Assembly: GCA_947568835.1 (NCBI GenBank) | Contig: OX387607.1 | Span: forward strand, 12,291,701-12,355,700 | Length of the DNA stretch: 64,000 bases | Reading direction: 5' to 3' | Origin: Protonemura montana | Lineage: Eukaryota > Arthropoda > Insecta > Plecoptera > Nemouridae | In this document: piece after piece, positions 1 to 64,000 of the stretch | Position numbering within the stretch: position 1 is the stretch's first letter | How the letters are laid out: each line of letters opens with the position of its first letter | Translations under genes and position numbers: made by a program | The notes under the pieces: generated by a model | The model's input: only the letters and a program-made list of their open reading frames with translations | Databases searched by the model: none | What the model was told of the DNA's origin: nothing

Positions 1-92
1 TTGATGCCCAAACGGGTGTAGAAGTGTTTATAATAATACAATACTTCGCGCATTGCAAGCGTTTGCAATTTAAATAAGATTTCAAACGAAAC
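1..92 (+). mobile_element. Truncated copy of the tRNA-module repeat at the left edge
   Basis: TTGATGCCCAAACGGG at 1-16 is in the opposite sense to the rest, GTGTTTATAATAATACAAT then CGCGCATTGCAAGCGTTTGC and AAATAAGATTTCA. This fits a fold-back copy with most of its arm deleted. It lies just upstream of the first PDE exon in the window, inside an intron. Confidence 0.55.
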
Positions 93-127
93 GAGTACAA
101 CGAGTAACACTAACGCTCCTTTGACAG

Positions 128-1552
128 GCGATGATGGACCGCGAGAGGAAGGACGAGCTGCCGCAGATGCAGGTCGGCTTCATCGACGTCATCTGCTTGC
201 CGCTTTACAAGGTGGGTGTAATGTCATCCTAGTCGATAAGATAGTTTGGGTACCAGAGAAACTTTCTGGAGGAGTACGATAAACTTTACCGGTTTCAAAC
301 ATAAATTTGCACAGAATTAAACCCTTAAACCGTTGACATTAGCTCTGTCCATTTATCTTTACCATCTTCGGATCATTTCTTATCAGCTGGAATGGTCATT
401 GGGAATAGTAAAAATATACGAGTCGAGAATATATTTTTTCCATGACATTCCACAATTTATGTACAAATGAATCCATATGACGACCCATCCTTGCAGGTTT
501 TGTATGAGACGTTCCCGTGGATTCAGCCCCTTTACGACGGCTGCGTGGAGAACCGCAGGAACTGGCAGGACCTCGCCGAGAAGGTGGAGATGGGTCTCAC
601 GTGGATCGACCACGACACCATCGACCAGCCCGTCGAGGAGTTCACCAGTGCGTACCCGTTATCTCTGTTGTTATACCTTGGTGCCATGGCGTTGTGGGTT
701 TTAGACTTAAATCCACTCTATCCTTTGCTCTAGTTATAAGTAAAACGGTTTTCAAACTAGGGTTTTTGAATGCTCAGTTAAAGTAACTAATTATTCCCGA
801 AATTTAGCTTCTTGTACTCGTTACTTTATCAAAAGGGAATGCTCATATTTTTACTTTGAAAATCTTTATAAAGTCGATTTCACCTTGACAAAAACAGGTA
901 AAGTTACGAAACTTTAAGAAAATTTCGTTGAGTATACTTCATCTCACTAGCAATGCTCAGTTTGAAAAAAAGGCTAGCTTTAGCTTTTAGAATTCTAGTG
1001 TTAATTATCTTTAACCTGTTCAAAACAACCTATGATTTTAGATGAAGAAGGTTTGGACTGGCCCTTAATGGGAATTCCTAATGCTCGAAACTCTGAAGTC
1101 TTAGATAAGGGAGTTTTTTCAATTTATTTTTTATTGCAAAAGTTCCAACTCCAAGCACGCAGTACTTTTGTACATAAATCAACTCTGAGCCGTGACATGA
1201 TGTATGTCCAAACCCGTTCCCAGCCAACCACGAGCCCGAGGACATCGAGTTCACCGTGACCACGCTCAACTGCGTCCACCCGACGCCGACCGAGGCGACG
1301 TCGACGACGCCGGCGTCGGCAACGGCGGCTCGCTCAGAATCGGCGCCACTTGGCCGTTTCGCCAGTCTGCGCCGCGGTCGTTGCGCAGGCAAGGCGTCGC
1401 GCGATCGGCTCAGTTCGTCGCTTTACGGCGCCGCTCGGCCGACTTCAGGCACGCTCGCCACCTCACCGAGCACCGACGAAGGTGTTCAAACACTTGTGGC
1501 GGGAAAGAAGGTCAAGCACAAGGGACGCGGCAAGCTGTGTGCAATCTTGTAG
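128..1552 (+). CDS. Pde6: PDE6-like 3',5'-cyclic-nucleotide phosphodiesterase, last three exons (partial)
   Basis: C-terminal part of a class I cyclic-nucleotide phosphodiesterase that hydrolyses cGMP and/or cAMP. The 5' exons lie off the left edge. Exons: 128-211 (phase 0), 497-647 (ends phase 1), 1224-1552 (stop TAG 1550-1552). All have AG/GT borders and the phases agree. Exon 1 carries MQVGFID, whose Gln is the invariant purine-binding residue of the family and whose Phe is the base clamp. Exon 2 carries the last catalytic-domain helices ([20 protein letters not shown]), as in PDE5/6/11. The last exon is a low-complexity Ser/Thr/Ala-rich tail with a basic stretch ([10 protein letters not shown]) ending in CAIL. 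That is a CaaX box, and the final Leu predicts geranylgeranylation and membrane attachment. A CaaX end fits vertebrate PDE6 and insect Pde6 rather than PDE5 or PDE11. The family call is firm; the PDE6 subclass rests on the CaaX box. Confidence 0.85.
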
Positions 1553-4500
1553 CTGCGGCGTTTCGTGAACTTGCTTTGCTTGGCGCGTTTTTAGCCGAAC
1601 AGTGACAGCTGGTGAGCAGTGGCAGTGACAGTTTAAGTGACAGTGACAGAAGGACGCTCGCCGTGCTGGACTACAGAGCGCAGTGTGTTTGGATTTATCG
1701 ACTCTGTCACCGATTGATGTTTTCAGGAGTGCGAGAAGACGCGTGACCCACGAGACCGTTCCAGTATTCCAGTGCCAAGATGGCGCCCAAGTATTCCGGT
1801 CACAGTCCGCAATAATTAGGTAGCTCGAGTCAGGAATGGCCGGGACGGTTCTGTCTTGTGGTGCGGGCGATTTTCAAGGTCAACGCTAAGGGGCTGGAGT
1901 TTGTCGGCACTGTGAATGTGACCCTGCTCACAAGGGGAGGCGTTGTGGCGTCCTGTCAACGTGCGCTGACGAAGAGCGAAGTGGACCGGCAGCAACTCCA
2001 AAAGGCGTGTCAATGGATCATAGCTGGCAGAGATTAATGAGCCGCTATGACGTAATCGTTGCTTTCTGACGTCATCGCGTCACAACCAATCAGCAATATT
2101 CAGCGTCAGGTCAATCCTCGGCATCGTCCGCGGGCCACGGGAAGGGCCGAACCCTCCCGATGGCGCCCGAATAGAAATACCAAAGAGTGTGGGTGCTGCA
2201 GCAGCGAGCTGGCAACAGCGCCTGAACGTGGGTTGCTCGCAAGGCAACATGGCGGGAAAAGTGGGCGCGCGGCCCGTTTGAAATTTTATTCTAAATCCAT
2301 TGTCTGCTCAAAGTGAGAAAGGTGTAGATGCCGTTTGTTTCGATTCTCTAAAATGATCCACGTTTATAGGTGATAATCATACCTATATGATTAAAATAAC
2401 AATAACGCATCTGTCTACCTATGTGTTCTAGCTACGTCGGCTGCAATAGACAGGTCTCCTCTCATTTTTAAAATGCTATCACTCGACGTGAATAGTACCA
2501 TAACGTCATTTTTCTAAAATGTTTCCAGGCAAATTGTACCATAGGTTTAACAGAACATAACCTCAAACAACGTCAAACGATTAGACTTTTGAAGTCAACA
2601 TCTTTTTTTCTATTGGCGGTTGCCAAGGTCGACAACGTTATAAAGCCGTGATTGAAGCTTTCAGGGAAAATTCTATCTTTGGTTGGTATCCCCCTGTTTT
2701 CAGTACGTGTTCAGAACACTAGGTACTGTTTGAAGTCAAGAGGAAACAACAAAATAGTAAATTTTAAAAGTACTTTGAGCTCCTGGCATATATCTCTGGT
2801 GAGTAAACTGGTATTCAGGAGACTTGTCTATTGGTGGCTGCCTGTGTAACCCTCAAATGTTCACCTTTTGTAGTGAGGTTGTGTCTGCCAAATTGGACGT
2901 CATTTTTGGGTCAGCTGCTTGGGTTCATGATGATGATGGTCTGTGATTTAGCATGGTAAAAGCCGCGCTAATGTCTAGAGATGGCTGACTGTGCTGCGCT
3001 GGGCGAGAGCAACATTTAACTGAAATAATTAGTGGGCTTTGAGTGTACATTGGTGTCGATAGCCAAAAGATTTTAAATTCCTAAAAGTTCTAAGCTATTA
3101 ACAAGGAATTTAGGTTTTGAAACGTTTATCAAATTTTTAAACGTAATCTTGGAAGATAAATATGAAATAAAGTATAAAAACGTCTGTAGATTGTAATAAA
3201 GAGTTGCCACAAGCATTGTAAAGACTGAGAGGATATAAGATAGATGAAACATGAGGTTTTTAGAATATTTTAACTCATGTAGGCTATGCGTTCTCGACAA
3301 CGCATTGCATTATAGTATAACACAGTTCATTGGCTCGTTTTGATAGAAAGAATTCTCGGCAGACATGTGCTAGAAGTGCTTAAAACAACTTTGCCGATTG
3401 GTGCACATTTTTTCCATGCAGCTGGCCACAAAAATGGCAGTCTTCTTCATATTGGCTGAACGGCAATCGGATTGCTTACAACCAATAGCAACCAAAATCT
3501 TACAGACTTTCTCCCTTTCGTTGCTAGTCAGAGCTAGACTTTAAAATACAGTGTTGCCGAGTGGAGTTTTATTAAACTACGTTTAACTAGAACCGATGCT
3601 GTTGTGTCTATGTTCCTTTTAATTTGTTGCCACCTTTTGTTGTTACCGTTATTTTAAAACGGCTTTCGAAATCCTCTACTCGATGAGCAAGGTTCACAAG
3701 ACCTTGTGTGCTAGCGCAATGACAGAACATGAGGCTGCCAAAAATATCAGTCGAAATGTGAAGTCGATATTCCAGAATGGATCCAGGAGGATCCGCCAGA
3801 ATTTATCCAGGATGATATCCTGTAAAAAAACGGCGTATAAAACTACTGCAACAGATATATTTGACAAAAGTGCTACGTGAAATTCGGGCCTAGTTTGGAA
3901 ATCGGGAAAAACGGTGCAGGACCTGAACTATGCTGCTCCCGGCGGCCCTCAGTTAAAAAACTACTCAAGTACTGCAATATAGATGTAAACCAATCATATG
4001 CTTAGTTGGGAATTACATACACAGGAAAATAGGTTTGCAATGGTATAATGCTTGAACAAGATGACCATTGACTATGAAGCATACCAAAAAAAAAAAACGC
4101 ATTGACAAACCTCGGCGAAGTGATCCTAGCGTCCATCAGCCCAGTGAAATGTTGTCAGTGCTATCTTATAAAAGAAAAAAACAACTGGTTTGGCAGAGAG
4201 GAAACTGCAACTGTTGCTTTGTTTTCAGATTGGAATGCGAATTAGATGTCTACGAAATATGATTTAATAGTGCAGTTGGCTGATAACAATGTTAAGACTT
4301 GACAGTAGCCACACAGTCAAAGTTTCTACCAAAACTTAAGCACAGTCTTGTCAGCGGATTCTTTTCAATTGCCCTTTCAACTCTTCTACAAATATTGTTT
4401 AAAAGGATCGAGAACTAGGCACACTTAAAGAAAACAAAAAAACGCATGAGTATTAAAATTAAAGGAAGTGTTTATTGCGTTTAGCTATACATGTAAGCAG

Positions 4501-4587
4501 TCCTTGGTATTGGCGAGGTCGGTATGTGACATGGGGTGCGATAGGCGATGAGAGCGTCGATTGATGGCGTCGGGCGTCGGACTTCGT
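1553..4587. other. Intergenic region between the convergent PDE and BHMT genes
   Basis: It holds the 3' flanks of both genes. I see no convincing exon: the open frames at 1816-2013, 2059-2316 and 3683-3880 look like chance. The 2040-2300 part looks like a promoter (separate entry). The rest is AT-rich with no recognised repeat. Confidence 0.5.
2040..2300 (+). promoter_or_regulatory. Candidate CRE/CCAAT/GC-rich promoter-like segment
   Basis: A perfect CRE palindrome (TGACGTCA, 2067-2074) is followed after a few bases by a CCAAT box (ACCAATCAG, about 2085-2093). Then comes a GC-rich stretch ending in CAACATGGCGGGAAA (about 2246-2260), which combines an ATGGCGG start-like motif with an E2F-like GGCGGGAAA. 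This layout is typical of a TATA-less housekeeping promoter and stands out from the AT-rich flanks. The ATG at about 2250 opens only a very short frame before a stop, so no gene is attached to it. It could belong to a small or non-coding transcript, or be chance. Confidence 0.3.
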
Positions 4588-7500
4588 TTACTTCTTGTGT
4601 AGACTGAGTCGTCGCAGCTCCTCGGCGCTGGTCGGCGCCGCCTGCTGGTGTAGCGTCGCGCTTCCTGCTGTCACACCCCAGGCGTCGGGCTTTGAAAAAC
4701 TCGGGCAGTAGGGGCGTCCTGATGCTGGCAACATCGGTTCCCAGTAATCACGGCGGGTTCTGCAATAAGTGGTGGTTGTTTTAGTTGTACAGTACCTTTG
4801 TGACGATTTGGGTAAACTATAGTGAGTATCGATGAAGCTGGTCTGGCATAGATAGGAGGCGAGGGAATACCCGGTGCCAGGGGTGGCTAAATTCTAGAAG
4901 GGTTGTTCATTTACGATGGGTTAAAAAAAATATTAAACCAATGGAATACTCTAAACTAGGACGTGCAAACAGATCAGTTACAGGCTAATAAAATGTATTA
5001 TTGTAAGAGTTAAAACACTTTATGTTTTAAAATAGTGCTAAGAATTGAATGCCTAACAGCTGGGAATGAATTTGTAAAGTTAAGTCCGTGAGAGAAGTTA
5101 TCATTTTCAAATATAAATTAGATATCACTAGCTTATATGGAAAAAATTCCCTTGTGTCAAAATAAGCCTTTCAAAAGGTGCCTCCTCTCACTGGATAGAC
5201 AATCAGCAGTTTTTCAAAATCTTTGGACAAGACAACATCTAAACAACCCGTGGTCAACGATGCTTCAGAAAGTTTTCCAACCTCTTTGGTTAACCCACCT
5301 GGCTCGGACCCACGGTTTGGTGTGAAGAGCAAGTCCTTCTCCCCAGGGTGCATGCTTGTCGGCACCCGAAGGCTGCGCGCGTCGACCAAGAGCTGCGAGC
5401 TCCTCGCTGATGGCACGCACGTGGTACGGCTCAAAGCCGCAGCACGCGCCGATGTAGCGCACGCCCAATTCGTATGCCTCACGTGCGTAGCGCTGTGCGT
5501 CCCAACGAGTCAGCACGCGCGGCTCAAGAGCTGTTAAGGTAATTAGTGACGTCAGGAAACAGAATTTACGAAATGGGGTTTGAATGTTGGGTCAGCCATT
5601 TATAAAATTAACAATATGGCAGGGGTGAAAGCTCAACTGACTTGAAATCAAATAGAAAAATAACCAATCAAAACTACCATCACATTTGGTATCCTAATTG
5701 CATTCACGATCAAAAATATTTGCACTTTAAGTGTCGACTTTATCATCTGACCACGGCAACATCGGATAGTTCATCGGTGACAACCCGTGAGTCATCGAGA
5801 ATGTCCACAATCGCTCACCAAAAGAGTCTTCACTGTCTGGGACAAATATAGTAAATCCTCCTGATAATAAACTGACAAAAATATACTTCAAAGAGAGCAT
5901 AAAATTGGAAGAATATCAAATACGGCCTTTAACCTTTTTATTTTTTGCATAGAATATTATCTTCAAATAAGAAATACAAATCCAGCTGTTTGATAAAGAA
6001 AATACATTGCAATCTTAAAATGTAATGATATTTTGGATCAATTACTTTAGTGGTTTCTAATCTTCAGTGACTACTCCCTGTTTTCATGTATCTTTAAAAG
6101 GGTGAAATTTAGTTGCCCGCTTCTACGTTGTCACTGAAACTTAGGTGAAATTGGAAAGTGAGCAAGCCACGCATGCATCAGTACACATTTATCATCAACA
6201 GCACCATTTACCGAATGGGAACTCGGGCAAGTCGATGAAGCCCTGCTTGCCGGCGTCCGGGGTGTGGTAAGCCAGCGGCTGCGTCATCAAGTAAGCAGTC
6301 AAACCAGCCGCCTCCAGACCTTCCTTCATCAGCTTCACAGTAGCCAGCACCGTCGTCGGGTCAAAGTGGCAGTTGACTCCCACTAGGAAATAAGCAACCA
6401 ATCGTTAGCAGACCACAAGATTTGGCAATAATAATAATAATAATAATAGTTTGTTGTCTTTTTTATCAATGCAGATTGTGATTGTGGTGTGAGGTTTGCT
6501 ACCCTGGAACCCACTCGGAGAAGGCGCTAAAACTTAGACTGAAGGCAAAGACGCCCGCTAAAGACGATGACGCTAATTTTAAGTCATTTATCGACAGCAA
6601 ATGGGGCTGGGAGGAGGGAGAGGAACTCACCGATTTTTGCACCAGCTCGCACCATGCGCACTGCGCAGTCGCCGGCCGAAACTCCGTGCAGGTCACCGTC
6701 AGGCCCGATGCACATGGTGGCCGCCACTGGTTTCTTGGTCTCGGCGCACACCTGGATTGCCCACTCAATTTCCTCGACGTGCTCGAAGTACTGTGGAAAA
6801 TGCCCAGGGGTTCAGAAATAAATATCCGTGTGGATTTCATGGCTCTTAGGTAAAAAACCTTCCACATAGAAATGCGATCGGTTCTTTTGGTGTATACATC
6901 CAACTGACCTATTACCATTTAGCAAACAACTTTAATTAATTGCTGTGGCATGTTGCTAGCAATTACTGCACACATTATCAACATTGAATTTAAGTTCCTG
7001 CACTTTGAACTTTATTTTACACATTATATTGATTGGTACGCAGCCTTATCTTGCAACAGTAATGTGTTTGAGAGAAAATGCGGGCAACCTCGTTAGTACG
7101 TTTTTTAACCGACAGTTTCTCTACACTCTGCAAACTCGCCCTGGATTTCAAATCTAAGCCCTTTAGTCAAGTTTTCTTACCTCACAGATGAGGAAGTCGA
7201 GTTTGTTGTCGACGAACACCTCGACTTGCTTCCTCAGTTCTTTCTGTACGACCTCCTTGCCGGCCTGGCTCAGGTACAACGGCGTTTGACTGAGTCCTCC
7301 AGCCACCAGCGCATCTCCCTCAGCAGCTACCTGCTTAGCAATGTCGCAGGCCGCCTGGTTGATGGCCTTGCCCTGCAATACGAAGAGGGCGTTACACTCT
7401 CTGGTACAACGGTGACTTTAACCCACCAACGCCCCCTGCCGGCGGCCTTTCTACGCCAAAAAACGGGCACCAGACTAAGGTGCCTACCGTGAACTTTGCT

Positions 7501-9335
7501 CCTGCACCGTGGCCGCGATTGTCCAGCTTGGCATCGCTCGCGTAGAAAGTGAACGCTTGCATCACGTCGGCACCTGCGCGCAGGAACTCACGGTGCAGTT
7601 GGCGCACTGGGCACGGATAAAACAAAGACGAAGAATTAGTATCGATTAGCATATTCTAGTTTAGCCATATTTAAGACAACCAGTACATTGCATTCAAATC
7701 TAATAGATGCTTTTAGCAGCTGTGTAGGTAAAAATCTCAAAAATGAATTTGGTTGGGCGACTCGTTGTTGTCATTAGTTAAAATCATGGCAGCCAAGGTG
7801 TTTACCTGCTTCTGGGTGCTCGACTGCCGCCTCCGGAGTCCAGGGACCTGCCTTGACATAGCCGCGCTTCTCCAGGGCGAACACGAAGCCGCCGTCGCCA
7901 ACGACGACGCCCTCAGCCAGGCGCTCAAGGATTCCCTGAGAACATGGGAACTTATGAAGCTCTGTCGCAGACTCAGGTGTCGCAAATACGAGCCAAACGG
8001 CAAAATTAACTGAACTGATTTCACTTTCAGCGAGCGCTTTCAATTAAACTACGTTTTATATGTTAATTACTTACAACAATGCTTTGAAAACGCACCAAAA
8101 TTAAACAAAAAGAACCATGTGTTTGACATGTGCTGTGTTTTTTTGTACATCATGTAAACGTATTCCGTATATTTCTAGTGACAGCCTCTCATTAGGAATT
8201 CTGCTCCAAAGTGAATGATGTCTGTCAGAAAAAACATAGTTCGTCTCGTTTCATGAAGAGCATGAAGTCGAATGGCATTGCGAAGTTTGAATTCATCGAA
8301 TTAAAAGAGTTGCTATTGTCTCTACCAAGCACTAAAAGCTACTACAAGCTACAATTGTCACAAGATATGAGCCGAAAACTTTATGCGGCAAACTTCAAGC
8401 GGCTAGCCAGAACGCACAAGCGTTAACTTCACGACACCGACATAGGGAATGTAAGTTGTGAGATTCTCACTAAAATTGAGAGAAAATTCAAATTTCCAAC
8501 CCACCAAATTAACACAGAGAGCCCATTAAATCATTTTGCCCCAATAGCTGTCTTCTTTCTTTAACTAAACCTACCTATTCATAAAAACGTTTAAAACAAG
8601 TGATTTTGCAGAAAAAATATTGAACATTTTAATTTTAAACCGTGAAAGAAAGGGGAGTTGATGGCTCAAGGATTGAGAATAATTTCATTGCGTGAATTTA
8701 ACTTTGTGTCGTAAACAACGCACTATAATCATAGCTCAAAAGTCAGAAGTGAAACACTTTTTAGGCTCAAAAGTTAATGTCCTATTAGTCCTCAATAATC
8801 TTAAATCCCAGTTAAAGTGGGAATTAAAAAAGTTAGCATGGTGACTTTCAATCACACGCAAAGACATTCAGAAACTAATTTTGAGTTAAGTCCGATTATT
8901 CGGTTTTAACGCAAGATTTTATGTTCTCTTAATCAACGCCATTGTGTACATGTTAAGCAAGTTAATTTAGACACCGCAGTTACAATTTAAAAAATTTTGT
9001 ATTATCACAGATTTAAATTAAAAATTGAATGTTTTGTGATATAGAAATACGTGACGGTTATGTTTGACACTATTTTCTTTGAGCTTACAGAGCAGTTTAA
9101 AATCTAAGCCACATTTTAATGTGAATTTCCAAGTATTTAATTATTTGTGTAATTATCTTTTATTAGTGTTTCAAAATATCGAAAAATCAATCCAAAGCAA
9201 ATTTACCATTAAACCGAGTTTTAAATGAGTTGTGCCATCAGAAGCTTAACTTGGATTTTAAGACTATGTTAAAACTGGCCAAAGTTAAGTCAATTCTCCG
9301 ATACTTTACGTTTGGTTACTCACTCGTTTGGACAT
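4588..9335 (-). CDS. BHMT: Betaine-homocysteine S-methyltransferase (complete, 8 exons, 395 aa)
   Basis: Cytosolic zinc enzyme that moves a methyl group from glycine betaine to homocysteine, giving dimethylglycine and methionine. Exons in transcript order: 9335-9324, 7935-7806, 7606-7488, 7372-7181, 6790-6631, 6382-6212, 5530-5299, 4759-4588 (stop TAA at 4590-4588). All borders are AG/GT, and the coding length is 1188 nt, i.e. 395 aa (vertebrate enzymes about 406). Exon 1 codes only MSKR; exon 2 continues with GILERL, the usual start of the domain. Conserved blocks: [18 protein letters not shown] (from about residue 17), [28 protein letters not shown] (Glu151), GVNCHFDP (zinc ligand Cys209), and GACCGFEP (zinc ligands Cys291 and Cys292). 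The C-terminal arm used in oligomerisation ([18 protein letters not shown]) is also present. The three zinc cysteines are intact, so it should be active. It is convergent with the PDE gene. Confidence 0.95.
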
Positions 9336-9560
9336 GTCTGCTGGTGGTCTGACGAAGTAGCTGCTTGTGGTCGATGCTCGCTGTTCGGCCTTCCCTCTGA
9401 AAGTGCTTCCCCCGTACCGAGAGCCGAGCTATTAACGCTGTTCTAGACGACGACCTCCGACCCCGGCGACCTCAGCGACCTCAGCGACCTCAGCAAGCGG
9501 TGTTTGAGCACCGATACGTGTGGGACCGATATCTTGACGCGACGGAACAGGGTGATTAGC
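9336..9560 (-). promoter_or_regulatory. Probable 5' UTR and promoter-proximal region of BHMT
   Basis: A GC-rich patch directly upstream of the BHMT start codon, in contrast to the AT-rich DNA on both sides. It contains three near-perfect tandem copies of a 9-bp unit (cgacctcag on the plus strand) at about 9469-9495. I see no clear TATA box. The assignment rests on position and base composition only. Confidence 0.4.
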
Positions 9561-10299
9561 TAAGATGCGGTCGTAGGTGCAGACTGCATCTTAATTTTAC
9601 AATTAATGAAGCCTGAGATGAGTATGTTTATTACAATTCAGCTTAGGGATGAAATGGTGTGATGGTGTTTAGACCCATTGACATATTTTATTCAGCTAGA
9701 GAATTAGTTTTCAAGAAAAATAATCAACTGTTTTTTTAATGCTTAGTTTAATAAGCTACCTTTCCCTTAAAACCAATTAAGGAATAAGAAAGAACGAAAT
9801 TTAATGAGGAGGTAAAAAAGTTTCATGAACTGAAACTACTCGGTCTCACACAAAGATATCAGCATGACCAATTCGATATTTAAGTATGGGAAATGTGTTG
9901 AATTTACTTAGCATTAAAAAAATCGAGTTTAAAACTAGTTTTTTTGAAGATTTGTGATGATTTTAAGAATAATTTCACTAAAATTTCGTTTGTTATTTGC
10001 AGTTGAAACCAATTCTCATCACATAACTTTAAATTGCCGGAATGGAGTAATTTCACAGTAATTTCTCCCTCATAACTACAAATAATATATAAGATGTCTG
10101 AATTTGCTAGATTTCAAACAAACCGTTAAGACCGGCTTGCAGTTAATAATGAATTTAGTGTTTTGAATCAAATAAATAAAATCTAGCCTAAAATCCTGAT
10201 TAAAAGAAATATATTATTTCATTAATTAAATATTCAGAATAAACTTGTGCTTGAGCTCAATCTTGTTGTCAAATCTTGAATAATTCTTAATTGCCAAAA

Positions 10300-11275
10300 G
10301 TCAATTGTAATTGTAATTGTAATTGTAATTGTCTTTATTTGTCCGTTATCACAAGGTTTACATTCAGAGTGTAATAGGATGTGGACTCGTCCAAAAACAG
10401 AAACAAAGCGTATTTTAAAACACTAAAAACACAGGTGAGATAAATAAAATCAAATAACAACAGTCACACCTTTGTCCAATCCTTTGAGTCTAATTTATAA
10501 AATTCGTCAATACTATAAAAACCTTTGCATAATAACAATTCCTTTATAGTGCGTCTAAACTTAAAAGAATCAGCTATTGAGGCAATATTGTCAGGAAGGC
10601 TATTAAACAGTTTAATACCAAGATAAAATACGCTGTCTTTAAAACTATTTAGTCGATGTTTAGGGATACATAGTTTTGAGCAATTTCTGGTTTCATAATG
10701 GTGTTCGTCAGAATGTTTATTAAAAAGATGTTTATCTTTAAAAATGCAGGTCAATGATTCAAGGATTAAAACGCTAGGTAAAGTTAAAATGCTTTCCCGA
10801 ATAAATAAATTTCTACAAGATTTTCTTTTTTTTTATTGAGTTAAAATTCTAATAGCGTTTTTTTGAAGCTTAAAAACCCTTTTTAAAACCGAGCCAGCAC
10901 TACCCCAAGCTGTGATCCCATAGGATGCCTTAGAGTGAAAGTAAGCAAAGTATACTTCTCTCAGTTTGGTTTTTGATATCAAATGTCTTAATTTAAAAAG
11001 AGCACAGCAAGAAGTTCGTAATTTTTGGCACAGATATTTTTCATGGTGATTCCATTTTAAATGCTCGTCTAAAATAAGGCCTAAGAATTTAGCGTGCGTT
11101 CCTGTTTCTATGCGTTGCCCGTCCACTTCAAGGTCAATATCTGCTATACTTTTTGTAGTTTTAAACTGAATTATATTAGATTTCTCAACGTTTAAATGCA
11201 GTTTATTGATCGTAAACCAATGTAATAGTCTTTTTAATACTAATTCCCCGTTACTTTTCAAGTTAAACAAATTAG
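10300..11275 (-). mobile_element. 5'-truncated LINE (non-LTR retrotransposon) with C-terminal reverse-transcriptase remnant
   Basis: Two minus-strand frames (11270-10833 and 10754-10464, the second extending upstream) form the end of a jockey/CR1-like reverse transcriptase. Visible motifs are WFTINKLHLNVEKSN, FLGLILDEHLKWNHH and SYGITAWGSAG of the thumb and connection, then a C-terminal region with LGIKLFNSLPDNI. The catalytic YADD block is missing because the copy is 5'-truncated just after it, as is usual for LINE insertions. The two frames are broken by a frameshift at an A-rich run near 10826-10840. The 3' end carries about five repeats of a 6-bp unit (taattg on the plus strand, 10302-10332), the expected LINE tail. 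A dead copy. Confidence 0.8.
10302..10333. repeat. (TAATTG)n simple repeat, LINE 3' tail
   Basis: About five head-to-tail hexamers (taattg) directly beyond the 3' end of the minus-strand LINE fragment. It is probably the template-jumping tail of that element. Confidence 0.8.
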
Positions 11276-13207
11276 AATCCTTGACATCAGAATCCTGAAT
11301 CCAATACCGCTGCAGGTTCGATAGATTGATCAGGAAATTAACAATTGTAACTGTGTCTTATAATTGGAAACTTTTCCTATTTTTCCTTTTTTCTTATTTT
11401 TCCCATTTTTCCCATTTTTCCCATTTTTCCGACTGAGCTTGAAAATCGAGAAACTTTGGCCTTAATGTTCCATTAGTCCTGTGTCAGTAGCTTGTCATTA
11501 CTTTCAAAGATACTCTGCAGATGTCCTTAACCTCTCCATGGGACTTTTTGTAGCCGCTCAGCCTCAACGTGTTCATTCACCGGTCACCCACCCACGCCCC
11601 GACACTAAACAGTGTTGCTTAACTTGCGTGAAGGCCAGTGCAGTACACTAACCGCTCGAATATTCGGGTAATTTTGGCTCCACCATTCACAACCTACCTG
11701 TAACCGGAAGACGGGGTAAACGGGAAAGAGCAGTCAGGAATTTGAGCGGGAACTTTCTTATCAACAGTATACAAATGTGTGCAAAGATATATCAATACGA
11801 CGATGGATAGTAATATTTATAGCTTGCAATTTTATCCCCGCCGCAAAAAACATAGAATATCTCTGTTTGTAACTTTGTGTTATTTCCTATTCTCGGGGTT
11901 ATCGCTAGTTTACAATCTTGCACGTGAAGCACCAAAAATGCAAGTCAGCGGTCTGCACACTGATATCGCGCCATCGATCGCTGCCATAAGTTAACCTCTC
12001 GTTATCACACCGGCAAGTGCATCATGTCAACCGTTAACAGGTCGTTAAGTGCTAACCCGTCCGGTGAGTCTATCTGATTGCGGTGATTGCCGAAATTTGG
12101 AGGCCTTGGTCAAAATTGCTCGCACGTGTTTTGCAGCGATGTACGGCACTAGCGAAATTGTTTAATTTGTCACAGCAAATAGTTGTAGAGCCTATAAGTT
12201 CTGTCGGTACCTATAATATATTTAGAGATGTAAAATGTTAAAGTGTTTGCTTTTGTAGAATATTTTAGAGCACGAGCATTTTCTTCCCTAGATTGAATTA
12301 ACAATTTCACTCTATAAGAAATCCATTTCGCATGTTCATAAATGAGCAAAATGGCCTCAATTATATAAAACCCTACAACTTGAACCCAAAGCTCTGGGAT
12401 TAATTAGTTTTCAGTGGATTTTTTTTGGGTCTCATTAGGTTTAAAGGGTTTCAAGTGTTTTTGTCCTATTGCTTATTTTAAAACTATTTCCACGTTTGAA
12501 ATTACGATGTTTAATTAATTTTTTGTTTTTTGTTTTGTTGACTTTTTTTGACATGCCAAGCCCAGCGGGAAAAGCCAGTAAGATGTGCTCACATTTTATG
12601 CTAGGAACATATTTTCGTAATTATTAATATAAATAATAATATATTAATACTATGTGTAAATATAAAGATAGGAGCATTTCCTCAGGAGTGTTATTTATGA
12701 CACGGTACTAAATTTAGTACCGTCTGACACAATTGTGATTTTCTACTCTCCCAGCTGGCAGTGGCACCCAATATTTTAACCGGAAGAGTGGAAGGTCTGT
12801 GAAAATGAGTAAAATCTAGAGGAACTCAGTTTATCGCTAAATAAAACAGAGGCGTTGACCACTTTCTCACCAAAATCGCTTATCTGTGTGAAAACCTAAC
12901 CTGAAATTAAATAGATAGGGAATAAAACGCTCTGCATTAATGTTTTAGAGTTTTTTTTTCTATTTGGATTTACTATTCTAACATAACTCAATGTTCATTT
13001 TAATAAACTTATTTACAATCGCAACATTTGTGGAATTTGAAGATGCATATTTCAGCTTAAATAGTAACGTTTGAAAACGCATTCAAATTTGAATGGATAG
13101 AGCTGTCAAAATAATTTATCAGAAGACTGAGGAAGGTCTGTCAGGAAAACAGAACGTTTTCACAGAGGTATTTTTTTAGAGAAAGGAATACTAATTTTGT
13201 TCTCTAA
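11276..13207. other. Intergenic AT-rich region between LINE and hAT element
   Basis: I see no gene here. It has a short pyrimidine-rich microsatellite, (ttttcccat)-like, at about 11376-11430, and otherwise unremarkable AT-rich DNA. The frame at 11779-11994 shows no recognisable motif. Confidence 0.5.
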
Positions 13208-13699
13208 GGCACACCCAGTGATGTATTGGTCAATGCACGCGGGTGTACGCAGTCCACCCACTATTTATTTTATTTTTGGCCGTACCCCCACTTTAAACTT
13301 TTGAGGGAACGCAGGTGAACGCACAGGAACGCAGTATTAAATTATGATTATTCGAAATATCGTGCACTTCTTTATTTTCAAGACGAAAATATCCCAGTTA
13401 AGGGTTTCATTCCTAATAATCCACTTACTTAAAAATAAACCTACCAAGAATGTACTAAGAGTAGGTAGGCTGGAACCAGAGCTGGAACTATGTCGGTGTC
13501 GCGACTCGCAACAAAGGGTTTAGTTAGAACCATGTTACTGTTATCACTTCGGGAAGTCGGTAGCCGCTTTCGCGGCGTTGCACGGCGGTCTCCGAAACAA
13601 ACCCGCGTAAATAATAAGAATTCGCAGGAAAGACAAAAATACAAACAATAACCAAAATGCCACACACGAGCCACACTGGACGAGTTAGTTCAATTCAAG

Positions 13700-13858
13700 A
13701 TGCAGAAGAGGAAGCAAGTGGATTTGCGTTCCCTTTGGGGCCTTGGTCCTCCTAAAAAAACAAAATTTGGTTTGGGGGAAGTTGAAGACATCACCATCGT
13801 CGCATCACGCAGCAGCAAGGAGCCCAATGAAAAAGAGTCACTGTGGAAACTGATTTAA
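13700..13858 (+). pseudogene. Truncated hAT transposase N-terminal fragment
   Basis: A 52-codon frame starting MQKRKQVDLRSLW and continuing with a GLGPPKKTK basic stretch. This resembles the short basic N-terminus of many hAT transposases. It stops within a few bases of the nested SINE's 5' end, so the insertion or an internal deletion probably cut it short. The reading rests on composition and position inside the hAT termini, not on a conserved domain. Confidence 0.45.
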
Positions 13859-13860
13859 AC

Positions 13861-14280
13861 CAAACGGTTTGGCGCGTTGGAAACACCGGTTCTCGTTAAA
13901 TCACCGAAGTTAAGCAACACTGCACTGGGTCAGGTTTTGGATAGGTAACCATTATACACATGACCAGTTCTGTTCGGGAGAGAGGTTGGAGGGATGAAAG
14001 TTAGTACAGCAACTTCACTCGCCTTGCTTATCAACCTCTCGACAGCATGGATTTGTGGAGGAATCCAACTGTTCGAGTTGTACCGTCCTTCGGAAGGGAC
14101 GTGAAGCCGGTGGTCCCCTTGGTCTTCGACAGGAGTAGGCTACGTGCCGGCATCGGGTTTCCCCTCCTCCCTTCTAGGCTAGGTTAGGTTCATCATCATC
14201 ATCCACTCATTCACCGACGCCATTAGACCAGTGCCGCATGGCCAGTTGTCAAAACAGTGCGTCGTTAAACACCACAAATA
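13861..14280 (+). mobile_element. 5S rRNA-derived SINE, near full length (copy A), nested in the hAT element
   Basis: The head matches metazoan 5S rRNA: ACCGGTTCTCGT, then ATCACCGAAGTTAAGCAAC (A-box region) and TTGGATAGGTAACC (C-box region, normally TTGGATGGGTGACC). A body of about 300 bp follows, containing GAGAGAGGTTGGAGGGATG, CTCTCGACAGCATGG and a CATCATCATCATCC stretch. The 3' end is ACAGTGCGTCGTTAAAC. This is the 5S-headed SINE (SINE3-like) architecture, transcribed by pol III from the internal promoter. Confidence 0.85.
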
Positions 14281-14640
14281 ATAAAACTGGTGTAATCTCC
14301 TCAACGCGAAAGTACGCGCGTAACTATGGATAGTTTCAACAAAAATTAAAACCAGTATTCGATTAAAATGATTGACTTTCTTGTACCAAATTCCCGAATC
14401 CCCACCAAATTTAAAGACTGCAACAATGTGGGAATGTGTAGACATGAGAGGGCGGCATTAATTTAATTTTCTCAAAATCATTACGTAATTAAAAATACAG
14501 TTCTGACCATGTCATTCCAAGCCCAATTTCATCGTAAATTGACTCCAAAAGAAACCTTAGAATAAAAATTAACTTGGAGCTGCGCCCGAAGCCCCTTATT
14601 TCCCCACTCTTTCGGTGCATTCACCTTGGGTCTCCTCTCC

Positions 14641-14662
14641 CCCCCCCCCCCCCCCCCCCCCC
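14641..14662. repeat. Poly-C homopolymer run
   Basis: About 22 consecutive C residues inside the hAT element. Such runs are prone to length error, so the exact length should not be trusted. Confidence 0.9.
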
Positions 14663-14735
14663 GCCGACACAAAAAAATGGGTCATTTTTGCGTACCCCCA
14701 CTAAAATTTTTACGAATACATCACTGGGCACACCG

Positions 14736-17700
14736 CTACTTGGACAGAATCCGAACGGCCAGCCAATACTGGCCAACGATGTAGATGACGGTGACTACAA
14801 AACCCGGGTACACGAGGATGTCGGTCAGCCCCAAGCCCCTCGCGACAATATTCTCCAACGACACCGTCGGCAACGTGCCCGGGGTCAGGTAACTCAGGTA
14901 GCGCAACCATACAATCTGACCCTCAAGCGGCCACATGACCCCGATCAGCATCGAATAGGGGAAGAAAGAACCCATCGTGATGTACATGGCCGTGGAGACG
15001 TTGCGGCAGCAGGCGCTCACTAACAGTCCTGTAAGGGAGACGTGGGAGGAGAGCGTTAGACTTGCTTGGTCTTGGTCCCATGATGCAAATGCATTTTTCA
15101 AAGCATTGCTATTGGTGCCACCAAGAATTAGCACCAAAACCAAGCGAGAGATGGGCACTTGATTTGAACGCTTGGTCGCGAAAAAAATGATAAAGATACC
15201 TCAAATAAATGTTAACTAAAGTATCTAGAAACCCTAGACAAGCAGAGATCTAAAAATTTCGTAAGAAGAAATGGGCTAAAATCAAGAATATCACCGAAAT
15301 GTAGAGCTCTAGTTAGCAAACAAAAGTTCCGACTCGAGTTCGACTACAAGAAAATTTGAAATTGGTGGGGGTTACCACCATCATGAGTTATTGTACCGAA
15401 TGTGATTCCTGCCAACGCTTGAAGCACCAGCATGGCAGTGACGTACACCAAGCTGCCCAGGCACGGCAACTCGAAGCCCAGGAACGAGATGGCCATGAGC
15501 TCGGCCACTTGGAGTAGCAGGCCTAGCGACTGGCTCAGTATGTAAGCCAGCAGAGACTCGCGCACGCGCGCTCCTGCGTGCAGAAACATCATTCACAGGT
15601 GGTGAACCACCAGAGAAAAGACTAACCGAACAGCTGACTTGCAACATTCACCTTCAGATCCGATTTAAAAAGCTCTGTTAAGCGATATCAGCCACCAAAC
15701 GTTGAATCTACCATTGGAACTCATATGTTTGATAGTTTTCTTTTTCAAAGTTAGCAACAAAAATTGAGTACAGTGGATAATGCTATAGTGAAATTTCAAT
15801 AAGGTGTAAGGACGCAAGTATTGCAACGCCAGTTGGTCTGCATGCGTAGACTAGGAAACATATAACTAACCGGCTACAAGATTGCGTTCCCAGAGGCCTT
15901 GCTGCTTCTCGTTGGTGATCAGTGTGGCAGTGGCCATGGCATTCAGGTAGAACACGATCCTGCGGCAAAAATAGAAAATGTTTTTCCAGCCAGCCTTTGC
16001 CATTACAAGGATTCTATGAGTAACCAGTAATTGAGTGCCGGCTACCACACCCAGCCTCGATGGAGGTTAAGGCTGACAAGGGGTAGTCGTGTCACACTCA
16101 CGTGATGATGATGCCTGGTGCCATGAAGGTGCGCTGACTCTGTGAGGGGAATACCGGTCGCGAAATCTGCAGCAAGCAACGACAACAGCCTCAAAAACGT
16201 GAATGCATAATTTAAATGTCAACCGAAGACACAAATACGACCTCATTGATGACTGCGATCCTTCAACTATAATGTAAAGCCATTCCTAAATGGTCGATAT
16301 TAAAATATCATACTTTTTTAGCTTCCCAAAAACACTGGAAGAAAGAGTTTAAACCATGGAAGAAATGCTTGGCGCAGGAAACGCAGGTGAATACTTTTTC
16401 CTGATCATTGGTGCAATAATTCATGTCATAATCTAGCTGAGTTTGTTGGGTAGGGGGTGGGGATGTACTTACGTCAACAGGCACGACAAACTGACGTTCA
16501 CTGTAGTTGCAGGCGATGGCGATTTGGCGGTTTAACAGATCCATCGTGTCCCAAAGCAGTTTCTTGGTCTGGTATCCGGCAAGGTAGTCTGTAATTAGGA
16601 GCCAACGGGAACGTGAACCCTTGACGAGGGTGAACTCGGTACCGGCACTTAGCCTGTTACTGTCCAACATCACGAAGGGCTAGCCACCGTCAAGCCTTGA
16701 CACACTGTGTTGGTTGCTCCTGTCCAACAGCACCAAGGGCCGGCCACCGCTTAGCCTTGTCCCTTTGACACACTGTGTTGATTGCTCCTGTCCAACAACA
16801 CCAAGGGCCGGCCACCGCTTAGCCTTGTCCCTTTGACACACTGTGTTGGTTTCTCCTAATCAATAGCACCAAGTGCCGGCCACCGCTTAACCTTAATATA
16901 CTGTGTTGATTGCTCCTGTCCAACAACACCAAGGGCTGGCCACCGCTTAGCCTTGTCCCTTTGACACACTGCACTGTGTTGGTTTTCCCTGTGGCATTGG
17001 TCTATTAGCTCTCATGGAGGCTGGTGACAGGTACGATGGACCCATGGGCATGTCGAGGACTCACTGGACATGTCGAGGTATACGTCAAACACCGCCGCCT
17101 CCAGCGTAGCGTTGTCCACACTGTCACCCTTCCGGTGCTTGAGTTCGAACAGTTGGCTGAAGTTGGCTGGGAAGTGGATGATGCCCTGGTTTCGCTCGCG
17201 TCGTGCCGCCGAGTAGGCCGTCGGGAAATCGGCGAAGTGGAGCTGTAACGGCGAGGGCGTTTAGTGAGCTTGGTGAAGTCTGGACACCTTTCAAAGTTGT
17301 CATGGAAACGATATTTGATGTGATATGCATTTTAAAGCATTGGTCATTCCATGCCCTAATCTCGGGTTCATAATCACAACAATATGTGTATTGCCTTTAC
17401 CAAAATAACAAGTTAAACAGTCAATACTGGTTAAATATGCAGTCAAAACCATAATCTCTATCAAAAGCTTTCTTGCACTTTGAAGACTATCTGTAGTTCC
17501 ACCCTAGAATAGGATCCCTATGCTTTCCTGCACACCATTAAGACTTTCTTACCTTTTTCACGACGCCATCGTCGATGAGGTCGACGAAGAGGCAGCTGAG
17601 GTCCTGATAGCGACACTCACGGTCGGCGTCCAGCCAACTCCCTGGGGGCACCGACGGCCACCTTTTGGCGGTGCGGACGGGACACGGGGAGATTTCCTCG

Positions 17701-20700
17701 TTGACGATGCCCAGCGGGAGTCCGGTAGGGTCGATACCGATAGCAAGGAAGAACGCCACCACTTGCAGTATCGGGAATAGGAACATAAATAGGATTCCCC
17801 TGCAACGACGGGAGTGCAATTAGACCATTTATGCTTCAGGACCCTCGACATGGAAAAGCCTGTCTCCTAGCAAAGCTGCAAACTTGACCGAGAAGATGTA
17901 AGCTTTCTTTTATAATGTGTGAACGTATTTCTTCCCCTCTTATTACCCTCTTTACCCTCTTATTTGTTTTAAATTCTGTGGATATGGACATTTTTTAAAA
18001 TAAAAAACAATACAATGTACCACTTTTTTTCCCCATCGGGAAAGGGCAATCGGTTGAGAAGCTGAATTCAGAACTGATCTGTTTTCGAATAGAAATCGAA
18101 CTTGTCTCGTTTAATTTGGTTTGCATTTATGTGGCGTCTGGAATAGCTTTGCATGTACCACAGGGGTTTTATAAATGTATTTGCTAGATAAGTTTACGAG
18201 GCAACGTCAATTATTTGTATTACCAAGCTGAATCGTCAGAAGCAAATATACAACTTATAAAAGTCGCTGGTAGAAACTGTCACAGTGAATTGCAGGTGCT
18301 ATCAGATTTGAGCTGTTAATTGTGATTGATCTGTCTAATTGGCCCATTTATAGCAAGTATTTACTCAATCATTCCAGGGTCACCCCTGGCCTAGCAACAT
18401 CGCTGTTAGCCACAGCTTGGCTTGCCGTACCCCTGGACCAGTGTGTTTGGTGAAGCCGTATTGACGCAGCACGTTCTTTGCAGATGGAGAGTGTATCTTG
18501 TTTGTCCGGCGGAAACGTTACGGCCCCAGGCGACAACAAGGATCGCACTTTGCCTCGATGGCACACACGACCGACCTTTGCAACGCGCATAGGCACAGAA
18601 CGTGGCTGATTGGAAGCCGTGAGATTGTGCGCTCAGCCAACTTGGACTGGAGGTGTAAAATGCAAATACGCGGATGGTTTGGATCTGGTAGATGTATTTT
18701 TTTCACAAAATTGACCACTCAGTTTTTGTAATAACTAGTTGCATGCTGTTAGAAATCGATTCCATATCAAATAAGATTATTTTCGGTTAAAAGTGACATT
18801 GTATAGATCCTGGTCAAGTTGCAAGAGCAACATGCATTTAAGAAGTTTTTTCTTATCTCTATAAACTATTTTAATCCTGGTACGACTCACGGGACTGGAA
18901 CCCTTCATCGTCGCCAAGAAGAAAGGGATCTCTGAGAGAGGAAAATCACATCCAGAACTTGGAAGCCCAAATGTATACCTATGTGGTAAACTTTGCTAAT
19001 TACACCTAATACCATCATGATCGTGCTGCCAATGGTTGTATCTGTCCACGCTGTAACTTGTTGGCTGCGCAAAACATGCACCAAACTCACGCGGTGTTGC
19101 GCATCGTTATCAGCCCGTCTTTGTAAAGAAGCGCGCGCACGCGGCTTGCGGTGGTGGAACGGTGACGCCGCTGTGCAATCGGCTCTGCGCACGACTCAGA
19201 CGCCTGCGTAGAGACAGAAATCATCTCTATGACTTTAACATTTAAGTATTTGCAATGACATTTAATTTAATGCGCCTCTTAGCTAAAAGCTATTTTCATC
19301 AACCACGTTATTTTAAAAATTATTCCTGAAATACCAAGCTCTCCTATGCATTCTCAAGTTAATCTTATTTCTGTAAAATTTCGCTCTGCTTGCTTCGCTC
19401 ATCAGTATTGGGCATCAGTCGTGAACCAGAATGCCCTTTTTATTCGCATTCAAAAATTCCACTAGCTTTTAAACTCTCTCGAACGTAACCGGAAGAGCCC
19501 TCCCCACAAGAAAAGAAATCGTGGGTCCTAGAGCCTCACCCAGTCGCAGTCCTCGCCGCGCTCGGCGTCGGTGTCGTCGAGGGCGTCAAGGTCACCCACC
19601 GAGTCCTCCTGGCGCTGGCTCAGCAACAGGTACGCCTCCTCAAGAGTCGTGCAGTCATAGCGCGCCACCAGCTGCGCAGGCGAGGTCTCGGCCAGAAGCT
19701 TACCACCGCGCAGCAAGCCGATCTACAAGAGCATACAGGGATGTTTCTTATTTAAGTTGGCTACCAGATGGTGGGTTGGCGCTCGAACGGTCGCTCGACT
19801 CTGCGTTAAGCAACACTGCTCTGGCCCAGGTAGCGGATGGGTAATCATTGTATACGTGGCCAGTTCTGTTCGGGTGAGAAGCTTTTTACTCTAGCTACTC
19901 GTATTTCTTCTTAACCTCTTGCCAGCGTGAATTTGTGGAGGTATATTGTAGTCCGAGTTGAACCTTTCCCTCAGAAGGGACATTAGGCAAGTGGTCCCTT
20001 TGGTGCTCTTTGACAGGAGTAAACTGGGTTTCACCTCTACGCTTCTAAACTATGTGGCGTTCATCATCATCTGCATCATCATCCACTCACTAACAGGCGC
20101 TTTAAGACAGCGCCACAGTGCCCATAGTCTCTCAGTACACCGTTTATCACAAGAAATCACTCTGTGTGCAATTGCCACTAATTTTTTAGATGCTGAATCT
20201 CGTTTGTTAATGGTATGAGTGCTGTCCCTCGGGAGTCCCTTAAAGTCCCTAAAAGCCCTAAAGCACTCAAAGTCCTTCATGATTTCTGGCCGTCTGCTGT
20301 GACAGGTCTCTTAAGGGTCACGGTCCCGAGGTCAGGGTCTTGACCAATGGGCAAGTCACTGCCACAGCAAGTACCAGTAGGGGAACTTTGAGTTCAGATA
20401 ATGTTGCAAATTGCTATCAATCTAGCTATATAATTAAAAACATTACTTGTCAAAGAGAAAAAAAAATACTACAAAAAGATAGATAAAGAGATATGCATAT
20501 ACAATTTGCAAGGTGAATTGAATAGCTTCGTGGAAATTATCAAGCCGTATTGATTTGAATTGAACGTGTGCACATGCCAGCTGGAGCTTCTTATCGCCTC
20601 CAGCCGGAACAGGAAAGAAAATGAATTACTGTCAGTGCAGTACATTAGAAGTAATGAGTAATGACAGTTCGATGTTAATCATCAGCAATGCCAAGAGATG

Positions 20701-23700
20701 CACACACATACACATTCTGTGTACTGTATTGGCAGAAAGGTCGTCCACTTAGCGTGCTCCACCTGCATTGACTTGCATTTCTTGCACAATTCCATGCATA
20801 ATGCGACGCGTCGCCTTCATCCGTGAGAAGCGAATTGATGCTAGCACGCACGTAGGTAATGCGGCCCAGTGCAATGATATTCATGTGATGCACTTATGCT
20901 GGAAATTAGTGAATTTAAGTAATTTTTCATATGGGTTGGCTTTGGAATGGTGTAATCGCAGCGGAATGAAGTGGCATTAACCTCGTACCTCTCCGGTTTA
21001 ATTGTTTTCAGTAAAGAGGTTGAAACCTCGTTCTAGAAGACGGAGGTTCCATCATTATTGGTAATGAGATTGTTTGTTGTATTTGTTTGATTTTTTTATT
21101 AGTACCGAATCGAAAGGATCTTTATCAAATTATTAATAAGTTGCCGTGGGGAATTCAGCACGGTAATGTTTGTGACGTGTGGGAGCTAGTTGCTACCTTG
21201 AGTTTATAGGTTAGTGGTGGCAGAAGAAGAAGTCATGGTAATTAAATTAATTGCTTTGCTTTTCACTAAAACCTATCTCAATCCACCGCAAGGCTATAAA
21301 ATCTGGATATAAAAACAATGAACCCATTTTTATTGTTTTTGCACCGTAGGTCAGTGGTCCCTTAATAGCGTAGGACCAAACCTACTAGCTCATTTGAGTG
21401 GGGCTAGCGAAGGGACCGGTAGTCCAGTAGTAAACTGCTTGCTGGCAAACCAGGAGAGTATCAAAAACAGCAGACAAGAATCGGAAGTCAACATTCGTGT
21501 TACATTCACACGATCAAATGTGTTTGCGGTGTTTCCAGAAGTTTCATAATCATTGTCGCCGGCGGCGTAAGGTGATTACCAAAGAAACACTTGTATTGCT
21601 CATCCTCATTCGAACGAAGTAAGTACAAAAAGTAACCATACTTTTATTCCGTCAATATCATTTGTCAATATCATCAATATCAATATCAGATCATAATGTT
21701 CTTTTTCTTATAATCTTGATTTCCTGTCATCCGTTATTCTGTCGATAACAAAATTATCTCAGATTACGACAAACAAATATGGTGGAAACTGGAAAAACAA
21801 TTTTTTATGATCTTGGGAATTCTAGTTAACGACCCTTCGGGCCCTGATAAAAAATAATAAGAATCGTGACTACTCACGAGCTCAGCGAGATGTAAAAACA
21901 ACGCATTACGACAGGGAATAAATGTGTCATTGAGTCCGTGACCTTGGACGCAACGCCGAGTTAAACCGAGTTAAGTTACACCGAGTTAAACTGTAGGTAT
22001 CTACCACGCTTTAAAGTCGTTCGGGAATAAAGCAAGCAGACCCATTTTAAAAATAGTTATTTTTTTTAAATCCTGTATCTTCGTTTGAAAAAACATTCAA
22101 TAGCAGTTCACCAGTAGGTCACAGCCTAATACCAATCCCTAGATCGCTTTTATGTAACTTTTTTCAGTGGAATTAAATGAGATGAATTAGGCAACTTTTT
22201 ATCAGGCTAACAATGGAAAAAATTAAGGTATCTCATTTTAAATAGATACCAGAATAGGGGCCCTCGAAAATCCTTAAACTCAACCCTGACCAACCACAGA
22301 ATTCACCCATAGTGACCTGGCGTACCTTGTGCGCCTGCGTAGCCTCCTCGATGTAGTGTGTAGTGATGATGATGGTCATGTTGCGGTCCCTCGAGATCTC
22401 CACCAGGTAATCCCAGATGCTGTAGACACCAACACAAATCTTAGCTTAGTCTGGATCAAGTTCGATCATCAGCAAAGACCGTTTCTTGAATTGAGCTGCA
22501 ATCCCTTGCTTGACCCACCCTTTACTCTGCCATAAGGATGAACTGCCCAATGTTCGACAAGGGTAACTGTTGTTGGAAACTGATCGCCATAGGTATTGGC
22601 ATTTGGTATCAGTAAATTCAAAATAACGTGCTTATCGTCAGTATTTATCATACGTATTGTTTCAGTGAGTCACTAGCTCCTTTATGCGCTGACAAGCCAA
22701 AGTAAAACCAACATAGAATACCGATTGACGATAGAGAAGGGCGTTTCGCAGGCTCGGTACACACCTTTGTCGTAGCACGGGGTCCAGCCCAACCGTGGGT
22801 TCGTCCAGGATGAGTAGCTCAGGCGTCTGCACCAACGCCGCCGCGAAGCTCACCCTCCGCTGCTGCCCGCCACTGGAGGCATCGACGTTATTGTTAATAC
22901 AAAGCATGGATTAAGGATCACTGCACGGTGTTAAAGGAGGCAGAGTGCCAAATTGTGACCGGTTCTTGTGTGTTTGGTTCCCGGGATTTGAGAACTTAAT
23001 CGCTGTATTTTCCTATATTACCTTTGTTTGTAGTTTAACTAGAGTCCCAGCGCTCATTTTAAGCATTCTGCTGAGCATACGAGCCGGCAACACATAGTTA
23101 AAACATGTACTTAGATGTCTATCTGCTTGGTTAGAGGGCCAATGTGGCGTTTAACCTCTTGGATCTCACTGGATGGTCAGGGCTAAAACTTAGTCAGTTT
23201 GGGTCAAAACCATTATGTGACCCAGGGACACATGCCGGGGCTCTTCGAGACTCACCTGAGGTTCTTCACGAGTCTGTCTGAAGGGGGCAGTTCCAGCAGT
23301 TTGGACAGGAACTGGTAGCGTGTCTCAATCTGGTCACTGTGCATGCCCGCCAACCAGCCGAAGTAGAAGAGTGTGTTGCGCGCCGTCATCTCGAACACTA
23401 GCGCCACTTCCTGCGACCAAACGGTTGGCATTCTTGGTCTTGGTGCTCATTCTCAAAGCCAGCAATTGTCACGTTCTAAAACCTTCTGTCATAGCAAAAA
23501 AGCTAACTGGGAGTTACTGGATCTAATTCTTTGAGTATATTTTACTGGAAGCCTACTGGAGCCAGACAATCCAGTTATTTTAGGAACTCAACCAGTGAAG
23601 CACTTTGGAAAAATGAATTAGCAGGATGTGACCAAGACCAAGGTCCAGATTTGCCAATTGCTTCACACGGCTATTCCATTCCCTTTGCTTGCTAAACCAT

Positions 23701-25520
23701 GCGTAGTCGACAACAGGGTCCACCTTAACATTGAACCCTCCCAAGAGTGATCTTTCCTACCTGTGGCATGTACCCAATTCGCGGTCCAGGCACACCGCTT
23801 CCCTTCGAGCCTGGCTTTCCGCCGAGCACCCGAATGTCTCCCGAGTCTAGTCGAAGGCGCCCGGCGATGCAGCTTAAGATGGTCGTCTTGCCGCAACCAG
23901 ATGCTCCCAGCAATCCGTAGCTGCACAAGATAGTTCGTGGTGTTTAAAGACGCAATGTTTTCATAAAAAAAAACTCTTTGTCTGAATGGCGTCGGTTAAT
24001 TATTGGGTGACGACGAAGCTAGGAGTTCTAAAAAGTTCTGTTAAGTCTTGTCTTTGGTTCGGTCTGACTCGTGGAATCCTTCGTCCAAGGCGAGGAGAAT
24101 CCTTCGTGTAAAGTTGGGAGGTGTTGGAATAAACTATCTGAGAATCACTACGCATTTTTACATTCAACACCATTTGGCTTCCCGAACTACTCATGGGACA
24201 AGAGACTGTCAGTGGCACCATGTGCATCAAGCCAGCCGAGAAGTTGGACTCTCAGTCTCAGCAAGATAATCTCGAGCAGATTGCGTGGTGCATTATTCAA
24301 TTGCAAGTCATTAGCAAGGTAATGATGAATGTAATGACTGTAATGACAGTCAATGTCAGAGATGCCAGTGTCAGGGACTGCAAGGCGATGATCGCAGGAT
24401 CCGTCGGTGATCGGGGGACACTAAAGCGATCAACTGGGCGAGGTCCTTATTCGTTTGTCTTTTGGCGCCAGTTGTGACGCTGAGTCTCTAAGTTGGTGGA
24501 AAACTGCCCTGGAGGTATCTTAAGAGATGTTCAACCCGTTAGGCTCACCACGCTTCTTATTGGCTTAAGAGCTTGCTTGGCGTCCGCAGAACGTGTTGTG
24601 ATCCTCCAATTGACACATATTTATTTGTTAGATGAGGAAACGAGCAAAGAAATTACTCAACTTGATTATGCTCACGGAAAATAGTTCATATTGGCATCTC
24701 TTAGGCTTTCTGTTTGGACGCATTCTACTGACCAAATGACTGAACTGTTTTGATGGCATTTTAATACACCTTTGCGATATTTTAATTTTGATCTACTAGT
24801 TTCTTGGGAACACGATTGATATTTTTGGGAAGTTTTAACCACGCTTTCAAGTTTTGCAAAAATGCGTAATAGTGTGTTTTGTGAATACAAGTTATTTACA
24901 AGTTATTTAAAATAAACTTCGACAGATTCTAACTCAAAATATATTTTATAGTATACAAGAATTTAAATTATACCATGGTATTTTATGATTTAATGATTGG
25001 ATGACTTTCACTTTATACTTGTTTTTAGTTATTATTTACGTCATTTTTAGTATTGGTACCTACGTTATAATTTGTAATCTGGTTCTATTTAGCTAAATAA
25101 ATTCAATGACTACAGTTTTATACAATGTTTGTTTCTTATACTGAATTTGTAAAGGTTGTTTATATATTTCTACGTTCAACCATGTCTTGTACATCAAATT
25201 GATTTTAAAGACAATAAACACTTACTTACTTACTTACTTACTTATGCCAAGTAATCTAAATACTTATTGAAATCCAACTGAGGTAGAGAAAGGAAAAATC
25301 AATAACACCAATGCACCAGCCGACCCCATGACCGACCCAGGGCTCATGTATTTTTCTTAAGTTGTGTGTGACTAAACTTCAAACCAAACCGGACAGAGTC
25401 GACAATATGATATACTTACATGCCACCGGCCGGCACCTCCATATTGACTCCGTCGAGCACGAGCTTAGCGCCTGCACCTGACCCATAAGTCTTCCGGGCA
25501 TCCCTCAGACGCACCGCCAT
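14736..25520 (-). CDS. ABCH-type half ABC transporter (ABCG20/23-like), paralogue 2, 14 exons, 692 aa
   Basis: Half transporter with an N-terminal nucleotide-binding domain and a C-terminal ABC2-type membrane domain. Insect relatives act at the plasma membrane in barrier-lipid export; substrate unknown here. Exons in transcript order: 25520-25420, 23920-23761, 23410-23256, 22872-22765, 22419-22326, 19722-19540, 19203-19091, 17799-17553, 17242-17065, 16588-16473, 16166-16102, 15959-15871, 15573-15397, 15028-14736. The sum is 2079 nt, phases agree, stop TAG 14738-14736. Walker [10 protein letters not shown] (39-47), Q-loop GYMPQ (to 87), signature LSGGQ (138-142, across exons 3/4), Walker B LLILDEP, H-loop ITTHY (His196): all intact. 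The first membrane segment ([20 protein letters not shown]) is followed by a large external loop with N-glycosylation sites, then a membrane bundle with GVMWPLEG. Against paralogue 1, it has an extra intron in the linker and lacks the last intron. Confidence 0.93.
15065..15144. mobile_element. Short MITE with CTTGGTCTTGGT termini (copy 1)
   Basis: An 80-bp element in the last intron of ABCH paralogue 2, running from CTTGGTCTTGGT to the near-inverse ACCAAAACCAAG. Its inner sequence (CCCATGATGCAAATGC, CAAAGCATTG) matches the reverse complement of the copy near 54.4 kb, so these are members of one family. Confidence 0.6.
16655..16992. repeat. Intronic minisatellite, about five units of about 68 bp
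   Basis: Units run from CTCCTGTCCAACAGCACC through AAGGGCCGGCCACCGCTTAG to TTGACACACTGTGTTGGTT. The first and fourth units are degenerate. It lies in ABCH paralogue 2 between the exons at 17242-17065 and 16588-16473. The unit resembles the body of the 5S-SINE read on its minus strand (CTCCTGTCGAAGAGCACCAAGGG...), so it may be an amplified SINE fragment. A stray single unit occurs at about 44100-44140. Confidence 0.8.
19768..20150 (+). mobile_element. 5S-SINE, diverged (copy C)
   Basis: It contains GTTAAGCAACACTGCTC, then GCGGATGGGTAATCATTG (C-box relic), CAGTTCTGTTCGGGTGAG, the body, a CATCATCTGCATCATCATCC stretch and a decayed 3' end. The 5' part of the head is rearranged. It sits in the intron between ABCH paralogue 2 exons 5 and 6. 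Confidence 0.75.
20151..22325. other. Rest of the long intron 5 of ABCH paralogue 2
   Basis: No coding signal is seen. The interval is AT-rich with scattered unique sequence. A stretch at about 22150-22250 resembles one arm of the palindromic element described at 41614-41730. Confidence 0.5.
23040..23150 (+). repeat. Long-TIR repeat family, one arm (intron 3 of ABCH paralogue 2)
   Basis: It reads GAGTCCCAGCGCTCATTTTA, then CATTCTGCTGAGC and GAGCCGGCAACACATAG, matching the arms of the element at 45115-46092. An equivalent arm lies at the same intron position in paralogue 1 (39070-39310), so the insertion probably predates the duplication or was copied by conversion. Confidence 0.65.
23433..23642. 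mobile_element. MITE with CTTGGTCTTGGT terminal inverted repeats (copy 2)
   Basis: Perfect 12-bp inverted termini: CTTGGTCTTGGT at 23433-23444 and ACCAAGACCAAG at 23631-23642, enclosing a non-coding 210-bp element. It lies in intron 2 of ABCH paralogue 2, only about 20 bp upstream of the exon 3 acceptor. I see no clear target duplication. Confidence 0.65.
25220..25243. repeat. (ACTT)n microsatellite, possible LINE 3' tail
   Basis: About five to six ACTT units directly after AAAGACAATAAAC. A short repeat behind an AATAAA-like signal resembles the end of a plus-strand retroelement, but no protein-coding part is visible upstream. Confidence 0.6.
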
Positions 25521-28500
25521 TGCGTCTCAAAAAGAGGGTGCCTCAAACGCTGATTAGGGACTAATTGACTATCTCACATCGACAGAACACTTCGACGGAA
25601 GTGGAAGCAGCACCCGGAAAACACTAAAAAAGTCTCGATGGTGTTTTAACACGGCAACCCCTTGGTATGGCTTTGATTTTGTTCGCTGGTCTTGCCGCCA
25701 ACAACTGTCTTGAGAGCGATGATCACGGCATACTGTCTCTGCTTAAGCGATGCGTCGTCAGTTGCAGTGCCAACCTTGCACTTTGCGCAATTCTCTTAGC
25801 AAAGCGACTGATGCAGCGCGGGGACAGCGGCGTAGGCGGTGTGAGGTGCACGCAGTGTAATGATGCGTGTACATCGCCTTCCCCAAGACAGGTTAAAAGC
25901 AACAGGTATATAATTGAGCATATCTTTATGACTTCCCTGTTGAGGGGGCACAACCCCTTACATTTAAGTTGTACCTATTATTTGTGTCATTTTGTTGTTG
26001 TCACAACAAAATTACAACTTTCTCAACTAATTGCAAAAATTGTTAACTTTGACGTTTCTTGTCTTGGGTGCTTAGAAAAAACTTAGCCTATAGGCTATAA
26101 GCTATAGATATGAATAACAAAGTGATATTTTTCGATCCCGAGCACTTAATACATTGAACTGATTTAAAAAAAAATACACATATTTTTAGTATGAAAATCA
26201 TTGACTTTCTAATGGCACAACCTTTTTTTATTATTTAAAAGTTTCGTTCAGGAATCGGTTTAGCCAAATCAAAGCGCCACATTTCGAGCAAATTTCTACG
26301 GAAATAATGCTTTTTTCGGATCAATGGAAGTGTAGTGTGCTCCGGCTAAAATCTCATAGATAATTTAATTTCTAGTGCCAACTGGGTACACTTTCTAACG
26401 CGGCGTTATACTTTCGATGTTAATCCAAAACGCACAAAAAAAATAGAGGTAATAATCCCTTTTCACCCCTTTCATATTGACAATTTCTTTTTACGTACTC
26501 TGCCTCTGTCTAAAACCTGTGTTGCCGTTTTGCGAATCAATATTTCTACTGCCAACGATTGGATAGGAAATGAGTTTCTAACAACTGACAACCTGGCTTC
26601 ATCCACAGCGTTGTCTTGAGTTTAATGCAACAGAGCTCACGAAGGAGGCGTCGGCGAATGAGTGGGTGATGATGATGTTAACTCTTCTGAGAGGGGCTCA
26701 ATCCATAACTAAGTAAAAGCTATACCATTTTGCATTTCTCTTTCGGCATGTTCAGACGGAAATGCTTATCAACCATGTCTGAAATTTCGAAAGTACGTTT
26801 CTTTTGAAATATCCTAATTTCTTTTTCGAGTGTCACTTCTGTATTGTGATGGACAGGTAAGACATTGCGCTACGCCACTGGTCGTCGCTTAGTTGACGGT
26901 GGAAGCTCGACGCATGAACAGGCGACAAAAGGCGCCACTGATTCCTCGAGGGAAGGAGGAGACGATGTGAGAAACGGTGGGCGGAACCCGGGTTTTCACG
27001 GGACTTTGCTTTTCTTGAGACAAAAACTTGCACGATGACGATGACAGCAGTCATGCTCTTGCCTCTTTATTAATCTGTCGACTGCCATTTGTTAATTTTC
27101 TCACGGCAAAAAAAATGCAAGCTTCTAGCCCGACATATCGGAGATCTTATTTCTGGTAAATAAATTGCAAGAGCGTTCTTTTAGGAGCATGAATGGCCAT
27201 CGAAGGTGGGGAGGTCGGAAAATCATAGGGCTGAACACTACATGAAGCATGGATGCTCCCCCTTTGTATACCTATAATTTTGGAATATGGTTTTTTGGAA
27301 AAAAAATGTATCGTTTAGCAAATGGAAATATACAAGTTAAGTGGCATTCAAAACTGGAAGCGTCGTTTGCAATCTCCGAATTTTATTCGCGGGAAATTTT
27401 CTCTTCAATGAGTGTATTATTCCCAAATTCACCTGTTGAAAATTTGAAAATTTCGTTAAAATCGAGATAATTTTGACTCGCTTATGAGGGTAAGAATTTA
27501 AACACCTTGCATCGAATTAATATCGAACGTCCATCGTCTAAAACATGTGTACCCGTTAAGAATCCGTCTTTTGTGAGTTTTGCTCCTCGAAATTCCTTTC
27601 TGGAATTCGAAGCGAATTTTAGGGTGGTACAACCTTGAAAAAACCATGTAAAAAATATACCAAGTTATAATAAAGAGAATGCGATTATTTAGGTACTGTT
27701 TTTCTTTTCTGATTTGCGATAAGTGGTTTGTGTCAATAGTAATATGATTGGGATTAATTTTTGTTCCATACATCATCAAGTCCTTCGGGAACTTAAAAAT
27801 CTACCACAGAATAACACAACTATACCTTTGTAACTGGAAGTGTTGATTATTTTTGAGAAAAGCAAGAGTTTGAAGATCTTCGAAATATTTTCCAAAAATG
27901 TTTTAGAAGTTTTGTCTTACAGTGTGTTCTGCATTGTGCGCCTGCTTGTGTCAGCGGTCATCGCAATAAGTCACACGTAATGGGACGTAAACATGCATGA
28001 TTTTCTTCTTCAATTTTATTATCATATCAATCATTGTGATTACATTTCAAGGCTATGGCTCGGGGTTTACTGTACAAACATGCGATTATATCCTTCGTGT
28101 TTCTTTTACTCACAACTTATCAAAAAACTATTCAATGTTTAATGAGGCTTGACAAAATGACATGTACAACACGCTATCGCTCATTACCGGATTCAAATTA
28201 CATCAGTCAATAAGCAATAAAACTGGGTTTAATGCATTGTAGGGTTTAACGACGCACTGTTTTGACAACGGGTGTTGTTGCACTGGTTTTATTGCGTCGG
28301 TGAATGAGTGGATGTTGATAAACTAGACTAGCCTAGATGGGAAATCACGTGCAGGCACAAAAGCCTACCCCTGTTGCCGGGCAACTATGGGATCCTCCTC
28401 CCTTCTAGGCTAGATTAGGTTCATTATCATCCTCATCATCACCCACTCATTCACCGACGTAGTTAAACCAGTGCCACAGGGCCCGCTGTCAAAACGTGCG

Positions 28501-29884
28501 TCGTTAAACACATCAATCAATCGTCAAACAATAAGATTTATTTTCAAATCCATTATGTCGAGAAGTTGATTTGCAAGACAAGTGAAGCTGTTGCACCATC
28601 AACGATACCTGCAACTTCTCTCCCAAAAAGAACCGGTCATGAGTACACCTAATGGTCAACCATCAGATACCAGACCCAGCATAGTGTTGCGAGAACCGGT
28701 GTTTTCATCATGCTTTACGGGATGAGGATACAAGTGGGTGATGAACCGTTTGCATGTACATGGTTAGCATAACATTCTGAACATTTTCAGCTTTTAAACA
28801 TTCTCTAAACATCCTCACTTTGTACCTAGAACTGAGTTTGGAACGGAAATTTAAAAGAAGAAAAGGTTAGGAAAATATAGTCCCAGCTTTAACGATATTT
28901 TTTTATTATTTATTTTATTTACAGAAAACTGCAGACATCTAAAATTCACACAGTGTCTAAATAAAAGCTTTTATCATTTTTGTGTAGTTCTTATTCTTTT
29001 CGTTTATGTATTTGGATTTTTCCATAACAACGAAAAACAGGGAACAATTTTATGTCCGTTTATCCAAATACTGCGATTGACGCAATTTAAGTGCAATTTG
29101 TTGTAACTTTTACCTCTAAAGTACTTGTACTAGAGTCTACACTTTGGAGTTACAGTTCACGACCAAGACTCCAAACACCCTAGGATCTTACGTCAACGCT
29201 CGACATAAAAGCCAACGGCACAACGCCTAACCTAACCTTACCTCGGCCGACAATATCTCATGGCTTAACCAACCCAGCCAAGAAGAATTAAATAATATGC
29301 TTACAGCAAGTATCTATAACAAGTAAAAATATGTACACTTAAAAGCTAGCGAACAGGGTCCGTAAAACGCTTCTCCTACGCTTGGCAAACGCTCCACTTA
29401 AAGTTCCGCTACTGTGCAGATATCTGATTACTACGTTGAGGTCGCAGCGTGTGAGTCCACATCTAGCACTTGGGGTGATACCGTTGACAGAAAAGTGACG
29501 GTATTTTAGATTGTGAAACTTCGGGATTGAAGGGGGACTTGAAATATGACTCCAAATCGCCTAATCCCTTGGAGCTTCGACTCAGACTGGCCATTTGTTG
29601 GGAAAATCAGAAGGACTTCTACTAGTTTCACGAGAATCCTGTAGACTGTTACAAAGCTAGTAGGACCTACGATCTCCCGTATTCTACCTCTATAAACCCT
29701 TCGTCAGTTCACATTTGCGTAGATAGAGAATCTCTTGCATGTCTTTGAAGCAAGCTGGTCTTTCTATCTTGCTTATTATGTCCATTGGGCCTTTGAGCAT
29801 TCCCCCGTCACCATCGCTTTTCACCGCACGTAGAAGTAGACAGGACTGCGCAGTGACCGGTACGTCGCAAAGGGCGCGCACTGG
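25521..29884. other. Spacer between the two tandem ABCH genes
   Basis: About 4.4 kb with no recognised gene. It contains a composite 5S-SINE (28238-28705) and AT-rich unique DNA. The plus-strand frame 25667-26086 (139 codons) has no recognisable motif, and I do not call it a gene. The promoter of paralogue 2 must lie at the low-coordinate end, but I cannot place a core element. Confidence 0.5.
28238..28705 (-). mobile_element. Composite 5S-SINE with an internal inverted tail (copy E)
   Basis: A minus-strand SINE starts with its 3' end (GTTTAACGACGCACTGTTTT) at 28238-28390. It is interrupted by a plus-strand SINE tail (CTCCTCCCTTCTAGGCTAG through GTGCGTCGTTAAACACATC, about 28391-28530, with (AATC)n). 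The minus-strand element then resumes (GTCGAGAAGTTGATTTGCAA to GAGAACCGGTGTTTTC). The head has lost most of its 5S identity. Confidence 0.7.
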
Positions 29885-32800
29885 TTAAAGTTTCTGCCGT
29901 TGCATGATGATAGCACAGAGCGCGCAGAGACCCGCGATCCAGACGATGGAGATGACGAATCCAGGCCAGACTTGCGGGTGTGACCATCCCCAGCCACGCT
30001 CCAAGACGTTCCTGTAGGCACGGAAGGGTCAAGAAAACGCATTGAGGGTCACGGGAAACACAGTGAGTGTGGAGGGTTACAACGGGGGAGGCTATAACAC
30101 ACCTACATGGACTTTAAAAGAGGAATTACGGCTTGCTTTCTATGGCGGGAGCTGGTTGGTAAAGTACCAGTTCTTAGCCCAAAAAGTGGGTAAATGCCCT
30201 GCAGACTAGAATGAAAAATGATTAGAATAAACGTTACCTGAGCGCAGTGGTGGCCCACGTCCCTGGCAAAGCATTACTGATAAACCGCAGAGAGGCTGGC
30301 ATGCCCTCCAATGGCCACATCAAGCCGCTCAGCAGGATGTACGGGTAGAACGAGCCTAGCGAAGTGTAGTTGGCTGAGGTGAGGTCCTTGCACGTCACGC
30401 TGATCAACAGGCCTGAAAGGGAGGTCATGATTCGGAATCAGCTCGGTTTAAGGTCTCTGAAGAGCTCGCCTTAGTTTGAAGTGTTGGAAACACCGATTCT
30501 TGTCATTCTATGAAAACGGGAACTGTCTTAAAATGTTGCTTAGACCTAGTCGCTCTAGGCAATCAAAATTCTCGTAATTCCTCTGCGCTCTTGAACCAAG
30601 TTTTCGCATATTTCCCTACATTTCGTCGGCGCTGCCCACATCCCTTCTGAAGGCGCTCAAAACTCTTTTTACTGTCGCTGCCTTTTTTGATGTTGTTGAT
30701 TTGAATCTACTCTCCTAACTGTCCTGACTCAACTTGCTTCTAGTTTATCGCCACCTCGTCACCCATCGATAGTGCTGATAGTCGATAGTCGATAGCTCTG
30801 ATGCAAACGCCGATGGTGCACCAACACAAGTGTTACCTAGACAGCTGTTGCTCGTGACAACATCACCGAAGTAGAGCAACACTGTGAATGCCGTGGCTAC
30901 CGTGTGGGTGGCCACCGAACTCTTTTAGGGGCTGGAAACACGGGATCTCAACACATCACCAAAGTTAAGTAGCAAGGTGTTGGTTCAGTTCCAGATGCGT
31001 GACTACCGAATGGTTTGGCGTGATAGAAATATTGATTCACCCACCAGTGATCACCAAAGAAAACCAATCCCTGGGCTAGTTACCAAATGTAAAATAGCCT
31101 ATCGCACATAACATGCGAATGACTAGCAATTTTAGATAGTAATAGATTTATTAAAATTTGTACGGTTCCCGAAAGCGACAATTTGGAATTGAATTCTGTG
31201 ACTCGCTTAGCGACAAGAAGCTTTGGAAGGTGAAACTCTGTCTCCTATCAGGGCAGAAGGCGACATCTAGCGAATGCTATCGTACCAAACGCAACGCCGG
31301 CGAGAGACTGGAGGAAGACCAGCATGAGCATAGCAGGCACGCTACCCAGACAATGCATGTCGAAGACGAAGAAGCCGAGTAGAAGCGTCTCTGCCAACTG
31401 GACCGCCATGCAGACGCACTGGACCATCAAATGAGCGCACAGCACCTCGCCAGTTGTCACGCCTGTGACGTAACGAGAGGTTTTATTACAAGGCCGCAGG
31501 TCAATTCGTCCTTTGCAGGTTTCAAACTTCCCTTTGAAACGTCATTCAAGTTTCAAAATCATAATTATTCTAGCTTCTAGTTTTCTAGTTTTAGTTTCAT
31601 CGTTATTCTAGTTCAAACGTCATTCGAGTTCTTACGTTCCTGCTATTCTAGTTTCCAGTTTCTAGTTTCTAGTTCTTGTTACTTCAGTTCACACTTCAGT
31701 TTCAGATGTAATTCGAGATGATTTTTTAGCCGCTTGCCGCCATTATTATCAAGGTATTTTCCGGCTTCAGCAAGGATAACGTTACGTGTTTTGGGTCTCA
31801 GCAAAACAATGGTGGCGACTTCAGTGACATGACGAAGCTTAACGTTGTGACTGGTGATTATTTGGAAACCCTTCTGGTCACAAGCCTACCTGCGACTAGG
31901 TTCCGGTCCCAGAGGCCCTCGCACTTCTCAATGATGATCACTGTCGTGGTGAGAGTCAGCGACAAGAAGAAGACCATTCTGCAACGTCAAGCACAATGTC
32001 ACCCGATGTCCGGTGGCAGAGCAAACCAACTCTTTCAAAGTCTTACTCCCAATAACTTTGAGTTTTGTCTAACACTGCAGGACCGTTTCCACTTTTCTCT
32101 TTTCCACTTCATATCAAACTTCGACTGATGCATGGTGTAAATTTGCTGTTGTCAAAACAGGCCGTTTTTAAAACGCAGAAATCAATCAATTGCGCGATGA
32201 TGCACTGAAAGCGTCAATTCGTTTGAAAGTTACCTTGCAATTCAATGCAATTCAATGAACCCAATTCGTCATTAGCTGCATGAACACTCCACAACTTGTT
32301 ATGGTTGTTGGCCTCATGTCTACTTTATATAACCTTAGCACTACAGACATGAAGAAAAAAATGGAACTGGGTTTTTGAATGTAACCCCCGTTTTGCCCGG
32401 TGTAACAATATTTTTCAACCCAGAGTTTAGCGTTTTTCTCAGAGAAACATCTGAATTTCACTGCATGTGATTGGACTTTGCCGAGGCAATTGTCTCAAGT
32501 TCCGTTTTATCTAGGTGTTAAGAAAGCAATTCATACTGGATTTAAGTAAAACAAGTAATTTTCCCGTCTTTTCGCAACTCTTCATCAAGGATTCAAGCAG
32601 TCGATTGAATTGTTCAAAGGATGACAGAAGAATTACTTTCACAACGATGAAGTTACAGTCATAATTTGTGAAACGACAGGAAAATAAGTTGTTTTACTTG
32701 GCATTCAAAACCCAGGTTTAAGTTGTTTGGTTTGACAGGCAGCTAGTTCCCTAACCAGTCTGTAGATCGGGATAGGGGTCGGGTATCGGGTGCGGGGCGT

Positions 32801-35800
32801 TTTACACTCACGAAATGATCATGCCAGGCGCCATGAAGAGCGCAAAGCTCGGATTGTTGGTGCCGAATACCGGGTCGTTGAACTGAAACATGCACAGACA
32901 AAAGCTCTTGTTACTCCGGGGTGTGAGAGCCATGTGCACTTTCTGGTGGGTAGCTGGACGTTGATATTGGCCAGCATGCATCATGTGAACTAGATTTGAA
33001 AATCAATATTTTTTTTACACTTTTATTTGTTTAATTTTTCGTACACGCAATTATGGCCTCTATTTATTTTGAGCTCACCAAGCCAAAAGGCTTGAATGTG
33101 GTTAACTCAAACACAAAAAACAAGGATAAGTAAGGTAGCCATCAATAGCAGAAGAAAATAATTAATTAATGAATAAACAAAAACAATTCCACAAAACAAA
33201 TTATAAAATACTGGACAAAAAGTCCTGTTAATTGAAGTATAATTGGTAGCTTATACTAATTATATACTATTTAAAGAGGAAAATAAAAAAATAGTTGAAG
33301 AAAACTGTTTTATACTCAATTTACATTTTCCCATGGTATAATACGAATTACAAAAAATATACTAATAGTGTTCGCTTAACTGATTTAATCAACTAAGCTT
33401 TTAATTCTTTTCTTGGTCATGAAAAACTTGATAGCATTTGTAGGAAACAAGGGAGCATATTTAGGGCAGCCGAGATAATTAATTTGCGACACAAGGCGAG
33501 TTCCGAATTCATTTGTAAAAATTACAACTGAAAAATGTGAGCTTTGTTGCAAACGCGCGTTTCCTGAAAAAACTTAGCTGCAAACTTGGTGTAGAGAAAG
33601 AGTCGAATTAACATTTTGACGGATTTTAAAAGAAATCACTCAAGCATTGATCTATTTCTGAATAAAAAAGATATTTTTTAGCGGGCCGTTTGATCAATTA
33701 CCCCAGACTAGAATCCGGTAGATAATCACTGTTTGACCAATCGCTTTGTACGCCCAAGATTACATTGGATAACATTAGGTGAAGACCGTGATCAAGGTGA
33801 TCAACGTGTTGATAGGTTATATAGTTGGAATGACCAGGACTGCAAACTTTTGCAAATTTCGTCAATATGAGGAAAAGGAACGATCTAAAGTTCTACCTAA
33901 ATAGACGTGAGCTGCCACAGTTTTAATCGTGTTCTTTATCCCAATTGTAGAAGTCGCGGTTTGAAAGGCGAGTAAAGGCAATTAAAGTGTCGTTTGGTTG
34001 CGATCGTTGAAGCACGCTATCTGTTGGAGGGAGAGGACATGCGGATTCATTTAGTTTTGGATAAACTAGTTCGTTATCATAAGTTCTGCTTGTAATTTCC
34101 ATAAAAATCACTTTGTTAAATGGCTTCTGCTGTTTTGAGCTTCTTATGGAACTTTGTTCCATCAATTCTAGTTTTTCCCTTTAATTCCCTCAATCATATT
34201 GGCACTATATAGGTCCATTAAATCATCCCTACTCTCGTCGTAAGGTTGGTTCCGTTAAACCAAGCGAGTAGCAAGCAAGAGGCAACTTTCTTAGGGGTAC
34301 GCTTTCTTTAGATCTCCTCGGACCTTGTTCCTCAAACTGAAAAATGCCTCCTACAAACCTACAAAAGCATTTCGCTGGATTTTTCTATCCGTACAAGACG
34401 CAAAGCGGAAGAATTTAAAAACTTTGCTATGGTGGTCTATTTTCAGTCCCAAAAAATACAGCACTGCTTGAAAAGCTTGATTATTCTGAATGGTCATACG
34501 CTCACTGATACGCACACGATGCTACGTACGTTTGCTTTTTACTGCGGTTACAAGAAACTTTGTAAACCTCTTGAAAAAGGGAACGCATGCCCGGCACCAG
34601 GTAATTCATCACAATGAGATAGAAAAAGACTGATGTCGCCAAGACATATGGCAAACTATGTGCTGGTGTGCGAACTTACTCCTGATTTTGGTGATGATTT
34701 GGCGCATTTCTTGCCCAATGATGAGGGACTTTACCTCGTCAATGCCATGCCTCCTCTTGCTCGTCTTACCTTTATGGGTATCTGCGCATGCTTGACGCTG
34801 ACGTTGCAGCCTCGTGCGATGTGTTTGGCCAGGTCGGTGTACTTGTCCAACAGGTGTTTCTCCAGCATCACACCGATCTGACTATCTGTAGGCGCGAAGG
34901 GAACAAAGCATGGTGTCAGTTGCGTTTCACTCCTGCTCTTTGATAACTGATCAAAACTTCTGGTGGCCAAAAAAAAAAACAATGTTCATGCTTGTTAAGT
35001 ATCAGTAGCATTGATAGGAGCTGGCTATATTTAACAAAGTTGAAAGAGAGATTACAGAAATGGCAGACATAAAGATTTTTCGCTGCAGTATAGCACTAGT
35101 TTCTTTAAGAATATTTCGTCCATTACCAAATCAATGTAAAGTTAGGCTAGTTTTAATTTTTTTCGATACTGTTGCTCTTTTGAGGATTTTTTGGGCCTAA
35201 AAAGGATCAAGGAATAAGTATGTAATCGAATCCAGATAAAAGGTACCTAAATATAGTAGATATTCTCTAAGTCTCTCCAATGACATCTGGATAGGTCAGA
35301 ACGCAACTCCCAAGTAACTTCCTGTCTTCATAACAAGGAGCGGTCCCAAGTTCAAGAAGACGACACTTACTCGACATGTCCAACCAGACGCTGAGCTCCG
35401 AGTCGTCGAGGGTAGCGTTAGAAGCGTCGTTGCCATCCCTTTCGCGTTGCTCGAGGAGCGCGCTGAAGTTGGCCGGGAAGTAGAGCACGCCCTGGTTGAG
35501 TCCCTTGTGTGTGTCGGCCACTGCCGCCTCGATGGTCTCGTAGTACACCTGGGGGACAATTAGCGAACGAATCAAGGTAATTCAATGACGCTATTGACTT
35601 CTCGGGGGTATGTCAGTATTTCAGCGCTACTGTTAAACGGTCTGCTGAGCAAATGAGCCGGCAAAATGTGGTTTTGGTATGGTGCCACCTGTAAGCGTTA
35701 ACGGCCGGCTAACCTCGACAGTAAAATTACAGATAAAAAAACTCAAAATATTGATAAAATGTAGATCAATCGTGGTGGTTAGCACCAGCGAAGATGATTT

Positions 35801-38800
35801 GAGCAAAACCCATTCGCAATTGTGAGTAATTTGAGAGAAATAACGATACGAAGTTTAAAAAGACTTCATCTAGTAGCAACGACAGTTTTTCTCGGTATTT
35901 TATTTATTGGTCGGTCTCGCGAAGGCACTGTAACATTAGTGTAACGCTGGGACTTTGATTTAAGCTTCAATCAAAATTATGAAACCTTTTCGTGACAATC
36001 TATCCACTGGCGAGCTTGGACAGACTCGACTAAGTTATTCACAGGGTTGCCACAACTACAGCAGCCCATCGGTCTCACGTTGAAGACAATTAAGTAGTTG
36101 ATCTACTCACGTTGACGGTGGTGGAGTCGTTAAGACGTGCCATGTAGAGACAACTGAGACCGTAGAAGTGACAAGTGTCGGCGTCGTCTCCACCAAGCTG
36201 CACGCCAGTCAGGTTCCCGATGTCCGCCGCGTTGTACCGCGTGCAGTCTCCCAGCTCGTCGTTGACGATGCCGATGTACAGGCCGTGGGGGTCACCGCCG
36301 ATCGCCACGAAGAAGGCAGCGATCTCGACAAGCGGGAAGAGGAACAGGAAGAAAAGCCCGCTGTACGGGACAGCGATACTCGATTAGATACCTTGGCATT
36401 GAATCTCCCGCATGGGGCTCACTCTTTATTTTCCTATCTAGGCAACTTTTTGAAATGATCATACCAATTACCAGTTCTATTCGGGAGAGAGGTTCAAGGG
36501 TAAGCCATGCTTATTAATCTCTCGACAGCATGGATTAATGGAAGTCTTGCTGTTCAAATTGTTGCATCCATTTGAAAGGATGGTCCCCTTGATTTTGTTA
36601 GGTCCCGGGCCAACACCGGGATGCCAATGGGTATACATCATCATGGTTAGCATTAAACAATCGATAGACCCTTGCCACACGGCTAGTTGTCTTCAAAAAG
36701 CGGCGTTTTGCAACACAAATGAATCAATTAAGTGTGTGAAAAGCGATTATTAACAGCTTTCAAAGCTGTTTGCCCATAATTTTAGTTGATTGGTAACTGT
36801 GCCAGATGGCCATATTTCAATAGTACTTGAGACGGTCTTGCGTAAACAAAGCGCATGCCTGGAAGTGTGCAAAGATCCCTCGTGTTTTGCTCCTGTCTTA
36901 CGGTAGCACATACCCCGTGTTTCGTAGGATGCGCAGGAAATTCTTATAGAGCATGGCCTTGAGCCTCGAGGTGGACGATCTCGCCGGTCGGATTTGCTTG
37001 GTGATCGGCTTATTGATGTACTCGTCGAAGTCAAGCTGGGGTCGTTTCACATCCTCACCCTCGTCTTCAGCGTCCAGGTCGCAAGTGGCTTGGGTGAACG
37101 TCTCGCCGTCTCCTTGCTTTCGACTCAGGATCAGGAAGACCTCCTCGAGGGTGGTAGCCGAGAAGCGTGCGATGAGGCGGTCGGGTGCAGTCTCCGCGAG
37201 GAGGGTGCCTTCACGCATCAGCCCGATCTGGAGAAGTTAGGGAATAATGATGTAGGAAAATAAAAATGATGGGGTACCTGAGAAATTTAGAGAAGAAAAT
37301 TAGAAAAAGAAATTAAGAAGAAAGGCTTTGAGTAATTCTTCCTCACGTGTATGCATTTCATAGGTTTCTTTTGCTCTCAGATTAAACCATTTGTAACAAT
37401 TATATAATCCTAAAAGAGTATTGAATGCTAAAAAAATGTAAGAGAAACTTCAATTAGAATTTGAAGTTTACTTTGCAAGTTAGTTGTTAACAATAGAAGT
37501 TGCATTTGCTAGGGGCAAAGAATACATAAATCTCAAAAAATTAAAATGAGACATAGGAACTTCCAATATCACCCAAAGATGCAGAACTGCTAAATAGTGT
37601 CTAGACACAAACCGACAATTTGAAACATTTTTCTTGAGTCGAGCAAATGGTTTTTGTGTCGTTTGAAATTTATGTACCGTCCGTTTGTTAGTGTGTAGAT
37701 CATCAAATCGACTATAGAAAATAAATAACCGACTGGTACTTACACACGACACGTCCTAAACTATATAACTAATAATAATTTTACTTTATGTGGCAAGAAT
37801 TTGTTGTAGCAAGAAGACCAAGCACCTGATAAATGTCTTGGATTTCATCGATTTTCACATGGATACAATTGGAACAATATTGTTCTTTTGTTCTATATTT
37901 TCCCGCATACCAAAATGAACCCCCAAAGTAAATCTTTTACTCAAGTTCAAGACAACAGTTATTTTGGCAAAGAGAAAACTTTTTCGAAAAAATACACCTA
38001 AGGTGCCGAAACTAAATTCTTTATAACTATAACCTCAAATATATGACCATAATATCTGTGTTTAAGTTTGGAGTGTTTCCCGCCTTTTTCACTTTTCACT
38101 TTGTGATTTTGGTCTTTTGAGAATCTTAAGTACCTGAATAGATCACAGGATCCAGCCTGCCGGTAAAATTTAAGTCTTGCAATCCATTGTTGGCTTGGAG
38201 AGTTACACAAATTGAAAACAAATAAACAAACAAAAAACAGCTGCAGGGATTCTTTTTATCTGCCGAGATGTTCCACTCCAGTACATCCAGACGAATGAGA
38301 GGTCCATGATGAGTGCGTACCTTGTGCGCCTGCCGCGCCTCCTCGATGTAATGCGTGGTGATGATGATTGTCATGTTGCGGTCCCTTGAGATCTCCACAA
38401 GGTAGTCCCAGATGCTGCAGACACCAAAGCAACGCGCCCGCTTAGTAATTTGGCAACACCATTGAGTTTATGTGCTAGAGGACCAGGGTACATTCCAAGC
38501 TGTCTACTGAGCAAACGAGCCGGGAACAAATGGTAATAGTATGCGCTACCCGATGTCGCTCACGGTCGTTCTTTCCTAACAGACCTCTACAGTTAAGTCA
38601 TTACGGCTCAAAATTATCGTTGAGATAAGCATTAAGAAATAATATTGAGGGTAAATCATAAATCCCTCGAAAAATCCCCGTGGTTTAGCCACGCTTTGCA
38701 GACCGGCTTCCAGAAGTCTTTGGGAAACGACAGAAAGCTTCTACCGTCTCAATGTTTTGATACAATGTTAGGGGTAGGGCGTTTCGCAGGCTTGGTACTC

Positions 38801-41800
38801 ACCTTTGTCGTAGCACGGGGTCCAGCCCAACCGTGGGTTCGTCCAGGATGAGTAGCTCAGGCGTCTGCACCAACGCCGCCGCGAAGCTCACCCTCCGCTG
38901 CTGCCCGCCACTGGAGACATCGACGTTATTGTTAATACAAAGCATGGATTGAGGATCACTGCACGGTGCTAAAGGAGGGAGAGTGCCAAATTTTGACCAG
39001 TTCTTGTGTGTTTAATTCTTGGGGGTTGAGAACTTACTCTTAGTATATTCCTACATTACCATTGTGTTAATAGATTTAGTAAGTGTTCCAGCGCTAGTGT
39101 TAAACATTCCGCTAATCAAACGAGCCAGCAATACGTGGTATTGGTAGCTTCCAGCCGATGGCAATTGCGATCATCGCTTTAATAAACCTATGCAGATAAA
39201 TAAACACGAATATTATTATTGATACATTTATATCAATCTACGAGATTTATTTGCATGAGTTATCAATTGTGCTCATTCGAGCGTAATCCAGTCTCAAGTG
39301 CGAGTGGTCTGAGAAAAATGTAGCAACCACTATTTCCACACCGGCATCGGTTAGTGCTTTTACCAAAACTTTTTAGCTTAGAGCCGGTTTTTCAGTGGAA
39401 CGTAAAGTAATTAACAGACTGTTAACAAACATAAAACATCTATTACTTGCCTGTTGTCAAGTAAATAACAAATTTACGAACTGTTAGGTTCTTAACATGC
39501 CACTGAAAAATTGGCACTACACCTTTAAACTCACTGGTACCTTTCTGGTCAGTGCGATAAGCCAGCCCAATCTGGACCTGATGCAAAAGAGAACCAAGGG
39601 TCGAGGATGCCTTGGTAACCAGATCAGAATGGAGTTGGTGTCCCATACTTTGGGAAGGCACATTCTGGTTTGGCAGAATTGAAGCTTCGGGGTGAGGGGG
39701 AATATAACGTTGCCAAGGAAACCAGGACAAGACTCAAACTTAGGCCGCCAGAAGAGCTTCCCTGCACGTACCTGAGGTCCTTGATGAGCCGGTCACCAGG
39801 CGGTAGCTGCAGCAGGTTAGAAAGAAACAGGTACCGATCGGCGATCTGTTTGTTGCTCATACCGAACAGCCAGCCGAAGTAGTAGATCGCCCCCTGCACA
39901 TCGAACTCGTCGACCAGTGCCACCTCCTGCAACATCGACAAGGGAGGCGTTACGTGGGTTACTTGAACGCAACATCCACGATGAGTCAGATTCCATCCGT
40001 CATAGGCCAAACATTTCAGGCGTGGCTTTTTTTAGTTTTTGTTGCAAGTCTTTATTTGATTTGCTGATTTGTTGCGTTTGGCGACGCACTATTTAGATAA
40101 CGTGTCTAATGGCGTCGGTGACTTATTTGATGAGGATGAGGAAGACGATGAACCTAGCCTAGCCTCGGTGCCGCCACATCGACTACTCCTGTTGAAGAGC
40201 ACTTAGAGAAACACCGACATAACGTCAGTTCCGGAGGACGGTGCAACAAAATAAACGGGATTACTTCTCTAATCCCTGCTGTTGAGAGGTCAAATCAAGG
40301 CGAAATAAGTTGTTCTAATATCTTTCATCTCTCCAATCTCTGAACTGTTCATATTGCATAAGATGGTCGCCTATCCGATGCCTGTTCGGTGGTCACAAAT
40401 CTGATTTGTAAACAGCCAGCTATTGACAAAACACCAAGGGGGGCTTTCTGTTGTCATGAAATGCTAATCGGGAACAAATTAAATGCCGACTAGACGTTGT
40501 GCGTTTAATATAACGATAATCTCTCGTTTTTTTTTTATTATTATGAACACTATCACTGTCTCAAAAATAGATGCCTAAACTGGGACTCGAACCCCGAAGA
40601 GATCAGTTATAAAAAATACAAAATTATAAAAAGTTATAAAAAATCCCGTGGAGATCGGGGTTCGAGTCCCCGTTACGGCATCTATTTTTGAGACGATTAT
40701 AGTGTTCATAACAATAAAATACCCCGCATATTGCAAGCGTTTGCAACTTAATTAAGATTTCATCTACAATCTCTCAGCATTTACCCAAATTACTTCGGAA
40801 GGTACCATAGTGTTTCAACACGTCTGGCCCGAGTTCACATGCAAAAAATGAAGTGGTCGGTCACGGCTGTCTTGATAGTGAAAAGTAAACAATTTCCGAG
40901 AGTCATTAATCATATTCCGTGATGGTACTTATGCCATTTTAGGAACGTCAGGTACCAGGCTGGGCATGGGAAATAACTAAGAATGGCCGTGAAATTTCGC
41001 TTCTCTCCCATATCATGTAGCTGGTAGCCATGCGTTACAAAACCAAGTAGCCGTGGTGCGGTCATCCAGGCATTCGTACGGACACCAGGAATGTTGCTTA
41101 ACTCCAATTTTGTGCCAAACGCAGAAAAAAATGCACTGACATTACCTGTTCTTACCTAAGTCCTAAACAATGTTTAAAAGCGAGCAAAATTCTCTCAATC
41201 AGGATAAAATTATTTAAATACACTGCATTTTAAAGATGGTGAAAGCACTGTTACCAACATAACCTTGTCCGCGACTTCGTGAAATTCTAACCGAATACAA
41301 TGAAGATTACGATGGTCAGCGCACGCCTTCTGGCCTAATTCTCAAGTGACATTTAAAAGATTAAAAATTGAGAAAATGGCGCTCTGGTCTTACCTGCGGC
41401 ATGTAACCCACTCGTGGTCCTGGCACGCCGCTACCCTCCGATCCCGGTGCCCCGCCGAGCACCCTGATGTCGCCGGAGTCGAGGCGGAGGCGTCCACAGA
41501 TGCATCCCAGAAGCGTTGTCTTTCCGCAACCCGAAGCCCCGAGGAGACCGTAGCTGCAATCCGCAAAGCATGACGGTCATAAATGTAGTCTACCCTTCAG
41601 GAGCGATGGCGTGCGATTTTGTAACTTTTTTCCAGTGAGATGAGATGAAATAGCCAAATGTTTCAATGCTATTATTGAAACAAACTGTGGAATCTCATCT
41701 TTTCTCATTTGTAAAAATGTTACAAAATCGTTTTTCTAGGATTTGTTTGTCTATACAGACAGAAATAAGCACTCAGTACTGCATTTCACAAATATTTAGC

Positions 41801-44800
41801 TAAAAATTCCCCGTTCCTGAAAATAAAGTATTCACAAAATAACGACTGTTCTAACCTAAGTAAAGTTCTAAAAGTTATGCTAACCAAACAATAATAAATC
41901 ACAGGAAGGGTGTATTTGAAGAGGAGCAGCTGAACAAATGCGATGGCGGAAACGAAGGAGTGCGTTGGAGGATTTTTAGCCAAGCTTAAAAATATGCTAT
42001 TATACTTTTTATCATTTCTAGACAGGTTTAACTCAAGTAAAGGGCGAATTTAGGCTCAGTTCTTTCGGCTGTCTTAAATAAATCTTAAATCTGACAAACG
42101 CTGGCATGGTTCAAACTGATGACATTTTATTCTAACTCAGAAAATTAACAATTAAAATTCATGGCACAACCGTCAGTCATTAGCGGCAAAGAGTTCCGTA
42201 CTTAGTTTGACAATGCCGAGTCAAGGGCGACGGACAATGGGTACTTGGCACCGCCAGTTTGGTTCGACTTCACCATCGTCAGGCAGATGTTGCTGTCGAT
42301 GTGGCATTGGCCCTGGCTTGGTCGTATCTCGCACCTTGCTCAGGGTGGTTCGGGCATTTAGGTCGGGTTTTTCCAAAATCTCGCCTCCTAGTTGCAGTGT
42401 TAGTTGAAACTATTGTCATGGCGACTTCTAATGACATGCAGTGAAATTAAAAATGTTTCAGTGAGTAAAAGATCTGACTTATAGTTGAACATTTTGGAAA
42501 AACCCCGTCTAAATAGCGCCGTTTTGGATTCATATGTTAAGTGAGAGTCCCAACGCTAATGTAAAACGGGCTTTGCAACAATGCCAAAGGTAGTTGCTAC
42601 TTGCTACAAGAGGGAGTTACCGTATTTTTTGAAAGTGTATAGCAATTTAATTTCGTTATATCTTGCAGATTACTTGCATTTAAGACTGGATTACGCGCAA
42701 ATAATCTTACTCGTGCTCGTCTCAATGACTGATGTACATGATGTATGGCGTTATATTTTAAGTCGCAATTATTTAATTGCATTGGTGTTTGTATAAAAGG
42801 ACGGCCTCGAGTGCCATCGGGAAGCAGGTGCTGTTAACATCGTGTTGCGGGCTCGCAAAGCTTAACAGAAACGATGGGGCTCTGAATTAACATTTACATT
42901 CTGAAATATATGCTTCGAAGATTTCGGTGCATTTGAGATACAAGTTTCCAGCTGTGATCGGTTTCACCTTCTCTCTTCAGCGCAGACGGAACACAAGTAA
43001 ATTCGAGAAAACTTGTTGAAAGACATGAGACCAACTTTCTGGGCATCGGGATGTTGGTCACAGTGAAATATTTTAGCAAAATGAAAATAAAACAATAGCT
43101 CTCACGGGAAAAAATGGTTCTGCTGACAAGCGGACATATTAAGTACTAAAGATTTGATCACGGACCAAGAGTCCTCACATCGGGCTGTGCACAATCAGTG
43201 GCATTTAAAACAAAAGCGAGCTTTATTAGGATGAAATCTTATTTAAATCGCAAACGCTTGCAATGTGCGGGGTATTTTATTATTATCAACACTGTAACTG
43301 TCTCAAAAATGTATGTCGAAACGGGGACTCGAACCCCGATCTTCACCTATCGCGGGTGTTGCTCTGAACCACTGAGCTTTTTGGACACGGGTTTTTTTGA
43401 GACCATTCTAGTGTATTTGATGAGGATGACAGTTCTCCAAGGAGTAGAACCATGACGCTGTGAATGCTCACAGTCACTCTGATTCTAGTGACGCTATATC
43501 ACGTCACAACCTGTCAAACTCGAATAACTCCAATTTGACGTTGGATTCGTTGCTGTATGAGGATGAAATCTGATTTAAATTGCTAACGCTTGCAATGCGC
43601 GGGGTATTTTATTATTATCAACACTATGACCGTCTCAAAAATTGATGCCCAAACGAGCTTTTATTCCGCTATTTTTCCCAGCTATTTCCATTGCAGGCCG
43701 TCGCCGACTAAGCTCCATAGTCTGGGCTCGACACCGATCCGATCTGAAGGTACTAGTAACTAGATTTAGCAATCAGATCAAGCTGTGTAACACTTTCGAT
43801 TGCTCGCACGTCGCCGCTAATTAACTTTGCCAACAATGAAAGTGGATTACAACAAATCGCATTCCGCCACCCGAATGAGACCCATGGGAACATAGAACTA
43901 ATTGATTCCAGACATTATGTTTCCTTGTGATTTACAGACCTAGCACGGAGACGTCGTCCCAACTTCCCATGTCAGAGAGGTTCACGTTACAGTCGTGAAG
44001 CCAACGACAACTGACGCAAAACCAACTACTCAAACGCTATGTGGCTCAGGACATGAAAACCTGGCCTAGCAGGTAACATAGGGTGAACCTGGTGGCACGC
44101 AGTCACCAACAGCAAGAGCTGGCCACCGCTTAGCCTTGATTTAAAGTCTATTTAAAACACCGCGCTGGAGTTGGTGAATTTCAGGCAGGCGATGATTGTT
44201 GACGTACATAGATGTAACTCGGGGCTAAACCGGTTGGTGATAATTATCCTAAAATAGTACAGGTCCCGCTTTTGAAAGCTTTGCATCTCTTACGAAGGGC
44301 ATTACACAAAAGAGAGAACTATGCTGTTTTAATGACAGCACAGAAAACACCTGAACCCTTATTATAATGAAATTACTCTTTCTGGTATTTTTTTTTTATT
44401 TTTATTTTGTACACCACTTTTGCCAATGCGAGCTGAAATTTGAAAAAAAGAGCGGTCCTGGGGCACTTCATTCGCCTCTGAACGTGCGTCATTGCGGAGT
44501 AGACATGCAATACCATGGCCTTGAGGCAGTGATGGCCGGCGCTTCGTGCATGAAGCTGCTATCTCACTCGGAGGATCGAAAAGAACTGAATGCATTGACC
44601 ATGGCTTAGTGGTACGAAGCATCCTGGCAGTAAAAGCATTCCGGCGTCGACATTGTCTTCGCGGCGCTGGTTGATAACGCGATGGCTGTTTCTGTGACAT
44701 TGTGGAGGCCGTTGGCCGGGAGGCTGGCCGCTGTCAGCTAATCGAGAGTGTTTGGCGTTTGGAAAATATGAGCTTTGAGGATATTTTTCAACGACAAGCA

Positions 44801-46378
44801 CCAGCTGGGGCCAAGGGATGGGAATTATTCGTGGTTCAGCACTCGAGATTTATAAATATTTTTCTAGCTCAGTAATTAGAGATAGGTAATTAGAAGACGA
44901 AGTCTATCTGGATACTTGTTGCTGAGTTCTAATGACAGTTTTCGTTCAATGCTTTAAAACCGCTAAGAAGGCAGAATTTAGAAGCCTTGCCTGGTGATCT
45001 CAGCATTTCCATGGCTACTAAAAGTTCAATCTACCATTGAATCTCATGTGCTTGATTGCATTTTTCCTATTCAAAGTTGGCAACGAATTCTGAAAAATGT
45101 CAATGCACTATAACGAGGGCCAGCGTTAATGTTAAACATTCTGTCGAGCAAACGAGGCCGGCAACACGTGGTAATAGTAGCCTTTTAACAAACCTCTACA
45201 ATTAAATAGTTACGACTAAAAATACCTATACATGTATAAATCAATTGTTGAGTTTAGCATTAATAAATATTAATTGAGCGCAAACCAATCTCAAATGTGA
45301 GTAGCAAGATAAGTATTAAGTAAGAAAATTATAAATATATATATGTGTAATAAGTAGCAAGATAAGTTCGGCGTGCTCGTGATGCCTCTTGCAAGTAAAC
45401 GAATTAATAAGTAAACTCTGTTATTGTCGGTATATTGGTACTGGTAGGGACACAGTTGCATAGCATTGTGTCTAGATTAAAAAAAAAAACGCAACAAAGA
45501 CATATATCTAGGGAGTGATCAAATTTTAAAAATAATCTTAATCTAGCAATATAAGCAAGGGATCTCGATTTTGCAGTTAGGTCTCGAATTGGTATGCCGT
45601 GTTTCTGTATTTAGTCTTCGAACTCCACAAGGATTTGGGTGCAAAATCTTGTAACTTGACTTGTACTGAAAACGGGGATCAGATTGGGGAAGATAGATGC
45701 TCTGCAATATGCGCAGCTGCAATATCATTAAATCTTGTTCCCATAAAGCTAATGTAAAACTGTTCTCGTGAAAGGCACAACAAATGACTACTTTACTAAC
45801 TTAAATGTAGGATGGTTACGGTTAGTGTCACCTTCATTTCGAGTGTTTAGATATTCCATCTCATTATTTCTCCCAGATTACTCACATTTGGTTTGCGCTC
45901 TGGTAATCAATATTAATGCGAAACTTAACTACTGATATTAATGAATCGATATTTTGAGTCACAATTATGTAATCGTAGAGCTTTGCTAAAAAGGACGGCT
46001 GCAAGCGCCATCGGGTGTCATCCTCCGTTACCACGTGTTTCCGGCTCATTTACTCAGCAGAAAGTTTAACATTAACGCTGACTTTTTGACATTACCTATA
46101 CACTCAACGTTTACATCCTGCAAATAAACGTTGAGCCGAACGACATTGCGTTGCCAATTGAGTCATATAAGTAGTAATGGGCTGTTAGTACCTAACATAG
46201 TTAGCTTCATACTTAGCTTATAGCACGGTTTCAAACAATACACTAGCACTTACATAGAGCCCCTGGGTACGGTCATGTTGAGATGGTCTAGCACGACGAC
46301 CACATCCTTGCCGCCCCCGTACGTCTTGCACGCACCGCGCAGCCGGACTGCAGACTCCGCCCCGTGCATGTTCATCAT
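29885..46378 (-). CDS. ABCH-type half ABC transporter (ABCG20/23-like), paralogue 1, 14 exons, 716 aa
   Basis: Same family and topology as paralogue 2, located directly upstream of it in the same orientation. Exons in transcript order: 46378-46254, 41553-41394, 39926-39772, 38910-38803, 38414-38321, 37227-36902, 36360-36111, 35548-35371, 34885-34770, 32882-32812, 31978-31890, 31462-31286, 30412-30238, 30011-29885. The sum is 2151 nt, phases agree, stop TAA 29887-29885. Walker [10 protein letters not shown] (47-55), Q-loop GYMPQ (to 95), signature LSGGQ (146-150), Walker B LLILDEP (Asp170, catalytic Glu171), D-loop, and H-loop ITTHY (His204) are all present. The first membrane segment (about 319-345) precedes a large external loop with sequons NLT, NDS, NFS, NAT and NVS. 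The C-terminal bundle includes GLMWPLEG and ends [12 protein letters not shown]. Three Met codons lie near the start; I took the first (46378), and 46375 is possible. Confidence 0.94.
30859..31067 (+). repeat. Three tandem partial 5S-SINE heads
   Basis: Three successive 5S-like starts. The first is ACATCACCGAAGTAGAGCAAC (30859). The second is GGAAACACGGGATCTC followed by CATCACCAAAGTTAAGTAGC (about 30929-31003). The third is GAATGGTTTGGCGTGATAG followed by GATCACCAAAG (31006-31067). No SINE body follows. It lies in the intron between paralogue 1 exons 12 and 13. A further short head fragment (TGTTGGAAACACCGATTCTT) is at about 30481. Confidence 0.7.
35615..35957. mobile_element. Long-TIR repeat family member in intron 7 of ABCH paralogue 1
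   Basis: The left end has CAGCGCTACTGTTAAACGG, then GCTGAGCAAATGAGCCGGCAA. The right end is the inverse-like ACATTAGTGTAACGCTGGGAC (about 35932-35952). It is about 340 bp and non-coding. The inverted ends place it with the elements at 42548 and 45115. Confidence 0.6.
36457..36731 (+). mobile_element. 5S-SINE, 5'-truncated (copy D)
   Basis: It begins at ACCAGTTCTATTCGGGAGAG, so most of the 5S head is missing. It continues through CTCTCGACAGCATGG and ends with a decayed tail containing AATCAATT. It lies in the intron between paralogue 1 exons 6 and 7. Confidence 0.7.
38495..38650 (+). repeat. Long-TIR repeat family, one arm
   Basis: The TGTCTACTGAGCAAACGAG core is followed by TGGTAATAGTATGC and CCTCTACAGTTAAGTCATTA, matching the arms of the 45.1-46.1 kb element. 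It lies in intron 4 of ABCH paralogue 1. Confidence 0.55.
39070..39310 (+). repeat. Long-TIR repeat family, one arm (intron 3 of ABCH paralogue 1)
   Basis: It carries GTTCCAGCGCTAGTGTTAAA and CAAACGAGCCAGCAATACG. It runs on for about 240 bp to TCTCAAGTGCGAGTGG, a full arm of the family. It sits at the position equivalent to the 23040 copy in paralogue 2. Confidence 0.6.
40065..40390 (-). mobile_element. 5S-SINE, diverged (copy J)
   Basis: The minus-strand element starts with its 3' end (GTTTGGCGACGCACTATTTA). It passes GTTGAGAGGTCAAATCAAGG and TTTCATCTCTCCAATCTCTG, and fades in the 5S part (TCGCCTATCCGATGCCTG). It lies in intron 2 of ABCH paralogue 1. Confidence 0.65.
40536..40765. mobile_element. 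Fold-back element with tRNA 3'-half modules in inverted repeats
   Basis: Two arms of about 67 bp are inverted around an AT-rich loop. The left arm (40536-40603) contains GGGACTCGAACCCCG. The right arm (40651-40717) contains CGGGGTTCGAGTCCCCG, a perfect tRNA T-arm with its B box (GGTTCGAGTCC, 40659-40669), then GGCATCTATTTTTGAGACG. A common body follows to 40765 (TTGCAAGCGTTTGCAACTTA... AAGATTTCATC). The same body and arms recur at 43.2, 43.6 and 0.0 kb. Confidence 0.7.
41614..41730. mobile_element. Palindromic MITE-like element of 117 bp
   Basis: It starts CGATTTTGTAACTTTTTT and ends with the inverse GTTACAAAATCG. The arms continue inward (GAGATGAGATG against CATCTTTTCTC), so the element can fold into one long hairpin. 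It lies in intron 1 of ABCH paralogue 1. Weaker relatives appear near 22150 and 46570. Confidence 0.6.
42548..42884. mobile_element. Long-TIR repeat family member in intron 1 of ABCH paralogue 1
   Basis: The left end is GAGTCCCAACGCTAATGTAAAA. The right end (about 42863-42884) is the imperfect inverse CTTAACAGAAACGATGGGGC. The inner part near the right end (AAAAGGACGGCCTCGAGTGC) matches the copies at 45.99 and 63.04 kb. About 337 bp. Confidence 0.5.
43225..43420 (-). mobile_element. tRNA-derived SINE / fold-back repeat with near-complete tRNA-like module
   Basis: On the minus strand the module has a type-2 pol III promoter: A box AGCTCAGTGGTTCAGAGCA (about 43360-43378) and B box GGTTCGAGTCC (43325-43335) in an intact T stem (CGGGGTTCGAGTCCCCG). 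The anticodon arm has one mismatch and no U33, and the acceptor stem is not formed, so it is a relic and not a working tRNA. The module lies between inverted TTTTTGAGAC segments and is followed by the family body ending AAATAAGATTTCATC. Confidence 0.7.
43548..43665 (-). mobile_element. Truncated copy of the tRNA-module repeat
   Basis: The body (GATGAAATCTGATTTAAATTG, ACGCTTGCAATGCGCGGGG) runs up to CCGTCTCAAAAATTGATGCC. It is cut at the start of the tRNA-like part. Confidence 0.65.
45115..46092. mobile_element. Long-terminal-inverted-repeat (fold-back) element of about 980 bp
   Basis: The left arm (45115-45312) and right arm (45840-46092) are inverted copies. Left: CCAGCGTTAATGTTAAACAT, ACACGTGGTAATAG, GAGCGCAAACCAATCTCAAA, ATGTGAGTAG. 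The right arm reads the same in reverse complement. The middle (45313-45840) is AT-rich and has no transposase. It lies in intron 1 of ABCH paralogue 1, within 170 bp of exon 1. Confidence 0.65.
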
Positions 46379-49300
46379 CCTGTTGGGCAAAGAAGACGAT
46401 GAGAAGTCAGGGATCTTTGCTCAGGAACACAACAGTGTGTAGGCTCAGCTTTTTTTAGTGCAATTATTTAGCAAAGGTGATAATTGGCACCATTGCTTAT
46501 ATGCCATGGACAGTTGATGTAGGCAACGAGACTTATAGAATAGGTATCAGTCAAGATAATGTAAGTTTAACTTTGGTTAGTGAAATACGATGAGGTGAGA
46601 TATCCAAAATTTAGCGATGGAGCAAAGAAGGCTTCGCATCTTATTCCGTCTCTTCTCAATGTAATACAGTTTTTAGAATTTTAGTCCAGCAGACTTGTGG
46701 GTTTGTGCTCATCTCAAAACGATGAAAAGTATAGATAGTCGTTAGGTGTACATTTACGGTGATTATTAAGCACAATCTGAACCTGCCGTTGATCGAGGAG
46801 CAATGATTACCTTTTAATCGCCCTTTCGCATTAAGCCCGAGAAATTCGGTCGACATTTAGTTGCCTTGAAGGAAAAGCTTTACCTGCCAATTGACTGACC
46901 AAAGGCCATTCCTAAGATGCGTAACTGGTTTCTCAATAAAGGAAAGAAGTAGAATTTTCTAATATGTAATACATTTGTGTTGTGTGCAGTCATTCTGTCA
47001 ATAAAAAGGAAGGGATGTGTAATAACTGCGTCAGCTCATTGTCTGAATATGTTTACTACGAAATCGATCCCTCGATGTCGCAAGTATTTGCGAGGTGTCT
47101 TTTACAGCCTTCCTTTGTCGGTATGCAGATTCTGTTTACGCAAAGGCGTCTTCTTGCTAATACCACCTCGCCGTTTTTCCAGTGCTTTCAAAACCAATGT
47201 CACTAATTAATTAGTAAGTCGCGTTTTTTGGCGGAACTTGGGTGCGCGGTGTACGCTTGCGGTGAATGGGCCATTGAAATCTGAAAGCCATTGTCAATCG
47301 AAAGAAGTGTAATAACTCTGCCTCCGGCATCTGGTGGCGTAATATCATGCGCCGTCGCATATGTGTGGTGCCATTTATGAAAGCTCTATTGTGTTGCTTC
47401 AATTTTGAATTCGATTTTTAATTGCATGTTGCAATGTTCAGGATTTTAATGGTAAATACCCTCGTAGATAATTATAGAACGCACTGAAGTTTCTTACTTT
47501 GATATAAAGTCGTTGTTGCGAATGTGTCACGCGTTTGGTTACCACGACGCATGCCCAAATTTGTTGATTGTTGAAACTGGTGCTATGATGTTAAATTCGT
47601 TTGGCAGTTTAATTATTATTATACCTTTGACGGTTCATTTGGCGGTTTGTCATCATTCATTTGAGCTTGTTTGACTTTGAGTTAGTCTTTCCGGCGAGCT
47701 TTTACTGGTTGATTAGAAAAGTCATTGGAATCCGCGTTCATGCTACAATTTAAATACTCGCCACAATAATTTGAACGACGTGCGTGAAGAAAGAGTTTGA
47801 TTAGTTCGTGGTCAATAGATCGTTATCAGGTTATTTAAAGATGGTTACAAACTTAAGAAGGTGTATAACTGTAATCTGCGATGTGGACACGATTCTTTTA
47901 AGAAAACTCTTTCGGAGGGGTTAGGGTGGCCACCCCATACAAATATTGTCCAGGGGGGCATCGCCCTCTTGACGGGGTTGACGTCTGAAAAGCGTAGAAG
48001 TGGAACGGTGTTACACTCTTTCTTGATATTGCATTGCTTTCAAATATTGTTATGTAATTGAGAACCATCGCCCCACCGACCAGTTCATAGCACGGCGCGG
48101 AAGGTTCGAGAACGGATTGTGAAAACTAAAATGTATGTGATGTCCAACTCCACGCCGTGCACTTATAGCTTTGGATTCGATGCCCGGCTTGGTTACAAAT
48201 CATTTCAATCGATCCCCTTCGAATGGTTGAGACTCAACCTACAGGGTTTTCACATTTTTTTGCACCAAACGCAAATGAATGCACATCCGCAGTGGTCATA
48301 TAATTGCGATGAAATCCATGATATTACAAATAGTGTCATTCTAATGTCAGTACAATGTGTAATCAGTACAGAATAAGTGTCAGTTGTACACTGTCCAATA
48401 AAAATATAACAGCCAGTTGAAGACTCATCATCATAGTCACATCCAATCAGATTTTTCCATATACATCTCAACCTCCTGTTATATTTTTATCTAAGCATTG
48501 TAAAACATACCCTAAATCTAGTCAAACTGTGTTATCTTCTCCTTGTTATAGCTGAGTTATTAATTTGGGAAATAAAAACGGATGGGTTTTGGCACTTCGA
48601 AATTATAGCTCGTTGGCAGTCACGCAGAGTTATAATTTCGTCATATATAGGGTTTGTCCCCTTAGCTTGACAGGTATGGGGGTTGGAAGGTATTGACCTC
48701 CTTCCCTCACTGTTTCAATGCCATTTTCTGATCTTAGCGTTTCAAAGTTTCATCAACTGAAGGCCAAGCTGTTAGAATTTCATATTCGCGCCACTGCTTT
48801 CTCGCAAAGTACAATTTCGATTCGCGTATTTCCGATCCATCCTGCTGCTGTGCATGTAATTATTTCTAATAAATACAAGGCGTGTCAAAGGAGCGAATAT
48901 CTTTCTTCAGCAGGACTAATGCCTCGTTTAGTCAACCTTTCACGCAGGCTTCGCGACATGTCGCTTTACTTTCAGCCAATGAGCGGGCTCGATTTAGTCA
49001 TGTGACACCTTTAACTGCACGGGCATAAACAGAATCAGCGAGGATTCAAAAATACTGAACCTGCTCAATAAGGTTCCAAGCCAAACTTGGACATATTTTT
49101 GAGGCTGATCCGCCATTTTTACCACACCGATCGTCTATCAATTACAGTTCTGTCTAGTGTTACGGAATGACATTCGATTTTCATGATATGCCTTCTTTTT
49201 AGTTTGCTTGGTTTCGCCGGCAACGATCTTTAAATGTTTCCGCATTTACAGGGGGTCGTGGGTTCGTCGTCCCCCCTGGTCACCGGGGTAACAACGCCAC

Positions 49301-49700
49301 ACAGCGTCAATATTTGATGGTGTCGTGACGCCCCCGTAACACGCGACGTCGTGAACCCTGAGAAGGTGCTCGACCCGTTCCAACTGACAAAGAGCTAGTT
49401 CAAAGCATCTGCAATCCACGTTTGGGTTTGAGACATATTTTGCAATTCATTCTCAAGTTCTGGTCAACGTACTTTGGCGAAACTTGCATGCACTTTATGG
49501 CGTATTCGACTGGCTATCCCGGTGCGCTGCGGGTATGCAATGGGTGGATCTGCGGCTCGGCTCTTGGGCTACTCCCGGTGCACTTTTCTTGCTCCGAGAA
49601 TTTTGGCGGTGCATTTAGAAAAAAAATGAGTGCATCGACAGCTAATGATCACGTGATCGGGTGGAAGTGCTTTCGCTCGGAGCTGGTGCAAGCCCAGTAG
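46379..49700. other. Region upstream of ABCH paralogue 1
   Basis: About 3.3 kb with no recognised gene or repeat except a weak relative of the palindromic MITE near 46570. The promoter of paralogue 1 should be at its low-coordinate end, but no core element is evident. The open frames here show no family motif. Confidence 0.45.
49505..49590 (+). repeat. Dispersed repeat shared with the right end of the window
   Basis: It contains TATTCGACTGGCTATCCCGG followed by TGCGCTGCGGGTATGCA, which recurs with few changes at about 63869-63912. No coding function is evident. The frame 49422-49700 overlaps it. Confidence 0.6.
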
Positions 49701-50103
49701 TGATTGATTGATTAGTGGGGTTTAACGTCGCACTGTTTTAAAAATGGGCCTTGTGGCATTGGTCTTATGGCGTCGGTGAATGAGTTGATGAAGATAATGA
49801 TGAACCTTATTTAGCCTAGAAGGGAAGAGGTGAAACCTGGCGAACTCCTGCCAAAGAGCACCAAGGGTACCAGCGGATTAACGTCGCTTCCAAAGGATGG
49901 TACAACTCGAACAACAGGATTCATCCACTAATCCATTTTGTCGAGAGGTTGATAAGCAAGGTGAACGAAGTTGTTGCACTGAAGCGTTAACCTCTCCAAC
50001 CTCTCTCCCGAAGAGAACCGATCGTAAATGTGATAGATCCAGCGCAGTGTTGGTTAATTTTGATGATTACACGAGAACCTGTGTTTGCAACACGCCAAAC
50101 CGA
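49701..50103 (-). mobile_element. 5S-SINE, near full length (copy F)
   Basis: The minus-strand element has tail (AATC)n seen as TGATTGATTGATTAG, 3' end GGTTTAACGTCGCACTGTTT, body with GTCGAGAGGTTGATAAGCAA, CTCTCCAACCTCTCTCCCG, and head ending in GCGCAGTGTTGG and ACGAGAACCTGTGTTTGC, AACACGCCAAACCG. The part between the body and the A-box equivalent is shortened. Confidence 0.8.
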
Positions 50104-51600
50104 TAATGTAAACATCTAAGCGTGATGTTGTTTTCCTAGGGTTGAATCCGGGGCTTCACCTCAGTGTTGACATCGATGGATAACGTCGTGGTGTTTGTAA
50201 GATCAGGTTGTAAGACCTGTCAATGCACCGACCGCAGACATATTATGTCACTTCTCAAGCGATGAAATATCAAGGTAATCACATGCCTCACACGCTAGTA
50301 CTTATTGCATTCTAGATATCGTAATTACAGGTATGCGTGCAATGTTCCATCAAGTGTTGCCGCATTTTCAACAAATCTAGACTGCAACCCATTCGTTTCT
50401 CTAGTATGCACCACATAGGCAATCTCGTCAGATCTTATAGCGTGATTAAATTGGTTTGGCACCGATGTAGTTTAATCGTCGCGCAGCCCTGCGATCTTTC
50501 TCAGCCAGCTTTTCCTCTGCACCGTTTTCATCAAGATAGCAAACTCTGCCGAACGTAGTTCTAGAATTAATTGTATGTGTGCAAAATAGTTCACTTGACT
50601 TCCATTTCAGTCCTCCACTCTCTGATGGAGGAATAGGGTAACATTTTTTTTTTCGACATTTTTATAAATATTTTGATAGTACCTTCTGGTCTTTTTAACG
50701 ATTTTAAGCCCTATGCCGTTCAGGTCTGAAGAGGATAAAGATTCCACTGAAAAACAGGGCACAAATCATGATCTCTGTACGAGTTTCTTTGACTGTAATC
50801 AAATTAAATGCTTGGCGTTTTTTTTTTAATTATGCCACAACGTCATTCAAATAAATTAATAACTTAAGGGTGGTTTTTAGACTCATATCTACTTGATTTA
50901 GCTTAATTTTTTGTTAAATTAATAACTTATTTTTAGTCTACACCCGCGAAAAAATCCCGAAGACACACAGCATGATCTTGCAGATCTGTTTTGGTACCTG
51001 CTGCTGGCATGCCATGAACTGCGATCTACCTGTGGCCTTGGACCGCAGTAGAATGCACTTGCACTTTTCCTGCTGGCAACATACGATTTATGAGTAACAG
51101 GTTCACTTTGGGTACAAAATATTGGTATAACGCAAGATAGCTGCTAAAATAAAGTTGGCAAGGGACATTATAGACAATATATCTGGCTTACATGTAAAGT
51201 GAGTTAAGTTTTTGTGTGGCGATTAGGCATGGCGCAAAGGTTTCTGCAGAGAGGGAAACATTTCGAAAGCCTTTTAAAATAATTTCATCATTACTAATCT
51301 CAGCGAAAAAATATATTTCATATCATATAAGAGCTTGATCAATTATTAGAGTCCGGCACACAACTTTTTTTTCTAAATTTATGACTTAAAAATAATTTAA
51401 ACTGATGTTACTCGGCGTTGTGGACCTGCATTTGGCCATGCAGGTTTACCCGGCGAGTCGCTCTTCTTTTCTAAGAGACTTTGAAAGTGAGTTCTAGCCC
51501 TGAAAAAGATCCCAAGCCTTTTTCAGCTCAGTTCCCATTAATCACCAGCAATCAATACCCGCCACTCGTCACAAAAAAAATCGCAAAAAAATCTCGCGAA
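50104..51600. other. Unannotated AT-rich stretch
   Basis: I see no gene, RNA or recognised repeat here. Confidence 0.45.
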
Positions 51601-54370
51601 TTTGGTCAAGTGCAGCACTTGATTCAGCCGATCAATTGTGTGAGACGAGACTGAAATCTGGAATGCCCACCAACCCCCTGCGCCCCCTCTAGCCTTGCAA
51701 ATATTTGTTGCAGCAAATTATCCATCTTGGCGTTCACAAGATATGCTGCTAGATTGGTCACCGCCAGACCATAACAGATTCTCTCATAAAGCGCGTCTTG
51801 CCGTTTCCCAAATGACAAATGGGCTTCTACAAAATTCTCCATCTCCTGTCTCAAAATGCGACGCCGTCAACGTCAACCCTCGTGGACGTCTCTCCGACGC
51901 GACGCCACCCTCTCGGCGCAGTGCCGTAGGAGGCGACGCGCAGGCGGCCGGCGGCGATCCGTAGAAAGCGAGAGCTAATGATCTTCGAGCGTTGCGTCAC
52001 GCAGTCTGCCGGTCGACGCGAACGACGAGCGGTGAGCGGCGCTTTCTCAGCCACAGGCCATCGGCATCGGCAACGGCTTCGGCGACGGCTTCGGCGTCCG
52101 CGAGCTGCCGTTCGCGTTGGTGACCGGATCTCCTGTCACCGGCAGCCCCGGTAGCCGCTTGCAATTCAGCGCCAATAGAGGCTGTATCTCGGCAGAACGC
52201 ATGACGGTGGGTATGGCATTACGCCCTAAGAGGCTCTCCCTTCGATTCGAGGCAACGCTCCAAACCACTAGCTATGCTTGAGGGGGGCTTCCAGAACTAA
52301 AAGCCAATAGGCAGTAACACCGTCTTTTCTGGTTTAATTATCTTGCACACTAAGTGGGCATCCAATATACAGCTTCGCAGAAAAGATCTTGTCAGCAGCT
52401 CGATGTGATAGCAATGCCTGGGCGAGACTGCTGCACCTTGAGCGGGGATCAAGTTTTGGGTGAAGCACATTGACCAACGCTGAAATACATAATCTGTGAA
52501 GCAAGTGTAATCACTCACACCATGACCCTCACTTGTCCGTACCAACCTTGCTGCCAGCCGGCCTTTCCTTACCAAAGCTGCAGCAATAGCACTGTCAAGA
52601 GCCTCAAAATCAGTCTCACTGGCATGCTCCAAAAATCCTGTTGCACAAGAAGTGGTGTGCTTCTTGTGGTACCTCCCATCGTCAGTGACACACCGTTCTG
52701 CAGGGAACTAGACCTGACTTGTCGGCCAAAAATATGACGGTGTGGTCGCCTGTGAGTCAGCCGCGTTTCAAGATCTTTGTTGGCCTTCTTTAGGGGATTG
52801 TGTATACCACCGCGTGTCTTGCCTCAAGTCGCCGTGGCAGCTGCTGCGAGATTGCTAACCTAACTGGCACCAAAGATATTCAGATTTCTCTTCAAAACAG
52901 TAATAAACGCCGTGGAGCGAAACCAAGATCACGATTGATATTAGCTTACAACAAATATTTGTTAATTTCATACAAAAAAAAGGACGCACAACGCGCGTTT
53001 TCACCGACAAATCTAGAAAATGTGCTCGTTTTTTGGCTCGAATTGTGTCAAGTACAAAATTCGACGTTCAAAGTTTATGGCTGCATGCCGGTTCAAGGTC
53101 TCTCTTTTAGACCTTGAGAAGGGTGACACCAGCCCCACTAACGGCATTTGAGCACTCTTCTCCATGCCACATTAAGAATGAAAGAGGTCTGATTCCTTTT
53201 ATTGAGGCCTGGGTTTATTGCTACCTGGGTTCCATATCGAAACTGTTTAACATCTGGTTCTGTTAGAAAGCGCCTCTTCTTGGGGTGAAATGTAGTATAA
53301 GTGCCAAGAAACAAACCGATGGTAGGTCCCACCACATTGTGCCTGCTAACCACGTGCAACGACCATCGATAACACTCGACGCTTCTCGTGACGGCGTTAC
53401 GCGACGACGTCGACGCCCCCCACCACCCAAACCAAGGCCCGGCGATGTTGGATCAGGGTCGTCCGATCAGGGCAAGGATACACTGGTTCCAAGGTCGAAT
53501 AGACAGACACCGGTAGGCACCAAATTATATGCCACCCAGAATTGCGACCTTTTAGATTCTTGCCATTTGCTAGTTCCGTTCAATCCCAAAATTCCCCCGA
53601 ACACTCAAAGGTGTGCGTCAAAAACATACCTAGATTAAATTATCTAACAGCCCTTACACCGTTTGGTTACGCAAGGTTTTGCATAATAAGGTTTCTTGCC
53701 AAAAACCTCAGGCCCTTGAGAGCTTAAAGGTGACATTAATCGTTTTAAAACATCTGAGGATCCGCAAATAAGCTTCAGACTTCTGTGATCGCAGTTCTTG
53801 GCCAAATGCGTTTTCTCGATTGCCGTCGTCTTCCTCGTTATAATCGCCGTAGAGGACGCTGTTGTTTAGGTGCCCCTGCGTTTCCGGATAAAATTGTACA
53901 ACACGTGCTTCACGCACACGCGTACAGCCCGATCAGCTGTCAGTCGTCCAACCACATGCACACGTGTCGACGCGACGCGAAACTTTCGCCACACGCGTTG
54001 CGTAATTCGCGGCGTCACCGTGCGCACGCATCGCGTCCACAGCGTCGCGATGTGGCCGACGCCTGTCTCGTGCGCGCAAATCGGGCGTCGGTTGAGGCGT
54101 CCCAGTAGAATGCGGCAACAAGTGCACTCGATGCATGGTGTAAAAATGTTTGCTGACGGATGTACGTTGGCAACAGTGGATTCTTGAAGACGATGTGTCA
54201 GCCAAAAAAGTTTCGAAACCTTGGTCCTCGGTTGATGCAACAGTATTTTGTGGTAATTGTCATTTGCAAGAGTAACACCTTTTGGGATTGTCGAAATTTC
54301 GATGGTTGAAAGTACTACTGTTCCGTTAACTGAGGCAGGAGATTGACTCAACATTGTTCGCATGTATAGG
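51600..54370. other. GC-rich block with unrecognised open frames
   Basis: It differs from its AT-rich flanks and has several frames of 60-165 codons on both strands (for example minus 54363-53866 and minus 52632-52297). None shows a domain I recognise. Parts (51880-51960, 53930-54080) are rich in CGACG-type repeats that keep several frames open by composition. It may be a decayed DNA transposon or gene fragments. Confidence 0.35.
52530..52706 (-). pseudogene. Candidate orphan exon of unknown family
   Basis: The minus strand has a good acceptor (CCCTGCAG) followed by an open, non-repetitive frame. It reads RCVTDDGRYHKKHTTSC, then TGFLEHASETDFEALDSAIA and AALVRKGRLAARLVRTSEG, with a donor-like GTGAGTG just beyond. 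The alternating acidic and Ala-rich sequence looks like protein and not chance, but I do not recognise the family and find no neighbouring exon. Confidence 0.3.
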
Positions 54371-54424
54371 TACTTTGTTTTTGTCCCATAATTCTGATAT
54401 TTTTGTCTCTTTTTCTCTCTTAAG

Positions 54425-54504
54425 CTTTGTCTGGTGCTACCTCTTGGTGCCAGCTATGAAATTGCTTTAGAAAAATAAATTTGCAGCATGGGACCAAGAC
54501 CAAG
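54425..54504. mobile_element. Short MITE with CTTGGTCTTGGT termini (copy 3)
   Basis: An 80-bp element ending in ACCAAGACCAAG (54493-54504). Its reverse complement matches the copy at 15065-15144, including CCCATG.TGCAAAT and the CAAAGCA segment. Confidence 0.6.
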
Positions 54505-56900
54505 TTTTAGACGTGAAAGATTTCTGATATGTTATTTCTTGACAGTTTATTAACAGTCATATAGACTCTGTCCAAGTTCATTTTATGGTCTATCTGTCTT
54601 GTCTTGACAAATAACGTCACAAGCACAGTCCAAAATTTAAAGTAACCTGACCAAGACTGCATGACAGTGCTAGTACGCGAGTCTTCGGCTATGTCATCTC
54701 AGTGACTTGGTCTTGACTTGTCTAGAAGACAATGGGAGCAAACTGTAATTATTTCAGGTAGCTAGCAGTAGTTTCTGACACAAATAAATAATTCGAAAAA
54801 TAAAGTAACGGCGATTAAGTCCGAAGAGCATGTCATTGCATTTGACAGTACTCTGACGTTCGTATTCTGTGCTAACGGCTATCAGAATTCCAACCCTGCG
54901 GGGGTTACCACTTACCAACGTTCATGTGCTGGTGCACTTATCCGTCTCCAATAATATGCAGCAAACTACGCCCAATTGAACGGCGACCATTAGTTTTAAT
55001 TCGCAGTGAAGTGCATCTGCAAGTGCTTTATTCGTCTAGCACCCCCCTGGCCATCAACACGCGGAGGGTCTGAATCAAACCGCGACAAAACAAGAAGTTA
55101 GCTTACGTCAGCCGCTGATAGCTTCAGGTCGCTGTCAAAGCTAACTTTTTGCTACATTAAATTTTGAACTTGCTTCGCATTCAGAGCGCGGGGTGAGGGT
55201 CTATTTTTAAGGCCATGTATGGTTTCAGTGCCAAATTTCAATGTTATTACCGAATAATCCTTGCAGTTTGTTTGAGGTTTTAAATCAGCAAAAAAAAAGC
55301 TTAATTGCAGTGAAACGGAACCATCATGGGTAGAAATCGTGTACATTTTAAGCAAAGTGTGGACAAAACTTTGAAGCGGGTGATTGTTCACATCACGCGA
55401 ACTGTGAGGAAAATATCATCGGGTACCGGCCTGTGCTGGTAGGGACCAATAGAGCGCATACCAAGCAGAGGCAAAAGGGATCGCTAGGGACCATCGCCTC
55501 CTTACTCGGAGAGGTGTCCCCCTTTTTCGGTAAGCTATGCTTGCCCAATTGTCAAACACCGGGATGACGCGTGCGCGTACGTTTTACAAGTTATCCAATC
55601 CTAAAGGAAGGTACCATTCGAATAATTGAGAAACAATTTGAGACATGTCCCATCATCATTTCGCTTTCAACGCGGAAGTAAAGCTGTCAGGTGTTTCAAA
55701 CTTAATGAGAAGAAAATGAATTGGTTTATTTATCATTAGTATAATGACAGTCGGATCAACATGCAATAGCCGTGGATTGAAACCGTGCTTTGCCAATCCG
55801 TCTTGACTGCCTCGTGGTTGTCAACAAACGGATTGGCGATAGACACAACGCGTTGTCAGCCGGCGGATTGGATCCATCGCCTTGCCAATCCGTCTAGATT
55901 ATTATGTCTAGATAATTACATGGATCTAGTCCGCGATCTAGTGTGTCGCGACCATTCCTTAGCATCCCAATCCCCAGTAACGACGCTTACCTGCCTGTCG
56001 GAGGAAAATCCCGAGAGCGTCGATCACAATGCACTCGCTGTCACTTCACACCGCACCGTGTCTTGCTATAAAGGAGAGAGCGACCGTTCTGGGCGGACGT
56101 CGCTGTTGAACTGAGCGAGCAGCTTTCGGTGGCCGGCCCATAGTCGCTCGCGGCGACGCCAACCTTGGCCGTCAGCGCCGATATTCGAGGCGCCGACGCG
56201 GCTGGGAGATTGGTGAACGCCTCGGGGAGGGTGCTGAAACGACCGCTTGCTGCCGCACGTTAGCTATACAATTTCTACATCCACCTTATCAGCATTGCTC
56301 GCTTCCTAAAAAAAAATAAAAAAAAATTGGAAACACTATTTAAATTACAGATTTCATGGACCAGCTTTGAACCTGATAAACGCTCCCACCCTTTTTTCAA
56401 GGTGAAATAATTATTGAATACCGGATACTTTGCCGATGGCAGCGAGGCTTTTAAACCTTCTTTGCGATAAAGTAGCTCGGTGAAACGTTAGAAAAAAAAA
56501 CATAAAAAAATCGGACCACCATCAACAAAATTAAGAAAATTTCACAAAAATAAAGCTAAACCCTAACGGGATCAGGTCGTTTGTCGTGCGTCAGATACTC
56601 GCCAACCAGCACGAGGACGGCACCGTACCCAAGCCGGAATAACGCCCTCCCCATCCGATCAACGACCAAGCCCAAGCGATCGCGTTGCGACGTAAGTGCC
56701 GTATTGGGCAACTGCCGCGTTGCGTAACACACACGGATCACGTCGTCGTCGTCGCTGTCGAGGAGCGACCAGCAGCTTTCTTTTCGCCGCCAGGAGGTCC
56801 GGCCATCATCCGACTTACCGCATGCTGAGCCAGCAGACGAGGCAGGCCGTGATTTCCTGAAACAATCGCGCGCCGCGCTGCTGGACGGCCCGACAAGGCT
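54505..56900. other. Intergenic region with one promoter-like spot
   Basis: No gene is recognised. A CTATAAAGG TATA-like motif at about 56066-56074 is followed by GC-rich DNA (56090-56240). Three scattered copies of GCCAATCCGTC, or its inverse, occur at 55790-55895. The minus-strand frame 56969-56556 shows no family motif. Confidence 0.4.
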
Positions 56901-56901
56901 G

Positions 56902-57065
56902 AATTGATTTGTTGTGTTTGACGACGCACTGTTTTGACAACAGGTCTTGCGGCACTGGTCTAGGGACATCGGTGAACGTACGTGTGCTGGTGAGGATGAT
57001 GATGAACTTAACCTAGTCTAGAAGCGAGAAGGGTAAACGTGGTGTCGGCACGTAGTCTACTCCTA
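56902..57065 (-). mobile_element. 5S-SINE, 3' part only (copy G)
   Basis: The 3' end (TTTGACGACGCACTGTTTTG) is followed by body sequence as far as TCGGCACGTAGTCTACTCCT. It stops where the next SINE (copy H) begins, so the two lie head to tail. Confidence 0.7.
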
Positions 57066-57817
57066 GGTTGATTGATTGATAATTGTGTTTGGCGACGTAC
57101 TGTTTTGACATCTGACCATGCGGCACTGGTCTAATGGCGTCAGAGAATGATGACGAGAATGATGATGAACCTAACCTAGATTAGAAGGGAGGAGAGGAAA
57201 CCCGGTGCCGGCACATAGCCTATACTCTTGTCAAATAGCACCAAGGGAATCACCGGCTTAACGTCCCTTTCGAAGAACGGTACAACGCGAACGACATGAT
57301 TCCTCCCCGAATCCGTGCTGTCGAGAGGTTGATAAGCAAGGCGAGTGAAGTTGCTGTACTAACTTTCATCCCTCCAACCTCTCTCCCGAACAGAACTGGT
57401 CATGTGCAATGGTCACCCATTCAATACCTGACTCAGCGCAGTGTTGCTTAACTTTCATCCCTCCAACCTCTCTTCCGAACAGAACTGGTCATGTGTATAA
57501 CGGTCACCCATCCAATACCTGACTCAGCGCAGTGTTGCTTAACTTTCATCCCTCTAGCCTATCTCCCGAACAGAACTGGTCATGTGTATAACGGTCACCC
57601 ATCCAATACCTGACTCAGCGCAGTGCTGTTTAACTTTCATCCCTCTAGCCTATCTCCCGAACAGAACTGGTCATGTGTATGATGGTCACCCATCCAATAC
57701 CTGACTCAGCGCAGTGCTGTTTAACTTTCATCTCTCCAACCTCTCTCCCGAACAGAACTGGTCATGTGTATGATGGTCACCCATCCAATACCTGACTCAG
57801 CGCAGTGTTGCTTAACT
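57066..57817 (-). mobile_element. 5S-SINE with tandemly amplified promoter region (copy H)
   Basis: The (AATC)n tail shows as TTGATTGATTGATAAT. The 3' end is TTTGGCGACGTACTGTTTTG, and the body passes GTCGAGAGGTTGATAAGC to about 57362. The part corresponding to the 5S control region is then repeated five times (separate entry). The extreme 5' end of the head (the usual ACCGGTTCTCGT segment) is missing beyond the last unit. Confidence 0.8.
57363..57815 (-). repeat. Five tandem 89-91 bp units carrying the 5S-like pol III control region
   Basis: Units are 57363-57451, 57452-57542, 57543-57633, 57634-57724 and 57725-57815. On the minus strand each begins with GTTAAGCAACACTGCGCTGA (A-box region) and GTATTGGATGGGTGACC, a near-perfect 5S C-box. 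Each then ends in SINE body sequence (GACCAGTTCTGTTCGGGAG, AGGTTGGAGGGATGAAA). Units differ by only a few bases, and shared variants (AGCCTAT, GCTGTTTAA) show stepwise duplication. Confidence 0.9.
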
Positions 57818-60800
57818 TCGTACTTTTTCTCTCTGATTGAACTTCCCTTCTGTCCAATCAGATGGGCTTAAACAAACTTAAAGGGTGCCCATTCTTATCC
57901 CTCACAGGATAAACTTTTTAAGCCAAAATTTTAAACCCTATGCCATGCCAGGGCAACATAGATCTCTAGACAATTTAGCATTATCCACAAACTCCAGGGG
58001 GGTGTGGGTACTCCAGGGGCCTTACCTAATTAAATTTCAGAAATTTATACTCTTCCATGCTTTTATATGTTTTGTTTTCTTCGTTTTATAGTAAACAACC
58101 AATCTCTCCTTCATTTCTATTTAATATAGTTCTAAATTATGAAAAAAAATGTTTAATTTATTGGGAAGAGCGTGGCCTAAAACGTCTCCAAAAATTAATT
58201 TATAAAAAAGTAAAAATATATTTAAAAAAATCCTCGGTTATATGCAAAACCAATCCCAATGCTACAACTGTTTTAATCTTTTAAGGAAAAAGAAAAAAAA
58301 TTGCTAATGGATTTTATTTCATTGACAAATGTTTGTCCTATATTACTGCCATATTGGTATTGAGTTTTCCCCCAATCACTCTCGATAACGAATGAGATAT
58401 TTTGGAAAATCGTCGAATTGCTTAACAAAAATTTATGAAACTCAACGTTGCTTTAACAAAAAAAAAACTTTAAAAACATGGCGACTTCACGACAGTGTTT
58501 TCAGTTTCAATGAGCGGACAATTTCCATTAAACTAAAATCTTATGCAGAGCGCTAGCGGCAAAGTTTCGGTTAGATAACTTCCAGCCAACAGTTGCTACC
58601 CTTGAAGAAATAGGCGGCCTAATTTGGGGCGTAACCAATCAAAATGTTAGAATTGTGACCGCGGAGTTGACTCTCGTCCTGAAAGTTAGCCTCGAATATC
58701 GTTGCGGGGCAGACGGCACCTTGTGCCAGGTTTACGAACTGCAACTCATGGTACCCGCAAAAAATCCCGGCCCCTTCGATTGGATTCGGCACAATCACGG
58801 CACTCAAGGTTGACCTCGGCGCCAAAACAAAACCAAACAAATGCCAAAAAATTGATCGATCCATCAGCAAAGCATTTATTAATACTTTTTTGCTGAAGAC
58901 TTTTCTAGGGGCCGTGGGCGTCATGATCCCATGCGATTGTCGCCCGTTGCTGTCATCAGCGACGGTGACAACTCAAATTTAGGGAATGTAGCTTCTTGCT
59001 GGTTTCGAAGCCAGTGGGGCCTTCGATCTCTCCTATTCTACATGTGTAACCCACTGGTCTGTACCCACTTATGAGGTAGCGCATTCCGTGGACTGGTTTC
59101 CAAGCCAGTGGAGCCTTCAATTTCCCCTTTTCTATCTATATCTACATATTCTCACCCTAAACCACTCTAGTATTTTCTGGGTTAGGTTCTGCCAAAGTAT
59201 CTGGAGATGATTTTGGAAGCTACGTTTGGACATTTCTTTTCTTAGATAGGAGCCGATTACCCCTTTTTCTCTCTTCAAAAGATCGACGGTGGTGCGTTTA
59301 CAGGATAGACTCTATAAGCGCCTGGGTCCAGAATTATCAATTTTAAAACTTTTTCAGGACTGGCAAAATAAATTCTCTATACCTTCCTTCCGTTGTAGTC
59401 GTCTTCATTTTCATGCGGCCATCTATCAGGTGTCAATCTAAGCTGTAAGAGCCGTGAGTCGGCAATGCGAACACTGTTTTACCGACAATTCTTTTAGTTT
59501 TACAGTTGACTACTAGGTAGTGTGACACGTCACGTACATGAGTCGTACGCGTGCAGTTGTTTTTAATTATTTGCCTGTTACAATGATAGTGTAACGTGTT
59601 TACTAATTGACCAATTATTTCAAAGAGATTACGCAATTAATTAAACTAACATTGTCTGCAAAGAACGAAATTACAGGTTGCCAATTAAATTTAATAATTG
59701 TCTTAAATGAGCAACGTGTTCTTTTGTAGGCCCAGTCTTAAAACAAAAGTAGGTACATGAATATTTTAAAAAAAAATCTGTTTAAATCTTTGAAATTCGG
59801 CTAATTTATTTACAAGCTTCAGATTCGTGAGGTACGCTGAAGCAAATCAGCAGATAAAACGCGTACAAATTTGCAAGTACAAAAACATTTTCCATATTCT
59901 GGCCACTGACAACCCACATTTTGTAAACGTGAAATGAAAGAAGCGGTTGTAGTGTTGCTTACCACATATTTCCCTGCATCGAGCACTGACCCTCGGCCAT
60001 TCTTGGATCCGTTTCGCGGCCACCCTGGTGCACCGCGTGCATTCCTCTCTAGTGGCCTACCTTGAGTGCACCGCGATGCACCTGCACATGCACCGAGAGA
60101 CGGTCTCAGCTGCTTTGGGTTACGGCCTTCCCAAACAAGTCGTTCCCTTAGCTAGATACTAGTTCAGGGGTATTGCGTTTTGACAAGGCCTACGACATGC
60201 GTTCATGTTGTTGAAATGATATCGCCTACCATATTCTAGCAGCGCTGTAACTTGCTGCACTCTAGACTTGTCGCTAGATGTCGGATAAATCGGTAGTAAA
60301 ACAAAATATGCCTAATTTTATCATTTTCTCAACTAAAGTGTGGTAGCTGAATCAATTGCCAAGGCGACTTCCAAGCAAATTTAGTGCATATTAGGTTTTT
60401 CTGTCATTTGGAAGCACAACTCTGGGTTATCTTTACTGAATATGAAATAATAAACTGTGGCCTATGTCGCCCTATCACCCTCATCGTCCATTTCGTTCGT
60501 ATCGTGGATGATATTTTCCAAAATGCTCATCGCTAATATTGCCTGTACCGTCTTCACCTTTGCCAATTTATCAATTTTGCCATCCGGCTTCTGATGATAT
60601 CGATGACATAAACGTCTCGTGGTTTGTGATTCAGTGTTTCTTAGCAGTAAGTCAGAATGGTAGTGGGTTTTCCGCACTTCCCAGCCTTCTGAAGTCAATG
60701 CGGATTGCTTTCATCGTTTTTCTTTTATACTGTATGTAATCGTGATGCGATGAGTTACTTACTCTACTAGACAATGATTTGCGGTAATTGCTGGTTGCTA

Positions 60801-61606
60801 CCAGTATTTACAGGATGGTGGTATCTCTTTAATCTTATGCTGGGAGATTACTGGTGAGATTAATCTTAGCCCACGAATTAGATACTTCGTGGATCTATGA
60901 ATTTGTTAAGAATTCACTCCATAGATCAGTATTGCTTATGTGCGTGTTCTGCACGATAATTATTTCTCAAATCAAAATTTCCCCAACAAGGCATCAATGA
61001 AAAAAACAATATCTCTACTAATGACATCAACCACATCTCTAAGAAATGCATTTTCGCTGTCTACTTTGAAACAAAAAATTACTATTAACCTTATGAGATT
61101 CGACGGTAGATTCTGTTTTTGATAGCCATTGAGATGCTGAGATCGCCAGACAGAGATTTCAAAATTCTACTTTCGTATGTTATCGTTGGTACATAACGCG
61201 TGGCACCTGGCCTTACCGATTGCAACTGTGCATTAATGACCTAGCCAAGACAGGAAGGGTCCCCTTGATCCTGCCCCACCCCGTTACCTCGGTCTCTCCG
61301 ATCACTGTAATCAATCCACCGGCGCGGCACTAGTCCTCCAGCCAGTCCGTCAGGCCCTTTTGTAAACAGTCACATTACAAGAAGACATTACTCTGATGCA
61401 TGTAATCACGAAGCGTCAAGTCATGTGCCTGCCTGTGCCTATCGCCTCGTACTGAAGCGGCGTGTCATGCTCGGACGTGATTGAAATCGTACGCCCCATT
61501 TTCACGAGCATTTTCACGAACACGAGCATTCTCTCCGGATCACATTTTCCCAAGATTTAGGTAAGGATTTCACTCGACGAAACATCCGTTTTGTATTTAC
61601 AGAAAC
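57818..61606. other. Unannotated region, AT-rich, with a small duplicated segment
   Basis: No gene is recognised. Around 58996-59150 a segment of about 55 bp occurs twice (CTGGTTTCGAAGCCAGTGG... and CTGGTTTCCAAGCCAGTGG..., each followed by GCCTTC and TTTC/TCTC-CTATTCTA-like sequence). A related piece lies at about 29650-29690. The rest shows nothing I can assign. Confidence 0.45.
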
Positions 61607-62048
61607 CGAACCGTCGGCGTGTTGGAAACACCGGTTCTTATGAGAACATCGAAGTTAAGCAACACTACGCTGGGTCAGGTATTGGATGGGTGACCATCAA
61701 ACACATGTCCAATTCTGTTCGGCAGAGAGGTTGGAGGGATGAAAGTTAGTGTAGCAACTTCACTCGCCTCGCTTATCAACCTCTCGACAGCATGGATTTT
61801 TGGAGGAATCCTGTTGTTCGCGTTGTACCGTCCTTCGGGAGGGACTTTATGCCGGTGGTCCCCTTGGTGCTCTTCGACAGGAGTAGGCTATAGACCGGTA
61901 CCGGGTTTCCTTCCTCTCTTCTAGGCTAAATCAGGTTTATCATCATCCGCATCATCATCTACTCATTCACAAACACCATTCGACCAGTGCCGCAGAGCCC
62001 ATGGTCAAAACAGTGCTTCGTTAAATCCCACGAATCAATCCATCCATT
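61607..62048 (+). mobile_element. 5S-SINE, full length (copy B)
   Basis: It starts GAACCGTCGGCGTGTTGGAA and carries ACACCGGTTCTTATGAG, ATCGAAGTTAAGCAACAC and GTATTGGATGGGTGACC, the best-preserved C-box. The body is complete. The 3' end is ACAGTGCTTCGTTAAATC, with a tail AATCAATCCATCC. Confidence 0.85.
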
Positions 62049-62674
62049 TTTTTGACAATTAAAAATTATTTCTCTCGACTCTAAATTCAGAATTAAGTCG
62101 GGATTAGAGTGTTTATCTCACCAGTTTACCTCACTTTGGCCTTCCTGAGGGAAATCACCGTGCCACCCCATCCTTAGTCCTTGAACTATTCCTTTAATTG
62201 ATTAATTAATTTGAATTAATTTATTAATTTATTATGACATTTCTTCAGAGACCGCAGAATATCCTACCACAACACATTTCCTCTGTAATGTTGCGTTATC
62301 TAAAGTAAAATACATATTTATACTGTAGAAAACAATTAACAGTAAACACGATGCTTAACGTTTACCAATTAGCAATTAGCACAATGTACTCATCATAACA
62401 ACGTTCGTCAGTAACCGAACCTGCGCAATTGCGGTAAAGGAAATGCACTCGACGGGCACTGGCGCAACCATTGCAAGCGCCGGCATCGTTGCATGTCCAC
62501 GAGAGTGGCCATCTACAAGCAATGGCCGCCATGTTGGCTGCACTACAAAAACTACTTTACTGACGAATATGGTAGTTGCTAATAAATGAAGTCACTGTCT
62601 TTTTGAGAATTAAGAAATCTCTTTCGTTTTTTCGCGCAGATTTCTTGTATTTAAAACTGGATAACGTTCTAAAG

Positions 62675-62922
62675 TTGATTGATTTGTGGAGTTTAACGAC
62701 GCACTGTTTTGACAAAGGGCTCTGTGACACTGGTCTTACGGTGCAGGCGCATGAGTGACATATGTTGAGGTTGGTGATGTACCTAATCTAGACTAGATGG
62801 GAAGAGGAGAAACCCGGTGTCGACCTATTCCTGTCGAAGAATACAAAAGAGACCACTGGTTCGACGTCCTTTCCGATTAACGATAGTGTCAATCAACAGG
62901 ATTCCACCGCAAATCCATGCCA
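62675..62922 (-). mobile_element. 5S-SINE, 3' half (copy I)
   Basis: It has tail GTTGATTGATTTG, 3' end GAGTTTAACGACGCACTGTT, and body to AATCCATGCCAT. The 5S head is absent because the copy is 5'-truncated. Confidence 0.75.
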
Positions 62923-63009
62923 TACGTACCTATCCATCCGAAATCTTCATTCCAGTTTAACGATAACAACCTCAACGATTGATAAGTATTTATCTTTTAT
63001 TGAAGTCAT

Positions 63010-63155
63010 AATTACTTCGATGTAGTCTTCAGTGCTTTGTTAAAAAGGACGGTCGCAAGCGCCATCGCGTAGCAGCTTACATTATCTTATGTTGCCGGCT
63101 TGTTTTTGCAGCAGAAAGTTTAAAATTAGCGCTGCGACTCTTAAACCCAACTATA
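63010..63155 (-). repeat. Long-TIR repeat family, one arm
   Basis: It carries AAAAAGGACGGTCGCAAGC, GCCATCGCGTAGC and GCAGCAGAAAGTTTAAAATT followed by AGCGCTGCGACTC, matching the right arm of the 45115-46092 element. Confidence 0.6.
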
Positions 63156-63920
63156 GAAGTGATATTATGCTCCTCTTTTAAAAGTACAAGTTGGCATTTT
63201 AATCACTCTAGCCTGTGCAAGTGTGCCCTCAATGCAAGCTATGAAGGTTTTCTGGTTGGAACTTTTTCAAGAATAACAATATCTTACCTTTTTATACAAA
63301 TTCTCTACAATAGCAATTGACAAAATTGTTTAGCCGCCATAGTGATGTAGCATTTCCCATAGCACACTTGTTAATACCAATTTTTCATATAAACTTTTTC
63401 CAGACGGGAGGAATTACAGTAAATTTAGACCAAGAGAGCGTTAAATGAATCGAAAGTGATTCATAACCTCTTCGGCGCAAACATGGCAGCCATTGCTTGC
63501 AGATGGCCGCTCCCTGTCTGTGCGTTCGCGTCGAAGTCGCCGGATGCGTCACGGTGCCCTAGATCCGCACTTCAAGTCGATCGCCTTACCTCAGTTCTGC
63601 GTTACCTCATCGCACTGAGTCGCGGCGTAACCATGGACACCGGCAAAAGAATGCGTCAACAAACATGGCACGGAATGTCGCAGCGGTCGCTGATCGAAAC
63701 CCAGTGCAATCACTGAAAGGTTTAAGCCTTGAAATATATAATAGCCAAATCATGATCCATAAACATATGATTGCCTTTATTAAAAAAACATCTACATTTC
63801 GCGTAGGTTCAGTGGCCGGCACACTCAGACTTCCTGAAAAATCTGAGTTGCCAGCAGGAATTAAATTCAGTATTCGACTGGCTGTCCCGGTGCGCCCCGG
63901 GTATGCACTGGGAGAGATCT

Positions 63921-64000
63921 ACGTGTTCGACTGAGCATGTGACTCTGTCCCAGTGCAACTTTCACGTGTTCGACTGGGCATGTGACTCTGTCCCAGTGCA
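63921..64000 (+). repeat. Tandem repeat running off the right edge
   Basis: A unit of about 43 bp (CGTGTTCGACTG.GCATGTGA then CTCTGTCCCAGTGCA) occurs twice, and the second copy is cut by the window end. The preceding 63869-63912 matches 49505-49545. Confidence 0.7.

Follow-up and report, generated by a model that had tools for sequence, protein, structure and literature searches.

A SINE3-type element with a tandemly repeated 5S-derived promoter region in Protonemura montana

Repeats scattered through a 64,000-nucleotide stretch of the Protonemura montana genome (hereafter the window; contig OX387607.1, positions 12,291,701 to 12,355,700) raise the question of whether they form one SINE family with a head derived from 5S rRNA, as an earlier note had read them, and of what the tandem repeats in one copy signify. 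A family consensus, which has a single promoter unit and a length of about 429 bp, matched all ten copies named in that note (E ≤ 1e-4) and gave three further weak matches at 16623-16679, 23937-24016 and 30914-31003, the last a plus-strand match to head positions 1-91 (69%). Genome-wide searches confirmed that the family is abundant: the window has 4 exact occurrences of the 3′-end 14-mer and the 258-Mb genome 5,595, against one of the reversed pattern genome-wide, while an exact unit-to-body 20-mer (4,833 occurrences) and a head 21-mer (2,156) each have a control count of 0. Within the window, AATCAATCAATC with 1 mismatch was found 6 times against 0.54 expected; the loose count of GTGCGTCGTTAAAC with at most 3 mismatches (12 matches; shuffle mean 5.4) is weak on its own because the largest of 100 shuffles reaches 11. 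Exons in the window encode Pfam domains S-methyl_trans and ABC2_membrane in two of the five proteins scanned.

Two window copies are full-length with a single unit, both on the plus strand and located by Rfam and consensus matches: 13859-14275 (93.7% to the consensus) and 61605-62031 (87.6%), the latter giving the window's best 5S_rRNA match. On the minus strand, motif and consensus matches place a copy with an (AATC)n tail at 49702-50102 (consensus positions 7-429) and a decayed one at 40076-40384 (positions 73-382 plus tail motif). Consensus matches alone delimit the others. Decayed copies lie at 19805-20150 (plus, positions 51-426, 69%), 28239-28690 (minus, pieces 56-218 and 256-429 with an opposite-strand piece between them) and 36458-36580 (plus, positions 93-241, with what may be a remnant of the tail at 36665-36716, E 0.006). 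A 3′ fragment occupies 28394-28511 (plus, positions 308-426, 91%), and 5′-truncated copies occupy 56911-57064 (minus, positions 276-429) and 62686-62920 (minus, positions 187-429). The copy at 57066-57820 (minus; motif, TRF and consensus) contains the promoter region five times, followed by the body and an (AATC)-type tail, and TRF delimits its array of 5.1 units of 91 bp at 57360-57818. The copy at 13859-14275 is a family member and not an independent SINE insertion: it sits within a 1.5-kb, hAT-like non-autonomous DNA transposon (13216-14726) that has short terminal CAGTGATGTATT inverted repeats at both ends and, by eye, an 8-bp target-site duplication at six of six loci. We take such 8-bp duplications to mark hAT elements.

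Comparison with the genome's own 5S gene, which the earlier note had suggested as a check, revealed identity in 92 of 112 aligned columns. The local score of 52 lies far above anything obtained from 2,000 shuffled sequences (mean 11.0, SD 2.1, maximum 21.5) and above the controls, in which the SINE body scored 11.5, and 15.0 against the reverse strand. In two of the ten named window copies the Rfam 5S_rRNA model also exceeds its gathering score, at 13860-13978 (46.4 bits) and 61606-61723 (48.8 bits). The head contains box A, IE and box C, as in SINE3 elements, a composition that suggests transcription by RNA polymerase III. The 5S genes of this genome are themselves accompanied by a histone stem-loop.

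A simple-repeat 3′ tail, a second SINE3 trait, is present as well. The (AATC)n tail attributed to the whole family is found in only part of the copies: exact tail words of the AATC type number 599 against 1,068 of the AATAA type, and the copies closest to the consensus have (AAT)n or (AAAT)n at their 3′ end. Elsewhere in the genome, (TTAGG)n and (TTTGG)n occur at some contig ends, which together with the Pfam domains of the window exons and the histone stem-loop of the 5S genes would fit an arthropod. Dispersed copies with target-site duplications, recognized by eye and by the longest word shared between flanks, constitute the third trait. Among 21 copies with arrays, a flank word of at least 9 bases is common to both sides in 7 and absent in 14, against none of 420 flank pairs that were mismatched as a control; for words of at least 7 bases the counts are 11 of 21 and 18 of 420. 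The 5S-derived head and the target-site duplications therefore identify the family as a SINE3-type element, and together with its high abundance they bear out the original reading.

A LINE probably mobilizes this SINE, and we searched for one that shares its 3′ end, GTGCGTCGTTAAACACCAC followed by (AAT)n or (AATC)n. An RVT_1 profile search, in which LINE and probably LTR elements appear together, yielded 150 scored matches from 1,781 candidates. The 3′-side pieces of three LINEs (L110-L112), whose ends were judged by eye, contain no match to the SINE consensus better than E 0.34. A window fragment that we ourselves read as LINE-like, and whose first part matches no Pfam family at 1e-3, ends in (ACAATT)n, unlike the SINE. 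The proposed partner with the same 3′ end was thus not found among these pieces and this fragment. In the sampled sequence, 7 of 82 tail matches lack a long SINE match, and one of these, L075, is not preceded by a long open frame.

The element resembles known insect SINE3 families as far as their partial descriptions go. HaSE3 of Helicoverpa armigera, PxSE4 and PxSE5 of Plutella xylostella and SINE3-1_TC of Tribolium likewise have a 5S head with A, IE and C boxes, a non-5S body, a short-repeat tail and target-site duplications, and PxSE4 and PxSE5, at 389 bp, are of similar length. Their tails, given as (TGA)n and (ATGT)n, differ from the (AAT)n, (AAAT)n and (AATC)n found here, and HaSE3 and PxSE5 are reported to have a LINE partner, whereas none was found here among the pieces examined. 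These descriptions do not mention tandem multiplication of the promoter region.

Such repetition is unusual for the SINE class. The array in the 57066-57820 copy, which the earlier note had mentioned and underrated, represents a genome-wide feature of the family: the exact junction between 91-bp units, each comprising the whole A-IE-C promoter region and a 47-bp linker, occurs 18,448 times in the genome (control 0), and 27,828 times with at most two mismatches (control 333). A second frame, with a 92-bp unit made of head positions 1-92, has 1,002 exact junctions (control 0). The initial 2.3 Mb of C1 contain 21 unit-to-body matches that are exact, and 16 of these were classified: 15 of the 21 have arrays, 13 of them because an exact junction lies no more than five units upstream and two (L005 and L006) by BLAST, and L008 is single. 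By comparison, one of six unit-covering copies in the window has an array. The copies nearest to the consensus, L015-L038, carry one unit, having been found by a single-unit query.

The array might instead be an independent satellite born from a 5S-like sequence, with SINEs merely adjoining its blocks or sitting within them. Some arrays are indeed long (one of them, L101 joined to its neighbour L109, comprises 38 complete units plus a partial one), and the 22-unit array L089 ends without a SINE body. However, many sampled arrays are short and stand between a SINE head and body, the unit, with its linker, runs colinear to the single-unit SINE, and the exact junctions in 2.3 Mb of C1 form 28 separate loci. 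The shared flank words of at least 9 bases enclose the complete series of head, array, body and tail, and L004 begins within its array directly next to a 14-bp duplication and has the body and tail at the far end. We therefore regard an independent satellite as highly improbable.

L004 starts at unit position 101 and continues with seven full units. Given that this start inside a unit lies at the target-site duplication, multi-unit RNA was retroposed in at least this insertion. Arrays also grow in place, as demonstrated by private expansion: 21 of 136 unit variants are limited to one copy and yet occur in at least two of its units. These variants, the alternating or repeated unit patterns in L004, L101 and L106, and a unit identity that is higher within than between copies in 20 of 28 copies would also be expected if only single-unit SINEs inserted and every array formed later at its own locus. 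We consider this unlikely. The within-copy excess is small (94.6% versus 94.0%; with poorly aligned end units still included, 94.4% versus 91.1%), and 17 variants are found in at least four copies. Besides L004, five copies (L007, L093, L094, L102 and L106) have their first base somewhere from position 59 to 110 and continue across a junction; their duplications are poorer, and the start of L094 is doubtful, with more decayed unit-like sequence upstream.

We thus favour retroposition of arrays combined with growth in place, within an account that we hold with considerable confidence as a whole. In it, a 5S-headed, SINE3-type element has spread genome-wide through target-primed reverse transcription. 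Its promoter region may have been duplicated between short words that are nearly the same, GAAGTTA at about position 49 and GAAAGTTA at about position 138, a microhomology origin that would yield the 91-bp unit with box A, IE, box C and linker. Arrays travel in retroposed RNAs, as at least one insertion shows, and also expand in place via unequal exchange or slippage.

Added promoter units may, in addition, keep 5′-truncated copies transcribable, as said for the promoter monomers of mouse L1 (PMC6454616). That multiplication was favoured for this reason is possible, though we lean against it. The unit consensus spans all of A-IE-C, and both its first 13 bases and TTGGATGGGTGACC match the 5S gene exactly; 5′ truncation is common, affecting 11 of 27 copies (at positions 17, 44, 47 in three copies, 59, 60, 88, 101 and 110 in two). 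Against this, the truncation points in these 11 copies do not cluster clearly at the phase predicted for initiation in inner units, and the body consensus has an internal TTTT that could terminate RNA polymerase III. Conservation of the promoter part is also no higher than that of the linker (mean difference from the consensus 0.036 versus 0.027; permutation p 0.85 for greater promoter conservation; 165 of 172 units kept), so existing copies give no sign of selection on the repeated promoter.

Several known systems share part of this architecture. SVA, as partially described, is likewise a non-autonomous retroelement, and its internal VNTR varies in length, but it is a composite hominid element. 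To our knowledge, its VNTR is not a 5S promoter. The Cassandra and Ajax TRIMs likewise have a 5S-derived promoter region, according to the excerpts of PMC10886601, but are LTR-type elements. The closest analogue is the mouse L1 5′ UTR, for which PMC6454616 describes tandem promoter units, variable in number, that form the 5′ end of this non-LTR retroelement, truncation from the 5′ side within the array and unequal exchange as one proposed route of growth, the mechanism of which is still called unclear. Mouse L1, however, is an autonomous LINE with monomers of about 200 bp transcribed by RNA polymerase II; the present element is a SINE with 91-bp units and a putative type 1 RNA polymerase III promoter. 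No SINE with a multiplied 5S promoter is described in the titles and abstract openings of the matches listed from the open-access literature, four sequence words of the family have no match in open-access literature text, and one body word is absent from viral and prokaryote sequence collections. We suggest, tentatively and as something short of an even chance, that this is the first SINE known to use a complete type 1 (5S) RNA polymerase III promoter in reiterated form: its one to at least 38 units would travel with the element, keep 5′-truncated copies transcribable and seed a 91-bp satellite-like repeat amounting to about 1% of the genome.

A SINE with many complete internal promoters would be a natural system in which to ask whether retroposition is controlled by promoter number, and its arrays would be the RNA polymerase III equivalent of the mouse L1 monomers. 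In this one small genome, many loci of the family stand at different stages and make visible a path from SINE to satellite.

The genome searched comprised 258.5 Mb in 34 contigs, and a family consensus was built from 24 copies outside the window that scored highly against the 13861 copy and trimmed to 429 bp. Within the window (G+C content, 42.9%), this consensus matched all ten SINE copies that the earlier note had named. Two are full-length (13859-14275 and 61605-62031), one is nearly full-length (49715-50102), and one carries an array of promoter units (57085-57820); the remaining named copies are decayed or truncated. The predicted abundance of the family was borne out genome-wide. A 14-mer from the 3' end has 5,595 exact matches, compared with one for the reversed control, while the word at the step from promoter unit to body has 4,833 and the head word 2,156, some of them in tandem, with no control match for either; these exact-word counts leave out decayed copies. 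As a raw count, contig C1 has 97 exact head matches, 52 of which fall in the last 7.1 of its 33.1 Mb (26000000-33122741).

The proposed 5S rRNA origin of the head also withstood comparison with shuffled sequence: the head reached a local score of 52, whereas 2,000 dinucleotide shuffles averaged 11.0 and peaked at 21.5. Against the 5S gene, the SINE body scored 11.5 and the reverse strand 15.0. When the head was aligned to the genome's own 5S gene (the commonest among 30 loci read), 92 of 112 columns were identical. The head derives from 5S. The Rfam 5S_rRNA model exceeded its gathering score in two window copies (46.4 and 48.8 bits), compared with scores of up to 117.5 for the genome's own 5S genes. 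From this lower score we infer a promoter relic, not a 5S gene, in the head. At most a few bases separate the start of the SINE from that of the 5S gene, which would fit transcription beginning there. At locus L088 and C11:1-106000, units of about 9.5 kb contain 5S genes on both strands, and the 10 kb that were read also include a histone 3' UTR stem-loop; this is a linked 5S-histone cluster.

Full-length near-consensus copies begin with ACCGAACGG and end with GTTAAACACCAC plus a short repeat. Direct repeats flank many of them, as judged by eye, and words of 11-14 bp are common to both flanks of L001, L003, L004, and L006. The family is a retroposon, and its head, duplications, and tail place it in SINE3. 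In L019, L025, and L033 the body matches the consensus exactly, suggesting recent activity. The (AATC)n tail, earlier taken as a feature of the whole family, is present as one tail type and is not general: exact tail-word counts were 599 for AATC and 1,068 for AATAA, and among 56 bodies listed and scored by eye, AATC occurred in none of the 26 with at least 95% identity to a consensus itself built from an (AAT)n group, and in about 13 of the 30 others. The pieces read in search of a partner LINE yielded none. At L075:1204-1233 a short stretch matches the 3' end of the SINE without a SINE body upstream; it would be a relative or a partner remnant. A non-LTR reverse transcriptase-like fragment, recognized by eye at 10464-11357 of the window, has no Pfam family for its first part and ends in (ACAATT)n, unrelated to the SINE tail.

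Insects are already known to have 5S-headed SINEs, among them HaSE3 (PMC3272025, which also names SINE3-1_TC) and PxSE4 and PxSE5 (PMC8010984), and the Protonemura montana family has the same plan as these. A literature text search for sequence words of the family returned no match.

The 13861 copy sits inside a 1.51-kb segment (13216-14726) that is present at five other places in the genome with 99.4-99.8% identity. Each of the six occurrences ends in CAGTGATGTA...TACATCACTG, with the terminal inverted repeat CAGTGATGTATT, and lies between 8-bp direct repeats whose sequence varies from place to place. These features mark it as a hAT-like non-autonomous transposon that acquired a SINE. This SINE copy therefore owes its multiplication to an element of a different kind. 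The carrier's terminal 18 bases at its 3' side have 186 genome matches (control, 0), with or without the SINE. Elsewhere in the window, at 40549-40698 and 43314-43386, a tRNA match and a pair of tRNA-like sequences that fold back on each other, about 3 kb apart from it and labeled by Rfam below threshold as a Wolbachia sRNA, possibly represent a tRNA-derived repeat family. Two different 5-bp repeats, oriented as telomeres would be, stand at contig ends: (TTAGG)n on C16 and (TTTGG)n on C13 and C1 (L080, L082, L083).

Six of the first eight tail-word loci (L002-L007), and likewise the window copy at 57820, carry head-to-tail repeats of consensus positions 49 to 139, giving a 91-bp period. Each unit contains box A, IE, and box C (44 bp) and a 47-bp linker; where there is a single unit, the body follows this linker. 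Units meet at a junction word that has 18,448 exact genome matches (control, 0) and 27,828 when as many as two mismatches are allowed (control, 333); if each of the latter equals one 91-bp unit, about 2.5 Mb, or 1% of the genome, lies in units. Arrays occur in 15 of the 21 copies with the exact unit-to-body word in the first 2.3 Mb of C1, 13 recognized by an exact junction within five units and L005 and L006 by BLAST; L008 is single-unit, and the array state of five was not read. Six of the eight tail-word loci are among these 21. The 100 exact junctions listed belong to 28 loci, whose spans range from 1 to 23, and L101 and L109 together hold at least 38 complete units and part of another. One of the six window copies covering the unit has an array. 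A second, rarer frame repeats head positions 1-92, as in L001 (1,002 exact junctions; control, 0). Copies closest to the consensus are single-unit, but they were retrieved with a single-unit query. Among the open-access titles and abstract starts listed, none described a SINE with multiplied promoter units.

Mouse L1 is known to carry promoter units in variable arrays, and their duplication is said to keep promoters through truncation-prone retrotransposition (PMC6454616). In the present family, 11 of 27 copies are 5' truncated, and these 11 starts do not clearly cluster at the phase predicted by internal initiation; nor is the promoter part of the units more conserved than the linker (mean difference from the consensus, 0.036 vs. 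0.027). Of 21 array copies, 20 with the 91-bp frame plus L001 with the 92-bp frame, seven have a word of at least 9 bp common to both flanks, compared with none of 420 mismatched flank pairs; in the other 14 the longest common word is shorter. L004 starts at unit position 101, directly 3' of a 14-bp duplication, and continues through seven complete units into body and tail. Truncation at position 101 would leave no complete unit in a single-unit RNA, so the L004 template RNA held several. In five other copies the start falls at positions from 59 to 110 and the sequence continues across a junction; their duplications are weaker or absent, and the start of one, L094, is doubtful.

The observed junction could arise by duplication between GAAGTTA and GAAAGTTA. 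Unit identity averages 94.6% within copies, higher than between copies in 20 of 28, and 94.0% between copies; as the two barely differ, much of the unit diversity is common to different loci. Of 136 unit variants, 21 are confined to a single copy and recur in several units within it, and L004, L106, and L101 show alternating or repeated unit patterns. Together, these private variants and unit patterns show that the arrays grow in place.
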